From assembly GCA_017463225.1 (NCBI GenBank), contig JAFTPO010000025.1:1-49423 (forward strand): DNA of 49,423 nt. Direction: 5' to 3'. Both the position numbers and the translations under genes were made by a program. This document shows positions 1 to 49,423 of the stretch, one piece after another. The stretch comes from Lachnospiraceae bacterium. GTDB taxonomy: Bacteria > Bacillota > Clostridia > Lachnospirales > Lachnospiraceae. The stretch's first letter is position 1. Every line of letters begins with the position of its first letter. A model generated the notes under the pieces. That model was not told the DNA's origin. It did no database searches and saw only the letters and a program-made list of their open reading frames with translations.

Positions 1-110
1 AAATATTTCGCACGAGAAATATGGCTTAGACTTTTAATCATACAAATTCTCGTGCCTTAATATGTGGGAATAAAGCATTGAATTTCTATGATAAAATGGG
101 ATGGAGATAG
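1..110 (+). pseudogene. GNAT acetyltransferase C-terminal fragment, apparently frameshifted
   Basis: The last 24 codons before the TAG at 108-110 read like the end of a GNAT N-acetyltransferase, including the typical tail A-L-N-F-Y-D-K-M-G-W-R. The same frame is closed by a TAG at 27-29. The +2 frame before it (E-K-Y-G-L-D-F, then stop at 35-37) reads as a plausible continuation, so one frameshift near 31-37 would join the two parts. The upstream portion lies outside the window. Family assignment rests only on the C-terminal motif, and no function should be assumed. Confidence 0.4.
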
Positions 111-191
111 ACAAATATAGATATTTAATGCTTCAAAAAGAAAGTACCACACAACCGAAAATAATGCAATCACTAATTTATTCCCCACATT

Positions 192-1079
192 TTGTTTACA
201 ACAAAAACATTAGTAATTTTCTCCCTAAGTATGCTATTATATCTTCTGGTAAAGGGCTTGGTAAAAGCTAAGCCGATAAACGATGTGCAAAGGAAGATGT
301 ATATGGATTCGATATTATTAAAAATCATAGTCTGCTTTATAGCGGGTATTGGCGCCGGGCTTGGAACCGGCTTTGCGGGAATGAGCGCTGCTGCGGCCAT
401 CAGTCCCATACTGATTACATTTTTGGGGATGCCGGCCTATGAGGCGGTGGGCATAGCCCTGGCCAGTGACGTGCTGGCAAGTGCTGTTAGCGCTCATACA
501 TACTGGAAGAACAAGAACCTTGACGTGAAAAATGGACTGGTTATGATGATAACAGTTCTAGTGTTCACCACTGTGGGCAGCTTTGTATCGTCTCTTGTGC
601 CAAGCAATACTATGGGCGGATTTTCTGTTTTCATGACCATGATTTTGGGAGTGAAGTTCATAGTAAAGCCTGTTATGACTACCAAGGAGATGATGGCTGA
701 GCTTGACAGCAAACAGCGTATTATTCGCTCAGTGATATGTGGTATGATGATAGGCTTTATCTGCGGTTTCATCGGCGCAGGTGGAGGCATGATGATGCTT
801 CTGGTCCTTACAACTGTGCTGGGCTATGAGCTTAAAACTGCAGTGGGAACCAGTGTATTTGTTATGGCATTTACTGCATTTACAGGAGCAGCCAGCCACT
901 TCGCCATAGGCGGAATGCCGGATATACTTTGCCTTGGGGTATGTGTGTTCTCTACACTGCTTTGGGCCAGAATCGCTGCTAAGATAGCCAACAAATCCAA
1001 GCCGGAAACCTTGAATCGCGTGGTGGGCGTTGTTCTGATTCTCATAGGTGTGGCAATATTTGCAGTGGAGCTGATATAG
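192..1079 (+). CDS. TauE/SafE-family membrane permease
   Basis: Multi-spanning membrane protein of 295 residues with the two glycine-rich repeats of the TauE/SafE family: A-G-I-G-A-G-L-G-T-G-F-A-G-M near residue 52 and G-F-I-C-G-F-I-G-A-G-G-G-M near residue 190. Family members are proposed exporters of sulfite, sulfoacetate or other small anions; the substrate here is unknown. The start is uncertain. An in-frame TAA at 174-176 limits it; the TTG at 192 and the ATG at 231 have no clear ribosome binding site, while the ATG at 303 follows AAGGAAG and would give 258 residues, close to the usual family length. A terminator follows at 1121, so the gene is probably monocistronic. Confidence 0.85.
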   Translation: MFTTKTLVIFSLSMLLYLLVKGLVKAKPINDVQRKMYMDSILLKIIVCFIAGIGAGLGTGFAGMSAAAAISPILITFLGMPAYEAVGIALASDVLASAVSAHTYWKNKNLDVKNGLVMMITVLVFTTVGSFVSSLVPSNTMGGFSVFMTMILGVKFIVKPVMTTKEMMAELDSKQRIIRSVICGMMIGFICGFIGAGGGMMMLLVLTTVLGYELKTAVGTSVFVMAFTAFTGAASHFAIGGMPDILCLGVCVFSTLLWARIAAKIANKSKPETLNRVVGVVLILIGVAIFAVELI

Positions 1080-1120
1080 GAGCTTTAGTAATATAGATTG
1101 AATATAGACTATATGGAACA

Positions 1121-1148
1121 GGGTGGTGCAAATGCATCGCCCTTTTTT
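1121..1148 (+). terminator. Rho-independent terminator after the permease gene
   Basis: A GC-rich stem (GGGTGGTGC pairing with GCATCGCCC, including G-U pairs) is followed by a run of six T. It lies 42 bases after the permease stop codon. Confidence 0.75.
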
Positions 1149-1226
1149 CAACCACTGGTTTAATGACTCATCGCCCCGCTATATCTATAATAGTGTACAG
1201 GAATAATCGTTATAAAGGAGGGTTAT

Positions 1227-2015
1227 ATGTTAGAAGTATTCTTTAGTGCGCCGGCGGCGGGGATGTTTAAGGCAAGAGGGCTGGATCAAGGGAATCCCAT
1301 CTGCTGCATAGAGCTTGATATGGACATAGGCAGGCTGGATGAGGGTATAGAGTCAGATTATCGAAGAGACTTATATACGCAGCTTTTTCAGAGAGCTTAT
1401 CCTGAGACTCTTGGGGAGGAGAGGATGGATGACTATTATGACAGGTCTCTTCAGGGTGTGGCACTGGTGGAAAATGCAGTGAGAAGCAAGGAGGATATCC
1501 GCCTGTGGCTCAGCAGAAATCCTGATAATATGTGCCACTATCATTATCTGGTGCACAGATTTTTAAAGCAGCTAGAGGATGTCAATGTGTATGTGGTTGA
1601 AGTGCCTGCAGTTAGCTGGGAGGGTACTGGGAATGGGACCTGCACGTCCTATGCTGAGTGGCACTGCATGAATCTTTATTCAGCCCAGGAGCTTGAGACT
1701 ATGACCAGACGTGTTCCATATGTGGAGCTTATGTATTACGCCGAAAGATGGGCTCGCCTGGTTAAGGAAAATGCACCTCTTAGAGCTTGCATAAATGGTG
1801 TATTAACCAGTGTGGGAGAGACATTTTACGATGATATTATCATCAGCTATCTAAGGGGTGAACAGCTGACTGAGTCAGAATTGATAGGAAGATTTATGGG
1901 GGAATCTAACTTAGGTCTAAACCACAATCTGGTGGTGTGGAGAGTGGAGGAGATGATAAAGTGCAAAAAAACTCTAAATACCTTCTTCTATACTAATCTC
2001 AACGGGGAGAAATGA
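1227..2015 (+). CDS. DUF1835/DUF3658-type protein
   Basis: Soluble protein of 262 residues. The N-terminus (L-E-V-F-F-S-A-P-A-A-G-M-F-K, then I-C-C-I-E-L-D-M-D-I-G-R-L) matches the style of the DUF1835 domain, which opens with a short strand followed by a small-residue loop. The C-terminal half, with a conserved-looking tract W-R-V-E-E-M-I, would be the DUF3658 part. Biochemical function is not established for this family. The ATG at 1227 is preceded by AAAGGAGG. A TATAAT at 1186-1191 may be its -10 box, but the -35 region is poor. The next gene starts 22 bases downstream with its own ribosome binding site, so the two are probably cotranscribed. Confidence 0.6.
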   Translation: MLEVFFSAPAAGMFKARGLDQGNPICCIELDMDIGRLDEGIESDYRRDLYTQLFQRAYPETLGEERMDDYYDRSLQGVALVENAVRSKEDIRLWLSRNPDNMCHYHYLVHRFLKQLEDVNVYVVEVPAVSWEGTGNGTCTSYAEWHCMNLYSAQELETMTRRVPYVELMYYAERWARLVKENAPLRACINGVLTSVGETFYDDIIISYLRGEQLTESELIGRFMGESNLGLNHNLVVWRVEEMIKCKKTLNTFFYTNLNGEK

Positions 2016-2036
2016 TTGATTAAGAAGGAGAGAATT

Positions 2037-2870
2037 ATGAAGAGATTTGATGTTTTACAGTTTAATAAGGCATTTACTCATGGGGGAGTATTTCACGCAG
2101 ATGATGTTTTCTCAACTGCGCTTATCAAGCTGCTCAATCCGGATATTGAGATTATAAGGGGATTCCAGATTCCGGAGGATTTTCATGGGATAGTATATGA
2201 TATAGGTGGTGGTCAGTTCGACCATCATCAAACCGAAAAGGAGTTGAGAGCTAGTGGTACTCCATATGCTGCCTTTGGGCTTCTGTGGAGAAGCTATGGT
2301 CATATGCTCGTGGAGGATGAGGAGGTAGCTGATTTTGACAAGCTCTTTGTGGAGCCACTTGATTTAGCGGACAATACGGGAGTGTTTAATGCTGTGGCAA
2401 ATATAATATCCAAGCTCAACCCAAGCTGGGAGGAGGACTCTGCAAGTGATGATGCATTTGACAGGGCAGTTGATATGGCTATGGTTATATTGGATAACTA
2501 TGTGAAGGATTATGGTGCTAAGAGAAAGGCTCGAGTTGAAGTGGAGAAACACATTTCAGACAGTAAGATATTGGTGCTTCCTAAGTATGTTCCGTGGAAG
2601 ACAGCAGTCTGCCATAGAGACATATATTACGTGGTGTTTCCATCTGCCAGAGGAGGCTATAATGTTCAGGCAGTGCCTGTGTCTGTGGATGATGCAACCC
2701 TGAAAAAGGGATTTCCTCAGGCCTGGAGAGGGTGTATGAATCAGGAGCTAAGAGAAAAAACAAAGGTAAAGACGGCAGTGTTCTGCCATTCCTCAGGATT
2801 TCTGTGTGTGGCGGAAACTCAGACTGACGCCATAAGATTGGCGGAGCTTTCCATAGAAGCGTTAATTTAA
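2037..2870 (+). CDS. MYG1-family (UPF0160) metal-dependent hydrolase
   Basis: Protein of 277 residues with MYG1-family hallmarks: an early T-H-G-G-V-F-H-A-D-D-V-F motif, V-Y-D-I-G-G-G-Q-F-D-H-H-Q about 50 residues on, and D-L-A-D-N-T-G in the middle. These His/Asp clusters are those of the DHH-like phosphoesterase fold; MYG1 relatives are metal-dependent exonucleases. All the metal-ligand motifs appear intact, so an active enzyme is expected. The ATG at 2037 sits 8 bases after AAGGAG and is preferred over the TTG at 2016. It follows the DUF1835-type gene directly and is the last gene before the CRISPR locus. Confidence 0.85.
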   Translation: MKRFDVLQFNKAFTHGGVFHADDVFSTALIKLLNPDIEIIRGFQIPEDFHGIVYDIGGGQFDHHQTEKELRASGTPYAAFGLLWRSYGHMLVEDEEVADFDKLFVEPLDLADNTGVFNAVANIISKLNPSWEEDSASDDAFDRAVDMAMVILDNYVKDYGAKRKARVEVEKHISDSKILVLPKYVPWKTAVCHRDIYYVVFPSARGGYNVQAVPVSVDDATLKKGFPQAWRGCMNQELREKTKVKTAVFCHSSGFLCVAETQTDAIRLAELSIEALI

Positions 2871-2950
2871 GTTGTGTGAAAGGAGAAAGACAAACACCAC
2901 TAATGCATTTTATTGAATTTTGACCATGGCTGGAATTATGGATATGGGGA

Positions 2951-3072
2951 ATTAGCTTGAAAAAGCAAGGGGAATGTACTATAATTAATCTGTCCCAGAA
3001 ATGTTTCTCATAAGATTTTGCACCGCAGAATGGCTCTGGAAGCCTTATAAATCAAGGGCTCCAGAAGGCAGG
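2951..3072 (+). promoter_or_regulatory. CRISPR leader 1 with sigma-A-type promoter
   Basis: AT-rich leader directly upstream of array 1. It holds a canonical promoter, TTGAAA (2957-2962), 17 bp, TATAAT (2980-2985). Just before the first repeat lies a near-palindrome (3035-3046 pairing with 3054-3065, 10 of 12 matches). An imperfect inverted pair TTTTGC-ACC-GCAGAA lies at 3016-3030. Most of these elements recur in leader 2, which supports function. The 2871-2950 stretch upstream shows no gene. Confidence 0.8.
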
Positions 3073-3549
3073 GTTTTATGAAGTACCGAACCTAAGAGGG
3101 ATTGACACTTCAATACCACTATAGATTTCTTCTACATGGATAGGTCTGTGTTTTATGAAGTACCGAACCTAAGAGGGATTGACACAAGCCAAAGAGACTT
3201 GCCATCTCACATGCACATGAGGGAGTTTTATGAAGTACCGTACCTAAGAGGAATTGACACGAGGATTACAGATTTCTCATACTCAAGTCTTTCTGTGTTT
3301 TATGAAGTACCGAACCTAAGAGGGATTGACACGGTAAAGTACAGAGTGCATAAATTGTTTTCTCATTAGTTTTATGAAGTACCGTACCTAAGAGGAATTG
3401 ACACTAAGCACCAATGGCTATTCCAAAAATAATGAACAGTACTGTTTTATGAAGTACCGAACCTAAGAGGGATTGACACTCACTCCATCCATAGTAATAC
3501 CCTCCTATAATTTGTTTTATGAAGTACCGTACCTAAGAGGAATCAACTC
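3073..3549 (+). CRISPR. CRISPR array 1 (7 repeats, 6 spacers)
   Basis: Seven 36-bp repeats begin at 3073, 3150, 3225, 3297, 3369, 3444 and 3514. The repeat starts GTTTTATGAAGTACCG and ends with ATTGACAC, a typical 8-nt type III crRNA 5' handle. Spacers are 41, 39, 36, 36, 39 and 34 bp. The last repeat has a degenerate 3' end (AATCAACTCC), and the leader is upstream, so transcription runs left to right. Two linked variants occur: A at repeat position 17 with G at 28 (repeats 1, 2, 4, 6), or T at 17 with A at 28 (repeats 3, 5, 7). The variable spacer lengths fit a type III system. Confidence 0.98.
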
Positions 3550-3551
3550 CG

Positions 3552-3579
3552 GCACCAAGCAAATGCTTGGTGCTTTTTT
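3552..3579 (+). terminator. Terminator of array 1
   Basis: Perfect 10-bp stem GCACCAAGCA / TGCTTGGTGC with a two-base loop and six T, directly after the last repeat. The same structure follows array 2. Confidence 0.9.
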
Positions 3580-3581
3580 AG

Positions 3582-3614
3582 TGCAAAATAATGCGAAACA
3601 CTCCCCAGTATAAT
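3582..3614 (+). promoter_or_regulatory. TGCAAAA-class promoter, copy 1 (before the cas1 remnant)
   Basis: TGCAAAA at 3582 and TGCGAAA at 3592 form a direct repeat with 10-bp spacing. TATAAT starts at 3609, exactly 27 bp after the first half-site. No TTGACA-like box is present at the -35 position. The same layout occurs four more times in this window. Confidence 0.75.
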
Positions 3615-3645
3615 TTCTATTAGAATGTAATAAGGAGGGATAATT

Positions 3646-3849
3646 ATGAGCTACATCTATGTAACAGAAAATGGCGCTACCATATCAGCAAAGGAGAATC
3701 ATTTTGTAATATCAAAGGGAGAAGAACAGTTATACATCGTTCCCATAGAGACTGTTGACAACATAAACATCATAGGTCGATCTCACAAAACCACGCCCTA
3801 TGATGTCGAGTGTTTTAACGGAGGCATCCCCGTTTTCTATTATTCATAA
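3646..3849 (+). pseudogene. cas1: Truncated cas1 (N-terminal 67 residues)
   Basis: The 67 residues match the N-terminal beta-rich domain of Cas1, the CRISPR integrase: Y-V-T-E-N-G-A-T-I-S near the start, then I-V-P-I-E-T-V-D-N-I-N-I-I-G, then G-G-I-P-V-F-Y-Y-S at the end. A full Cas1 has about 320-340 residues, and the catalytic Glu/His/Asp residues lie in the missing C-terminal domain, so integrase activity is not possible from this piece. It has a good ribosome binding site (AAGGAGGG) and the TGCAAAA-class promoter, so it is probably still expressed. Only about 30 bases separate its stop from leader 2, which suggests the gene was cut when the array cassette was duplicated. No cas2 or other adaptation gene is in the window. 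Confidence 0.8.
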
Positions 3850-3880
3850 GGTGGTAATAGCATAGAAGCGAGACAGGTGA

Positions 3881-4089
3881 ATTAGCTTGAAAAATCAGGG
3901 GAAATGTACTATAATAAGTCTGTGTCAGAATTGATTTTCATAAGATTTTGCGCCGATATACGCATTTGCTGGGTTTTTAAGTATTTTAATAATCATTATC
4001 GTTAAAAACGACCCGAAAATAATGTGAAAAATTTTTGCACCGCAAAATGGCTCTGGAAGCCTTATAAATCAAGGACTCCAGAAGGCAGG
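3881..4089 (+). promoter_or_regulatory. CRISPR leader 2 with promoter and an 87-base insertion
   Basis: It shares with leader 1 the promoter (TTGAAA 3887-3892, 17 bp, TATAAT 3910-3915), the ATAAGATTTTGC segment and the near-palindrome before the first repeat (4052-4082). Relative to leader 1 it carries about 87 extra bases (3952-4038) bounded by TTTTGC on both sides. The extra piece has its own inverted repeat (GGGTTTTTAA at 3971 with TTAAAAACGACCC at 4002). A perfect inverted pair TTTTGC-ACC-GCAAAA lies at 4033-4047. Confidence 0.75.
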
Positions 4090-4415
4090 GTTTTTGAAGT
4101 ACCGTACCTAAGAGGGATTGACACCCATTTTCAATAAACTGGCGGATAAGTTCAAGAACATCGTTTTATGAAGTACCGTACCTAAGAGGGATTGACACTA
4201 TCTCTATCTTGTAGATACAGTTCATATAGCTTTCGTTTTATGAAGTACCATACCTAAGAGGGATTGACACCCCATTCATGCTGTCACATTCACCATAACA
4301 TTCGTTTTATGAAGTACCGTACCTAGGAGGGATTGACACCATCTTCTCCTCAATTCTCTTATCCTCAGCCTCGTTGAAGGTTTTATGAAGTACCGTACCT
4401 AAGAGGAATCACCTC
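4090..4415 (+). CRISPR. CRISPR array 2 (5 repeats, 4 spacers)
   Basis: Repeats begin at 4090, 4163, 4235, 4304 and 4380; spacers are 38, 36, 33 and 40 bp. The repeat family is that of array 1. The first repeat lacks one base (GTTTTTGAAG instead of GTTTTATGAAG), the third has CCATACC, the fourth has CCTAGGAGG, and the last is degenerate at its 3' end as in array 1. Repeats 1-4 carry a hybrid of the two array 1 variants (T at position 17, G at position 28). Orientation is left to right. No spacer is shared with array 1. Confidence 0.98.
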
Positions 4416-4417
4416 CG

Positions 4418-4445
4418 GCACCAAGCATCTGCTTGGTGCTTTTTT
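4418..4445 (+). terminator. Terminator of array 2
   Basis: GCACCAAGCA / TGCTTGGTGC stem with a two-base loop and six T. It is nearly identical to the terminator of array 1, as part of the duplicated cassette. Confidence 0.9.
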
Positions 4446-4447
4446 AG

Positions 4448-4480
4448 TGCAAAAAAATGCGAACAATCTGATTCTATAAT
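4448..4480 (+). promoter_or_regulatory. TGCAAAA-class promoter, copy 2 (cas operon)
   Basis: TGCAAAA at 4448 and TGCGAAC at 4458 are 10 bp apart, and TATAAT starts at 4475 (27-bp offset). It abuts the T-run of the array terminator, as copies 1 and 3 also abut terminators. It is the best candidate promoter for the peptide gene and the cas operon. The sequence between the second half-site and the -10 differs from copy 1, while the spacing is kept. Confidence 0.75.
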
Positions 4481-4526
4481 GTTCTCATAGGGCAAATTGC
4501 AGTATTGAGGATAGGAGGTAGTGAGC

Positions 4527-4592
4527 ATGATATGGAAAGTGTTTGGATACATATTATTTGCGGGATTTATTAGCAGACTGGTTAAAGAATAA
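4527..4592 (+). CDS. Small hydrophobic peptide, 21 residues
   Basis: The ATG at 4527 is preceded by a strong AGGAGGT at 4514-4520 and lies about 40 bases after the likely transcription start of promoter copy 2. The peptide has a charged end on each side of a hydrophobic centre (V-F-G-Y-I-L-F-A-G-F-I), so a short single-pass membrane helix is likely. No relative is recognised. It could be a real small membrane protein expressed ahead of the CARF-HEPN gene, a leader peptide, or the stub of a gene lost when the array cassette moved. The 105 bases after it contain nothing else clear. Confidence 0.45.
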   Translation: MIWKVFGYILFAGFISRLVKE

Positions 4593-4696
4593 TAGCCACA
4601 AATTATATTGTTAATAAATGTCGAATATGGTAAAATTTTGATTAATGATTTGTAATTGTTTTAATAAAAAAATGATAGGAAAAGAGGAGTAATATT

Positions 4697-7177
4697 ATGG
4701 ATAAAAAAGAGTTAAATGTGTTAGTTTTATGTATGAGTACCTTGCCTAGGGGAGAGCTGATTTCAAATTCATTTTTTGGAATATATGATAATAAAAAAGT
4801 TACAGGAAAATACGTGGGTTCACTTGAACCGGGAACTAAATATCTTATGAGAGTACTTGGGGATAAGGGCGATAAGTTTGACAAGATAGTAATATTAAAT
4901 ACACAGAAAACTGTCCAAAAAGAGAAGGATAACAAAGAAAAGTCTTTTACTAAGTATTTATATCTTTGTGAAAAAGAAGAAGCGTATTCTCCGGAGAGCT
5001 TTTTTAAGGGAAGAATAGAAAACTACATTAAGGAAAACAAGGGACAGATTAGCAATGTCGCATACCAGGATAATATAGATAATCTTTTTATGAGCATAAT
5101 GTTGGAGCGTGAGCTTGGTAATGGTGAGTTTGGTTTTGATGATATGGCGGCTTACAACATCTGTGAAGAGGTTATGGGTTTGGCTGATGAGGGTCAAAAG
5201 ATAAATGTTTATCTTAATATGCAGGGTGGAATAAGAACCACTATGTTTATAGTTAAAGCAGCGCTGGATCTTCTTAGAGAACGAAATGTGGAGATTAAGG
5301 AACAGGTTGCTGTAGATTACACCCCGGGAGAAGGAGGAGCGCATGAAGTAAAATTTGTTGCAGACGAATATCTGATTATGGACCTTGTAGTAGGTATGAG
5401 ATCATTTGTTAATTATGGTAGAGCGGACGAACTTATCAGATATCTTGGGAAGAGACAGAGAATACAGAAGGATAGCTTGGAGGGTAAACTGGTGGATATC
5501 ATCAGAGATATCGCTGAATCAATACAGATATCAGACCCTGTAAGATTTGAACGCTCTCTCAACATGCTGAAGGATGACAGAAGACTGCTGGACAAGGAGT
5601 CATATCAGGATACTTATTTTAAGATTGCTGTTGATGATATCAAGACCGCCTATGAGCCATTGTTATCAGAGGATACTACAACCGTTGATACTATTCAGTG
5701 GTTCTGCGATAGAGGTTTTGTGTCTCAGTCCCTTACCTTTATAGAGGATAAGATGCCAGAATACTATACTAATCGATTTATAACGGTGGAATCTCCAATA
5801 AGTGACAACGAACTTGTGGGGAGGAAGTTAGAGGCTCCTTCTTATGATACGAGAGTTTCGAATGCTATAATTAATAATTTGCCTACTAGATTGGGAGCTG
5901 AAATAGTAAATGAGTACTCTCGTAATGTAAAAGAGAGAATTATTAATCATTATGTTGATATTAACATAGATAGGATTAGAGCTGTTAAGAGATTACCATC
6001 TGCTGATATTATGAGGAACAATTTGTTCGATGAGTATTGGGAATATTTCGAAATGTCACCGATTTTTGATATGGTTGACGTGGAGAGAGTGATGAGTGGA
6101 TGCCGGTTTAAAGTTGATGATAAACAGTTCGATGCAAAAGAAATTAGTGAGTTTATAAAGACCATTTCTTCATTAAATGATGAAGAGAGCAGTGTAATGT
6201 ATAAACTGACGCACAATTATAAACAGTGCAAAGAGAGTTTAAGTGATGACAAGTATATTAGCTTCCTTAAGGCTATAGAGAACTTTAGAAAGAAAGAGTA
6301 TGATAAGTGTAATTCTGATATAAAGAATTTTAGCATTTGTATGAAGAACGAAATAAAGAGGATTATACCTGGGGATGGTCTTGTTTTGAGAAAGTCACAA
6401 CTTGAAAAAGAGAGGGAGATTTACGGGAAGTATATTCTGTGCTGTTGTGATGATACTTCAAATGGTAATAAGAGGGATAACAAGAAATTAAAACTGTTTG
6501 GTAAAAATACCCAAGGTATGATTTTTGGAAATATTGGTTGTTCAATAGATAGTCCAAATTATTATTTTGAAGTATGGAAAATGATGATTACGGATTATAC
6601 CAAAAATGTGGCAGACATAGATATTGACGTAGAGGAGATATTGAAAGAGTATCTTGCGGACAGTGATAAGCAGGTACAGTTATCAAGAGAATTAACTGAA
6701 CTAACAGATAGTGACAGTGAAATGTCAGATGATATCTGTAATGAGTTTTATGAAAAGTATCTGCGCTTCACTGAGAACAATGATAAATTGCAGAAAAACA
6801 AGAATAAGACCTCATGGGATATATCTTACTGCAACTCAAACTTCTATCACGACCACTGTGGTCAGGAGATAGCCAAGCTTTACGAGGATAACCAGCAGTA
6901 CCTAAAGGTTGAGGATGGTTATATGTATAAGACCATAGCCGGAGTAAAGCACAGTGACAATATTATGCTGAAATATATAGACAGTATTAGTTTTAATCCT
7001 GGTATCGCACCTATGAAGCTGGAGAAGCTTCTTAGATTGCACAGCGCGCTGAAGCAGGAGAGAAATAACACTAATCATGCATCTGAAAAATGTATGAGAC
7101 TTCCACTTTCAGTTATTAAGAAAGCTATATATCTTTACATAAAGTGGGTGAGAGAGATAGAGGGAAGTTTAATCTAA
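4697..7177 (+). CDS. Large CARF-HEPN ribonuclease, Csm6/Csx1-like
   Basis: Protein of 826 residues. The N-terminal 220 or so residues look like a CARF sensor: a Rossmann-type start (L-N-V-L-V-L-C-M-S-T), a strand with I-V-I-L-N-T, and N-M-Q-G-G-I-R at 174-180 in the place of the D-x-T-H-G-x-R motif of Csx1-type proteins. The C-terminus holds R-N-N-T-N-H at 789-794, the R-x4-H catalytic motif of HEPN RNases. The expected role is non-specific RNA cleavage when the CARF part binds a cyclic oligoadenylate made by Cas10. At 826 residues it is about twice the usual Csm6/Csx1 size; the middle 400 residues are charged and unassigned. It is the first large gene of the operon, with AGAGGAG before the ATG. 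The degenerate CARF motif may mean a different ligand. Confidence 0.75.
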   Translation: MDKKELNVLVLCMSTLPRGELISNSFFGIYDNKKVTGKYVGSLEPGTKYLMRVLGDKGDKFDKIVILNTQKTVQKEKDNKEKSFTKYLYLCEKEEAYSPESFFKGRIENYIKENKGQISNVAYQDNIDNLFMSIMLERELGNGEFGFDDMAAYNICEEVMGLADEGQKINVYLNMQGGIRTTMFIVKAALDLLRERNVEIKEQVAVDYTPGEGGAHEVKFVADEYLIMDLVVGMRSFVNYGRADELIRYLGKRQRIQKDSLEGKLVDIIRDIAESIQISDPVRFERSLNMLKDDRRLLDKESYQDTYFKIAVDDIKTAYEPLLSEDTTTVDTIQWFCDRGFVSQSLTFIEDKMPEYYTNRFITVESPISDNELVGRKLEAPSYDTRVSNAIINNLPTRLGAEIVNEYSRNVKERIINHYVDINIDRIRAVKRLPSADIMRNNLFDEYWEYFEMSPIFDMVDVERVMSGCRFKVDDKQFDAKEISEFIKTISSLNDEESSVMYKLTHNYKQCKESLSDDKYISFLKAIENFRKKEYDKCNSDIKNFSICMKNEIKRIIPGDGLVLRKSQLEKEREIYGKYILCCCDDTSNGNKRDNKKLKLFGKNTQGMIFGNIGCSIDSPNYYFEVWKMMITDYTKNVADIDIDVEEILKEYLADSDKQVQLSRELTELTDSDSEMSDDICNEFYEKYLRFTENNDKLQKNKNKTSWDISYCNSNFYHDHCGQEIAKLYEDNQQYLKVEDGYMYKTIAGVKHSDNIMLKYIDSISFNPGIAPMKLEKLLRLHSALKQERNNTNHASEKCMRLPLSVIKKAIYLYIKWVREIEGSLI

Positions 7178-7198
7178 TAATATTTGGGAGGTATTACG

Positions 7199-8797
7199 AT
7201 GAGTGCAGATAAATATGTATTGGCCATGTATGATATACGTGGAAAGCAAAGCTACATATACAGAAGCAACCATATCAAGGAGATCATAGGTGGCTCAAGG
7301 GTTATAGCGGACTGCTATCAGGACTATTTGTTTCCGGCAGCAGTTGCCTATAGGGATGGTATCAGCTTTCAGGAGGCGAGAAGATCCGGAAAGCCTGCTA
7401 TATTCACGTATTTGAGCAAAGATGCAGTGAATAGTGATTTTACCGTTGCAGGCTTTGAGGAGAAGATGGCATCAGACCAGTATGTGGGTGAAGTGGTTTA
7501 TGATGGTGGTGGAAATTTCTTCGTTCTGTATAAGAATGAGGAGGTTTGTGTTGAGATTAATAAGATATTCACTAAGGCGGTGCTGGAGAACACCTTCTCG
7601 CTGAAGGTTCTCTGCACATACATTGAGATAGATAATTTCCAGGACTATATTAGTGACAGAGATGCTCTCTATGAGAAGCACCGTGTGTTTGAGGCCAAGG
7701 AGGCTCCGACTATACCGGCTCAGGTTATGCCATTTACTCAGGTTGATTATAGGACATCTATGCCTCTTTATACCACAGCTCAGGTGGCGAAGAAACCGGC
7801 TATCTCTAAGAAGCTGACTAAGGAGAGCTATTGCAAGTATCAGAAGTATTGGGAGATAGAGGCCGCAAATAGCGACCTGTTTGGCGAGAAGATACTGGAT
7901 AATCTGGTAACCGGAAAGGGTGAGGACAGTCACTTGGCTGTTATATACATCGACGGTAACAATATGGGTGAGAAGGTTCAGAAGTGCCTGCAGAAGGCAG
8001 ATGGAACTGCATGCAAAACCTATGAGGAATGTGTAGCCAGATTGAGAAGATTTTCCGAGGGTATTCAGAAGAATTATATCGATGACAGAATGGTTGATAT
8101 AGATAATGCCTTTGCCAAGAAGTATGGTAAGGACTATGAGACTAAGAAGAGAAGATTCGTTATCTATGCAGGTGATGAGATTAACTTTATCTGCAATGCC
8201 AGAGATGCTCTTATGATAGCCCATACCTATCTGGATAATCTGGACAAAGTGGTTGATGGAGATGGTGTGAAGCATAATGCCTGTGCAGGTATAGCTGTAT
8301 TTCACAGTCACACACCTTATTCTGAGGCATATAGAATTGCAGAGGAGTGCTGTGAATCTGGCAAGACAAGGATGAAGCTTAGAGGCACTAGGGATGCATC
8401 TTTAGTGGATGTGCATTATTGCCAGGGAGCTATAGGTATTGATTTGGAGCGAATTCGTAAGAAGCAGGTTGGAGACCTTATTAGCAAGCCTTGGTATGTA
8501 ACCGGACAGAAGGGAGATAATGCAGATGATGTGTCTCTGGAAATAGTTATGGATATAGCTAAGCAGCTTAATCAGCTGGGTAGGTCCAATGTTAAGGGCT
8601 TGGCGGAGGCTGCTAAGCAGAGTCAGACTAAGCTTCATATGGAGCTGTCCAGAATAAAGGCGCATAATCCTGATATTAAAGGTCTTTTTAAAGATATTGA
8701 CCCGGATGTTTTGCGCAGGACACTTTATGATGTGGTTATAATGTATGACCTATGGTTTTATGAGAAGAAGCAGGAGGAGGTAAAGGTTCATGAGTAG
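7199..8797 (+). CDS. cas10: Cas10-like large subunit without an HD domain
   Basis: Protein of 532 residues, short for Cas10. It begins directly with the first palm domain (M-Y-D-I-R-G-K-Q-S-Y-I-Y-R, then I-K-E-I-I-G-G-S-R), so the N-terminal HD DNase domain is absent. The second palm carries I-D-G-N-N-M-G with Asp252 and Y-A-G-D-E-I with Asp326 and Glu327. The latter replaces the usual G-G-D-D and resembles the A-G-D-E-F variant of GGDEF cyclases, so nucleotide cyclisation is possible but not proven. The presence of a CARF effector just upstream argues for a working second messenger. No clear zinc-finger cysteine cluster is seen. The ATG at 7199 follows TTGGGAGGT and is preferred over the TTG at 7184. 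It overlaps the next gene by 8 bases. Confidence 0.85.
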   Translation: MSADKYVLAMYDIRGKQSYIYRSNHIKEIIGGSRVIADCYQDYLFPAAVAYRDGISFQEARRSGKPAIFTYLSKDAVNSDFTVAGFEEKMASDQYVGEVVYDGGGNFFVLYKNEEVCVEINKIFTKAVLENTFSLKVLCTYIEIDNFQDYISDRDALYEKHRVFEAKEAPTIPAQVMPFTQVDYRTSMPLYTTAQVAKKPAISKKLTKESYCKYQKYWEIEAANSDLFGEKILDNLVTGKGEDSHLAVIYIDGNNMGEKVQKCLQKADGTACKTYEECVARLRRFSEGIQKNYIDDRMVDIDNAFAKKYGKDYETKKRRFVIYAGDEINFICNARDALMIAHTYLDNLDKVVDGDGVKHNACAGIAVFHSHTPYSEAYRIAEECCESGKTRMKLRGTRDASLVDVHYCQGAIGIDLERIRKKQVGDLISKPWYVTGQKGDNADDVSLEIVMDIAKQLNQLGRSNVKGLAEAAKQSQTKLHMELSRIKAHNPDIKGLFKDIDPDVLRRTLYDVVIMYDLWFYEKKQEEVKVHE

Positions 8798-10997
8798 AAA
8801 GAAAGCTATACTTAAGATTAGATTAAAATCGGACCTATGTGCCGGCTCCGGTTATTCCTTCGCAGGAATAGTTGATTCTGATGTGTGCTATAACCAGAAT
8901 GGTTTTCCCTACATATTGGGTAGAAGAATCAAGGGATGCTTGAGAGAGGCTGCAGAGCTTATAGAAGCAGAGGACATAGATAAGATATTTGGAACCGGTG
9001 GAGATAGTAAGCCGGGAAGCCTTATGGTGGGAAATGCTTATCCGGAGAATTTTGCTCATATGGATGACGAGATTAGCAAGCTTAAGAGTAGTGGTAGTCC
9101 TTATGCAGATTATGTGGGAGAGCAGAGTATTATAGGTCAGTTCACCTCCGTGAAGTCACAGACCAAGATTGACAGTAAGACAGGTGTAGCCAAGGAGAAC
9201 AGCTTAAGATACACCAGAGTGGTGAATCGGTTCTCTCCTGTTGATGGAACTGAGAATGTTTTCTGTGCAGAGATTGAGTATGACTGTGATACAGAACAGC
9301 TACTTAGGATAGTTAAGGCATTTAGGCATATGGGTATGAATCGCAATCGTGGATTGGGAAATATCAGCTGTACTTTGGAGGATATTAAGGAGCTTGACAC
9401 TAAGCCGCTTCCTCAGGTTGGAATCGGCCAGGAGCAGATTATGCTTACATATTTGGTTAAGAATGTTCAGCCCCTTGTTATGAGTGGAAGTAGTGATGTG
9501 GAAAGTGACAACTTTGTAAGAGGTCAGAGCGTGCTGGGTATGCTGGCAGGAGAGTATCTGAAGTATGAGGGCAGCAGTCCGGAGGACGAGGCTTTTCAGG
9601 ATATATTTGTGAGAGGAAAGGCAAGTTTTTCTAATCTTACTGTAAGCTCTTGTCAGGAAGATATACACACATATACCCCTGCACCACTTTATATAAATAA
9701 GCTGAAGATATCTAAGAAGCTTATCAATGTTATTAAGCATGAGCCTGAAGATGTGGAAGACGTATACAAGAAGACTGAAGGAAATATACCTCAGAAGATG
9801 AAGAATCAGTTTATGTATCAGTACAGTGATGGTAGCATTCACCTTATGGAGTTGGAGAAGGATATAGTACTCCATCACAGCACCAGAGCTCCTTATGATG
9901 AGGGAAAGTCTCAGGAGAATCCGGATGGCAGAGAGGGAATTCTCTACTCCATGGAGGTGCTTCAGGAGGGTCAGTATCTGGCGGGAACCATTGTGACAGA
10001 GGCTCGCTATAAGAATATAATATTAGCACTTTTGGATGCGGATGTGCTTCGCTTTGGCAAGTCAAAGAGTGCTCAGTACGGTGCCTGTAAGGTAGTTAAG
10101 GTTGTAGAGACACCGATGACAGCGAAGAAGAGCTTTAAGGCAGGAGATAAGGTGCTGGTGACCTTCAACAGTGATGCTGTTTTCACAGATGACAGGGGCT
10201 ATACAACCAGGGGTGAAGCAGTAGCAGAGCTTGTGGCAAAACAGCTTGGTATGACTGTGGTTGACCCGGTTATATATATGGAAACAGATGTTGTATATGG
10301 CTACAATACTACCTGGAATCTTAAGAAGCCTTCTGTACCTGTGGTGAAGGCTGGTAGTGCGATGATGTACACCTTAACAGAGGACGCTGAGGTTGACGCG
10401 TGGGCTGTGGGTGAGCGTTGCCATGAAGGCTTTGGACAGGTAGATGTATGCTCTGTAGATGCCATGTCTTATGTGGTTAAGGTTAGAGATGATGCTGAAA
10501 GCAGTGCAGCTGAGCTTAATGCATGTAAATCATTAGTGAAGAGTATTATGCTTTCTGAGATTGCAGATATGCTGAAGAGTAAGGCTTATGGAATTAAAGG
10601 CATGAATATGAGTCCATCAACCTTGGGAAGAGTAACCCTTATGCTTAGAGAGAGCTTAAATAAGACCAAGCTTTCCTCTGTAGACCGTTTCAAGGATTTC
10701 TATGAGAGAGTAGAATCCATTAAGAGAGATGGGGAAAGGGATGAGATTAAGAAGCTTGTAAAGGGCAATATCTTCAAAGCTGATTCTAAGACCAAGGTAG
10801 CTGAATTGGATGAGAAGAGCTTCTTTAATGGCTTGGTTTATTATAAGTCAGAAGATGAGGAGTTTGTTAAGCTTATAGATTTGTATAGAGAGGCAGTAGC
10901 TGATGATGATCAGTTTGAGAAGCTGCTTTGTGATATGTGGGGAGAGTATCTCATGCATATCTTGGTTTACCAGAAGTATATAGGAAAGAATAAATAG
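8790..10997 (+). CDS. RAMP fusion of the Cas7-Cas5(Csx10)-Cas11 type
   Basis: Protein of 735 residues with three parts. Residues 1-210 form a Cas7-like RAMP domain with G-F-P-Y-I-L-G-R-R-I-K-G near 36-47 and a glycine-rich M-N-R-N-R-G-L-G loop near 184. Asp29 lies where Csm3 has its catalytic Asp. Residues 210-590 look like Csx10 (a Cas5 relative), with G-K-S-K-S-A-Q-Y-G near 417 and G-E-R-C-H-E-G-F-G later. The C-terminal 145 residues are helical, as in a fused Cas11. This order matches the Cas7-5-11 subunit of III-D2/III-Dv complexes. The protein should bind the crRNA handle and cap one end of the backbone. The domain limits are estimates from motifs. Confidence 0.75.
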   Translation: MSRKKAILKIRLKSDLCAGSGYSFAGIVDSDVCYNQNGFPYILGRRIKGCLREAAELIEAEDIDKIFGTGGDSKPGSLMVGNAYPENFAHMDDEISKLKSSGSPYADYVGEQSIIGQFTSVKSQTKIDSKTGVAKENSLRYTRVVNRFSPVDGTENVFCAEIEYDCDTEQLLRIVKAFRHMGMNRNRGLGNISCTLEDIKELDTKPLPQVGIGQEQIMLTYLVKNVQPLVMSGSSDVESDNFVRGQSVLGMLAGEYLKYEGSSPEDEAFQDIFVRGKASFSNLTVSSCQEDIHTYTPAPLYINKLKISKKLINVIKHEPEDVEDVYKKTEGNIPQKMKNQFMYQYSDGSIHLMELEKDIVLHHSTRAPYDEGKSQENPDGREGILYSMEVLQEGQYLAGTIVTEARYKNIILALLDADVLRFGKSKSAQYGACKVVKVVETPMTAKKSFKAGDKVLVTFNSDAVFTDDRGYTTRGEAVAELVAKQLGMTVVDPVIYMETDVVYGYNTTWNLKKPSVPVVKAGSAMMYTLTEDAEVDAWAVGERCHEGFGQVDVCSVDAMSYVVKVRDDAESSAAELNACKSLVKSIMLSEIADMLKSKAYGIKGMNMSPSTLGRVTLMLRESLNKTKLSSVDRFKDFYERVESIKRDGERDEIKKLVKGNIFKADSKTKVAELDEKSFFNGLVYYKSEDEEFVKLIDLYREAVADDDQFEKLLCDMWGEYLMHILVYQKYIGKNK

Positions 10998-11011
10998 TGA
11001 GGAGGTGCCAT

Positions 11012-12322
11012 ATGGAAAGAAGACCAATTAAAAAGTTGTACTACAAGATAGATTTTACTCTGGCATCCTCACTGGCATTAGGAAGTGGAGAGGAGAATTA
11101 TACAGACAAGGATATAGCCAGAGATAGCAGTGGAGTGCCTTACATTCCCGGAACATCCTTAGCAGGTGTGTATAGAAGTCTCTTCGATGATGCTGTAGCT
11201 GACAAATATTTCGGTTATGTGGAGGATTTTAGCGGTGTTACCCAGGCTAGCAGAATCATAACTTATGATGCAACCCTACAGGATAAAAGCTATTTCGTGA
11301 AGAAGAGAGATTGTGTAGGCTTAGATGAATGGAGAACTGCCATAACTGGTAATAAGTTTGATTTTGAGGTGCTGGAGCCGGGAGTTAAGTTTGTTACATA
11401 TATGGAGCAGGATGTATATCAGGATGATGTGTGTCTGGCAGACGTTATAGCTGATGCCTGGACTCGTGACAGAATACTCCTTGGCGCTAAGACTATGAGA
11501 GGTCACGGAAGAGTAAAGGATGTAAAGATAAGTGCTAAAGCATTTGATATGACTGATAGTGCAGATGTTCAGGCATGGCTTGATTTTGATATGTATGATT
11601 ATAAGTGCTGGCAGGGTGACTGTCAGTGGGTTAAGGATGCGGAACTTTGCAGCGCATATGACAGTGACGATATCGGCATGGAGCTTTCACTGGATTTGAT
11701 TCAGGAGGGACCACTGGTAATCCGTGTTTACACCACAGATGTATCAAAGGATGAGAATAAATCCCTTCCGGATTACAATCAGATTACCTACACAAAGGGC
11801 AATGTACCATTTATACCGGGAACCTCTTGGGCCGGTGTGTTTAGACACAGATTACAGGAGTTAGGTAAGGTTAATGTAGAAAGCTACTTTGGGACTCACA
11901 AGGGCGATAAGTGCAAGTCAAGAATATCCTTCAGTGAGAGTGCTATAGTGGATTCTAAGTTCAAGGAGATTTCCAGAAATGCCATAGACCGTTTTACAGG
12001 TGGAACAGTTCAGAGCGCTCTCTTTAAGGAGAAGGTGGTTTACGGAGGTAAGACCAGTCTGAAGATTACCGTAAAGGGTGACTGCGACGCAGCTTTTAGG
12101 GAGAGCTTAGCTTCAGCCATAATAGATTTGCATATGGGATTCCTGACTGTGGGCGGTGAGGGCTCTATAGGCTACGGATTATTCTCTGTAGATAAGATTA
12201 CCTGCAACAATAGTGAATTACAGGTACCATCAAAAGACAGCATATTATCTGACCCTGATGTAGCCACAAGCTTATATCAGAGCATAGTTCGGGCTATGGA
12301 AAATGCTGATAATAATATATAA
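11012..12322 (+). CDS. Cas7-2x, two fused RAMP domains
   Basis: Protein of 436 residues with two Cas7-type RAMP domains in tandem. Each has the hallmark loop: V-P-Y-I-P-G-T-S-L-A-G-V-Y-R at 42-55 and V-P-F-I-P-G-T-S-W-A-G-V-F-R in the second half. Asp32 and Asp254 lie just ahead of these loops, at the position of the catalytic Asp of Csm3, so both domains could cut target RNA. A glycine-rich G-G-E-G-S-I-G-Y-G is near the C-terminus. Fused Cas7 pairs are typical of III-D2/III-Dv backbones. The ATG at 11012 follows GAGGAGGTGCC and is preferred over the GTG at 10997. Confidence 0.85.
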   Translation: MERRPIKKLYYKIDFTLASSLALGSGEENYTDKDIARDSSGVPYIPGTSLAGVYRSLFDDAVADKYFGYVEDFSGVTQASRIITYDATLQDKSYFVKKRDCVGLDEWRTAITGNKFDFEVLEPGVKFVTYMEQDVYQDDVCLADVIADAWTRDRILLGAKTMRGHGRVKDVKISAKAFDMTDSADVQAWLDFDMYDYKCWQGDCQWVKDAELCSAYDSDDIGMELSLDLIQEGPLVIRVYTTDVSKDENKSLPDYNQITYTKGNVPFIPGTSWAGVFRHRLQELGKVNVESYFGTHKGDKCKSRISFSESAIVDSKFKEISRNAIDRFTGGTVQSALFKEKVVYGGKTSLKITVKGDCDAAFRESLASAIIDLHMGFLTVGGEGSIGYGLFSVDKITCNNSELQVPSKDSILSDPDVATSLYQSIVRAMENADNNI

Positions 12323-12339
12323 GAAGGAGGAAACTGAGA

Positions 12340-12828
12340 ATGAATATAAATAATATTACTGTGGATAATTCAGGCTATCTTAAGCTGGATGATGAACAGA
12401 TAAAGCTCAAGGCAGGCACTGCAGTTATCATGTTAACGAATCGTTTTCTGGTTGCTCCTTATCCATTTAGAAGTGAAACCATAGTTGAGATTAATCAGGA
12501 CAAGCTTTTAGAATTACGAATCTTTGATGATAATATGGAGCTTAAGCTTTTTAGAGGAAGTGTGGGGAAGGAGTTGAAGTACCGTTACCTAAGCGATGCA
12601 GATTGTCAGGATTATTTCGATGATGAGCAGTATTTGGACGTGGACGAAAAACGATCTAAGGACTGCGATAATGTTAGATCAACCGGTGGTGGAACCTACG
12701 CTGTGCCACTTGCCAGCTTTTGCGATGCTAAGCTTAAACTCAGAAACTATGTGCGATATGATGAAAATGGCCAGTGCTATATCTGGGACTGGAGAATGTT
12801 AGAATTCTTTAATGAGGAGGTGAAGTAG
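12340..12828 (+). CDS. csx19: Csx19-like CRISPR protein
   Basis: Protein of 162 residues placed between Cas7-2x and the large RAMP protein, where III-D2 loci carry csx19. Family-like features are the early L-T-N-R-F-L-V-A-P-Y stretch, L-E-L-R-I-F-D-D-N-M-E-L-K-L-F-R near 49-64 and the acidic F-D-D-E-Q-Y-L-D near 90. Csx19 is a structural subunit in III-Dv complexes, with no known catalysis. The gene has its own ribosome binding site (AAGGAGG) and its stop codon touches the next start. Its coding sequence contains a stretch strikingly similar to the CRISPR repeat at 12574-12593. Confidence 0.7.
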   Translation: MNINNITVDNSGYLKLDDEQIKLKAGTAVIMLTNRFLVAPYPFRSETIVEINQDKLLELRIFDDNMELKLFRGSVGKELKYRYLSDADCQDYFDDEQYLDVDEKRSKDCDNVRSTGGGTYAVPLASFCDAKLKLRNYVRYDENGQCYIWDWRMLEFFNEEVK

Positions 12829-14772
12829 ATGGGTTTCAATAATGGAGGTTATAAAAAACCGAATTCACAAGGCAATGGTGGAAAAAAACCATATACTCCC
12901 AAAATAAAAGTTGATTATGTTCAGAAAAATGATAAGCCATTTGTAAATCCATATAACTTCATCAGTGTTGATTTGGAGAACAAGAATACCAGTGATGTCA
13001 CAAAATGCAATGATAAGCTTTTTACAGGTGTTTTAAATTGCAAGCTCATTACTAAAACTCCCCTAGCTGTACCTGATGCTGAGACAATGACTACAGTTAC
13101 TGTATTTGATAAGGTTTCAAAGAAGGAAATTCAACACAGTGAATATAAGTTTTATAGTCGTGATGGCAGACTTGCTATACCTGGAAGTTCTGTTAGAGGT
13201 ACCATTCGAAGCATGTATGAGGCTCTTACAGATTCATGTTTTGTTACAAGTAAGGAAGGTGGTATTATAACCGCCAGAAGTAACGATGCATTTAAACCGG
13301 GTGTTCTTATAAGAAGAGAAGATGGTAAGTGGGAGCTATACAGCGCAGAGAGATATATATTTAAAGTGAATGGTTATAATAGATTTGATCGTGACAAGCA
13401 ACTGGAAGTGGAGAAACAGGAGCTTCATAAGAATCCATATATTTATGGTCGAAAGGTTTATTTTTTGCCAGTAACTACAGGAAAGACTGATTATAGTAAG
13501 GGCAAATACATAGTTGGTAAATATGTTGATAAGGTATTGGATGACAATTCTAAGAATCCGAAAGCATTGCCAGGATATATGTATATAGGAGAAAGCTTCT
13601 CTAGAAAGCATTTTGAAAGCATTTTCTATATAGATAATCCGAGACCAAAGTTTGAGATAACCGAAGATTCCAGAGACTTTAAGGGATTGGAGGAAAGCTA
13701 CAAGGTTTACAATGATCCTGCAGTTAACAGAAGCGCAGAGGCGACTACCTTCTACAGAGGATTCGAGAAGGCTAAGAAAAATGGAGCTATTCCATTGTGG
13801 TATAAGGTGTCGAACGATGGAAGAAGTTTGGAATATTTGTCTTTGGCCTGCTTAGGACGATTCTCATATAGAAAAAATATGGGAGAGTTATTGGGTAAGA
13901 AAAGGGCGTGTGAGTCAAGAAATTGCGTATGTCCTGCCTGTGCTATATTTGGTATGGTAAGTGACGGTAATGGCATAGGGAGTAGAGTTAGAATCACAGA
14001 GGCGGTTCTGGATGAGGGATTTAATTCAAATGACGTGCTGCAGAAGGCAACTCTGAGAGAACTTGGTTCACCGAAGGTTTCCTATGCTCCATTTTATGGT
14101 AATCAAAACACAGATGTTGTTCTTCACTACGATGATGATAATGCAGCAATTAATGGAAGAAAAGTGTATTGGCATAATACCTATAAGTATTATGTTGATA
14201 ATAGGAAAACAAAGCGTAATGCGACGATGGAACTTGTTAATCCGGGAGTAACCTTTAGCTTTAAGGTTTATTATGACAGGATAACAAAGGAACAATTGGA
14301 GTCTTTGATGTGGTCACTGACTCTTGGCGAGAATAATGCAGAAAGCTCAAGGTGCTATAAGCTGGGACATGGTAAGCCAATCGGCTTGGGAAGCTCTAAG
14401 CTCATTATAGAGAGTAAGGTGGAAAGAAACTGTGAGGATGGATATAAGGTGAATGTTAATTCAGACATCTCCTTCGATACAGACAAATTACCAGAGTTAT
14501 TTAGTCGTGAAAGGGTAGAAGATATCTTGATTATATCTGATATGGGTGCGTTGCCTAAAACCGAGATTAGATATCCCTATATCTACTCTGAAATTCAAGG
14601 ACTTAAGCCTGATGATAATAAGGTGGCAGCTCATCAGTGGTTTACGAAGAACTACAAGATGGGAAGTAAGAGCAGCCAGCAAACATGGAAGTCAATCAAA
14701 GCCATCAAAGACGGAAAACGTCTCTATGCATATCAGGCAGTTGAGAAGCAAAATGACAATAAACGATATTAG
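12829..14772 (+). CDS. Large RAMP protein, TIGR03986-type (Cas7 with insertion)
   Basis: Protein of 647 residues. After a low-complexity, Gly/Asn/Lys-rich N-terminus, a Cas7-like RAMP fold starts near residue 65. It has R-L-A-I-P-G-S-S-V-R-G-T-I-R near 115-128, then a long insertion, four cysteines around residues 363-374 (C-E-S-R-N-C-V-C-P-A-C), which may bind zinc, and the glycine-rich G-H-G-K-P-I-G-L-G-S-S-K near 515. The architecture fits the TIGR03986 RAMP family, called Cas7-insertion in III-Dv complexes. The Asp found before the P-G-S-S loop in catalytic Cas7 proteins is not obvious, so this subunit is probably non-slicing. Confidence 0.85.
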   Translation: MGFNNGGYKKPNSQGNGGKKPYTPKIKVDYVQKNDKPFVNPYNFISVDLENKNTSDVTKCNDKLFTGVLNCKLITKTPLAVPDAETMTTVTVFDKVSKKEIQHSEYKFYSRDGRLAIPGSSVRGTIRSMYEALTDSCFVTSKEGGIITARSNDAFKPGVLIRREDGKWELYSAERYIFKVNGYNRFDRDKQLEVEKQELHKNPYIYGRKVYFLPVTTGKTDYSKGKYIVGKYVDKVLDDNSKNPKALPGYMYIGESFSRKHFESIFYIDNPRPKFEITEDSRDFKGLEESYKVYNDPAVNRSAEATTFYRGFEKAKKNGAIPLWYKVSNDGRSLEYLSLACLGRFSYRKNMGELLGKKRACESRNCVCPACAIFGMVSDGNGIGSRVRITEAVLDEGFNSNDVLQKATLRELGSPKVSYAPFYGNQNTDVVLHYDDDNAAINGRKVYWHNTYKYYVDNRKTKRNATMELVNPGVTFSFKVYYDRITKEQLESLMWSLTLGENNAESSRCYKLGHGKPIGLGSSKLIIESKVERNCEDGYKVNVNSDISFDTDKLPELFSRERVEDILIISDMGALPKTEIRYPYIYSEIQGLKPDDNKVAAHQWFTKNYKMGSKSSQQTWKSIKAIKDGKRLYAYQAVEKQNDNKRY

Positions 14773-14789
14773 AAGAAGGAGCTTTGAGG

Positions 14790-15518
14790 ATGCAGCTTAA
14801 TATAAGTCATCAAATTTCCGGGGAGCTGGAACTCCCACTAAATTATCAGCATATAGTTCAGTCTATTATCTATAGGGGTATAGGTGAGAATCCGGATTAC
14901 AGTGCCTTTGTTCATAACCAGGGCTATAGCTTTATGGACAGGAAGTACCGAATGTTTACCTTTGACCTACTACAGGGTAAGTATGAGGTGGACAAGAAGA
15001 ATCGCAGGATAAGATTTAGGGATAGTGTAAGTTTTCAAGTGAGAAGTCCGGAGGTAAGTTTTATAAGACTTCTGAAGGAAAGCTTAGAGAAGAATGGCAT
15101 TAACTATATAGGCCAAAGCTTTGATGATCTTCAGCTGACCCTTTTGGATGAGACTGTGACCAGAGAGTTCCTAAGGATTAAAACCAGGGCGCCTATATGT
15201 GTTTACTCTACAGATATATATACGGGCAGGACTCAGTTTTTTGCTCCTGACGAGGAAGAGTTTGCGGAGCTGGTCAATGAGAATTTCTTAAGGAAGTACC
15301 TGGCGTATACAGGTATATTGCCGGAGTCAGGTGTGGACTTAGTCCCAGTGGTGATTACCGAAAGGGATAAGTTCGTAACTAAGTATAAGAACGTTTATGT
15401 CAGTGGCTGGAATGGAATATATGAGCTGTATGGTGAGCCGAAGTATTTAGATTTTCTATATCAGACAGGACTGGGAAGTAAGAACTCTCAGGGTTTTGGA
15501 ATGTTTGATATTATATAG
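14790..15518 (+). CDS. cas6: Cas6 pre-crRNA endoribonuclease
   Basis: Protein of 242 residues with the Cas6 ferredoxin-like layout: an N-terminal L-E-L-P-L-N-Y-Q-H-I-V-Q-S-I-I-Y segment and a C-terminal glycine-rich loop G-L-G-S-K-N-S-Q-G-F-G. It should cut the precursor of both arrays within the repeat, leaving the ATTGACAC handle. The His in the N-terminal motif is a candidate catalytic residue. The ATG at 14790 follows AAGGAG by 9 bases and is preferred over the TTG at 14784. It is the last of the crRNA/effector genes and is followed by two regulators. Confidence 0.9.
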   Translation: MQLNISHQISGELELPLNYQHIVQSIIYRGIGENPDYSAFVHNQGYSFMDRKYRMFTFDLLQGKYEVDKKNRRIRFRDSVSFQVRSPEVSFIRLLKESLEKNGINYIGQSFDDLQLTLLDETVTREFLRIKTRAPICVYSTDIYTGRTQFFAPDEEEFAELVNENFLRKYLAYTGILPESGVDLVPVVITERDKFVTKYKNVYVSGWNGIYELYGEPKYLDFLYQTGLGSKNSQGFGMFDII

Positions 15519-15535
15519 TTGGAAAGGACCGAAAT

Positions 15536-16843
15536 ATGTCTAAGTCATCAGATAGAAGGATAGCTTTGCTGGAAGAATTTAAGAAGCACAAGGCGCTCAG
15601 CCTGGAATATATTATGGAGAAGTTTCAGGTAAGCAAGCGTACGGTGCAAGGGGATATGGAGACTCTCAACAAAATGGGAGTGTCCATATCAAAGGCTCGT
15701 TCAGGAGAACACAAGGGTCTTTTTGTGATGCGTGAAGGTGAGGAATGTCCGAATATTATCTATGATGCTATGAAAGGTATAGCAGGTGATGTAATCATTC
15801 TTATGAAGCTTCAGGATCAGTCAGGAAGGAAGCTGGAGCTTACCCACGATGAGCTTTACAGGAAGTTGCGTGGAGAGGACGTGGATGAAAACAATCAGAA
15901 GTACTACGGTGACAGGTTCGCTTGGTATACTAATGCTATAGAGAGATTGAAGGCAGCAAAGTGTATTCGTGAGAGAAAGATAAACAAAGAAGGCAGAGTG
16001 GTCCGCGCCTATCAGCTGGATATCAATGCCCCTCGATTCGTAAGGCTTATGAGTGATATGTATGATAATGATAATGTGGCAGATTTTTTCTCTGAGGCCA
16101 CAGAGAGATTGTCAGATTATATTGAGGAGCAGAATACAGGAATTGGAGACATATTGTCTAAGCTTCAGCTACAAATCGATGGAGAGGTAGACCCTCAGGA
16201 GAGCTGCTATATCCGTAGGGAACGCTGGAATGATGAAGAATCTGCCTTAGACCAGATAAAAGATAAACTTATCGGATATCCTTATATGACCAAGGGATTG
16301 AAGATTAACTTTAAGGCCAGAGATGATATGGACATTACAATGTCTGTGAAGGTTGGTCTACTGATGTTTGCCAAGAGTACTAATACGCTTTACCTGTTAG
16401 GAGAGAATATAGAGGATGGACACATAGTGAATATACCGGTTAAGCAGATTACGGGTATTGAGGAGCTTGATGTTAAAAACAATGTGTATGGATCTAAAAA
16501 GTATTCAAATTCTTTAAAGTATATGTTTGGAGCCGCAGGTGTTGGGAATCTTGAGGAAACTATAGATGTGGAGGTTCAGTTCAAGGATTTTGGAAATGTA
16601 TCCAGTAAGCTGGAAAAATTGGTGGAATCCAGAAATAGATACGGAGTCAATGCTAAGCTGGTACAGGATGGAGATATCATAACCTACACGGATAAGGTCT
16701 TTAGCATATCTGATTTGAAGGTATATCTAAGAGGCTTTGGCTCGGCCTGTACGGTTATAAAACCACAGGAACTTAGAGAGGATATGATAGCCTCTGCCAA
16801 TAGGATACTTGAGCAATATGAGAAGGAAGGGTATCGGGTATGA
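15536..16843 (+). CDS. WYL-type transcriptional regulator 1
   Basis: Protein of 435 residues. A winged helix-turn-helix occupies about residues 18-60 (L-S-L-E-Y-I-M-E-K-F-Q-V-S-K-R-T-V-Q), in the style of DeoR/YafY regulators. The C-terminal half has the beta-rich signature of a WYL ligand domain (L-L-M-F-A-K-S-T-N-T-L-Y-L-L-G-E, then N-I-P-V-K-Q-I-T-G-I) and a likely WCX tail. WYL regulators accompany many CRISPR loci and sense nucleotides or nucleic acids. It is translationally coupled to the next WYL gene through an ATGA overlap. The pair may control the TGCAAAA-class promoters (inference). Confidence 0.8.
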   Translation: MSKSSDRRIALLEEFKKHKALSLEYIMEKFQVSKRTVQGDMETLNKMGVSISKARSGEHKGLFVMREGEECPNIIYDAMKGIAGDVIILMKLQDQSGRKLELTHDELYRKLRGEDVDENNQKYYGDRFAWYTNAIERLKAAKCIRERKINKEGRVVRAYQLDINAPRFVRLMSDMYDNDNVADFFSEATERLSDYIEEQNTGIGDILSKLQLQIDGEVDPQESCYIRRERWNDEESALDQIKDKLIGYPYMTKGLKINFKARDDMDITMSVKVGLLMFAKSTNTLYLLGENIEDGHIVNIPVKQITGIEELDVKNNVYGSKKYSNSLKYMFGAAGVGNLEETIDVEVQFKDFGNVSSKLEKLVESRNRYGVNAKLVQDGDIITYTDKVFSISDLKVYLRGFGSACTVIKPQELREDMIASANRILEQYEKEGYRV

Positions 16844-17907
16844 AGGTAAAAAATAATGCCTATGTGGAAGCTGTAGAGCTGTTAAGCCGGATAGCTTTCC
16901 TGTTAATGAATAGAGATTCAGAGGTTTTATACATAGATAGAGGATTATCTATAACTGAGGTGTCGGAATTGTTGGATATTCCTATTCCTTTGGTTAGGAG
17001 AGCTATGGTGGAGCTTTCCTCCTTTAATGAGAGAGGTGACAAGGGCGGACTTAGGCTTTATGCCATAGAGGATGATGAGGAAGCATTTCAGGAGATGGAG
17101 GATATGCTGGCCTTATATAAGGATAAGAGGGAAAGAGCTTTTAATAGCGGAAAGCTTGATGATAAGAAATTCTACACTGTTTTAGATGGATATAACGACG
17201 CGTATGCTATGCTGACAGCCAAGGAGTACAACATACTGAGGAAGTTCCTTAAGGAGAAATATATGTCAGACAATATACTCCATATGGATTCTGAGGATTT
17301 CTATAAGGTTATTCCCTCCTACACCGATGATGCAGAGAATGTTATATCTATTCAAAGAGAACTCATATCGGCTATAAAATGTAATCAGGATGTGGATATA
17401 ACATATGCCGGCAGAGATAAGAATGGTAAGTTTACCATAAAACCACTTAAGCTGATTAGATACAGTATGTATGGTGTGTCCTACGTGGTGACAGTTCAGG
17501 ATGGAGAGATAATTCCTTACAGGGTTGATCAGATTAAGGGTGTGACCGTTAATTCCAGGTCTAATATCCAAATAGATGATATGGCTCCTATGGATAAGCT
17601 TCCTTATGTGTGGGGAATGGATACCAGGTCCGGAGAGGCTGATGTGGTGCTGAAAGTGTATAACCACAATTACGGAAAAGTTATAGATAAAGTTCGACGG
17701 GATATAGGCTACTATGTTCAGTGTGCAGGATATACTGTGGAGGAGCTTCCTTCAGGAGATATAATAGTAAGGGGGCATGTTGTAGGAAAAGGTGCATTTT
17801 TAAATTGGGTTAGAACCTACGGCGCATCTATGGTTATTCTGGAGCCTACAGCTTGGGGACAGGATATAATTGGCAGTGCTTTAAGAAGACTGAAGAATTA
17901 CAAGTAA
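16840..17907 (+). CDS. WYL-type transcriptional regulator 2
   Basis: Protein of 355 residues, paralogous in layout to the preceding gene. A helix-turn-helix is suggested by I-T-E-V-S-E-L-L-D-I-P-I-P-L-V-R-R-A near residues 32-50. A WYL domain follows at about 180-250 (I-S-A-I-K-C-N-Q-D-V-D-I-T-Y, then Y-R-V-D-Q-I-K-G-V), with a C-terminal extension of WCX type. Its start overlaps the stop of the first WYL gene, so the two proteins are probably made together and may form a heteromer, like the PafBC pair (analogy only). The cas operon ends here with a strong terminator. Confidence 0.8.
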   Translation: MKVKNNAYVEAVELLSRIAFLLMNRDSEVLYIDRGLSITEVSELLDIPIPLVRRAMVELSSFNERGDKGGLRLYAIEDDEEAFQEMEDMLALYKDKRERAFNSGKLDDKKFYTVLDGYNDAYAMLTAKEYNILRKFLKEKYMSDNILHMDSEDFYKVIPSYTDDAENVISIQRELISAIKCNQDVDITYAGRDKNGKFTIKPLKLIRYSMYGVSYVVTVQDGEIIPYRVDQIKGVTVNSRSNIQIDDMAPMDKLPYVWGMDTRSGEADVVLKVYNHNYGKVIDKVRRDIGYYVQCAGYTVEELPSGDIIVRGHVVGKGAFLNWVRTYGASMVILEPTAWGQDIIGSALRRLKNYK

Positions 17908-17922
17908 ATTAAGTATACCGAT

Positions 17923-17959
17923 AAAAGGGAGACGATAGAAAATATCGTCTCCCTTTTTT
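17923..17959 (+). terminator. Terminator of the cas operon
   Basis: Strong stem AAAGGGAGACGATA / TATCGTCTCCCTTT with a short loop and a T-run, 16 bases after the second WYL gene. Promoter copy 3 begins immediately after it. Confidence 0.92.
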
Positions 17960-17961
17960 AG

Positions 17962-17994
17962 TGCAAAAATACACGAAATATCTCGGGGCATAAT
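17962..17994 (+). promoter_or_regulatory. TGCAAAA-class promoter, copy 3 (tadA operon)
   Basis: TGCAAAA at 17962 and CACGAAA at 17972 are 10 bp apart, and CATAAT starts at 17989 (27-bp offset). It is the only visible promoter for the tadA-tadB-tadC operon. Confidence 0.72.
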
Positions 17995-18049
17995 AGTATT
18001 ACAGAAAGAGATAACAAAGAGAAAAATTAGATTTATGGAGGATTATATT

Positions 18050-19597
18050 ATGAGAATGAAATTAGCTTATGTAGATGGAAATCATGTGTTTATGAAGAGT
18101 ATGTCAGATTATATCAAGAGTAACTGCTCTGACAGTGTGCAGTTATTTAGCTTTAGTGAAGCTGGAGAATTAATTAAGAGAGAGGAAAGCTTTGATGTAT
18201 ATCTGGTGGGAGAGGAGTTTGGAGAATTATTTTCCAATCTTCCTTCATCTGCAAAGTATATGCTTGTAGATGATAAGAATGCTGAGGCTGGAAATAGATT
18301 GTTTAGATATCAGAGACTTGGAGACATTATGGAGGTTTTATTTGAGCAGTATAAGAAGGGGATATTAGAGAACCAGATTACAGAGATTAAGAAGAGTATT
18401 ACAGATACTATGGATTTATCGGTTGCTTCAGATGAGCAGCTCATGGATGTGATTGTACGTCATATCAATCAGAGAGTTGACATAGGTGCATTTTCAGATG
18501 CAGATAAGACACAATTTGCAAAGAGAATTTTTAGCTCCATTCGTGGACTTGGAATACTTGATGACTTGCTTGCAGATGAGGACATTACAGAGATTATGAT
18601 AAATGATTATAACGTTATCTTCGTAGAGAAGAATGGCCGCATTATGCGCCATACAGCTTCATGCTTTGAGAGCAGAGAGCAGCTTAACGATATCATTCAG
18701 AAAATCGTTGGAAAGGCAGGAAGGGAGGTTAATCTTGCCAGTCCAATAGTTGATGCCAGACTTGAGGATGGCTCACGTGTAAATGTAGTATTACCTCCTA
18801 TTGCCTTAAGCGGACCGACTATGACTATTCGTAGATTCTCCAAGGAGCCTATGACTATGGAGAAGCTTATCGGTTATGGTTCTGTTACACAGGACATCGC
18901 AAGCTTTTTGGAGCTTCTGGTTAAGGCTAGATATAACATTTTTATCAGTGGTGGTACAGGCTCCGGTAAGACCACATTCTTAAATGCATTATCAAACTTC
19001 ATACCTAAGGATGAGAGACTTTGTACTATAGAGGACTCTGCGGAGCTTCAGATAGTTGGAGTGGAAAACATCATCCGTATGGAAACCAGAAATGCAAATA
19101 CCTCAGGCAGTGGAAGAATTACTATGAAGGACCTGATTAAGAATTCACTGCGTCAGAGACCGGACAGAATAATCGTAGGAGAGGTACGTGGAGAGGAGGC
19201 ACTGGATATGCTCCAGGCTATGAATACGGGCCATGATGGCTCCCTTTCCACAGGCCATGCAAACTCCAGTAAGGATATGCTGGCCAGACTAGAAACTATG
19301 GTGCTACAGGGTCAAAGTGGATTCCCACTTGAGGCCATTAAGCAGCAAATTGGCTCTGCAGTAGATATTATTGTTCATCTCTCGAGAATGAGAGACCATA
19401 GCAGAAAGGTTATGGAGATAAGTGAGGTTATTGGTTACCAACATGGAGAAATAGTGTTAAATCCCCTATATCAATTTGTGGAAAGTGAGCGCAGTACATA
19501 TGACCACGTGGATGGTTGTTTGGTCCCAACAGGGAATCCTATGATGAATACTGAAAAGCTCATAGCTGCAGGCGTTGGTATGGGAGGACAGGCTTAA
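18050..19597 (+). CDS. tadA: TadA/CpaF-family pilus assembly ATPase with N-terminal receiver-like domain
   Basis: Protein of 515 residues. The C-terminal 400 residues are a type II/IV secretion ATPase: Walker [10 protein letters not shown] at 301-309, [22 protein letters not shown] with the Walker B Glu, and [14 protein letters not shown]. It should power Flp pilus assembly at the cytoplasmic membrane with TadB and TadC. The first 100 residues ([13 protein letters not shown]) resemble the atypical receiver domain normally found in CpaE, so this looks like a fusion. The ATG at 18050 follows ATGGAGG and is preferred over the ATG at 18035, which overlaps that ribosome binding site. Confidence 0.9.
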
Positions 19598-19617
19598 GAA
19601 TAAGGAGGATAAATTAT

Positions 19618-20412
19618 ATGAAGAAGATAAATCGTGACAGGAAAAATAGAAGAGGCAATGCAGGACTTATGGGAAATGGTGTGGACTACACTACCTATGA
19701 TATGAAGCCAAGAGATGTGCTTATGGCATTTTTTATTGGAGCTATCGTAGGATATTTGGTCATGTATTTGGCAGCTCATAGCCTTAAGCTTTCCCTTGCC
19801 GCAGGTGTAGTCGGGGGAGTTCTCATGCAAAAGCCTTATAGGAATAGTTGTATTGAAAAGCGCAGAAAGGAGCTTTTGCTCCAGTTTAGAGATTTGATGG
19901 AGTCGCTGGTGGCTTCTTATTCGGCGGGAAATAATCCTCAGTCAGCCTTCGAGAAGGCCTATGACGATATGGTTAATCTCTTCGGAGAGAAAAGCTATAT
20001 GGCAAAGGAGGTATACATTGTAAATTCAGGTGTAAAAAATGGCTACACCATAGAGGCTTTGCTTGGAGATTTTGCAGACAGAGCCAAGCTGGAGGATATT
20101 ACCAGCTTCGTGGAAATATTTAATATCAGCTACCGTAAGGGTGGTGATATGAGCAAGGTTTTGTTTGATACAAGACTGGTTATCAGCGAGAAGATAGAGA
20201 TGGAACAGGAGATGAAGGTGCAGCTTAGAGGCAGTGTAAATGAGCTCAATGTGTTGATTGCAGTTCCGGTAGTAATTGACTTTATGATGAATGGCGGAGT
20301 TTTAGGTGAGAGTAATCTGGGAATAATCTTTAGCTTTATAGCAGTGGGATTATTTGTGGCAGCCTATGCTATGGGACGAGGTATGTTGAAGAAAAATGAG
20401 AGAATTATGTAA
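19618..20412 (+). CDS. tadB: TadB-like inner membrane pilus assembly protein
   Basis: Protein of 264 residues with a type II secretion F-type domain: two N-terminal membrane segments (A-F-F-I-G-A-I-V-G-Y-L-V-M-Y-L), a cytoplasmic helical domain with L-L-L-Q-F-R-D-L-M-E-S-L-V-A-S-Y-S-A-G near residue 85, and C-terminal membrane segments. It should form the membrane platform with TadC above the TadA ATPase. It sits 20 bases after tadA with AAGGAGG. Confidence 0.85.
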   Translation: MKKINRDRKNRRGNAGLMGNGVDYTTYDMKPRDVLMAFFIGAIVGYLVMYLAAHSLKLSLAAGVVGGVLMQKPYRNSCIEKRRKELLLQFRDLMESLVASYSAGNNPQSAFEKAYDDMVNLFGEKSYMAKEVYIVNSGVKNGYTIEALLGDFADRAKLEDITSFVEIFNISYRKGGDMSKVLFDTRLVISEKIEMEQEMKVQLRGSVNELNVLIAVPVVIDFMMNGGVLGESNLGIIFSFIAVGLFVAAYAMGRGMLKKNERIM

Positions 20413-20427
20413 TGTGTTGAGGAGGAA

Positions 20428-21309
20428 ATGATTATGGATATTATGACTAAGGTTATGTTTATAGCAGGCATCGTTATGGCTGTGGCTTGGGTGATTTTAT
20501 ATGTGGTAAATATGTCTCGTTACGACAGAGAACTCTCTGCAGTTCCAAGGGAGGATTATATGATGGTAAGCCCTCTTATATTCGGATTTGGATTTATGAG
20601 ACTGATTAGATTTGATATCAAAAAGTTAAAGTATAGAGGAACCATAGAGAAGCTGGCTAACCTTAAGGGAAAAACTTATGCAGAATATTACTTCTATGTG
20701 ATGAAGGCCAGCGAGATGAATTGGGTATGGTTATCCGTTACTGCCGGATTGATGATGGCAGGATTAGCTAATACGGGGGAGTTAATCGTATTAGGCGTTA
20801 TGATAGGCGCTTTAGGAGTGCTTTACAGAAGGGTAAGCTTAAATGATCAAATGGCTGAAAGGGAAACACAGCTTTTGGCAGAGTTTCCTGCTGTGGTATC
20901 TAAGATGACACTCTTAGTAGGTGCGGGACTTACTATGAGGGATGCCTGGAGGCAGATTGCTTCAAGTGGCCAGGGACTTATATATCAGGAGATGAGACTT
21001 GTGGTGGCGGACAAGGACAATGGAAGAACTGACGAGGAGGCTTATGGTGACTTCGGCAAGCGCTGTGGTCAGAAGGACATCAGGAAATTCGCCATATCAA
21101 CCATTCAGAATATTCAGAAGGGTAATGCCCAGCAGATAGAGTTTTTGAAGGATATGTCAGACGAGATGTGGGAAGTAAAAAAGAAATTAGTTAAGAAGAA
21201 GGTGGAGGATACCAAGTCCCTGCTTTTGATACCAACCTTTATGGTGTTTATAGGAATTTTAATTATGGTAATGGGACCTATGCTGGCAAGTATGTCAGCC
21301 GGGTTCTAA
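20428..21309 (+). CDS. tadC: TadC-like inner membrane pilus assembly protein
   Basis: Protein of 293 residues, second platform protein of the Tad system. It has an N-terminal membrane helix, a pair of mid-protein membrane helices (W-L-S-V-T-A-G-L-M-M-A-G-L), a cytoplasmic F-type domain (L-L-A-E-F-P-A-V-V-S-K-M-T-L-L-V-G-A-G) and a C-terminal membrane helix. The start at 20428 follows GAGGAGGAA. Another ATG two codons downstream is possible. Confidence 0.85.
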   Translation: MIMDIMTKVMFIAGIVMAVAWVILYVVNMSRYDRELSAVPREDYMMVSPLIFGFGFMRLIRFDIKKLKYRGTIEKLANLKGKTYAEYYFYVMKASEMNWVWLSVTAGLMMAGLANTGELIVLGVMIGALGVLYRRVSLNDQMAERETQLLAEFPAVVSKMTLLVGAGLTMRDAWRQIASSGQGLIYQEMRLVVADKDNGRTDEEAYGDFGKRCGQKDIRKFAISTIQNIQKGNAQQIEFLKDMSDEMWEVKKKLVKKKVEDTKSLLLIPTFMVFIGILIMVMGPMLASMSAGF

Positions 21310-21324
21310 CAGGAGGTGATTTAG

Positions 21325-21852
21325 ATGGAAGGCTTTATGAAGAATATTAAAAATAATAACAGGGGCAGCATGATGATAGAGGCTGCCATCTATTTTCCGC
21401 TGATTATATTGGTCGTTGTATCTGTGATTATGCTGTTCCTTTTTAAGCTGGACAAGATTATGACTCAGGCAAACCTTAGCATAAAGGCTAAGGATGTACA
21501 GCAGGAGATGACCTTAGAGGAGATACATACATATGGTTATATGCAGGCTATGGGAGATAACTCTGACCTAGATGGTAAGAGAATACTTAAGGTAACAGGA
21601 AGTAGATCCGGGATGTATCAATGGGGCACAGGAGGGGATGTGTATCCCGTTATGGAGGTGGATTACACTTCTAGCTATATGCTGGATTTTATGGGCTTGA
21701 TACCACAGACCAGCTCCCATGGTTTCTTAGTGAAGCATAGTCCCTTTAACACAAGTATATCTATGCGGGATGTTAGTTTGTTCAGTCAGGTTATATCCGG
21801 AAAGATAGGTGTTACTTACGAAGATTATATGAAACGGCAATACGGTTATTAG
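21325..21852 (+). CDS. TadE-like minor pseudopilin
   Basis: Protein of 175 residues. A short basic leader ends in N-N-R-G-S-M-M-I-E-A-A-I-Y-F-P-L, followed by a hydrophobic helix, the pattern of TadE/TadF pseudopilins processed by the prepilin peptidase. The remainder is a small extracellular domain. It starts after AGGAGGTGATTTAG and continues the tadABC operon. The specific partner is unknown. Confidence 0.75.
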   Translation: MEGFMKNIKNNNRGSMMIEAAIYFPLIILVVVSVIMLFLFKLDKIMTQANLSIKAKDVQQEMTLEEIHTYGYMQAMGDNSDLDGKRILKVTGSRSGMYQWGTGGDVYPVMEVDYTSSYMLDFMGLIPQTSSHGFLVKHSPFNTSISMRDVSLFSQVISGKIGVTYEDYMKRQYGY

Positions 21853-21866
21853 AGAGGAGAAAAACT

Positions 21867-23279
21867 ATGAAGAATATTAAGATTAACAATACAGGATCAG
21901 CCACAATATTTATGGTTTTATTGCTTGTACCTATGATTGCATTTATGTGCGTGGTTATATTTCTTGCACAGCTTAGTGCAGCCAAGGGTATGGCTGCTGA
22001 TGGAATAAGCTTAGCAGGCAATGCAATTTACGCAAGCTACAACAAGCCTATGAGAGATGCTTATGGAATATATTGCTATACCAAGACTCCGGCGGAGCTT
22101 ACAGAGGTGGCAAATTACCATGTGAACAAATCTATGGAGATAGATGCGCAGGTTAATGCTGTGGTTGTGTATGAGGGTGAAAGTCTGGCCAATGATGAGC
22201 TTTTCACACAGCAGATAGTTGACTATATGAAGAATTGGGACAGAGTGGCAGGCAAAGTAACCGTTAATCATGTTCTTCAGATGAAGGCTTACAGGGAGAA
22301 GGCATTAGAGATTAGAGAGAAGCTTCAGGCGGATTATGACAGGGCTATAAATTCAACTTATCAGGAAACTCAGACACCTGAGGGAGATGCTGTAACTGCC
22401 AGAGAAAATGCAGTATCAACAGCTGATGCCAGCCTGCTTAGACTTGACTTTGGAGGCGCTAACAACGAGGATAAGCCATACTATGCAAACTATACATCAT
22501 TAATCAATAGTGCCGTTCCGGTTATCAGCTATACAAATACCAGTGAGGTGAATGTGGGCTATGGTATCTCTATGCTGGATTGCGCCAACGCATATCTTCA
22601 GCCTATAGACCAGGTTTATGCATCTATGCTGGCAAAAGATACAAACTACAAGGTTGCACTATATGCCTTCAACAATTTTTCTGCATATAACTATTTTGGA
22701 TGTGCCAGCTTAACAGGTAATTATTTCCAGTCAGGGGATGTGGTAAGTATTTCGCCTTGGGCAGAGGCTGAGTTTATTCTAAATGGTACTGACAGTGATC
22801 AGAAAAATGCAGAGACTGTGAGAGATATGATATATAACATGCTTTTTATGGAGTATATGGCAAGATTGTATGACATTTGTATGAGTGACACCAGAGTACA
22901 TGAACATGCTGTGACCTTAAGCGGTGGAAACCCTGATAAGGTAGAGCTCATTAAGGATGAGTTTTTGGTGGGAATAAGTGCTAATTTGGCGTGGGATTCT
23001 CTGGAGAAGAGCTATGGCTTTCTGGAGAACCAAGGAGTTACATTTGCTTCTTACCCATATTATATAGAGTTATTCCTTATGCTGGATACACAAAGGGACT
23101 ATCAGGGAATGATGGGACGTATGAAGTACCTTATAGGAGAGAATATGCGTAACCCTGCCAGCAGTCAGGAGGCAAGAGAATTTGAGTTTAGTAAGGCATA
23201 TCTGATGCCTAGTATAGATAGCTATCAGGTTATTGTCACACCATCCTTCGGTGGTAGTGTCAGCTTTGAAGGGAGATGA
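21867..23279 (+). CDS. TadG-like / DUF5702-type pilus-locus protein
   Basis: Protein of 470 residues with a short leader (K-N-I-K-I-N-N-T-G-S-A-T-I-F) and one N-terminal membrane helix (M-V-L-L-L-V-P-M-I-A-F-M). A long extracellular region with an extended helical stretch follows. Its position between two TadE-like genes and its N-terminus suggest a TadG-like or DUF5702-type protein that builds or anchors the pilus. No von Willebrand A motif is evident. Its stop overlaps the start of the next gene. Confidence 0.55.
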   Translation: MKNIKINNTGSATIFMVLLLVPMIAFMCVVIFLAQLSAAKGMAADGISLAGNAIYASYNKPMRDAYGIYCYTKTPAELTEVANYHVNKSMEIDAQVNAVVVYEGESLANDELFTQQIVDYMKNWDRVAGKVTVNHVLQMKAYREKALEIREKLQADYDRAINSTYQETQTPEGDAVTARENAVSTADASLLRLDFGGANNEDKPYYANYTSLINSAVPVISYTNTSEVNVGYGISMLDCANAYLQPIDQVYASMLAKDTNYKVALYAFNNFSAYNYFGCASLTGNYFQSGDVVSISPWAEAEFILNGTDSDQKNAETVRDMIYNMLFMEYMARLYDICMSDTRVHEHAVTLSGGNPDKVELIKDEFLVGISANLAWDSLEKSYGFLENQGVTFASYPYYIELFLMLDTQRDYQGMMGRMKYLIGENMRNPASSQEAREFEFSKAYLMPSIDSYQVIVTPSFGGSVSFEGR

Positions 23280-23863
23280 TTAGTATGAAAAAAGCTTTGA
23301 GAGAGGAAAAGGGTATGATGACCGTGGAGGTTATAATCGGTCTTACTATATATGTGGTTTTCTTAGTTCTGATGATGAATTTACTTAATGTTATATACAT
23401 AAAGCAGAAGTTTCAGGCGGCTATGAATCCGGTGGCAGTTAAGCTGTCAAGGGAGTACTACGTGGATACTATAGTGGCAGAGGATGGGGTTGGTTATGAG
23501 AAGGTAATGCTTGATGAGCTTATGCAAAGAAGAGGACAAGGCTATGTGAATCTTTCAGGGGATTTCACTTCAAAGGAGAATCTTAGATATGCAGCTATAG
23601 CGAAGGCTGAGAAAATGCTTTTTATGCTTACAGCTGATTTTAAAACTGTAGGCTATGCCAGCAGTGATGCTTATGCGGATATGTGGATAGTGGGAGGCTA
23701 TGATGGTATCTCCTTTGATGGTACAAGGATTGATGAAAACGGCTCCGGTGAGCTGGAGCTGGTAATAGAATACAGGATTAGGATAGCTAATCTGCCTTTG
23801 TTTGGAGGCACGGGATTATACATACCGGTAAAGCAGACTGCCAGCACTAAAATATGGGAATAG
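23276..23863 (+). CDS. TadE/TadF-like minor pseudopilin
   Basis: Protein of 195 residues. The N-terminus R-E-E-K-G-M-M-T-V-E-V-I-I-G-L-T-I-Y is a typical processing site (cleavage after Gly, conserved Glu five residues on), followed by a hydrophobic helix. The ATG at 23276 overlaps the previous stop; a second ATG at 23285 is also possible. It is the last gene of the tadA operon, and promoter copy 4 begins immediately after its stop. Confidence 0.75.
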   Translation: MISMKKALREEKGMMTVEVIIGLTIYVVFLVLMMNLLNVIYIKQKFQAAMNPVAVKLSREYYVDTIVAEDGVGYEKVMLDELMQRRGQGYVNLSGDFTSKENLRYAAIAKAEKMLFMLTADFKTVGYASSDAYADMWIVGGYDGISFDGTRIDENGSGELELVIEYRIRIANLPLFGGTGLYIPVKQTASTKIWE

Positions 23864-23896
23864 TGCAAAAAAACACGAAATACATACAACTATAAT
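23864..23896 (+). promoter_or_regulatory. TGCAAAA-class promoter, copy 4 (prepilin peptidase operon)
   Basis: TGCAAAA at 23864 and CACGAAA at 23874 are 10 bp apart, and TATAAT starts at 23891 (27-bp offset). It begins at the first base after the TAG of the preceding gene, with no terminator between. Confidence 0.75.
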
Positions 23897-23935
23897 GAAT
23901 ACATAAGATAAAGGAAACGAAAGGAAGGAAAGCCT

Positions 23936-24568
23936 ATGGTGATAATACAGATGATAGTTGGGATGCTGATTGGATTGTCCACATTGATGCTGGGACAGGA
24001 GTATTACAGGAACAGATTTAAAACCTCAATGCCGGATGTAAAGGTATATGGGATAGCACAGGTTACACTTCCTATGGTTATGGCAGGACTATTTTGCAGA
24101 TATGGATATCATCTGCTGATTTCCCTCCAGCTGGTAATTCTTATGTCACTGCTTTTGCTGGCAGCGAAAATTGACAAACACAACATGATCATTCCTAACG
24201 GGATAATAGTGGTGTTGCTTGCAACAAAGACTGTTCTGTGGTTGATGTTTTACCTGATTGACCTAAAGCATTTTGCTGAGGACATATCCCAGGGCTTGTG
24301 CGGTCTGGTGGTCATGGCAGTTACGTTTCTTGTGCTTAGGCTTGCATATAAGGGCGGAATTGGAATGGGAGATATAAAGCTTATGGTGGTTGTTGGTCTT
24401 TATCTGGGAGTTATGAGAAGTATGTATGTGCTGCTGGTAGCTTCTATGGCAGCTGTAGTGATAAGTCTGATGTCCCTAGCCAAAGGGAAGCTGAAGGTTA
24501 AGGATAGTCTAAGCTTCGGACCCAGCATAGCCTTGGGCGGAGTGATAGTGTTGATATTAGGTATTTAG
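23936..24568 (+). CDS. Type IV/Flp prepilin peptidase (A24 family)
   Basis: Integral membrane aspartic protease of 210 residues. The two catalytic Asp residues are Asp80 (K-I-D-K-H) and Asp146 in the family motif G-M-G-D-I-K-L. F-G-P-S-I-A-L-G near the C-terminus is also typical. It lacks the N-terminal methylase domain, as TadV-type peptidases do. It should process the Flp pilin and the TadE-like proteins of this locus. It is the first gene of its own operon. Confidence 0.88.
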   Translation: MVIIQMIVGMLIGLSTLMLGQEYYRNRFKTSMPDVKVYGIAQVTLPMVMAGLFCRYGYHLLISLQLVILMSLLLLAAKIDKHNMIIPNGIIVVLLATKTVLWLMFYLIDLKHFAEDISQGLCGLVVMAVTFLVLRLAYKGGIGMGDIKLMVVVGLYLGVMRSMYVLLVASMAAVVISLMSLAKGKLKVKDSLSFGPSIALGGVIVLILGI

Positions 24569-24580
24569 GAGGAAAAAGAT

Positions 24581-25957
24581 ATGAAGAAAACAAATAAAAG
24601 AAATATGACATTTAATAAAATCAATACACTTATGGCAGCATTGCTTGTGGTTATAATTTGCTGTATGAAGCTTCTTTCTATGTGGAATAGCAAGACTGAG
24701 CTTGATTATTTTAATGAGCATGTGCTCAAGGGAAAGGAGTATATGGAGCAGTCCTGTTACGTGGAGGCTATTCAGGAGTTTAAGAAGGCAGACCTTGTCA
24801 AGGGTGATGAAAATGTAAATGTTGCCATAGCTGAGTGTTACTTAGGCTTAGGGGATTATACCTCCTTTAAGACATGCTCAGATCATATTAGAAATACCTA
24901 TGGAACTAACGAGAAGCTGTACCAGTATATTGCATATTATCATGCACATATGAATGATTCATACAATGAGATTCAAATTCTAAAGGAGGGAGTTGCATTT
25001 TACCCTGAGTGCGAAGCCCTGAAGGAAAAATATGATGCTGTTAAGGGCAAATACACTCAGGCCGGATATTACTCTGACCAGGTTGTATATATGGGACATC
25101 AGTACATAATAGTTGCTTCTGAGGGAAAGGAGACAGTGATGAATGCCACCTTGGGTAAGGTTGGAGATAAGGAGTATGAGAAGGTTTATGACATCTCAGA
25201 GGATAAGTGTGTACAGGATATGTGGCAGGATACTCAGATGCTCTATTCAGCTAAGGCTGATGGAAGAGTTAGCTACTATGACAGTATGGGCTATAAGAGA
25301 AAATCTCCTGACAAACAGTATGCATTTTTAGGTGCGCCTAGAGATGGTTATGCTCTGGTTCAGTCCCAAGAGGGATGGGGATATATAGATGGAGAGTTTA
25401 ATGAGTTAGGAGAATGGTTTGAGGATGCCACCGCCTTCAGTGAGGGTATGGCAGCGGTGAAATGTGATGGCAAATGGGCCTTCGTGGATAAGGATTTTAA
25501 TTATATAACAGAATTTGAGTATGAAGGAGTGGTAATGGATGAGTTTAAGTGCTGTAGCAAGGCAGGTGTTGCCTTTGCTCAAAAATCCGGTAGTTATGTG
25601 TTGGTAGGCATTGATGGAGAAATGGATATGGATGAAGACTACAGCCAGGCCAAGGGCTTTAGCTCTAAAAAGGATTATGCTGCTGTTAAGACAGCAGATG
25701 GCTGGAAGCTAATAGATGTAAAGGGAAATACAGTTGAAGCTGTGGACTGTGATGAGCTTTGTTCTTCAAGTAACGGTATAGCACCATTTAAGAAAGGAGA
25801 TAGCTGGGGGTATATAGGAGTAGATGATGGTGTGTATGTTGAGGCGACCTTTGACGGGGTAACACCTGTTAACAAAAATGGCTATGGAGCCATAAAAACA
25901 GACCAACAGTGGAGGTTTATAGGTTTTTCCAGATTCCAGGTGAATCAGGGATTGTAG
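24581..25957 (+). CDS. Membrane-anchored TPR and WG-repeat protein
   Basis: Protein of 458 residues. One N-terminal membrane helix (L-M-A-A-L-L-V-V-I-I-C-C-M-K) is followed by TPR-like helices at about 40-150 (Y-M-E-Q-S-C-Y-V-E-A-I-Q-E-F). From about residue 250 there are several WG-type beta repeats (E-G-W-G-Y-I-D, C-D-G-K-W-A-F-V-D, A-D-G-W-K-L-I-D, G-D-S-W-G-Y-I). Such a protein could scaffold pilus components outside the membrane; the function is unknown. It follows the prepilin peptidase by 12 bases. Confidence 0.65.
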   Translation: MKKTNKRNMTFNKINTLMAALLVVIICCMKLLSMWNSKTELDYFNEHVLKGKEYMEQSCYVEAIQEFKKADLVKGDENVNVAIAECYLGLGDYTSFKTCSDHIRNTYGTNEKLYQYIAYYHAHMNDSYNEIQILKEGVAFYPECEALKEKYDAVKGKYTQAGYYSDQVVYMGHQYIIVASEGKETVMNATLGKVGDKEYEKVYDISEDKCVQDMWQDTQMLYSAKADGRVSYYDSMGYKRKSPDKQYAFLGAPRDGYALVQSQEGWGYIDGEFNELGEWFEDATAFSEGMAAVKCDGKWAFVDKDFNYITEFEYEGVVMDEFKCCSKAGVAFAQKSGSYVLVGIDGEMDMDEDYSQAKGFSSKKDYAAVKTADGWKLIDVKGNTVEAVDCDELCSSSNGIAPFKKGDSWGYIGVDDGVYVEATFDGVTPVNKNGYGAIKTDQQWRFIGFSRFQVNQGL

Positions 25958-25993
25958 CAGTGATTAAAGAATATAAAGAAAGAAGGTATTTGT

Positions 25994-26713
25994 ATGAGAT
26001 ATTTTTATGAGGAAAACAATGGTCAGTTAAATTTGGTGTGTCTGCTTGAGGACGAGCAGTTGCATCCGTTCACCTATCCTATGATAGAGAATAATCAGAT
26101 ATTTGGTTTGCTAAAGCCTATGTATCAGTCCAATGTTCAGGGTGTTAAGAGGTTGGTATACAATGTGACAAATTGTATGACCGTGAAGGATTATCTTCTA
26201 AGCTACGGCACTGAGGAGATTCTTTCTAAAACCTACGAATACATAATGGCCATAAAAAGCAGTATAGCTGCTTATGGTATCAGCGAAAGGCATTTTTTGT
26301 GGAATGCGGATGGAATGTATTTCAACTGTGTTACAGGGGAGATATATCTAATCTGTGTACCTTTGGATGTGTGCGTAAGCTACTCCATGCCGGATTTTAA
26401 GCTGATGGCAAACCTTAGGGAATGCATAGGCCAAGGCAGGGTAGAGAGCCTGTATCCATATACAGACGAGGGGGATTTTGATGGGGAGACAACTGTGTTG
26501 TGTGCTAATGATAGTCCCTATGTGATAGAGAGAAAGGAGAAACCAAGATTTAAGCTGTTTAGTGAGGCTGCACCCAGCCCTAAGGAGCTGAGAAGACAGA
26601 GAAAGGAAAGTAGAAGAGCCAGAAAACTGGAGCGAAAGCAGGATAAGCTTATAAAAAAACAGATTACAAGAGAGGAGGGCTTTGGGTTTTGTCAGATACC
26701 TAGCTTAATCTAG
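25994..26713 (+). CDS. DUF6382-like protein
   Basis: Protein of 239 residues. The N-terminal 170 residues resemble the DUF6382 domain seen in Firmicute pilus and ESX-type loci (I-E-N-N-Q-I-F-G-L-L-K-P, then F-L-W-N-A-D-G-M-Y-F-N). Full family members often carry a C-terminal FHA domain; here the protein ends instead in a highly basic Arg/Lys tail (K-E-L-R-R-Q-R-K-E-S-R-R-A-R-K). A role in signalling to the pilus machine is possible but not shown. Confidence 0.5.
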   Translation: MRYFYEENNGQLNLVCLLEDEQLHPFTYPMIENNQIFGLLKPMYQSNVQGVKRLVYNVTNCMTVKDYLLSYGTEEILSKTYEYIMAIKSSIAAYGISERHFLWNADGMYFNCVTGEIYLICVPLDVCVSYSMPDFKLMANLRECIGQGRVESLYPYTDEGDFDGETTVLCANDSPYVIERKEKPRFKLFSEAAPSPKELRRQRKESRRARKLERKQDKLIKKQITREEGFGFCQIPSLI

Positions 26714-26720
26714 GTTCTGG

Positions 26721-26753
26721 CGCAAAAAAATGCTAAAGCAATGGGGGTATAAT
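26721..26753 (+). promoter_or_regulatory. TGCAAAA-class promoter, copy 5 (Flp pilin)
   Basis: CGCAAAA at 26721 and TGCTAAA at 26731 are 10 bp apart, and TATAAT starts at 26748 (27-bp offset). Its -10 box lies just before the ATG at 26756, which rules that codon out as the pilin start. Confidence 0.7.
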
Positions 26754-26788
26754 AAATGTGTAAGATAAATAATAAAGGAGGAATTAAT

Positions 26789-27178
26789 ATGACAATGGAG
26801 ATTAAAAGAACAACAAATATGGAGGAGAGAATGATGGATGTAATGAATTATAGCAACAATGATAACAGAGAAATAATTAAGAATATGGAGGAAATGATTA
26901 TGGAGAACAGAATGAACAAGAGAATGAAGAAGAATATGATTACAAGAATGGAGGAGAAGACTATGAATAAGATGGTTAAGATGATGAACAAGGGAAGAGA
27001 GAAGCTTAGTGCTACATTTGACAATATCTGCAGAGAGGAGATAGGAGCCAGTGAACTTGTAGTTCTGGTGGCCCTTATAGTGATAGTGCTAGCCATTATC
27101 ATTATATTCAGAACACAGTTGGCGAATATTGTAACTGCGGTAGGTGCGAAGGTTATTAACTGGATTAATGCAAATTAG
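26789..27178 (+). CDS. Flp1-type major pilin precursor with Met-rich leader
   Basis: Precursor of 129 residues. The C-terminal 50 residues are a Flp-type pilin: E-E-I-G-A-S-E-L-V-V-L-V-A-L-I followed by a long hydrophobic helix, with cleavage expected after Gly86. The 85-residue leader is far longer than usual and carries 17 Met in its first 70 residues, besides many Asn, Lys and Glu. Several in-frame ATG codons inside it are preceded by GGAGGA. The ATG at 26789 follows AAGGAGG. The downstream lipoprotein gene begins 12 bases after the stop. Confidence 0.7.
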   Translation: MTMEIKRTTNMEERMMDVMNYSNNDNREIIKNMEEMIMENRMNKRMKKNMITRMEEKTMNKMVKMMNKGREKLSATFDNICREEIGASELVVLVALIVIVLAIIIIFRTQLANIVTAVGAKVINWINAN

Positions 27179-27190
27179 GAGGTGATACTT

Positions 27191-27736
27191 ATGAAGAAAT
27201 GTAAGGGCGTAATTGCCATAATTATGATGTGCGTGATGATGCTGACAGCCTGTGGAAAGGAGGAGTACGATACAGAATATTTAAAGGAGATAAATGTATT
27301 GCCGGAGGATGGAACCACCTGTTTCGGTGAAGATAATGAGACTGTCAGTGACGTACATGCTGAGAATACTACAGAGGTGGCGACCTCTAATGATGCCGGA
27401 GCAGCCACCGGTAATTGTGCCACAACAGAGCTTGTGGAGAATACTACAGAAGGGAGTGAAGTACAGGGAGAACAGCTTATCATGCAGGAGGACGGCATAA
27501 CCAGCGTGGAAATTATTATGGAAGGAGAGCTTACAGACTACAATGAAAGGGAAGGAGGAATAGTTGATTTAACAACTGAAGATTACAGTACCACGCTGGA
27601 AGGGGCTGCCTCTTCCATAGAGGACATCGACATAAGTCCTGGTGTAGAGATTACACAGAAATACAATGACATATTAGATGGTGTATACCATGGAGGAGGT
27701 GAGGCCACAGTTACCGTGGGTAACAGTGAATACTAA
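27191..27736 (+). CDS. Secreted lipoprotein, acidic and Thr/Glu-rich
   Basis: Protein of 181 residues with a lipoprotein signal peptide: basic start, hydrophobic core and lipobox L-T-A-C, with the Cys about residue 22. The mature part is low-complexity, acidic and Thr-rich, probably unstructured at the surface, with no recognised domain. It directly follows the pilin gene and shares its transcript. The ATG at 27191 sits 7 bases after AGGAGGT and is preferred over the GTG at 27182. Confidence 0.65.
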   Translation: MKKCKGVIAIIMMCVMMLTACGKEEYDTEYLKEINVLPEDGTTCFGEDNETVSDVHAENTTEVATSNDAGAATGNCATTELVENTTEGSEVQGEQLIMQEDGITSVEIIMEGELTDYNEREGGIVDLTTEDYSTTLEGAASSIEDIDISPGVEITQKYNDILDGVYHGGGEATVTVGNSEY

Positions 27737-27739
27737 ATA

Positions 27740-27768
27740 TTGCTTAAAATTAGATTTTGGGGTATAAC
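27740..27768 (+). promoter_or_regulatory. Sigma-A-type promoter before the 95-residue gene
   Basis: TTGCTT (27740-27745), 17 bp, TATAAC (27763-27768), followed by AAGGAGG at 27775 and an ATG at 27790. Confidence 0.55.
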
Positions 27769-27789
27769 GGACATAAGGAGGCTAAAGCT

Positions 27790-28077
27790 ATGTCTAAACC
27801 AACTTTGCCAGATAAACTATATGAAATAATGCTTGAGAAGGGTTATAACGAAAACCTTTCCAAGCTTATATGTGAGAATTTGAATACAGACTACACTGCC
27901 GGAAGAATGATAGGATACGTATGTCATTACTCAGACCTTCCCGACGGGGAGATTGTGGACGAGATGCTTGCAATTCTATCAGACAGAAATGCCATTATGG
28001 ACAAGAAACAGTCCCAGTATGCCCAGTCCAAGATAAGCCATATGTATCGCTTTGGATTAGGGGTGGAAGAGGAGTAG
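27790..28077 (+). CDS. Small uncharacterised protein, 95 residues
   Basis: Soluble, mostly helical protein (K-L-Y-E-I-M-L-E-K-G-Y, then L-S-K-L-I-C-E-N-L-N), acidic at the C-terminus. No family is recognised. It has its own promoter, and the ATG at 27790 lies 8 bases after AAGGAGG. The upstream TTG at 27757 lies inside the promoter and is rejected. No terminator is evident before the DUF1508 gene. Confidence 0.6.
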   Translation: MSKPTLPDKLYEIMLEKGYNENLSKLICENLNTDYTAGRMIGYVCHYSDLPDGEIVDEMLAILSDRNAIMDKKQSQYAQSKISHMYRFGLGVEEE

Positions 28078-28114
28078 AAAACCCTAGAATTTTGTCACAT
28101 CTGCATTGCATTTC

Positions 28115-28147
28115 CCAACCTGCTATAGTACAATTTTATTGTAGTAT
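28115..28147 (+). promoter_or_regulatory. Extended -10 promoter and small palindrome before the DUF1508 gene
   Basis: TGCTATAGT at 28121-28129 is an extended -10 box. A palindrome TACAAT-TTT-ATTGTA covers about 28128-28142 at the likely transcription start and could be an operator. Confidence 0.4.
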
Positions 28148-28175
28148 TTTGTTGTTTAATGACAGGAGGTAATGT

Positions 28176-28544
28176 ATGGGAAAGTTTGTTATTAAGAACA
28201 CTAACACAGGGGTTAAGTTTGATTTGAAGGCTGGTAACGGACAGGTTATCGCAACATCTGAGGTTTACAATTCTAAGGATGCTTGTAAGAATGGTATTGC
28301 AAGTGTTCAGAAGAACGCACCGGTGGCAGCAGTTGAGGATCAGACCGTAGAGGGCTTCGCTACTGAGAAGAATCCTAAGTTCGAGATTTACAATGATAAG
28401 GCTGGAGAGTTTAGATTCAGACTTAAGGCTACTAACGGCCAGATTATCGCTGTAAGCGAGGGTTACACAACTCATGCAAACTGTGTTAACGGTATCGAGT
28501 CTGTTAAGAAGAACGCAGTTGATGCAGATATCGTAGAGGAGTAA
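28176..28544 (+). CDS. YegP-like protein with two DUF1508 repeats
   Basis: Protein of 122 residues made of two similar halves (about 1-50 and 67-117). Each has F-x-L-K-A-x-N-G-Q-I-I-A-x-S-E and a later N-G-I-x-S-V-x-K-N-A, the pattern of DUF1508/YegP. The molecular function is unknown. The gene has a strong ribosome binding site (AGGAGGT), its own promoter and its own terminator, so it is likely a single-gene unit with high expression. Confidence 0.85.
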   Translation: MGKFVIKNTNTGVKFDLKAGNGQVIATSEVYNSKDACKNGIASVQKNAPVAAVEDQTVEGFATEKNPKFEIYNDKAGEFRFRLKATNGQIIAVSEGYTTHANCVNGIESVKKNAVDADIVEE

Positions 28545-28563
28545 TTAACAAAATTTCAAAATC

Positions 28564-28593
28564 AAAGTCGCTGTTACCGCAGCGACTTTTTTA
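28564..28593 (+). terminator. Terminator after the DUF1508 gene
   Basis: Stem AAAGTCGCTG / CAGCGACTTT with a six-base loop and a T-run. Confidence 0.88.
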
Positions 28594-28604
28594 TTTCTAT
28601 AAAA

Positions 28605-28829
28605 TTTGGGCATAGAAGTCACAAACCAGCCCTCCACGCCCAAGAATTACTGCAAATTCATCATATTTTGGGCATAGACAAGCGAAATTAGCTATCTACG
28701 CCCAAAATCAGCCGGAAACTTACCGGAATTTGGGCATAGAAAAGCAAAACCAGCTCTCCATGCCCAAAACCATCCAGAAACTAACAAAAACTTGGGCATA
28801 GACAAGCAAAAACATCCATCCACGCCCAA
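28605..28829. repeat. Tandem array of four palindromic elements, period about 63 bp
   Basis: Four units at 28605-28643, 28666-28707, 28729-28768 and 28792-28829. Each starts TTGGGCATAGA and ends with a close inverted copy (TCCACGCCCAA, TCTACGCCCAA, TCCATGCCCAA, TCCACGCCCAA). The 21-23 bp between units are also partly similar (CCGGAAACT, CCAGAAACT, CCGGGAACT), so this is a tandem repeat and not a CRISPR. In minus-strand RNA the stem mismatches become G-U pairs, which favours that strand as the functional one. A decayed fifth unit may lie at 28864-28901. No gene is supported between 28545 and 29010. Confidence 0.85.
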
Positions 28830-28932
28830 AACCGCCGGGAACTCACGCCACGAACATCAAAGCATGTGCATAGAACAAAGAAAATCGTTCATTCATAACA
28901 CTAATCCACCCTCTATCACTCAAAAAACACTA

Positions 28933-28960
28933 TTGTCCCACACCTATTTTGTGGTATTAT
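28933..28960 (+). promoter_or_regulatory. Promoter of the AAA/TelA operon
   Basis: TTGTCC (28933-28938), 16 bp, TATTAT (28955-28960). Its position argues for translation starting at 29011 and against the much longer frame from 28792. Confidence 0.55.
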
Positions 28961-29010
28961 GTTTAATGAGGGCTTACGCTCTTTCAAAATACGATATTTG
29001 GGGGCAAGAA

Positions 29011-30207
29011 ATGTATCGATTTATGGATCAACAAGAGATAGAAATCAGACAGATTGACGATTTGAAGATGGTCAATTTTTATGATTTGGCTACAGGTGGT
29101 ACGGCGGCTGTCTCAGGTGCAAATCAGAATGCTGAGATAAGTGGTCATGTGCCGGCGCTGGCCATATACTATGGCGACAACAAGCAGATAAATCTCTGCG
29201 CCATGGACACTCATTATAATCTGTTAATGGAAAGGGTGCTTACCCTATATTCCCAGTGTAAGGATAAGAATTTAATAATAATTGATGCTGATACTAAGGC
29301 TATGTTAGAGCAGGCAACCTCAAGGGGAGATAACCACACCTCCTTCTATGAGAGAATCGGTAAGAATTACGCGGATATGGAGTGCTTGAAATCTCCTAAG
29401 TTTGCATCAGAGGCGGTGGTTAGAGAGACTGCTATGCCTATGCTTAAGTATTACATAAAGAATTTGTATCATATGGTTGATATGGATATCGAGTTTGATA
29501 AAGAGCCTCTTGGCTGGCACAGCAACGGTGTTCTTAAGCTGAGGAAGGGTAGTGACACATTTGTGCTTCCTATGAGGTTTGAATTTAACACCATGGGCTT
29601 TAAGGCGAAGATAGGAAACTTCCTAAAGGACTTAAGTCTTATAGAGTTTGAGGTTCGCTATCAGGAGGGTATGCTGGAGGTTATATTCGAGGCTACTGAT
29701 GTGAAGCTTTACGGTGAGAGTAGATTTAAGATAGAGAATCATAGTGTTACCGGTCTTACCACCATACAGGTGGCTGGGCAGGTGGTGTATCACCAGGAGG
29801 AGTCCGTTGCAGCTGTGGCGTCTGCTGACCAGCTTCCTAAGGGACTTGACTTAGATATTGAAAAGGGACGTGTCTACGGACTGCCATGGGGCGGTATCAT
29901 AGTCTTAGGTGATATAGAAAGCAAGACTGCAGAGTTTAAGCGCAATGATATAGATGTTATATTCCTAGAGCAGTATAACGGCAAGCTTGCCATGAGACAG
30001 TTTTCTCACAGCCTGGTGGAGAACCTAAGCAATGGCTTAAGACTTCGCTGTGACGGAGCTAATATGAGAAAGCTTTATTTCGGTCCTGGAATAGGTGAGG
30101 TGGAAACCACCTTTGCACCGGTGGGGTATTACTCAGGATGGGACTACAAGCAGTTTTTGGAGAATAACTATTTTTATGAATGTAAGAATCAGGAGGGCAG
30201 TAACTAA
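29011..30207 (+). CDS. Uncharacterised protein, first gene of the AAA/TelA operon
   Basis: Soluble protein of 398 residues with no family recognised. It opens with a beta-rich part (I-E-I-R-Q-I-D-D-L-K-M-V-N-F-Y-D-L-A-T-G-G). A helical section and a second beta-rich half follow, rich in G-x-P-W-G-G-I-I-V-L-G-D-type turns. No signal peptide or membrane segment is seen. The ATG at 29011 follows a GGGGG-rich stretch; the frame is open back to 28792, but that part lies upstream of the promoter and inside the palindrome array. Its stop overlaps the start of the AAA gene by one base, so the products are probably made in fixed ratio. Confidence 0.6.
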   Translation: MYRFMDQQEIEIRQIDDLKMVNFYDLATGGTAAVSGANQNAEISGHVPALAIYYGDNKQINLCAMDTHYNLLMERVLTLYSQCKDKNLIIIDADTKAMLEQATSRGDNHTSFYERIGKNYADMECLKSPKFASEAVVRETAMPMLKYYIKNLYHMVDMDIEFDKEPLGWHSNGVLKLRKGSDTFVLPMRFEFNTMGFKAKIGNFLKDLSLIEFEVRYQEGMLEVIFEATDVKLYGESRFKIENHSVTGLTTIQVAGQVVYHQEESVAAVASADQLPKGLDLDIEKGRVYGLPWGGIIVLGDIESKTAEFKRNDIDVIFLEQYNGKLAMRQFSHSLVENLSNGLRLRCDGANMRKLYFGPGIGEVETTFAPVGYYSGWDYKQFLENNYFYECKNQEGSN

Positions 30208-32438
30208 TGGGTTTATTTGATAAGAAGAATACAGACGATAAGGAATATCTAAAGAGACTTAATAAGATTATAGATGATCTTAACTATACATATAACTACA
30301 CTTATTCGCAGTCAGCGGATAAGACCTTTATTCAGTATCTTATGGCAGTGGAGAAGGATCCGGGTTCAGCTAAGATTCAGCCACTTGGGCTTTTGGTAGA
30401 GACTGTTTCAGCCATTATTGGCAACAAGAGCGACTTCAATATTAACACCTATACTCCGGCTATGAAGAAAGCCGGAGAGATATATGACAAGGTATTCCCA
30501 TTTGGAGAGGCTACTCCGGATTTTGATATGCTTGCCATGGCATTTATAAACTTCTTCAGACCAAACGGATTAGGTGCAGAGGGATTGTTTAACAACTCAC
30601 TGTTTGCAACCTTTAAGAATAAGCAGAACTATATAGATTTTATGAATACCATTAGGAATGATGCCAAGCTTCATGATTCACTCTACGACATCATTCAGTA
30701 TGGCTTAAGCGTTAGAGCGTTTTTCATAGATGATGACACATATACTGCAAATATGAAGCAGGTGGCTGCCCGTATGCTTGCCTCAGGTGACAGAGCTTCT
30801 GTGGCTAAGGAGGAGATTAAGAGAGTTGAGCACATGGCTGGTATATATGATATCGACCAGGCTGATGTGGCTAAGACAGAGCAGCAGCTTGTAAAGGCCA
30901 ATGCTATGCTTAACGAGATTATGGGAATCCTTGAGCAGGCTGACAAGAAAACAGAGCAGCTTAATCGAGTTATGAAGGATACCTCAGACTCTATTCAGGA
31001 GATTGCAAAGCGTGAGACAGAGCTTTTGAGCATAAAGGCTAACAGCGCAAGAGATGATATAAATGCAGCCTACAATAGCTTCTTAGAGGAGCAAAGACAG
31101 GAGGTTATTCTTCAGAAGGATGTGCTCCTTAATCAGATATTTGCAGAGTCAGAGACCAAGCTTAACGAGCTTCGCTCTATGTCAAGAGCTGTAACTGCAA
31201 CTGCAAATGCAGAGCTTCTCCGTATTAACACGGAAACTACTAACGCTATGGATAAGATTAATAACTATGTGTCAAATGACAAGGAGTTAGAGAAGATTCT
31301 TACCAAGGCAGATGAGAACAAGGAGCTCTTTGACAAGATTGCAAAGCTTGAGATACTTAACACTCAGAATATAGAGGCTATGGCTAAGACTGTTGAGGCT
31401 CAGACTGCAAATGGAGGTATGCCTGTTGCTGCACCTCAGATGGTTGTGGCAGGTGCTCCGGGGGCACATGTGGGTGGACTTCCTCCTATGGAGCTTGCTC
31501 CGGAGGCTATACCGGAGGTTAATCCTTTGCTTGATACAAACATTCCATTTGAGACCAGATACAAGATGGTTATGGATGAGAAGGCTAGACGTGAGAAGGC
31601 AGGAGAGCATTTCCACAAGATGTTTGACGATGTTGTGACCGTTCTTATGGAGGATGCAAATCCTTATCTTATAGGTCCTTCAGGCTGTGGTAAGACCTAT
31701 ATGGTTAACCAGATAGCCCAGATACTGGGACTTGATTTTATAGACATAGGATATATCAATGAGGAGTATGATATATTAGGCTTCCAGACTGCTACCGGCG
31801 ATTACAGTACACCTAACTTCTATCGCTGCTACAAGTATGGAAAGATTGCCTTCTGTGATGAGCTTGATAACGGTAACGCAAGAGCTACAGTTAAGCTTAA
31901 TTCATTCTTGTCAAACAACAAGAATGCAAGCTACAGCTTCCCACACGGTGAGAATGTTAGACGTCACGCAAACTTTAGAATCATCGCCGCAGGTAATACT
32001 GCCGGAAATGGAGCTGACTCAAACTACAATACCAGAGAGAAGATTGAGGAGTCTGTACAGCAGAGATTTACCCCTGTTTATGTGGGCTACGATAACGCAG
32101 TAGAGGCTAAGATTCTTGAGAACTACAAGGATTGGTATTATTTTGTGGTATTGTTTAGAATGGCTACAGATGCCTGGGGTAACCAGAATGACTGCGCCGC
32201 AGCAGGTATATTTACAACCAGAGATGCAGCTAGAATTAAGAGATATCTTGACAATAAGAGTATGGATATGGGAAGAATTTTGGATTACGAATTTATCCAG
32301 ACAAAGGATATGGAATACCTTGCATTCTTAGTTAAGCACATAGCTTCAAATGTGCAAAACTATCAGCCGGCAACACAGATATTTACTATGTTCCAGGATA
32401 AGGTTAACGCTTTGAGAGAGAAAGGCGGATTAAGATAG
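30207..32438 (+). CDS. Coiled-coil MoxR/CbbQ-type AAA+ ATPase
   Basis: Protein of 743 residues. The first 190 are helical, about 205-400 are a long predicted coiled coil, 400-450 are a Pro/Ala-rich linker, and about 455-743 form a MoxR/dynein-related AAA+ domain. Walker A is G-P-S-G-C-G-K-T near 489-496, Walker B is I-A-F-C-D-E-L-D near 546-553, and a sensor region is R-I-I-A-A-G-N-T. MoxR ATPases remodel or insert cofactors into partners, often a VWA protein. The likely partner is the next gene. The N-terminal coiled coil is unusual for the family. Confidence 0.8.
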   Translation: MGLFDKKNTDDKEYLKRLNKIIDDLNYTYNYTYSQSADKTFIQYLMAVEKDPGSAKIQPLGLLVETVSAIIGNKSDFNINTYTPAMKKAGEIYDKVFPFGEATPDFDMLAMAFINFFRPNGLGAEGLFNNSLFATFKNKQNYIDFMNTIRNDAKLHDSLYDIIQYGLSVRAFFIDDDTYTANMKQVAARMLASGDRASVAKEEIKRVEHMAGIYDIDQADVAKTEQQLVKANAMLNEIMGILEQADKKTEQLNRVMKDTSDSIQEIAKRETELLSIKANSARDDINAAYNSFLEEQRQEVILQKDVLLNQIFAESETKLNELRSMSRAVTATANAELLRINTETTNAMDKINNYVSNDKELEKILTKADENKELFDKIAKLEILNTQNIEAMAKTVEAQTANGGMPVAAPQMVVAGAPGAHVGGLPPMELAPEAIPEVNPLLDTNIPFETRYKMVMDEKARREKAGEHFHKMFDDVVTVLMEDANPYLIGPSGCGKTYMVNQIAQILGLDFIDIGYINEEYDILGFQTATGDYSTPNFYRCYKYGKIAFCDELDNGNARATVKLNSFLSNNKNASYSFPHGENVRRHANFRIIAAGNTAGNGADSNYNTREKIEESVQQRFTPVYVGYDNAVEAKILENYKDWYYFVVLFRMATDAWGNQNDCAAAGIFTTRDAARIKRYLDNKSMDMGRILDYEFIQTKDMEYLAFLVKHIASNVQNYQPATQIFTMFQDKVNALREKGGLR

Positions 32439-32439
32439 T

Positions 32440-33366
32440 ATGAATATAAGCTATGGATTAACTCCTGAGGAATGTCCACAGCTTGTCATAGAAAAAAGGG
32501 GAAATCTAAATATATACAAGGTGAACTTTAAGTCCTTAAGTGAGCTTCACTTGTTTCTAAGTGAGAATCCTAAGGTTAATACCAATATTTTCTACACTCA
32601 AAAAAGTGAGAAGTCCTCTACAAAGTTCGCCGGTGAGCCCTTAGATGTGGCTATTGACTACTGTGTAGGTGGTTACGAGAAGGACTTTAGCATGTTTGTT
32701 AAGCTGAAGAAGGATATCGACAGAGTTAACATCAAGCATGTTCAAAGTAGAAAGGTTAGGCCTTCGGTGGTGGGCTCCAGACCTAATGTTCCCGCCTATG
32801 TGGCAGGTGCCCCAAAGTCTATGTACAGGATGGACAGGGTTAAGGAAAAGAAAGTTATAACTATATACATAAACCTGGCTTATGCAAACAGTGTTTCTGA
32901 GGCACAGATTAGAAATCGTGGAATTCTTACTCTCAATCTTGTGAAGATATTGGAGAACAATGATTACATCGTGAATTTCAAGGTGTTTGAGACCTGTATG
33001 GTTGGTCAGGAGGTATTTGCAGCGGGAGTGGGTATTAAAAGACCGGGAGAGCTACTTAATGTAAAGAAGTGCTATTACCCACTTTGTAGCAAGGAATTCC
33101 TTAGAAGAGTTATGTGTCGTATTAAGGAATCCATGCCATTTAAGGAGAACTGGCATATGAGCTACGGCCAGCTTATGAGCGACCATCACACCCGCTTGGT
33201 ATTAGGTATCCCTGAGGATGCCATTGTAATAAATTCCCCGGACCAGATGGGTATCGAGGGAAATGATATTTATGAGGATGCAGATAGATTCTTCGCTAAT
33301 CTAAATCTGGGCAGAGAGATAGTTGTTCCGGATTACGTTAGGGAGTCAAAGGAGGAGGATAAATAA
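32440..33366 (+). CDS. DUF7192-like protein, possible MoxR partner
   Basis: Protein of 308 residues. A-G-G-Y-type and S-V-V-G-S-R-P-N-V-P-A-Y-V-A-G-A-P-K-S-M-type segments resemble a phage-associated DUF7192 family. The middle (I-T-I-Y-I-N-L-A-Y) and L-V-K-I-L-E-N-N-D-Y-I-V-N-F-K-V-F-E look like a degenerate VWA-type alpha/beta fold. That would fit a CobT-like partner of the upstream AAA+ ATPase. A full MIDAS metal site is not evident. It starts 2 bases after the ATPase gene. The family call is from memory of sequence style only. Confidence 0.5.
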   Translation: MNISYGLTPEECPQLVIEKRGNLNIYKVNFKSLSELHLFLSENPKVNTNIFYTQKSEKSSTKFAGEPLDVAIDYCVGGYEKDFSMFVKLKKDIDRVNIKHVQSRKVRPSVVGSRPNVPAYVAGAPKSMYRMDRVKEKKVITIYINLAYANSVSEAQIRNRGILTLNLVKILENNDYIVNFKVFETCMVGQEVFAAGVGIKRPGELLNVKKCYYPLCSKEFLRRVMCRIKESMPFKENWHMSYGQLMSDHHTRLVLGIPEDAIVINSPDQMGIEGNDIYEDADRFFANLNLGREIVVPDYVRESKEEDK

Positions 33367-34418
33367 TGAGCAGTACGTTAATGAGCTATGATATGCTTCA
33401 AACCATAGCCAATAACCCGGAGATAAATCTTACAGAGGATGAGCTTCGTCAGGTAGATGAGTGCGTAAAGAGCATAGATTTGTCTGACTCTACAGCTGTA
33501 ATAGCTTATGGCTCTGATGTGCAGAAGAAGCTTTCTGAGTTGTCAGGAAGTATGCTTACTAATCTCAATGCACAGGACATAGATGATATAGGTGAGGTGC
33601 TTGATACCACAGTGGGCTACTTAAGGGATATAGAGGAGGAGAAGGCTAAGTTTTCTTTCTTCAAGAAGGCTAAGGAGCTTTCGGTAAGGGAGAAGTACAG
33701 AGAGGCTGAGAAGAACATTGATAAGGTTACAGATTCTCTTCAGCAGCATCAGGTTCGTCTTATGAAGGACTGTGCTATGCTAGACCAGATGTACCAGATG
33801 AATACGGTATATTTCAGAGATTTAAATGTAAAGATTGCCGCAGGAAAAAGAAAGCTGGACGACTGCAAGCACATCGAGATTCCCGCTTTGGAGAAGAAGG
33901 CTATCGAGTCAGGCTTGGCCCAGGATGCACAGGCAGTTACTGACCTTAAGAGTCAGATGGATAGATTAGAGAAGAAGATATATGAGCTGGAGCTTACCAG
34001 AACCATATCTCTTCAGTCAGCTCCACAGATTAGACTTATTCAGTCTAACCAGGCAACTATGGCTGAGAAGATTCAGTCCACATTGCTTAACACTATCCCT
34101 CTTTGGAAGAATCAGGTGGTTCTTGCCCTTGGTATGGAGCACACCAGACAGGCTGTTAAGGCTGAGAAGGAGATAAATGATATGACTAACAAGCTGCTTC
34201 TTAAGAATGCAGAAACACTTAAGCTGGCATCAGTGGAGACTATGCAGGCTGCAAATAGAGGCTTCGTGGATGTGGCAACTCTTGATGCTACCAACAAGCT
34301 TCTCATCGAGAGCTTAGACGAGGTGGCTCGTATACAGCAGGAGGGTCGTGACAGCAGAAGTGCTGCAGAGCTCGAGCTGGTTAGAATCGACGAAGAGATG
34401 AAGAACAGATTGATGTAA
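33366..34418 (+). CDS. TelA-like (toxic anion resistance family) coiled-coil protein
   Basis: Helical protein of 350 residues with the profile of the TelA/PF05816 family: a long coiled coil over residues 80-240, the tract I-R-L-I-Q-S-N-Q-A-T-M-A-E-K-I-Q near 224, then I-P-L-W-K-N-Q-V-V-L-A-L near 245. The family is linked to tellurite and antimicrobial tolerance, but its mechanism is unknown. Here it lies in an operon with an AAA+ ATPase and no Ter proteins, so a tellurite role should not be assumed. Its start overlaps the previous stop by one base. Confidence 0.78.
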   Translation: MSSTLMSYDMLQTIANNPEINLTEDELRQVDECVKSIDLSDSTAVIAYGSDVQKKLSELSGSMLTNLNAQDIDDIGEVLDTTVGYLRDIEEEKAKFSFFKKAKELSVREKYREAEKNIDKVTDSLQQHQVRLMKDCAMLDQMYQMNTVYFRDLNVKIAAGKRKLDDCKHIEIPALEKKAIESGLAQDAQAVTDLKSQMDRLEKKIYELELTRTISLQSAPQIRLIQSNQATMAEKIQSTLLNTIPLWKNQVVLALGMEHTRQAVKAEKEINDMTNKLLLKNAETLKLASVETMQAANRGFVDVATLDATNKLLIESLDEVARIQQEGRDSRSAAELELVRIDEEMKNRLM

Positions 34419-34432
34419 AAACTGAGGATTGT

Positions 34433-35101
34433 GTGACTATGAGCCATAATAATATGCTGGTATTTCTTCTGTATGGTATAAGCATATGCTATATAATTTT
34501 TATATCCCACAAGAAGCTGTTTAAGCCCCTGATACCTCTGGATATTCCGGAGATAAGACTGGGCATAAAAATGGTTGATACAGACCCGGGAGAGTACCCA
34601 CTAAGCGATGCTCAAATTAAATATGTGAGAAGACTGCTTAGAAGGTCTAACCTACTCTGGATAGTATTATTTCTTGTGGCAGAGGGTGTGGCATTATACG
34701 CCATCAATCAGGCCAAGGAGATATACAGCCCTAAGGTGGCCACAGTTCTTACAGCTATAACGGTGGTGGCAAACATATACTGCATAGTTTTTAGATTCTT
34801 GCACAATAAGAGAGTGTATAGGGATAACAAGCACTGCTTCAAGCGCAGACAGGGCTGCCTTATCAATGAGGACTCAAGGTCCATAGATGTTCACTATACC
34901 GCAGGTGGTAAAACTGACATTGAAACCTATCAATTCTACAAGGTTACTGTTGGAGTATATGATTGGGAGGGAAAGCCTAGAGCCTACTCTATGAGGATGG
35001 CAGATACCAGATATGATAAGCTTTTAAAAAGCGGCAAGTGTGATGTAATTACATTTAACGACAGCTTTGTGGCTATTTGTGATTTGAAGAAAGTAAAATA
35101 G
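34433..35101 (+). CDS. Membrane protein with three helices
   Basis: Protein of 222 residues with no family recognised. One N-terminal membrane helix (M-L-V-F-L-L-Y-G-I-S-I-C-Y-I-I-F-I) and two in the middle (L-L-W-I-V-L-F-L-V-A-E-G-V-A, then V-L-T-A-I-T-V-V-A-N-I-Y) precede a cytoplasmic or surface domain of about 100 residues. It follows the TelA-like gene by 14 bases and ends the operon with a terminator. The start may be GTG at 34433 or ATG at 34439. It could tether the AAA/TelA complex to the membrane (inference). Confidence 0.55.
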   Translation: MTMSHNNMLVFLLYGISICYIIFISHKKLFKPLIPLDIPEIRLGIKMVDTDPGEYPLSDAQIKYVRRLLRRSNLLWIVLFLVAEGVALYAINQAKEIYSPKVATVLTAITVVANIYCIVFRFLHNKRVYRDNKHCFKRRQGCLINEDSRSIDVHYTAGGKTDIETYQFYKVTVGVYDWEGKPRAYSMRMADTRYDKLLKSGKCDVITFNDSFVAICDLKKVK

Positions 35102-35111
35102 AGAATTTTTC

Positions 35112-35135
35112 AAGGGGCATTTCGCCCCTTTTCTT
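35112..35135 (+). terminator. Terminator of the AAA/TelA operon
   Basis: Stem AAGGGGC / GCCCCTT with loop ATTTC and a short T-rich tail. Confidence 0.75.
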
Positions 35136-35136
35136 G

Positions 35137-35184
35137 TTGACAAATTCTAGAATGTATCGTATTATTAGTATACGCAGTGCGTAT
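35137..35184 (+). promoter_or_regulatory. Promoter with palindromic operator before the XRE gene
   Basis: TTGACA (35137-35142), 17 bp, TATTAT (35160-35165). A 15-bp palindrome, ATACGCA-G-TGCGTAT, covers 35170-35184 at the transcription start, the usual place for an autorepressor site. The downstream XRE protein is the natural candidate to bind it. Confidence 0.75.
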
Positions 35185-35200
35185 GAAGGGCAGGATAGAG

Positions 35201-35407
35201 ATGGATTTGAGAGAAGAATTAATAAAGTTAAGAGAAAGTACTAATATGAATAGAAGACAGTTTTCTGAGTATTTTCATATCCCTTACCGAACTATGCAGG
35301 ATTGGGAATTGGGGAATAGAAGTATGCCTGAATATTTGCTTCGACTGATGGCATACAAGGTTATGGTTGAAAAACTGGATAAAAAGGGGGAAGATACATA
35401 TGAATGA
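35201..35407 (+). CDS. XRE-family DNA-binding protein
   Basis: Protein of 68 residues consisting of one helix-turn-helix: L-I-K-L-R-E-S-T-N-M-N-R-R-Q-F-S-E-Y-F, then I-P-Y-R-T-M-Q-D-W-E-L-G-N-R. It probably represses its own promoter through the adjacent palindrome. The ATG at 35201 is chosen because the GTG at 35177 lies within the operator. Its last codons overlap the start of the Bro-N gene by 8 bases, so the two form one unit. Confidence 0.75.
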   Translation: MDLREELIKLRESTNMNRRQFSEYFHIPYRTMQDWELGNRSMPEYLLRLMAYKVMVEKLDKKGEDTYE

Positions 35408-36272
35408 TAATGTGCAATTATTTGAAGACCAGCCTATAAGAGCTGCATGGGATGAAGAAAATGAAGAGTGGTATTTTTCTGTGGTTGATGTTGTGCGAGT
35501 ATTGACTGAACAGTCAACCCAAAGAGGAGCTAGTAACTATTGGGCCAAATTAAAGGAACGATTGATAAAAGAGGGAGCTGGTGAACTGCTGACAAAATGT
35601 CAGCAATTGAAATTAAAAGCGGAAGATGGCAAAAAAAGGAATACCGATGTTGCCGACACCGAACAGCTTTTGCGTATTATACAGTCTATTCCATCTAAGA
35701 AAGCAGAACCATTTAAGCTTTGGTTAGCGCAGGTAGGTAGGGAAAGAATAGAAGAAACAATAGATCCGGAACTGACCATTGATAGAGCTTTAGCTACATA
35801 TCTTAAAAAGGGATATTCCAGAGAGTGGATTAATCAAAGACTACAAGCTATTCAAGTGCGTAAAGAACTTACAGATGAATGGCAGGATAGAGGTGTTAGT
35901 GCAGGTAAAGAATTTGCTATATTAACTGATGAAATAACAAAAGCTTGGTCGGGAATGAGTACTAGGGAATACAAGAACTATAAAGGCTTGAAGAAAGAAA
36001 ATCTTAGAGATAATATGAGCACAACGGAAATAGTACTTAATATGTTAGCAGAAACAGCCACTAAAGAGATATCAAAACAAGTAAAGCCAACCAGCTTTGA
36101 TGAGAATAAGAATGTAGCTAAAAGGGGTGGAGATATAGCGGGTAATGCACGAAAGGCTATAGAAGTTGAGATAGGGAAATCTGTGATTACATCTGAGAAT
36201 GCAACACAGTTAAACAAAGCGGTTTTAGATATGTTAGAAGTATCGTCAAAGATTGTTGATACTGATGATTAG
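35400..36272 (+). CDS. Bro-N domain protein (phage antirepressor-like)
   Basis: Protein of 290 residues. The N-terminal 110 residues are a Bro-N-type domain (I-R-A-A-W-D-E-E-N-E-E-W-Y-F-S-V-V-D-V-V, then F-K-L-W-L-A-Q-V-G-R-E-R-I-E-E). The C-terminal part is helical and rich in Lys/Glu, as in the DinD/antirepressor relatives of bacteria. Known relatives act as antirepressors in phages or as damage-response proteins. Paired with an XRE regulator, it may be a domesticated phage switch. The ATG at 35400 follows AAAAAGGGGGAAG. Confidence 0.7.
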   Translation: MNDNVQLFEDQPIRAAWDEENEEWYFSVVDVVRVLTEQSTQRGASNYWAKLKERLIKEGAGELLTKCQQLKLKAEDGKKRNTDVADTEQLLRIIQSIPSKKAEPFKLWLAQVGRERIEETIDPELTIDRALATYLKKGYSREWINQRLQAIQVRKELTDEWQDRGVSAGKEFAILTDEITKAWSGMSTREYKNYKGLKKENLRDNMSTTEIVLNMLAETATKEISKQVKPTSFDENKNVAKRGGDIAGNARKAIEVEIGKSVITSENATQLNKAVLDMLEVSSKIVDTDD

Positions 36273-36316
36273 ATGTAGCAGACTAAATATCAGTATTATT
36301 TTCAATAATTAACTTC

Positions 36317-36345
36317 TTGACACAAGACAGTCATAGTGATATAAC
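36317..36345 (+). promoter_or_regulatory. Promoter of the trp T-box transcript
   Basis: TTGACA (36317-36322), 17 bp, TATAAC (36340-36345). It lies about 30 bases before the T-box structure. Confidence 0.7.
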
Positions 36346-36375
36346 AAGTGCATATAATAAAATATATCTAAACCG

Positions 36376-36643
36376 TTGACGCGGAGATAACGTTAATTAT
36401 GCTTCTACAGAGAGCCTGGGTAGCTGAGAGCCGGGTGAAAAACAGGTTAGCAAATGGACCGCTGAGGGCGCAGTCAAATGTGTTTTATAACACAGAGTAT
36501 TCTGCGACGTGAGGGCATACGTCAGTTGCCGGAGATATGATAGTATCTTGCTAAGAGCGTGAGTACACGAATCAAGGTGGCACCGCGGATAATCTAAGTT
36601 TATTCGTCCTTGACAGATGTTATAAGTCTGTCAAGGACTTTTT
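36376..36643 (+). ncRNA. T-box riboswitch, probably sensing uncharged tRNA-Trp
   Basis: The conserved T-box AAGGTGGCACCGCGG is at 36574-36588. A terminator stem (36606-36617 with 36627-36638) and five T follow. In stem I, TGG at 36455-36457, followed by A, sits at the expected specifier position and codes for Trp. The antiterminator bulge reads TGGC, which fits a tRNA with discriminator G, as in bacterial tRNA-Trp. When tRNA-Trp is uncharged, readthrough into trpB is expected. The specifier assignment was made by eye. Confidence 0.92.
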
Positions 36644-36650
36644 GCGTGTT

Positions 36651-36704
36651 GCAATGAGCCATGCGAAGCGTAGCGAACCTGTCGGCATGGCTCAATGCTG
36701 CGAG
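36651..36704 (+). other. Stable hairpin between the T-box terminator and trpB
   Basis: GCAATGAGCCATGC and GCATGGCTCAATGC form a stem with 13 of 14 pairs around a 26-base loop. There is no T-run, and a strong ribosome binding site for the following 30-codon frame begins shortly after. The role is unknown. Confidence 0.55.
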
Positions 36705-36723
36705 TAACGAGGAGGTGAGTGTT

Positions 36724-36816
36724 ATGCAATTATTAAAAATATTCAATCAGAGTGTGGTCAGACGATGGCGTAGCACTCAGAAAGATAGTAATCATAAAGG
36801 TAACACAACAATATAA
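36724..36816 (+). CDS. Possible small basic peptide, 30 residues
   Basis: The ATG at 36724 has a strong ribosome binding site (GAGGAGGTGAGTGTT). The peptide is basic, with R-R-W-R in the middle and one Trp. It lies between the T-box and trpB and would be translated from the same transcript. It may be a leader peptide, a small protein or the remains of a trp gene; no relative is recognised. Confidence 0.35.
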   Translation: MQLLKIFNQSVVRRWRSTQKDSNHKGNTTI

Positions 36817-36883
36817 CAAATTTAGTTTACAAAACAAAACTTTAATTAAGAATTCAAAAATATAGATTATGGAGGACAAAACT

Positions 36884-38101
36884 ATGACTTTTAACAATAT
36901 CGATTTCAACACATATTTCAAGAACTATCCAGATGCAAACGGTTACTATGGAAAGTACGGCGGAGCATACATCGCGCCTGAGCTTAAGAAGGCTATGGAG
37001 GAGATTAACGAAGCTTACTTCACCATCTGTAAGTCCAGCAAATTCATCAGTGAGCTAAGAAGAATCCGTAAGGAGTTTCAGGGAAGACCAACCCCTATAT
37101 CATATCTTGAGAGACTTTCAGGCTCTCTGGGAAATGTTCAGCTTTATGTAAAAAGAGAGGACTTAAATCATACAGGAGCCCACAAGCTTAATCACTGTAT
37201 GGGCGAAGCACTTCTTGCAAAATACATGGGCAAGAAGAAGGTAATCGCAGAAACTGGAGCAGGTCAGCATGGTGTGGCTCTTGCAACTGCAGCAGCATAC
37301 TTTGGACTTGAATGTGACATCTATATGGGTGCTGTAGATATCAAGAAGCAGGCTCCAAATGTTGCCCGTATGAAGATTCTTGGCGCAAATGTAGTGGAGG
37401 TAACTCATGGTCTTGCAACTTTGAAAGAAGCTGTAGACGCAGCATTTGAGGCATATTGCAAGGAGTACAAGGATGCTATATACTGCATTGGTTCAGTGGT
37501 AGGACCACATCCATTCCCTATGATGGTTAGAGACTTCCAGAGCGTAGTTGGTATCGAGGCGCGTTCCCAGTTTCTGGAGATGACTGGTGAGCTTCCTGAC
37601 GCAGTAGTGGCCTGTGTGGGCGGTGGCTCAAATGCCATGGGAATGTTCTCAGGCTTCCTTAATGACCCAGTCGATATCTACGGCGTAGAGCCACTTGGTC
37701 GTGGAACTGCCCTTGGCGACCACGCAGCAAGCCTTAAGTACGGAACTGAAGGAATTATGCATGGCTTTAACAGTATTATGCTTAAGGATGAAAATGGTGA
37801 GCCCGCCCCTGTTTATTCAGTAGCCAGCGGACTTGACTATCCATCTAGTGGCCCGGAGCATGCATTCCTCCACGACCTTGGAAGAGTTAAGTATGATGTG
37901 GTAGATGATGAGGAAACCATCGACGCTTTCTTCAAGCTTTCAAGACTTGAGGGAATCATCCCAGCCATCGAAAGCTCACACGCTGTGGCATACGGTATGA
38001 AGCTGGCTAAGGAGATGGGTAAGGGTTCAATTCTTATAAATCTGTCAGGTAGAGGAGATAAGGATATGGATTATATTATAGAGAAGTATGGGATAAGGTA
38101 A
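36884..38101 (+). CDS. trpB: Tryptophan synthase beta chain
   Basis: PLP-dependent enzyme of 405 residues that makes tryptophan from indole and serine. The PLP lysine is Lys101 in [18 protein letters not shown] and the phosphate-binding G-G-G-S-N-A-M-G are intact, as is the C-terminal S-G-R-G-D-K. The opening ([10 protein letters not shown]) is that of classical TrpB1. It is controlled by the upstream T-box. No trpA or other trp gene is adjacent in the window, so it may act on scavenged indole or with a distant TrpA. The ATG at 36884 follows TGGAGG and is preferred over the ATG at 36869. Confidence 0.96.
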
Positions 38102-38130
38102 GAGAAAACAGTACCAAATGTGATAAAAAT

Positions 38131-38185
38131 AAGCTATAATCTGTGTTGAGAGATGTTGATTGAGACATGGATTATAGCTTTATTA
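38131..38185 (+). terminator. Possible terminator after trpB
   Basis: AAGCTATAATC at 38131 pairs perfectly with GATTATAGCTT at 38170, followed by TATTATTAT. The loop of 28 bases is long and the T-run is weak, so the call is tentative. Confidence 0.4.
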
Positions 38186-38268
38186 TTATCAACAGGGGAA
38201 ATAATGTCAATGTTTCCCATGTGGGGAATTTGTTGTGTACTGATTTTGAACCAATGAAGGAGGATAAT

Positions 38269-38745
38269 ATGAAAAAGAAAATATTGAATCTTTTATTTGT
38301 TATATGCGTACTTATCATTATCGTACTCTTATTATTAAAATGGAATGAAGAACGATTTGCAAAATTAAGATTATATGGAGTAGAGAAAATTGTTGTGACC
38401 CGTGTATTTGATGGGAATGGAAGATTTTCTTATATTGATGGGTTTGAGGAAGTTGTTATAAGTGATAAGACAGAAGTGAAGAAGTTTAGAAAACTCTTGT
38501 TTTCCACAGATACCAGGGGGATTTGGTTTGAAGCTGGTGATGTACTGGGATGGGAGTATGCATTTTCTATAGAGGTATATTATGAAGATGGATATATGGA
38601 AGAAATAATATGTCGAGATAATGACACTATGGCTAAACGATTATCTTATGAATATTCTTATGCGTTGGGGGATGAAAATAAGGTATATGCATATTGCTAT
38701 GATTTGTTTTTTGATGAAGTAAATCCTGCATTTCCGGATAAATAG
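38269..38745 (+). CDS. Single-pass membrane protein, 158 residues
   Basis: A strong N-terminal membrane helix (I-L-N-L-L-F-V-I-C-V-L-I-I-I-V-L-L-L-L) is followed by an acidic, beta-rich extracellular domain of about 130 residues. No family is recognised. The ATG at 38269 follows GAAGGAGGATAAT. Upstream codons back to 38167 are open but lie in the hairpin after trpB. Confidence 0.6.
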   Translation: MKKKILNLLFVICVLIIIVLLLLKWNEERFAKLRLYGVEKIVVTRVFDGNGRFSYIDGFEEVVISDKTEVKKFRKLLFSTDTRGIWFEAGDVLGWEYAFSIEVYYEDGYMEEIICRDNDTMAKRLSYEYSYALGDENKVYAYCYDLFFDEVNPAFPDK

Positions 38746-38823
38746 CTAGTGAATTTAAAGGACATAGATCAAAATATTTGTATAAATGAACGATATACAG
38801 AGTAATTTGTTAGGAGAAGAAAA

Positions 38824-39351
38824 ATGAGTAATAAAACAGTTTTGACATTAAAAAATTACCCTGCCATACTATTACTGTTTGTGTCAATAATATCTCTAGG
38901 ATTGTTTACTGATGGTTCAGAGTTTGGGCATATTTTTGAAAGTATAATGAGAATATATTCAATAGCTGTATCCTTGGTAGTGCCTGTAGTATGCATATTA
39001 ATCAGTATCTATGTTAAGATAAAAGTCAAACTAAATGGCTCAACACCTGGCGAAATTTTAAAGCAATGTGTAGAGATTAAATTAGCACATAAGGATGTAT
39101 ATGTGGCTTTTGTGATACTAGGAACTATTTGTACCATAACTGTATTTCCTATAATGGTAACATTTATGATTATATTTGTGGTTTGGTCGATGCAATTTCA
39201 AACTGGATATATAGGAAAAATGGGAATGCAAGCAATGTACGAATCAGGAACTGTTGATGAACAGACATATAAGAAATATTTGAACTCTAGATACATAATC
39301 TTTAGGGATATTAAGGTGATTCAAGATATAGTGAAGGACAAGAATATATAA
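38824..39351 (+). CDS. Multi-pass membrane protein, 175 residues
   Basis: Three hydrophobic segments are seen: A-I-L-L-L-F-V-S-I-I-S-L-G-L-F near residue 14, I-A-V-S-L-V-V-P-V-V-C-I-L-I-S-I-Y near 46, and a longer paired segment near 95-125. The C-terminus is cytoplasmic-like and charged. No family is recognised. The gene follows the preceding membrane protein gene, whose composition it shares, and could be cotranscribed with it. Confidence 0.55.
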   Translation: MSNKTVLTLKNYPAILLLFVSIISLGLFTDGSEFGHIFESIMRIYSIAVSLVVPVVCILISIYVKIKVKLNGSTPGEILKQCVEIKLAHKDVYVAFVILGTICTITVFPIMVTFMIIFVVWSMQFQTGYIGKMGMQAMYESGTVDEQTYKKYLNSRYIIFRDIKVIQDIVKDKNI

Positions 39352-39358
39352 ACTAAAA

Positions 39359-39407
39359 CCAGAGGGTGGATGTAACTAATCTTAGTTGCAGAGATCCTCT
39401 GGTTTTA
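39359..39407 (+). terminator. Terminator after the membrane protein pair
   Basis: AACCAGAGG and CCTCTGGTT form a 9-bp stem with an inner stem-like region and a TTTTAT tail. Confidence 0.7.
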
Positions 39408-39425
39408 TTCATTCCGCTTCTTTCC

Positions 39426-39518
39426 TTGACAATCCCCATACAAAATGTTTTAATCAAAAAGGTTCGCCACATCTTGGCGGACCTTCATAAAGTTATTACC
39501 TAATTCGGAGGACATACT
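39426..39518 (+). promoter_or_regulatory. Promoter and 5' hairpin of the NSS transporter gene
   Basis: TTGACA (39426-39431), 17 bp, TTTAAT (39449-39454). The hairpin AAGGTTCGCCA / TGGCGGACCTT (10 of 11 pairs) follows at 39459-39485, at the very start of the transcript and about 33 bases before the ATG. It has no T-run, so it may stabilise the mRNA or bind a regulator. Confidence 0.55.
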
Positions 39519-40868
39519 ATGGAAAGAGAAAAATTAGGCAGCAGACTGGGCTTTCTGCTTCTTAGCGCAGGCTGTGCCATAGGAATAGGAAATGTATGGA
39601 AGTTCCCATATATGGCGGGACAGTACGGTGGTGGAGCATTTGTACTTGTGTACTTATTCTTCCTTATCGTTATGGGAGTTCCAGTGCTTACTATGGAGTT
39701 TTCACTTGGACGTGCATCCCAGAAGAGTCCGGTAAAGCTGTATCAGCAACTTGAAAAGCCGGGCCAGAAGTGGCACATTCACGGCTACGCAGCTATGATT
39801 GGTAACTACCTTCTTATGATGTTTTACACCATCGTATCAGGTTGGATGGTTCAGTATTTTGTAAGGATTGCAAAGGGTGATTTTGAAGGAGCGGATGCTG
39901 CTAAGGTTAAGGAAATTTTTGCTGGCATGAAGGCAGAGCCTGTAAGTATGGTTGTATATACAGCTATCGTTATTATCCTCGGATTTTTGGTTTGCTCGAT
40001 AGGTCTTCAGAAGGGACTTGAGCGAGTTACTAAGGTTATGATGATTGCACTTCTTGTGATTATGGTTGTTCTTGCCATTAATAGTGCAACTATGGATGGT
40101 GGCGCTGAAGGTCTTAAGTTCTACCTTGTGCCGGATTTTCAGAGAATGGCAGATATCGGCATAGGTGAGGTTATAGTAGGTGCTATGAATCAGGCATTCT
40201 TCACCCTTAGCTTAGGTATCGGTTCCATGGCTATATTTGGTAGCTATATAAATAGGGACAGAGCTCTTATGGGTGAGGCTGTAAGCGTTGCTTCTCTCGA
40301 TACATTTGTGGCATTTACCTCAGGACTTATTATCTTCCCAGCTTGCTTTGCGTATGGAGTTGATGTAAATGCAGGTCCGGACCTTATATTTATCACTCTT
40401 CCTAACATATTCAATAATATGACTATGGGAAGGGTTTGGGGAACGCTGTTTTTTGTATTCCTTACATTTGCAGCATTCTCAACAGTGCTTGGAGTATTTG
40501 AAAATATCATATCCTGTAACATGGATCTCTTTGGCTGGAGCAGAAAGAAGACTTGCTTTATCAATACCATCCTTATGATAGTATTATCACTTCCATGTGC
40601 ACTTGGTTTCAATGTACTTGATGACGTGGTTGTAGCAGGCAAGAACATTATGGATATGGAGGATTTTGCAGTAAGTAATATCCTTCTTCCTCTTGGTTCA
40701 TTGTGCTTCGTGCTCTTCTGTACACTTAGATACGGCTTTGGATTTGATAAGTTTATGGAGGAGGCCAATACTGGAAAGGGTCTCAAGGTAAAGAAGTGGA
40801 TGAAGCCATATATGACATATGTGCTTCCGATTATAGTTCTTGTAATATTTATTATGGGACTGATTTGA
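39519..40868 (+). CDS. Sodium-dependent transporter, NSS family
   Basis: Membrane protein of 449 residues of the neurotransmitter:sodium symporter family, with 11 or so membrane helices. The first helix has the family signature G-F-L-L-L-S-A-G-C-A-I-G-I-G-N-V-W-K-F-P-Y, with the unwound glycine region that binds sodium and substrate. Bacterial relatives import amino acids such as tryptophan or leucine. The nearby trpB makes tryptophan a tempting guess, but nothing in the sequence proves it. The ATG at 39519 follows CGGAGG. Confidence 0.92.
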   Translation: MEREKLGSRLGFLLLSAGCAIGIGNVWKFPYMAGQYGGGAFVLVYLFFLIVMGVPVLTMEFSLGRASQKSPVKLYQQLEKPGQKWHIHGYAAMIGNYLLMMFYTIVSGWMVQYFVRIAKGDFEGADAAKVKEIFAGMKAEPVSMVVYTAIVIILGFLVCSIGLQKGLERVTKVMMIALLVIMVVLAINSATMDGGAEGLKFYLVPDFQRMADIGIGEVIVGAMNQAFFTLSLGIGSMAIFGSYINRDRALMGEAVSVASLDTFVAFTSGLIIFPACFAYGVDVNAGPDLIFITLPNIFNNMTMGRVWGTLFFVFLTFAAFSTVLGVFENIISCNMDLFGWSRKKTCFINTILMIVLSLPCALGFNVLDDVVVAGKNIMDMEDFAVSNILLPLGSLCFVLFCTLRYGFGFDKFMEEANTGKGLKVKKWMKPYMTYVLPIIVLVIFIMGLI

Positions 40869-40885
40869 TACTTAGATAAAACACA

Positions 40886-40927
40886 AAAGCTCACCTATAC
40901 TGTACGCGTATAGGTGAGCTTTTGTGA
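40886..40927. terminator. Bidirectional terminator between the NSS transporter and uma2
   Basis: AAAAGCTCACCTATAC and GTATAGGTGAGCTTTT form a perfect stem around TGTACGC, with A-run and T-run on opposite sides, serving both converging genes. Confidence 0.9.
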
Positions 40928-41464
40928 TTACTGCATAAACTCGGATAAATCTATAGAGAGATTATGATATACAGAAATATTCATTGAGCTTGGATTATCA
41001 TAATACTGAGGAACATAATCCTTTGAAGCCAAATATTTGCATACCTTTTTTTCTGGCAAATCAATAATCCAATATTCTTCAACTCCTATTTTTCTATAGG
41101 TTTCAAGTTTTATATTGTTTTCCCATATTTTAGATTCTTCTGATGTGACCTCGGCTACAAATATAGGAGCCACATGGACTCCATTTTCGCTTATTCCATG
41201 GGAATCACTTATTATCATAATATCTGGTAGATAAAATTCTTTATCCTCCTCCAGTAGTTCGTTTACATACAAAGCTACATTTTCTCTAAAAACGTGACAG
41301 CTGTCCTTATGGGAAATTATATAATTATATACTGTGCATGCAATTTCTAGAACAACCGAATTGTGGAGTGGAGACGTGAATTGTTGTATAACTAATTCAC
41401 CACCGATTAGCTCCACATGACCATCCATCTGCTCAATTTGCTCTATTGTGAATTTGTTATTCAT
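40928..41464 (-). CDS. Uma2-family (DUF820) PD-(D/E)XK nuclease-like protein
   Basis: Protein of 178 residues on the minus strand. It shows the Uma2 pattern: V-E-L-I-G-G-E-L-V near residue 18, L-P-D-I-M-I-I-S-D with the first catalytic Asp, P-I-F-V-A-E-V-T-S with the E-x-T form of the metal motif, then Y-R-K-I-G-V-E-E-Y-W-I-I-D-L. The family has a restriction-endonuclease-like fold, often on mobile elements, with unproven roles. The start is the ATG at 41464, preceded by GGAGG. It is the only minus-strand gene in the window. Confidence 0.88.
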   Translation of the reverse strand: MNNKFTIEQIEQMDGHVELIGGELVIQQFTSPLHNSVVLEIACTVYNYIISHKDSCHVFRENVALYVNELLEEDKEFYLPDIMIISDSHGISENGVHVAPIFVAEVTSEESKIWENNIKLETYRKIGVEEYWIIDLPEKKVCKYLASKDYVPQYYDNPSSMNISVYHNLSIDLSEFMQ

Positions 41465-41552
41465 ATTTACCTCCAAATTAATTAGTAAAAATAATATAGC
41501 ACACCACATATACTATATATATCAACTGGTAGTTTAAAGAAGGTTTGCGACT

Positions 41553-41590
41553 CGCCTGTAAATATGATAATATTTATAGGTGAGTTTTTT
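41553..41590. terminator. Terminator-like hairpin upstream of the nested-hairpin element
   Basis: ACTCGCCTGTAAATAT and ATATTTATAGGTGAGT form a long stem around a short loop, followed by seven T on the + strand. It would stop + strand transcription ahead of the structured element at 41629. Confidence 0.75.
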
Positions 41591-41628
41591 TATGATTATA
41601 GCAACCTGGAATGTTATATGAATATCAA

Positions 41629-41752
41629 ATGTGTCTGTGCCAATAACTTATATTCCGGCCGCGGCAGGGTTTTGCTGAGCTGACCGTTTTAAGTGTCAGC
41701 GAGGCAAAATCCCTAGACAGGCCGGCAAAAGAGTAGATATGCACAGACACAT
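41629..41752. other. Nested-hairpin element, 124 bp (structured RNA or MITE-like)
   Basis: Four coaxial inverted repeats are nested. The outermost is a perfect 12-bp pair, ATGTGTCTGTGC (41629-41640) with GCACAGACACAT (41741-41752). Inside it are CCGGCC (41655) with GGCCGG (41720), AGGGTTTTGC (41666) with GCAAAATCCCT (41704), and GCTGAC (41679) with GTCAGC (41695). The interior is more GC-rich than its surroundings. It lies 52 bases before the DUF4272 gene. It may be a structured RNA in that gene's 5' region or a small mobile element with terminal inverted repeats. Confidence 0.75.
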
Positions 41753-41804
41753 AGCTATAAAAAGTAAGTGACATTCAGGATGTTGAAATAAGGAGGAATA
41801 TTAT

Positions 41805-42998
41805 ATGTCAGATAATAAGCAGGCAAATATAACATTATACTGCGCAGGCAGTGATTTGAATGGTTTAAAGGATAAAACCCTTGGCATATTCGGAAGAAAT
41901 GCCATAGGAGCAGAAGGGGAAAATGACAGAGAATTCGCTATAAAGCTTCAGGATAATACTATGGTTAAATTCTCAGTTATGGCGAAGCCGGAGGTTGTTA
42001 TGCAGCAAAATGCAGGTATGGCTAACTTCTTTGGCAAGGCTCCTATGAAGAGCGACGCTGTTAAGGTGGCTGCACTTCAGCAGATAAGTATGTTTAGTGC
42101 AATCATAGGAATAACATTTCCGCTGACTGAGGATAGAAATAGAACCAATGCTATAATCGGTGGTATTTATAACACAGCAAAGGCTATAACTGCATTTGTA
42201 CTTTACCCTACTATGGAGCTGTTCCATCCGGACGGAAAGCTTCTTATATCAGCTAAGGGTGACACAGATTATACTCAGTATTTCCCTATTATGTGTAGAA
42301 ATATGGTTATGCCAAATATCCCTGAGAGCGAGGCTGATAAGGCCAGAGCTAAGAAGAGTAATGACATACTTAGAGCTAAGGGCTTGCCTGTTCCTGAGGG
42401 TATGCCGGTTTCAGCCTATGAGGAGAAGTCTGTAATACCGGAGGCTGAGACAGTTATTAAGCGTGCGGTGGCAATATTTGCGGCAGCGGTGAAGAGTGAA
42501 GTGTATGGCTCAGGGGAGGCTGAGGGTGCCAAGGAAAAGGTTGATGAGCTGTTAGGAGAGCTTGCTAAGAGATATGGGGAGCTTGACTTCCTGTCCAAGG
42601 AGGAGAAGGCTTACATAGATAATCCAAATCCTTCACAGCAGGATATCAATAAGTTCGGTTGGAGATATGAGTGCTGTGCCATGATGCTTTGGGCACTTAA
42701 TATGCTGGAGCTTGATGAGCCTGATGAGATATGCGATGCAGCTCAGTTAGGCGGTATAATATGGCCAAATGACATGGCTTCCATGCTGGAGAAGGCCAGC
42801 CTTAGAAGTAAGGAGGAGCTTCTTGATAAGCAGGATGTGGTTCATAGATATGATTGGGCATGTATAGAAGCTCAGATTAAGAAGCTGGAGCTTCCTGAGA
42901 TTCAGCCTGAGATAGTTGTTGAGTGGCATTATGCGCTTAACTGGCTTACAGGTGTTGAAGGTGTTACTGACTGGGACAAGGTGCCTAGAAAGGCATAA
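41805..42998 (+). CDS. DUF4272-type protein
   Basis: Protein of 397 residues. The C-terminal half carries the DUF4272 pattern: W-R-Y-E-C-C-A-M-M-L-W-A-L-N-M-L-E near residue 285, V-V-H-R-Y-D-W-A-C-I-E-A near 345 and E-W-H-Y-A-L-N-W-L-T near 375. The N-terminal 150 residues are a separate alpha/beta domain. Function is unknown. The gene follows AAGGAGG and has its own upstream region with the nested-hairpin element. Confidence 0.75.
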   Translation: MSDNKQANITLYCAGSDLNGLKDKTLGIFGRNAIGAEGENDREFAIKLQDNTMVKFSVMAKPEVVMQQNAGMANFFGKAPMKSDAVKVAALQQISMFSAIIGITFPLTEDRNRTNAIIGGIYNTAKAITAFVLYPTMELFHPDGKLLISAKGDTDYTQYFPIMCRNMVMPNIPESEADKARAKKSNDILRAKGLPVPEGMPVSAYEEKSVIPEAETVIKRAVAIFAAAVKSEVYGSGEAEGAKEKVDELLGELAKRYGELDFLSKEEKAYIDNPNPSQQDINKFGWRYECCAMMLWALNMLELDEPDEICDAAQLGGIIWPNDMASMLEKASLRSKEELLDKQDVVHRYDWACIEAQIKKLELPEIQPEIVVEWHYALNWLTGVEGVTDWDKVPRKA

Positions 42999-43063
42999 TT
43001 TGTGGTGGTAAAACCCAATGCATTTTGGTAAAATGTTTATATATGCGATGAAAGGAGAAGCCT

Positions 43064-44200
43064 ATGAAGAATATTATAGGAGCTATATTCGGATTATTGG
43101 GAACATATGCTATAGCAATATGTGGATATATGTTTACGCATAACTGTAGCCTGGAAGACTTATCTGGTATACCGGTGGCAGATAAGCGCTTTTTGCTTGT
43201 GCTGCTTGTGGCTCAAACCTTGGTAATAGGCTCATATTTCTTTTATATTTTGTCTATCCGTAGACGAAGCGCTAAGCAACTTCTCACTGAGGAGCAAAGA
43301 CTTATCCTCCAGCAGAGAAGATATCAGATAATTATTGATAACTCCGGCGAGATGATGTATGAGATTAGCTTGAACAACGATGCATGTATCTCTACAGAGA
43401 AGATTAGAGAAAAGTTTGGTTGGGATATACCTAAGCAGGTTCCTAATCTGGACGTAAAGCTGTTGTTTAACTTATTGCACGTTCATCCTGAAGATGAGGA
43501 GCTTTTTTATCATTCAACCTCAGGACTTATTACAAATAAGATGGCTAAGGAGATTACTGTCCGTATGCAGAAGCAGGATGGTCAGTATATATGGTGTAAC
43601 ATTACCTATATTCCTCTTTTAGATGCCAACAACAATATGGTTTCCATAGTTGGTAAGATAGAGGATGTGGACGATGTGGTTAAGGAGAGAGAATTCTTAG
43701 AACACCAGGTAAGAACAGATGGACTTACAGGACTTATGAATAAACAGACCTTCGAGGAGGAGGCTATGAAGTTTTTGATGTCCAGCATATCTACAGGCTC
43801 AGCTCTGGTGTTTATAGATATGGATCATTTTAAGGAAGTAAATGATAAATTTGGTCACAGTATGGGTGACAGAGCTATAAGAGATATCGCTCTTAAGCTT
43901 CAGATTATATTTGCAAACTGTGATATGGTGTCCAGATTTGGAGGAGATGAGTTTCTTGTGTTTGTAAAGAATATTCCTAGAGACACTCTTCTTGACAAGC
44001 TGGCTTGGGCTATAGAAAAGCTTAAGGAGACTTATTCCAATAATCAGGACGTTGTAAATATTACTGCCAGCATAGGTGTGGCATATTGTATGGCAGACAA
44101 GATTAGCTATGATAAGCTTCTAGAGGCTGCAGATAATTCTTTGTATGCTGCTAAGGAGCTTGGCAGAAATAAATGTATTATTAGAGATGTGTATCAGTAG
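43064..44200 (+). CDS. Membrane-bound PAS-GGDEF diguanylate cyclase
   Basis: Protein of 378 residues. Two N-terminal membrane helices are followed by a PAS domain at about 85-210 (I-I-I-D-N-S-G-E-M-M-Y-E-I-S) and a GGDEF domain at about 215-378. The active-site motif G-G-D-E-F is intact at 293-297, as is the upstream F-I-D-M-D-H-F-K. It should make cyclic di-GMP from GTP. No RxxD inhibitory site is obvious. The start follows AAAGGAG. The next gene begins 9 bases after its stop. Confidence 0.9.
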   Translation: MKNIIGAIFGLLGTYAIAICGYMFTHNCSLEDLSGIPVADKRFLLVLLVAQTLVIGSYFFYILSIRRRSAKQLLTEEQRLILQQRRYQIIIDNSGEMMYEISLNNDACISTEKIREKFGWDIPKQVPNLDVKLLFNLLHVHPEDEELFYHSTSGLITNKMAKEITVRMQKQDGQYIWCNITYIPLLDANNNMVSIVGKIEDVDDVVKEREFLEHQVRTDGLTGLMNKQTFEEEAMKFLMSSISTGSALVFIDMDHFKEVNDKFGHSMGDRAIRDIALKLQIIFANCDMVSRFGGDEFLVFVKNIPRDTLLDKLAWAIEKLKETYSNNQDVVNITASIGVAYCMADKISYDKLLEAADNSLYAAKELGRNKCIIRDVYQ

Positions 44201-44209
44201 GTTTAGAGT

Positions 44210-44977
44210 ATGAATGAAGATAGCATATTAAAGGCTAGACTTAAGGAGTTGGCTACAAGGTCCTACAAGCAAAATGTATATACCTACACCGGATTCCTAA
44301 CTCCGGCAGAGCTTAGTCTTCTGGAGGATATTCGTGAGGATATAAGGTTTGTGGATTATGAGACCTTCGGTGGATACGAGCTGGCAGACAGGCAGATGGT
44401 GGGCTTTGGCTCAGAAGAGACCTTAGGCTATGAGGGACAGTGGCCCATAACTATCATCAAGGTGGAGCCACTTATTGATAAATTTGCAGATGAGCTTACT
44501 CACAGAGATTTTCTGGGCGCAGTTATGAACTTAGGCATCGAGAGAAATGTGTTCGGTGACATTTTGGTGAAGGATAGTAAGAGGGCATACATATTTGCCT
44601 CGGATACAATATCTGAATTTATAGTGGATAATCTTACTAAAATTAAGCACACTAATGTTAAGGTAAGCGTGGTAGAGCCTGATTCGGACAACATGGATGA
44701 CCTAAAGCCTGTACTTGTTGACATGGATGTAATAGTGGCATCGCCAAGATTTGATGCCATAGTGGGAGCTGTTACCAAGCTGTCTAGAAGTGAGGCCCTT
44801 AATCAGTTTAAGTCTAAGAAAGTAACTCTAAATGGCCGTCTGTGCGAGAGAAACAGTATGACCTTAAAGGATGGAGATATATTTTCCATAAGGGGCTATG
44901 GTAAGTATAGATACTGTGGCGCCGGACAGGAAACCAGAAAGGGAAGAGTGTACGTCAAGCTGAAGAAGTACACCTAG
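44210..44977 (+). CDS. ylmH: YlmH-like S4-domain RNA-binding protein
   Basis: Protein of 255 residues with an N-terminal YlmH domain (F-L-T-P-A-E-L-S-L-L-E, then H-R-D-F-L-G-A-V-M-N-L-G-I-E-R) and a C-terminal S4 RNA-binding domain (S-R-S-E-A-L-N-Q-F-K-S-K-K-V-T-L-N-G). YlmH proteins bind ribosomal complexes and act in ribosome rescue, and often sit near division genes; that context is absent here. The ribosome binding site is weak, suggesting coupling to the cyclase gene. Confidence 0.9.
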   Translation: MNEDSILKARLKELATRSYKQNVYTYTGFLTPAELSLLEDIREDIRFVDYETFGGYELADRQMVGFGSEETLGYEGQWPITIIKVEPLIDKFADELTHRDFLGAVMNLGIERNVFGDILVKDSKRAYIFASDTISEFIVDNLTKIKHTNVKVSVVEPDSDNMDDLKPVLVDMDVIVASPRFDAIVGAVTKLSRSEALNQFKSKKVTLNGRLCERNSMTLKDGDIFSIRGYGKYRYCGAGQETRKGRVYVKLKKYT

Positions 44978-45064
44978 ATAAAAATAACTTTACATAGTAA
45001 GTCGGGATGACTATACTAAAATATGGGTGGAAGCCCAAATAAAAGGGAAAAGGAGGGCAAGGCT

Positions 45065-46006
45065 GTGATAAGTAAATATATTACAGATAACGGAGTCTTG
45101 AGAGAAATCGATGAATATATACCAGGAATGTGGATTAATCTCACGGCGCCCAGTCATGATGAAAGCTTAGAGATAGCAGAAAAGTACAACATTGACCTTG
45201 CCGATGTCCGTGCAGCTCTCGACGAAGAGGAGTCTTCTCGTGTGGATGTTAATGAAGACTATGTTCTTATCCTTTTCGATATTCCTGCAGTTGAGATTCG
45301 TCACAACCAGGAGGCTTATACAACTATTCCTCTGGGTATTATATGGACTGATGAGGCAATCATCACCGTTTGCTCAGGAGAGACACCTGTTATTAAGCAT
45401 TTTATAGTGAATCACTTGAGAGACTTTACAACTAAGAAGCAGGTTCGTTTCACTTATCAGATTATATATAGAACTAATATGTTATACCAGTCATATCTTC
45501 GTATCATAGATAGACGTCGTCTTGAGATGGAGGAGAAGATGGGTGGAATCACAGAGAATGCAGATATCGTTAACCTGCACGAGCTTGAATCCAACCTTGT
45601 ATACTTCGATACATCACTTAGAGCTAATCGAATGATAGTCGATAGACTTACCCGTTACAGCGGTATTAAGAAGTTCCCTGAAGACCAGGAGCTCCTTGAT
45701 GATGTTATAGTCGAGAATCTTCAGGCTATCGAGATGACCCAGATATATCGTGATATCTTAAAGGGTACCAGAGAGCTGATGTCAACCATGATCGATAACC
45801 GTCAGAACGAGATTATGAAATACCTGACCGCCATCACTATCGTTATGGCTATACCTACTATTATATCAGGTATCTATGGTATGAATGTAAATGGAGATGG
45901 TATGCCGTTTGCAAGCTCGCCATATGGATTTACCATCGTCTGTGGTATCACACTTTTGGTGTGTATCATAGTGGCACTGGTACTGAAGAAGAGGAAGATG
46001 ATGTAG
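45065..46006 (+). CDS. corA: CorA-family magnesium transporter
   Basis: Protein of 313 residues with a large cytoplasmic alpha/beta N-terminal domain and two C-terminal membrane helices. The pore signature Y-G-M-N lies between them (I-S-G-I-Y-G-M-N-V-N), followed by a basic K-K-R-K-M-M tail. It should conduct Mg2+ or related divalent ions as a pentamer. The GTG at 45065 follows AAAAGGAGGG and is preferred over the ATG at 45023, which lies close to a likely -10 box. Confidence 0.92.
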   Translation: MISKYITDNGVLREIDEYIPGMWINLTAPSHDESLEIAEKYNIDLADVRAALDEEESSRVDVNEDYVLILFDIPAVEIRHNQEAYTTIPLGIIWTDEAIITVCSGETPVIKHFIVNHLRDFTTKKQVRFTYQIIYRTNMLYQSYLRIIDRRRLEMEEKMGGITENADIVNLHELESNLVYFDTSLRANRMIVDRLTRYSGIKKFPEDQELLDDVIVENLQAIEMTQIYRDILKGTRELMSTMIDNRQNEIMKYLTAITIVMAIPTIISGIYGMNVNGDGMPFASSPYGFTIVCGITLLVCIIVALVLKKRKMM

Positions 46007-46128
46007 GAAGAGAATTTACCCAGTGGACTGCTTGATATGTTAAAATGCAGAAAGCTGGGTTTAACTTTGTGATATTTTCATATAAATCATTATATGAATC
46101 GCAAATTAGTTTTTGAAGGGGAATAATT

Positions 46129-48852
46129 ATGGAGTATAAATATATCTTTTCAATTGTAATGGCTGTGTATAACTGTGAGCCATTTCTGAGAGAAACTCTT
46201 GACAGTGTTGTGAATCAAAAAATCAAGGGTTTTAAGAAAATAAAAAACAAATCCGTCAGTACAGCTAAATCTCTTACCTTTGAGGATATTGTACAGGTAA
46301 TAATGGTTGATGATGGCTCCACAGATGGTTCGGGGGAAATATGTGATGAGTACGCAAATAAATACCCTAATTTTATGGTTGTACATAAAGAGAATGGCGG
46401 TGTTGCCTCTGCTAGAAATGAGGGCCTGAAACATGTTCAGGGTAAGTATATGAATTTTATGGATTCTGATGATAAGTTCTCTGACAATGTACTCATAGAA
46501 GTTTACAATTTTTTCGAGAAGCATTATGAGGAAACAGATGTTGTAACTATGCCCCTGGTATATTTTGACGCAGCTAAGCACGAGCATTGGCAGAATGATA
46601 AATTTCAACAGGGCGACAGAGTGATTGATTTGAATGAGGAATATCATACAGCTTTAAAGTTTGTTAATGCAAGTTTTTTTAAGTCGGAGTACAAGCGTGA
46701 AGTGGAATATGATGGTGCTCTTCCGTGTGGAGAGGACATAAAATATATATTTGATGTATTATCTAGAAAGATGACTCTCGGTGTTGTTGAAAATCCAAGG
46801 TATATGTATAGAAAACGTAGTACTGGTGAGGATTCTTTAGTTGCATCCTCAAAGAAAAAACGATCCTGGTATTTTGAGTATTTTACGAATTTGGTTGACT
46901 GGTCCGTAGACTTTTATAAGAGTAAATTTGGATATGTTCCACTATTTTTGCAATATACACTTTTGACCGATATTCTGTTTAGATTTAAACAGGAATACAC
47001 ATCTACAGCCATAGATGTGCTAGGAGAGTCTGATTTTGAAGAATATAAAAAGGTGCTTTACAATAGCTTGGCTTGCATAGATGACAAACTTATCTTAGAG
47101 GAAAAAAGACTGTCAGTAGAGCACAAGTATATGATGCTTTGTCATAAATATGGCATTATTCCTAAGCTGGAAGTGTTAAGTGACGATATTCGAATATGTA
47201 TTGAGGATACTGAGATGTACTTTTCGGATTTTGCCACCCGGATTGATTTTATGAATATAGATAATGGTAAGCTTTCTATCGAAGGTTATACTGTATTGCC
47301 ACCAGTGATGGAGAATGAATTTGTTAGTGTATATCTTCAGGTGAAATCCTCAGAGGGCGAAGAGCTTATGATACCATGTGTTATGACAGAGAGAAAAATA
47401 TCAAGGCTTTGCCTAAAGGAATTATTAAGTAGCGGTGTAGGATTCCGAGGTGAAATAGATGTTAGAAAGATAGGATACAATGCCGAAGTAAACCTTATAG
47501 TTTGTGTGGATAATTGCACAGTTAAAAATAAGAGTATAGATTTCGGGAAATTCTGTCCTATATCAAAACGATATGAAAACAGCTATTATTATAACAAAGA
47601 GGGCTGTGTTATTACCTATAGTGATAATACGCTACATCTGAAGAGCTGTAGTGAGAAAAACGCGATTGCATTTGAAAGAGTGTTTTTAAAGGAATTAAAA
47701 AGCACTAAGAAAATTGGTGACAAAAAGGCTTATATTGCGAGAAAGGCTGTAAGACTTTTGAGTAAATTCAAGTCCAAACCTATATGGTTGATATTGGACA
47801 GAAGAATGATTGCCGATGATAACGGACTTGCTCTCTTCAAGTATATTTGTAGAGAAAAAAAGAAAGTAAAAGCTTATTTTGTTTTAGACCCTAAAAGTTC
47901 TGATTATGAGAGCATATCAAAGATAGGTAAGGTATTACCGTACGATTCATTTAAACATAAATTAGGATTTCTTATGGCTGATGCTGTGATTTCCTCTCAG
48001 GGTGAAGATTATGTATTTAATCCTTTCCGAAGTCTAAGACATGCTTATAGTGATATACTGGCTGATAAGCCATTCTTCTTTTTGCAACATGGCGTGACTA
48101 AGGATGATATAAGTGGTTGGCTTAATCGTTTCAATAAAAACATACAAGGATTTGTCACTTCTGCAAAGCCTGAGTATGAGTCCATCTTAAAGTATGATTT
48201 TTACTATGATGAGAGTAAGGTATGGCTTACGGGAATGCCAAGAAATGATTATCTTATCGACAGGAGGCAAAAAATGATTACCTTTATGCCAACCTGGAGA
48301 TCATATCTTGCTAATACTAAGGAAAGGTTTCTTCAAAGTGAGTTTTTGATATTTTATAGGTCGTTGTTTTCCAATGAGAGATTGCTGTCGGTTGCTGAGG
48401 AGTATGGATACAAGCTGTGTGTAAAACCGCATCCACAGTTGATAAAATATATAGATGAACTTCAGGTGAATCCAAAAGTAAAAATATTAGATGCCACAGT
48501 TAAATACCAAGATGTTTTTGCTGAGAGTAGTCTGGTTGTAACCGACTATTCCTCTGCTGTTTTTGATTTTGCTTATATGAGAAAACCGGTTGTCTATGCC
48601 CAATTTGACTCAGATATGTTTTTTAGTGGTGAGCACACATATACAAAAGGTTATTTTGATTATGAAAAGAATGGCTTTGGGGAAGTTCTCCATGACCTTG
48701 ACAGCACAGTGGATACAATAATTGATTATATGAAAAATGACTGCAAGATGAAGGATGAATATAAAAGACGAGCAGAAGAATTTTTTGCATTCCATGACCA
48801 AAATAACTGTGAGCGAGTATATAATAAAATTGTAGAATATTTTAATGATTAA
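46129..48852 (+). CDS. Bifunctional GT2 glycosyltransferase and CDP-glycerol glycerophosphotransferase
   Basis: Protein of 907 residues. Residues 1-330 are a family 2 glycosyltransferase (S-I-V-M-A-V-Y-N-C-E, D-D-G-S-T-D-G-S-G, and M-D-S-D-D as the DxD-like site). Residues of about 330-550 are a linker domain, and 560-907 are a TagB/TagF-type CDP-glycerol glycerophosphotransferase (L-Q-H-G-V-T-K-D-D, M-P-T-W-R-S-Y, K-P-H-P-Q-L, V-T-D-Y-S-S-A-V-F-D-F). It should build a glycerol- or ribitol-phosphate-containing surface polymer. The two enzyme parts are usually separate proteins. It stands alone between a weak upstream region and a terminator. Confidence 0.9.
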   Translation: MEYKYIFSIVMAVYNCEPFLRETLDSVVNQKIKGFKKIKNKSVSTAKSLTFEDIVQVIMVDDGSTDGSGEICDEYANKYPNFMVVHKENGGVASARNEGLKHVQGKYMNFMDSDDKFSDNVLIEVYNFFEKHYEETDVVTMPLVYFDAAKHEHWQNDKFQQGDRVIDLNEEYHTALKFVNASFFKSEYKREVEYDGALPCGEDIKYIFDVLSRKMTLGVVENPRYMYRKRSTGEDSLVASSKKKRSWYFEYFTNLVDWSVDFYKSKFGYVPLFLQYTLLTDILFRFKQEYTSTAIDVLGESDFEEYKKVLYNSLACIDDKLILEEKRLSVEHKYMMLCHKYGIIPKLEVLSDDIRICIEDTEMYFSDFATRIDFMNIDNGKLSIEGYTVLPPVMENEFVSVYLQVKSSEGEELMIPCVMTERKISRLCLKELLSSGVGFRGEIDVRKIGYNAEVNLIVCVDNCTVKNKSIDFGKFCPISKRYENSYYYNKEGCVITYSDNTLHLKSCSEKNAIAFERVFLKELKSTKKIGDKKAYIARKAVRLLSKFKSKPIWLILDRRMIADDNGLALFKYICREKKKVKAYFVLDPKSSDYESISKIGKVLPYDSFKHKLGFLMADAVISSQGEDYVFNPFRSLRHAYSDILADKPFFFLQHGVTKDDISGWLNRFNKNIQGFVTSAKPEYESILKYDFYYDESKVWLTGMPRNDYLIDRRQKMITFMPTWRSYLANTKERFLQSEFLIFYRSLFSNERLLSVAEEYGYKLCVKPHPQLIKYIDELQVNPKVKILDATVKYQDVFAESSLVVTDYSSAVFDFAYMRKPVVYAQFDSDMFFSGEHTYTKGYFDYEKNGFGEVLHDLDSTVDTIIDYMKNDCKMKDEYKRRAEEFFAFHDQNNCERVYNKIVEYFND

Positions 48853-48854
48853 CA

Positions 48855-48908
48855 AAAAGTCAGAGAATCATATCATTAATCAATATGATATGGTCTCTGG
48901 CTTTTTCT
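48855..48908 (+). terminator. Terminator after the GT2-TagF gene
   Basis: AAAGTCAGAGA-type arms (48857 onward) pair with TCTCTGGCTTT, with an inner stem TCATATCATT / AATATGATATGG. A TTTTTC tail follows. Confidence 0.75.
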
Positions 48909-48909
48909 A

Positions 48910-48938
48910 TTGAAAAATTCTTTACAAAATGATACACT
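48910..48938 (+). promoter_or_regulatory. Promoter of the cobalamin riboswitch transcript
   Basis: TTGAAA (48910-48915), 17 bp, TACACT (48933-48938). Confidence 0.5.
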
Positions 48939-48941
48939 CCT

Positions 48942-49135
48942 ACCGTGGTGCTTATCTATATGGAAAGTTAAAAGGGAATACGGTGAGAATCCGTAGCAGC
49001 CTCTACTACTGTAAGCAGACATATTTGTATACCATTTCCGCAACCCATAGTTAGACATGCGGGGTCATTGGAGATTTTTCTCTGAGAAGGCTAGGTGTAT
49101 GAAGTTTGCAAGCCAGGAGACCTGCCATAATAATT
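48942..49135 (+). ncRNA. Cobalamin (adenosylcobalamin-type) riboswitch
   Basis: It carries the canonical B12 elements: GGGAATACGGTGAGAATCCG at 48973-48992, then GTAGCAGCCTCTACTACTGTAAG-type sequence, and the B12 box GCCAGGAGACCTGCC at 49112-49126. It should shut off the downstream transporter when cobalamin is abundant. Regulation is probably at translation initiation or by a downstream structure; no clear terminator is seen before the ATG. Confidence 0.95.
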
Positions 49136-49179
49136 ATCATTGACTTTTGTTGAGGCGAAAGTACAAAGAATGGAGTAAT

Positions 49180-49423
49180 ATGAAAATTTTAAAGAACAAG
49201 GTGGCTTTACTTGTTGCCATGATGCTGCTTGTGATGGGACTAGCAGGATGTGGAGAAAAGGTCGGGAATGATGGCGATGGAGCCAAGAATGCCAGTGGAA
49301 CAGCTTATCCACTTGAGATAACTGACACAAATGGCGAAACTGTAACTATTAAATCAGAACCACAGAAGATAGTATCTGTAGCACCTAACCTTACAGAGGT
49401 TGTGTATAAGCTTGGGGCTGGAG
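49180..49423 (+). CDS. ABC transporter substrate-binding lipoprotein, partial (cobalamin-type)
   Basis: The 81 codons in the window show a lipoprotein signal peptide (M-M-L-L-V-M-G-L-A-G-C-G, lipobox L-A-G-C) and the start of a periplasmic-binding-type domain (Y-P-L-E-I-T-D-T-N-G-E-T-V-T-I, then I-V-S-V-A-P-N-L-T-E). This is the BtuF/FhuD-type class-III binding protein start. With a cobalamin riboswitch upstream, cobalamin or a corrinoid is the likely ligand. The gene runs off the end of the window. The ATG at 49180 follows ATGGAG. Confidence 0.85.
   Translation, partial: MKILKNKVALLVAMMLLVMGLAGCGEKVGNDGDGAKNASGTAYPLEITDTNGETVTIKSEPQKIVSVAPNLTEVVYKLGAG

Follow-up and report, generated by a model that had tools for sequence, protein, structure and literature searches.

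Promoter-like sites of one class beside tandem WYL regulator genes in a CRISPR-Cas and Tad pilus locus of a Lachnospiraceae bacterium

Overview

The type III-D CRISPR-Cas operon and the Tad pilus genes of a Lachnospiraceae bacterium are preceded by sites of one build, which have an exact internal spacing, lack a -35 box and are confined to this locus. A like element adjoins tandem WYL genes at three other loci; the WYL genes of one are orthologous, and those of the other two, which encode Cas13a, are distant. The sites are likely to be promoters of one small regulon that is run by the tandem WYL regulators of the locus (15536-17907) through PafBC-like activation. In several related genomes the promoter tracks a neighbouring regulator pair, of which it is probably the on-switch. 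The window is the whole stretch of DNA analysed (49,423 nucleotides); its coordinates are used throughout.

Promoter sites of the window

An initial annotation had described five sites (3582, 4448, 17962, 23864 and 26721) as a single promoter class with an activator site in place of the -35 box. All five are present at these coordinates on the plus strand, with the claimed spacing: the second half-site lies exactly 10 bp on, and the -10 box starts exactly 27 bp after the first half-site. The half-sites and -10 boxes are likewise as it described: the first half-site is TGCAAAA at 3582, 4448, 17962 and 23864 and CGCAAAA at 26721; the second is TGCGAAA, TGCGAAC, CACGAAA, CACGAAA and TGCTAAA (in order from 3582 to 26721); and the -10 box is TATAAT except at 17962, where it is CATAAT. 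The TTGACA box reported as missing is matched at no more than three of six positions at spacers of 15-19 in these five sites, and a TGn extended -10 is absent from all six sites of the window. The sites look like an activator site standing in for the -35 box. The half-sites are direct repeats with a 10-bp period and do not form an inverted-repeat operator of the BrxR type. A non-palindromic element near -26 with a -10 box and no -35 box is instead the PafBC-type arrangement, where the positions -36 and -26 assume that the -10 hexamer occupies -12 to -7.

The sites (all plus strand) occupy distinct places in the locus. Site 1 (3582-3614) follows an array terminator (3551-3574) and precedes a putative cas1-like remnant of 67 codons (3646-3849), named by reading without a profile. 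Site 2 (4448-4480) follows a second array terminator (4417-4440) upstream of the cas operon; the 217 bp from its end to the first gene of that operon contain a 21-codon ORF (4527-4592). Site 3 (17962-17994) comes after the wyl2 terminator and before the tadA operon, site 4 (23864-23896) directly follows the stop codon of an ORF (23276-23863) and precedes the prepilin peptidase gene, and site 5 (26721-26753) precedes the Flp-type pilin gene. Sites 1 and 2 belong to a shared block of terminator and site, present where each of two adjacent CRISPR arrays ends. Thus, while all five sites exist, these two are duplicates of one event and are not independent cases. A sixth site, unmentioned in the initial annotation, is found at 1962-1994 (TGCAAAA-N3-CTCTAAA-N10-TATACT), at the end of a DUF1835/DUF3658 ORF and upstream of a MYG1/UPF0160-type gene (2016-2870, plus strand) that is its possible target.

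Genes of the locus

The type III-D cas genes (4697-15518, plus strand) encode a CARF2-CARF_HEPN type protein (826 aa), Cas10d, Cas5/Cas7 of type III-D (Csx10-type), a RAMP protein, Csx19, a TIGR03986 RAMP and Cas6. Csx19, TIGR03986 and Cas6 exceed their NCBIfam cut-offs, which supports the type III-D assignment; Csx10 falls below its NCBIfam cut-off, yet is recognised as Cas5_IIId by PADLOC (2e-110), and Cas10d is recognised by PADLOC at 3e-87.

Two adjacent HTH-WYL-WCX genes, as in PafBC, close the cas operon directly upstream of site 3. WYL1 (435 aa; 15536-16843, plus strand) has an HTH_11 domain at residues 7-55 and a WCX domain at 375-425; its WYL domain is detected by the PADLOC WYL profile (280-425) only and is missed by Pfam. 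WYL2 (355 aa; 16840-17907, plus strand) has a WYL domain at 173-237, a WCX match slightly below the Pfam cut-off, and an HTH that is read from the alignment, without a Pfam hit in the window protein. The last 4 bases of wyl1 are also the first 4 of wyl2, and wyl2 is followed by a hairpin (arms 17927-17937 and 17943-17953) with a T-run (17927-17959, plus strand) directly before site 3. The pair is the clearest regulator candidate among the profiled proteins of the window.

The tadA operon (18035-23863, plus strand) encodes a TadA ATPase, two T2SSF-type proteins and three more ORFs, the last with a very weak TadE match. It is followed by genes for a prepilin peptidase (Peptidase_A24), a WG-repeat protein and a DUF6382 protein (23936-26713, plus strand), and by the Flp-type pilin gene (26756-27178, plus strand), whose Flp1_like match is under the Pfam cut-off. 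The ATPase and peptidase matches are strong and the T2SSF matches are one at and one above the cut-off, in agreement with a Tad pilus.

Specificity of the element

Scattering of the motif as a general promoter had been named by the initial annotation as evidence that would count against a dedicated class. The exact pattern derived from the five sites, which they match by construction, has no further match in the genome (2,774,234 bases, 95 contigs), and a general promoter of this genome is thereby ruled out. The single class thus stands, restricted to the cas/Tad neighbourhood of its own genome. Allowing up to two mismatches adds two places, position 1962 of the window and a place in contig C80, against one for a reversed control pattern. 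In a scan of the window with a five-site matrix, 1962 scores 20.2 and the next position 13.3; when sites are left out in turn, the omitted site is outscored by at most four positions, which is the number of training sites. None of 200 dinucleotide shuffles of the window reaches 20.2; the best attains 19.5, and 1962 is therefore the least certain site.

With up to one mismatch, 298 other genomes of the family hold 22 places (pattern matches only, counted irrespective of gene context) in 21 genomes, at most two per genome, against 9 for the reversed control; these counts rule out a general promoter of the family. TadA-type genes are present in 289 of 299 genomes, and the tadA loci read from other genomes (29 of about 4.2 kb each, spanning tadA with flanks of about 1.5 kb, thus short of the peptidase and pilin promoters) all have no comparable site, the best score being 13.7. 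On this basis a Tad-specific promoter was rejected. A feature of CRISPR trailers is also ruled out, as four of the six window sites lie away from arrays and the orthologous stretch described below has no array-like repeats in the part read. A resemblance to the Spo0A box was dropped, as the core letters fail to align.

An orthologous WYL pair with no recognised CRISPR or Tad genes nearby

A genome of the same genus (G848) encodes WYL1 and WYL2 proteins that are 47% and 56% identical to those of the window (MAFFT), with the stretch VSKRTVQGD of the WYL1 HTH in common. Its element, TGCGAAA-AAA-TGCGAAA-N10-TATATT, is a perfect direct repeat and is located 44 bp past the end of wyl2, behind a hairpin and T-run, the same place as site 17962 of the window. 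A 20-column matrix trained on the six window sites only ranks this site first in the 16-kb stretch that holds the WYL pair (21.9, next 12.4), and none of 200 dinucleotide shuffles reaches 21.9 (best 19.7); by a looser half-site matrix it ties for first with another position of different spacing. Near the site, no protein was recognised as CRISPR or Tad: profiles were run on eight proteins (the WYL pair with six neighbours), and when the ORFs of 35 kb were compared by blastp with those of the window, the WYL pair alone was hit. Upstream of the first genes of this operon, where a transposase-type gene lies, no motif was found.

Cas13a loci

Two congeneric genomes, G004 and G407, which are thus not fully independent, have tandem WYL genes at Cas13a loci. 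Their WYL proteins are just 19-25% identical to those of the window, and their element is one base longer, with half-sites spaced by 11 bp as opposed to the 10 bp of the window genome and G848. In G004 the element TAAGTGCACAAA...-N10-TAnnnT occurs twice, between the array terminator and cas13a and again just after wyl2; the pattern from these copies, searched with up to three mismatches in five genomes, matches nowhere else (controls 0). G407 has TGCACAA-N4-TGCAAAA-N10-TAATAT between the array and the operon, where a pattern built from both loci has its sole exact match in that genome. By matrix score the cross-locus matches are modest. With a half-site matrix trained on the window, the best G004 site leads its locus (16.5 against 11.4, slightly above the 95th percentile of 60 block-shuffle maxima), the second G004 site ranks fifth, and the G407 site leads narrowly (13.1 against 12.7); with G004 added to the matrix, the G407 site scores 15.0 against 11.0, slightly below the 90th percentile.

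The ORFs examined at the Cas13a loci include no recognised Tad gene, and neither CRISPR nor Tad genes were recognised in the 35 kb read of G848; the class thus goes with the WYL genes and not with CRISPR or Tad. The initial annotation was right in its reading of one activator-like class and missed the WYL genes, the sixth site and this pattern.

Distribution of tandem WYL loci

The WYL2 profile matches at 1e-8 in 74 of 397 genomes; the strongest loci were read, and the rest are taken as ordinary single WYL regulators. In all ten tandem loci read, wyl1 and wyl2 overlap in the same order (by longest ORF). The motif is absent at six of the ten: G207, G197 and G616 look intact, and G319 (an upstream transposase-like ORF and a WYL1 of just 250 aa), G452 and G623 (WYL1 in two ORFs) may be damaged. 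A match in G319 (L034, 12166) that scores 19.9 by a nine-site matrix, above two of the nine training sites, falls within an ORF that is not near the WYL genes and was judged to be chance, and a relaxed search for a half-site with a -10 box at the other WYL loci yields many chance-like matches. Outside the ten loci, a WYL-like pair of G853 has no motif and seems to be of another subfamily. Relatives of WYL1 and WYL2 were not found in the genome-contig collection searched, nor relatives of the window or G004 WYL1 in viral contigs, WYL2 in plasmids and phages, or the G407 WYL2 in plasmids; cas-operon DNA was not found in the plasmids searched.

Proposed mechanism and alternatives

We infer WYL binding, activation and heterodimerisation, and likewise a signal and a benefit, as follows. 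WYL1 and WYL2, made from overlapping genes, would act together, most likely as a heterodimer, and bind two direct half-sites (consensus approximately TGCRAAA) centred near -36 and -26. With the pair bound, the housekeeping RNA polymerase could initiate from promoters whose -10 box is good but which lack a -35 box. A single event would turn on the cas genes and, with them, the promoters of tadA, the prepilin peptidase and the pilin. As the cas operon has a site in front and ends with the wyl genes, the switch would be self-reinforcing. As a reason for joint control, the initial annotation suggested that the pilus may be a phage receptor or DNA-uptake route adjusted in step with defence.

A homodimer of WYL1 or WYL2 could alone read both half-sites, with the other protein as a signalling partner. 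This is a minority possibility that accords with half-sites that can be identical (TGCGAAA twice in G848), and it is countered by the overlapping genes of unchanged order in the ten loci and by dimeric BrxR, which, as far as described in the portions consulted, binds inverted repeats. Slightly less plausible are WYL proteins that act as repressors, occupying -39 to -23 and blocking the polymerase until they are freed upon phage infection or damage. BrxR, a characterised WYL protein of defence islands, is described as such a repressor in the parts of its report consulted (PMC9122601), where it uses inverted repeats downstream of the -10 box; the repeats here are direct and upstream of it. Promoters without a -35 box or extended -10 would offer a repressor little to act on, and the constant distance of 10 bp to the -10 box suggests an activator. 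A global host regulator, or an alternative sigma factor that uses TGCAAAA as its own -35, would suit the usual -35 position of this half-site; it is improbable, since sites would be expected elsewhere. The lack of other exact matches in the genome argues instead for a locally encoded regulator, and a like element adjoins wyl genes in other contexts. Similarity by chance or duplication accounts for the copies at 3582 and 4448, and is very improbable given the different flanks of the remaining sites, the leave-one-out scores and the recovery in G848.

Activation by the WYL pair is thus preferred. A broader and more tentative reading is that the pair may be a portable two-protein switch, not close to PafBC, with its own promoter class (a TGCRAAA direct repeat plus -10) and paired variously with type III-D CRISPR, Cas13a and a CRISPR-free cassette; the Tad pilus might have been captured here, placing immunity and a surface machine under one nucleic-acid-type signal. 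If the tandem WYL family has a recognisable promoter, PafBC-like working would extend to CRISPR systems of other bacteria (type III-D and Cas13a), and the promoter would supply a sequence signature for locating the targets of the family. Joint control of the Tad pilus would make a link between immunity and a surface structure directly testable.

Relation to known systems

A 2014 survey of CRISPR-associated WYL/CARF regulators likewise notes WYL genes in cas neighbourhoods; in the portions consulted, the word "tandem" does not occur and no shared promoter element or pilus regulon is described (PMC4012209). Among the literature matches listed, which largely exclude subscription papers, control of CRISPR and Tad by a tandem WYL module appears in no title or abstract opening. 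BrxR resembles the window proteins as a WYL regulator encoded alongside an anti-phage system; it differs, according to the sections consulted, as a single-protein dimer and repressor on inverted repeats downstream of -10 (PMC9122601), whereas the window has paired genes and direct repeats at -36/-26.

PafBC is, from the parts of the reports consulted, a mycobacterial WYL heterodimer that acts by sigma adaptation and makes a -35 box unnecessary (PMC11804915, PMC6789036). The likeness lies in two WYL/WCX proteins with an N-terminal HTH, a non-palindromic element near -26 and no need of a -35 box. By contrast, the window promoters have an extra conserved half-site near -36, and the regulon would be small and local (cas and Tad) compared to about 150 DNA-damage genes for PafBC. 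No close sequence relationship to PafBC is apparent: its entry 6sj9 matches the WYL2 profile weakly (E 0.47), and no WYL structure is among the matches listed for the WYL1 profile up to E 1. DriD, a WYL activator of Caulobacter, is similar in being an activator and differs as a homodimer that, in the portions consulted, makes contacts other than with sigma (PMC12340889). Its entry 8tp8 matches the WYL2 profile at E 0.0086, with four other WYL entries slightly better.

Promoter element

The promoter element of the window, which by gene content is from a Lachnospiraceae-type bacterium, consists of two direct half-sites (approximately TGCRAAA) and a -10 box. The initial annotation described five such sites (3582, 4448, 17962, 23864 and 26721), all of which are located at these coordinates on the + strand with the proposed spacing exact: the half-site starts are 10 bp apart, and the -10 box begins 27 bp past the start of the first half-site. 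At up to two mismatches, the five-site pattern adds a site at 1962 and one place in contig C80 of the same genome (reversed control, one). Site 1962 scores 20.2 in a five-site matrix scan of the window (next position, 13.3), a value matched by none of 200 dinucleotide shuffles of the window (best, 19.5). A usable -35 is found at none of the six sites (at most 3/6 matches) and an extended -10 is absent from all six; ordinary TTGAAA-17-TATAAT matches lie 5' of both CRISPR arrays, at 2957 and 3887. Because sites 3582 and 4448 are within one duplicated terminator-plus-site block, the independent sites number five, not six.

The tandem duplicate unit (2950-3640 and 3880-4510) comprises a short CRISPR array with the region upstream of it, a terminator and a promoter site. 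After the first copy (2950-3640) comes a 67-codon remnant resembling cas1, and the arrangement resembles a duplication accompanied by loss of cas1. A hydrophobic 21-codon ORF (4527-4592), preceded by a GGAGG-type site, separates site 4448 from the first cas gene.

The element is neither a genome-wide nor a family-wide promoter. The alternative raised at the outset, a motif scattered as a general promoter, is contradicted by its distribution: the five-site pattern has no further exact match in the 2.77-Mb genome and, at up to one mismatch, occurs at 22 places in 21 of 298 other family genomes (reversed control, 9 places), with no more than two places in any one.

Tandem WYL genes

The cas operon of the window is of type III-D, and its last two genes, wyl1 (15536-16843) and wyl2 (16840-17907), encode WYL-type regulators and overlap by 4 bases. 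WYL1 matches HTH_11 and WCX; WYL2 matches WYL, with WCX slightly below cut-off. A hairpin with a T-run lies 3' of wyl2, directly followed by site 17962 and the tadA operon.

WYL1 has few relatives (3/396 other family genomes, 25-32% identity), and additional pairs were recovered with a WYL2 profile, the strongest matches alone being read as loci. The ten overlapping WYL1-WYL2 loci read include: (i) type III-D CRISPR contexts in the window, genome G319 (protein similarity to the window cas proteins, plus an array) and G452 (Cas7 III-D match and arrays), (ii) Cas13a contexts in G004 and G407, the WYL1 of G407 being assigned by alignment alone, with no Pfam or PADLOC match, (iii) neighbouring methylase and HEPN_Swt1 genes in G207, (iv) protein kinases in G616 and G623, and (v) other contexts in G197 and G848. 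A WYL1-WYL2-protein kinase three-gene module is present in stretches L119 (1052-4514) and L120 (11559-15518), from two genomes outside the family but within its class.

The main test is G848, a congener of the window genome, with WYL1 47% and WYL2 56% identical to the window proteins by MAFFT (46% and 52% by BLAST) and the HTH stretch VSKRTVQGD common to both WYL1 proteins. A 20-column matrix built solely from the six window sites finds a single outstanding match in the 16-kb stretch with the G848 WYL pair, TGCGAAA-AAA-TGCGAAA-N10-TATATT (21.9 vs. 12.4 for the next), which is reached by none of 200 shuffles (best, 19.7); no score in the adjacent 19 kb exceeds 10.9. With a looser half-site matrix of three spacings, the site ties another position (15.36 each). 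The match is 44 bp 3' of the wyl2 end, directly behind a hairpin and T-run; site 17962 is 55 bp 3' of its own wyl2. The WYL pair is the sole blastp match between the ORFs of 35 kb of G848 and those of the window, no array-like repeats are detected in this 35 kb, and none of eight profiled proteins (the WYL pair and six neighbours) is a CRISPR effector or Tad protein, the weak exceptions being matches of the WYL pair to Cas3c and Csa3 and of a conjugation-type ATPase to mad8. Thus, with the motif near a WYL pair that has no recognised CRISPR or Tad, the promoter class tracks the WYL genes, not CRISPR or Tad. The motif is absent 5' of the first genes of the G848 operon, where a transposase-type gene is located. 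Directly 5' of the G848 WYL pair, two unknown proteins of 618 and 853 aa are encoded (L126, 3442-7876), the former matching HEPN weakly, below cut-off; these genes are possibly an undescribed defence cassette.

A related element is present in the Cas13a loci of G004 and G407, which are of one genus. In G004 it was spotted by eye and then recovered as a repeat family of two copies, one between the array terminator and cas13a and the other just 3' of wyl2, ahead of a DUF4230 gene. Its first half-site (TGCACAA) has one extra base, and the distance from the second half-site to the -10 is 17, as in the window; the two-copy pattern at up to three mismatches has no further match in five genomes. The G407 element, TGCACAA-N4-TGCAAAA-N10-TAATAT, lies between the array and a DUF4230-cas13a operon and is the sole exact match in that genome to a pattern from the G004 and G407 sites; two mismatches add one place each in G004, G407 and G319 (control, one in G319 and two in G197). 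By half-site matrix, G004 copy 1 is top of its locus, barely over the 95th percentile of 60 block-shuffle maxima, and copy 2 is fifth. Under window training the G407 copy is ahead by a small margin (13.1 vs. 12.7); once G004 is added it scores 15.0 vs. 11.0, barely under the 90th percentile. For these copies, placement weighs more than score. In both loci a DUF4230 gene is 3' of the element, and a protein without Pfam match is encoded between cas13a and the WYL pair (746 aa, L103 3605-5845, - strand; 732 aa, L108 13424-15622, + strand).

A comparable motif is absent from six of the ten loci. WYL1 is seemingly shortened or split in G319, G452 and G623 (two ORFs in the latter two, with separate HTH-side and WYL-side matches) and seemingly intact in G207, G197 and G616. 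Distant WYL pairs may recognise other letters.

Proposed mechanism

The tandem WYL proteins are the probable activator of the six promoters, most likely in a PafBC-like manner in which the paired proteins would substitute for the -35. In the available text of PMC11804915 and PMC6789036, PafBC is a WYL heterodimer in which PafB binds a -26 element and PafC touches sigma domain 4, permitting promoters without a -35. With the -10 hexamer taken as -12 to -7, the window half-sites span -39 to -33 and -29 to -23 (centres -36 and -26). The paired WYL genes, direct-repeat element over -26, good -10 and missing -35 fit the PafBC mode; the extra half-site at -36 has no PafBC counterpart. Membership of the PafBC family is not claimed, as sequence similarity is weak. 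In contrast to the direct repeats of the window, those recognised by BrxR, a WYL repressor, are inverted, as described in the available text of PMC9122601. The ligand is ssDNA for both PafBC and DriD, according to the portions available of PMC11804915 and PMC12340889, respectively.

Tad pilus

The element is found at three promoters within the Tad cluster; therefore, Tad control would not be mere read-through. Nearly all genomes of the family have TadA-type genes (289/299), a second TadA-type match is present in the genome of the window, and all 29 tadA loci taken from as many other genomes lack the motif. In Liberibacter, Tad pili reportedly serve DNA uptake (PMC8513845). No description of a tandem-WYL promoter class or of CRISPR-Tad co-control was found among the papers listed in literature searches that covered few subscription journals.

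The operon 3' of the Tad cluster (28792-35101) encodes an AAA protein, DUF7192, TelA and a weak SLATT_5 match, and the window scan gives no motif site in it. Between the DUF1508 gene and the operon next to it, four copies of TTGGGCATAGA are arranged in 62-bp steps (28606-28830), each followed by a CCCAA-type arm.
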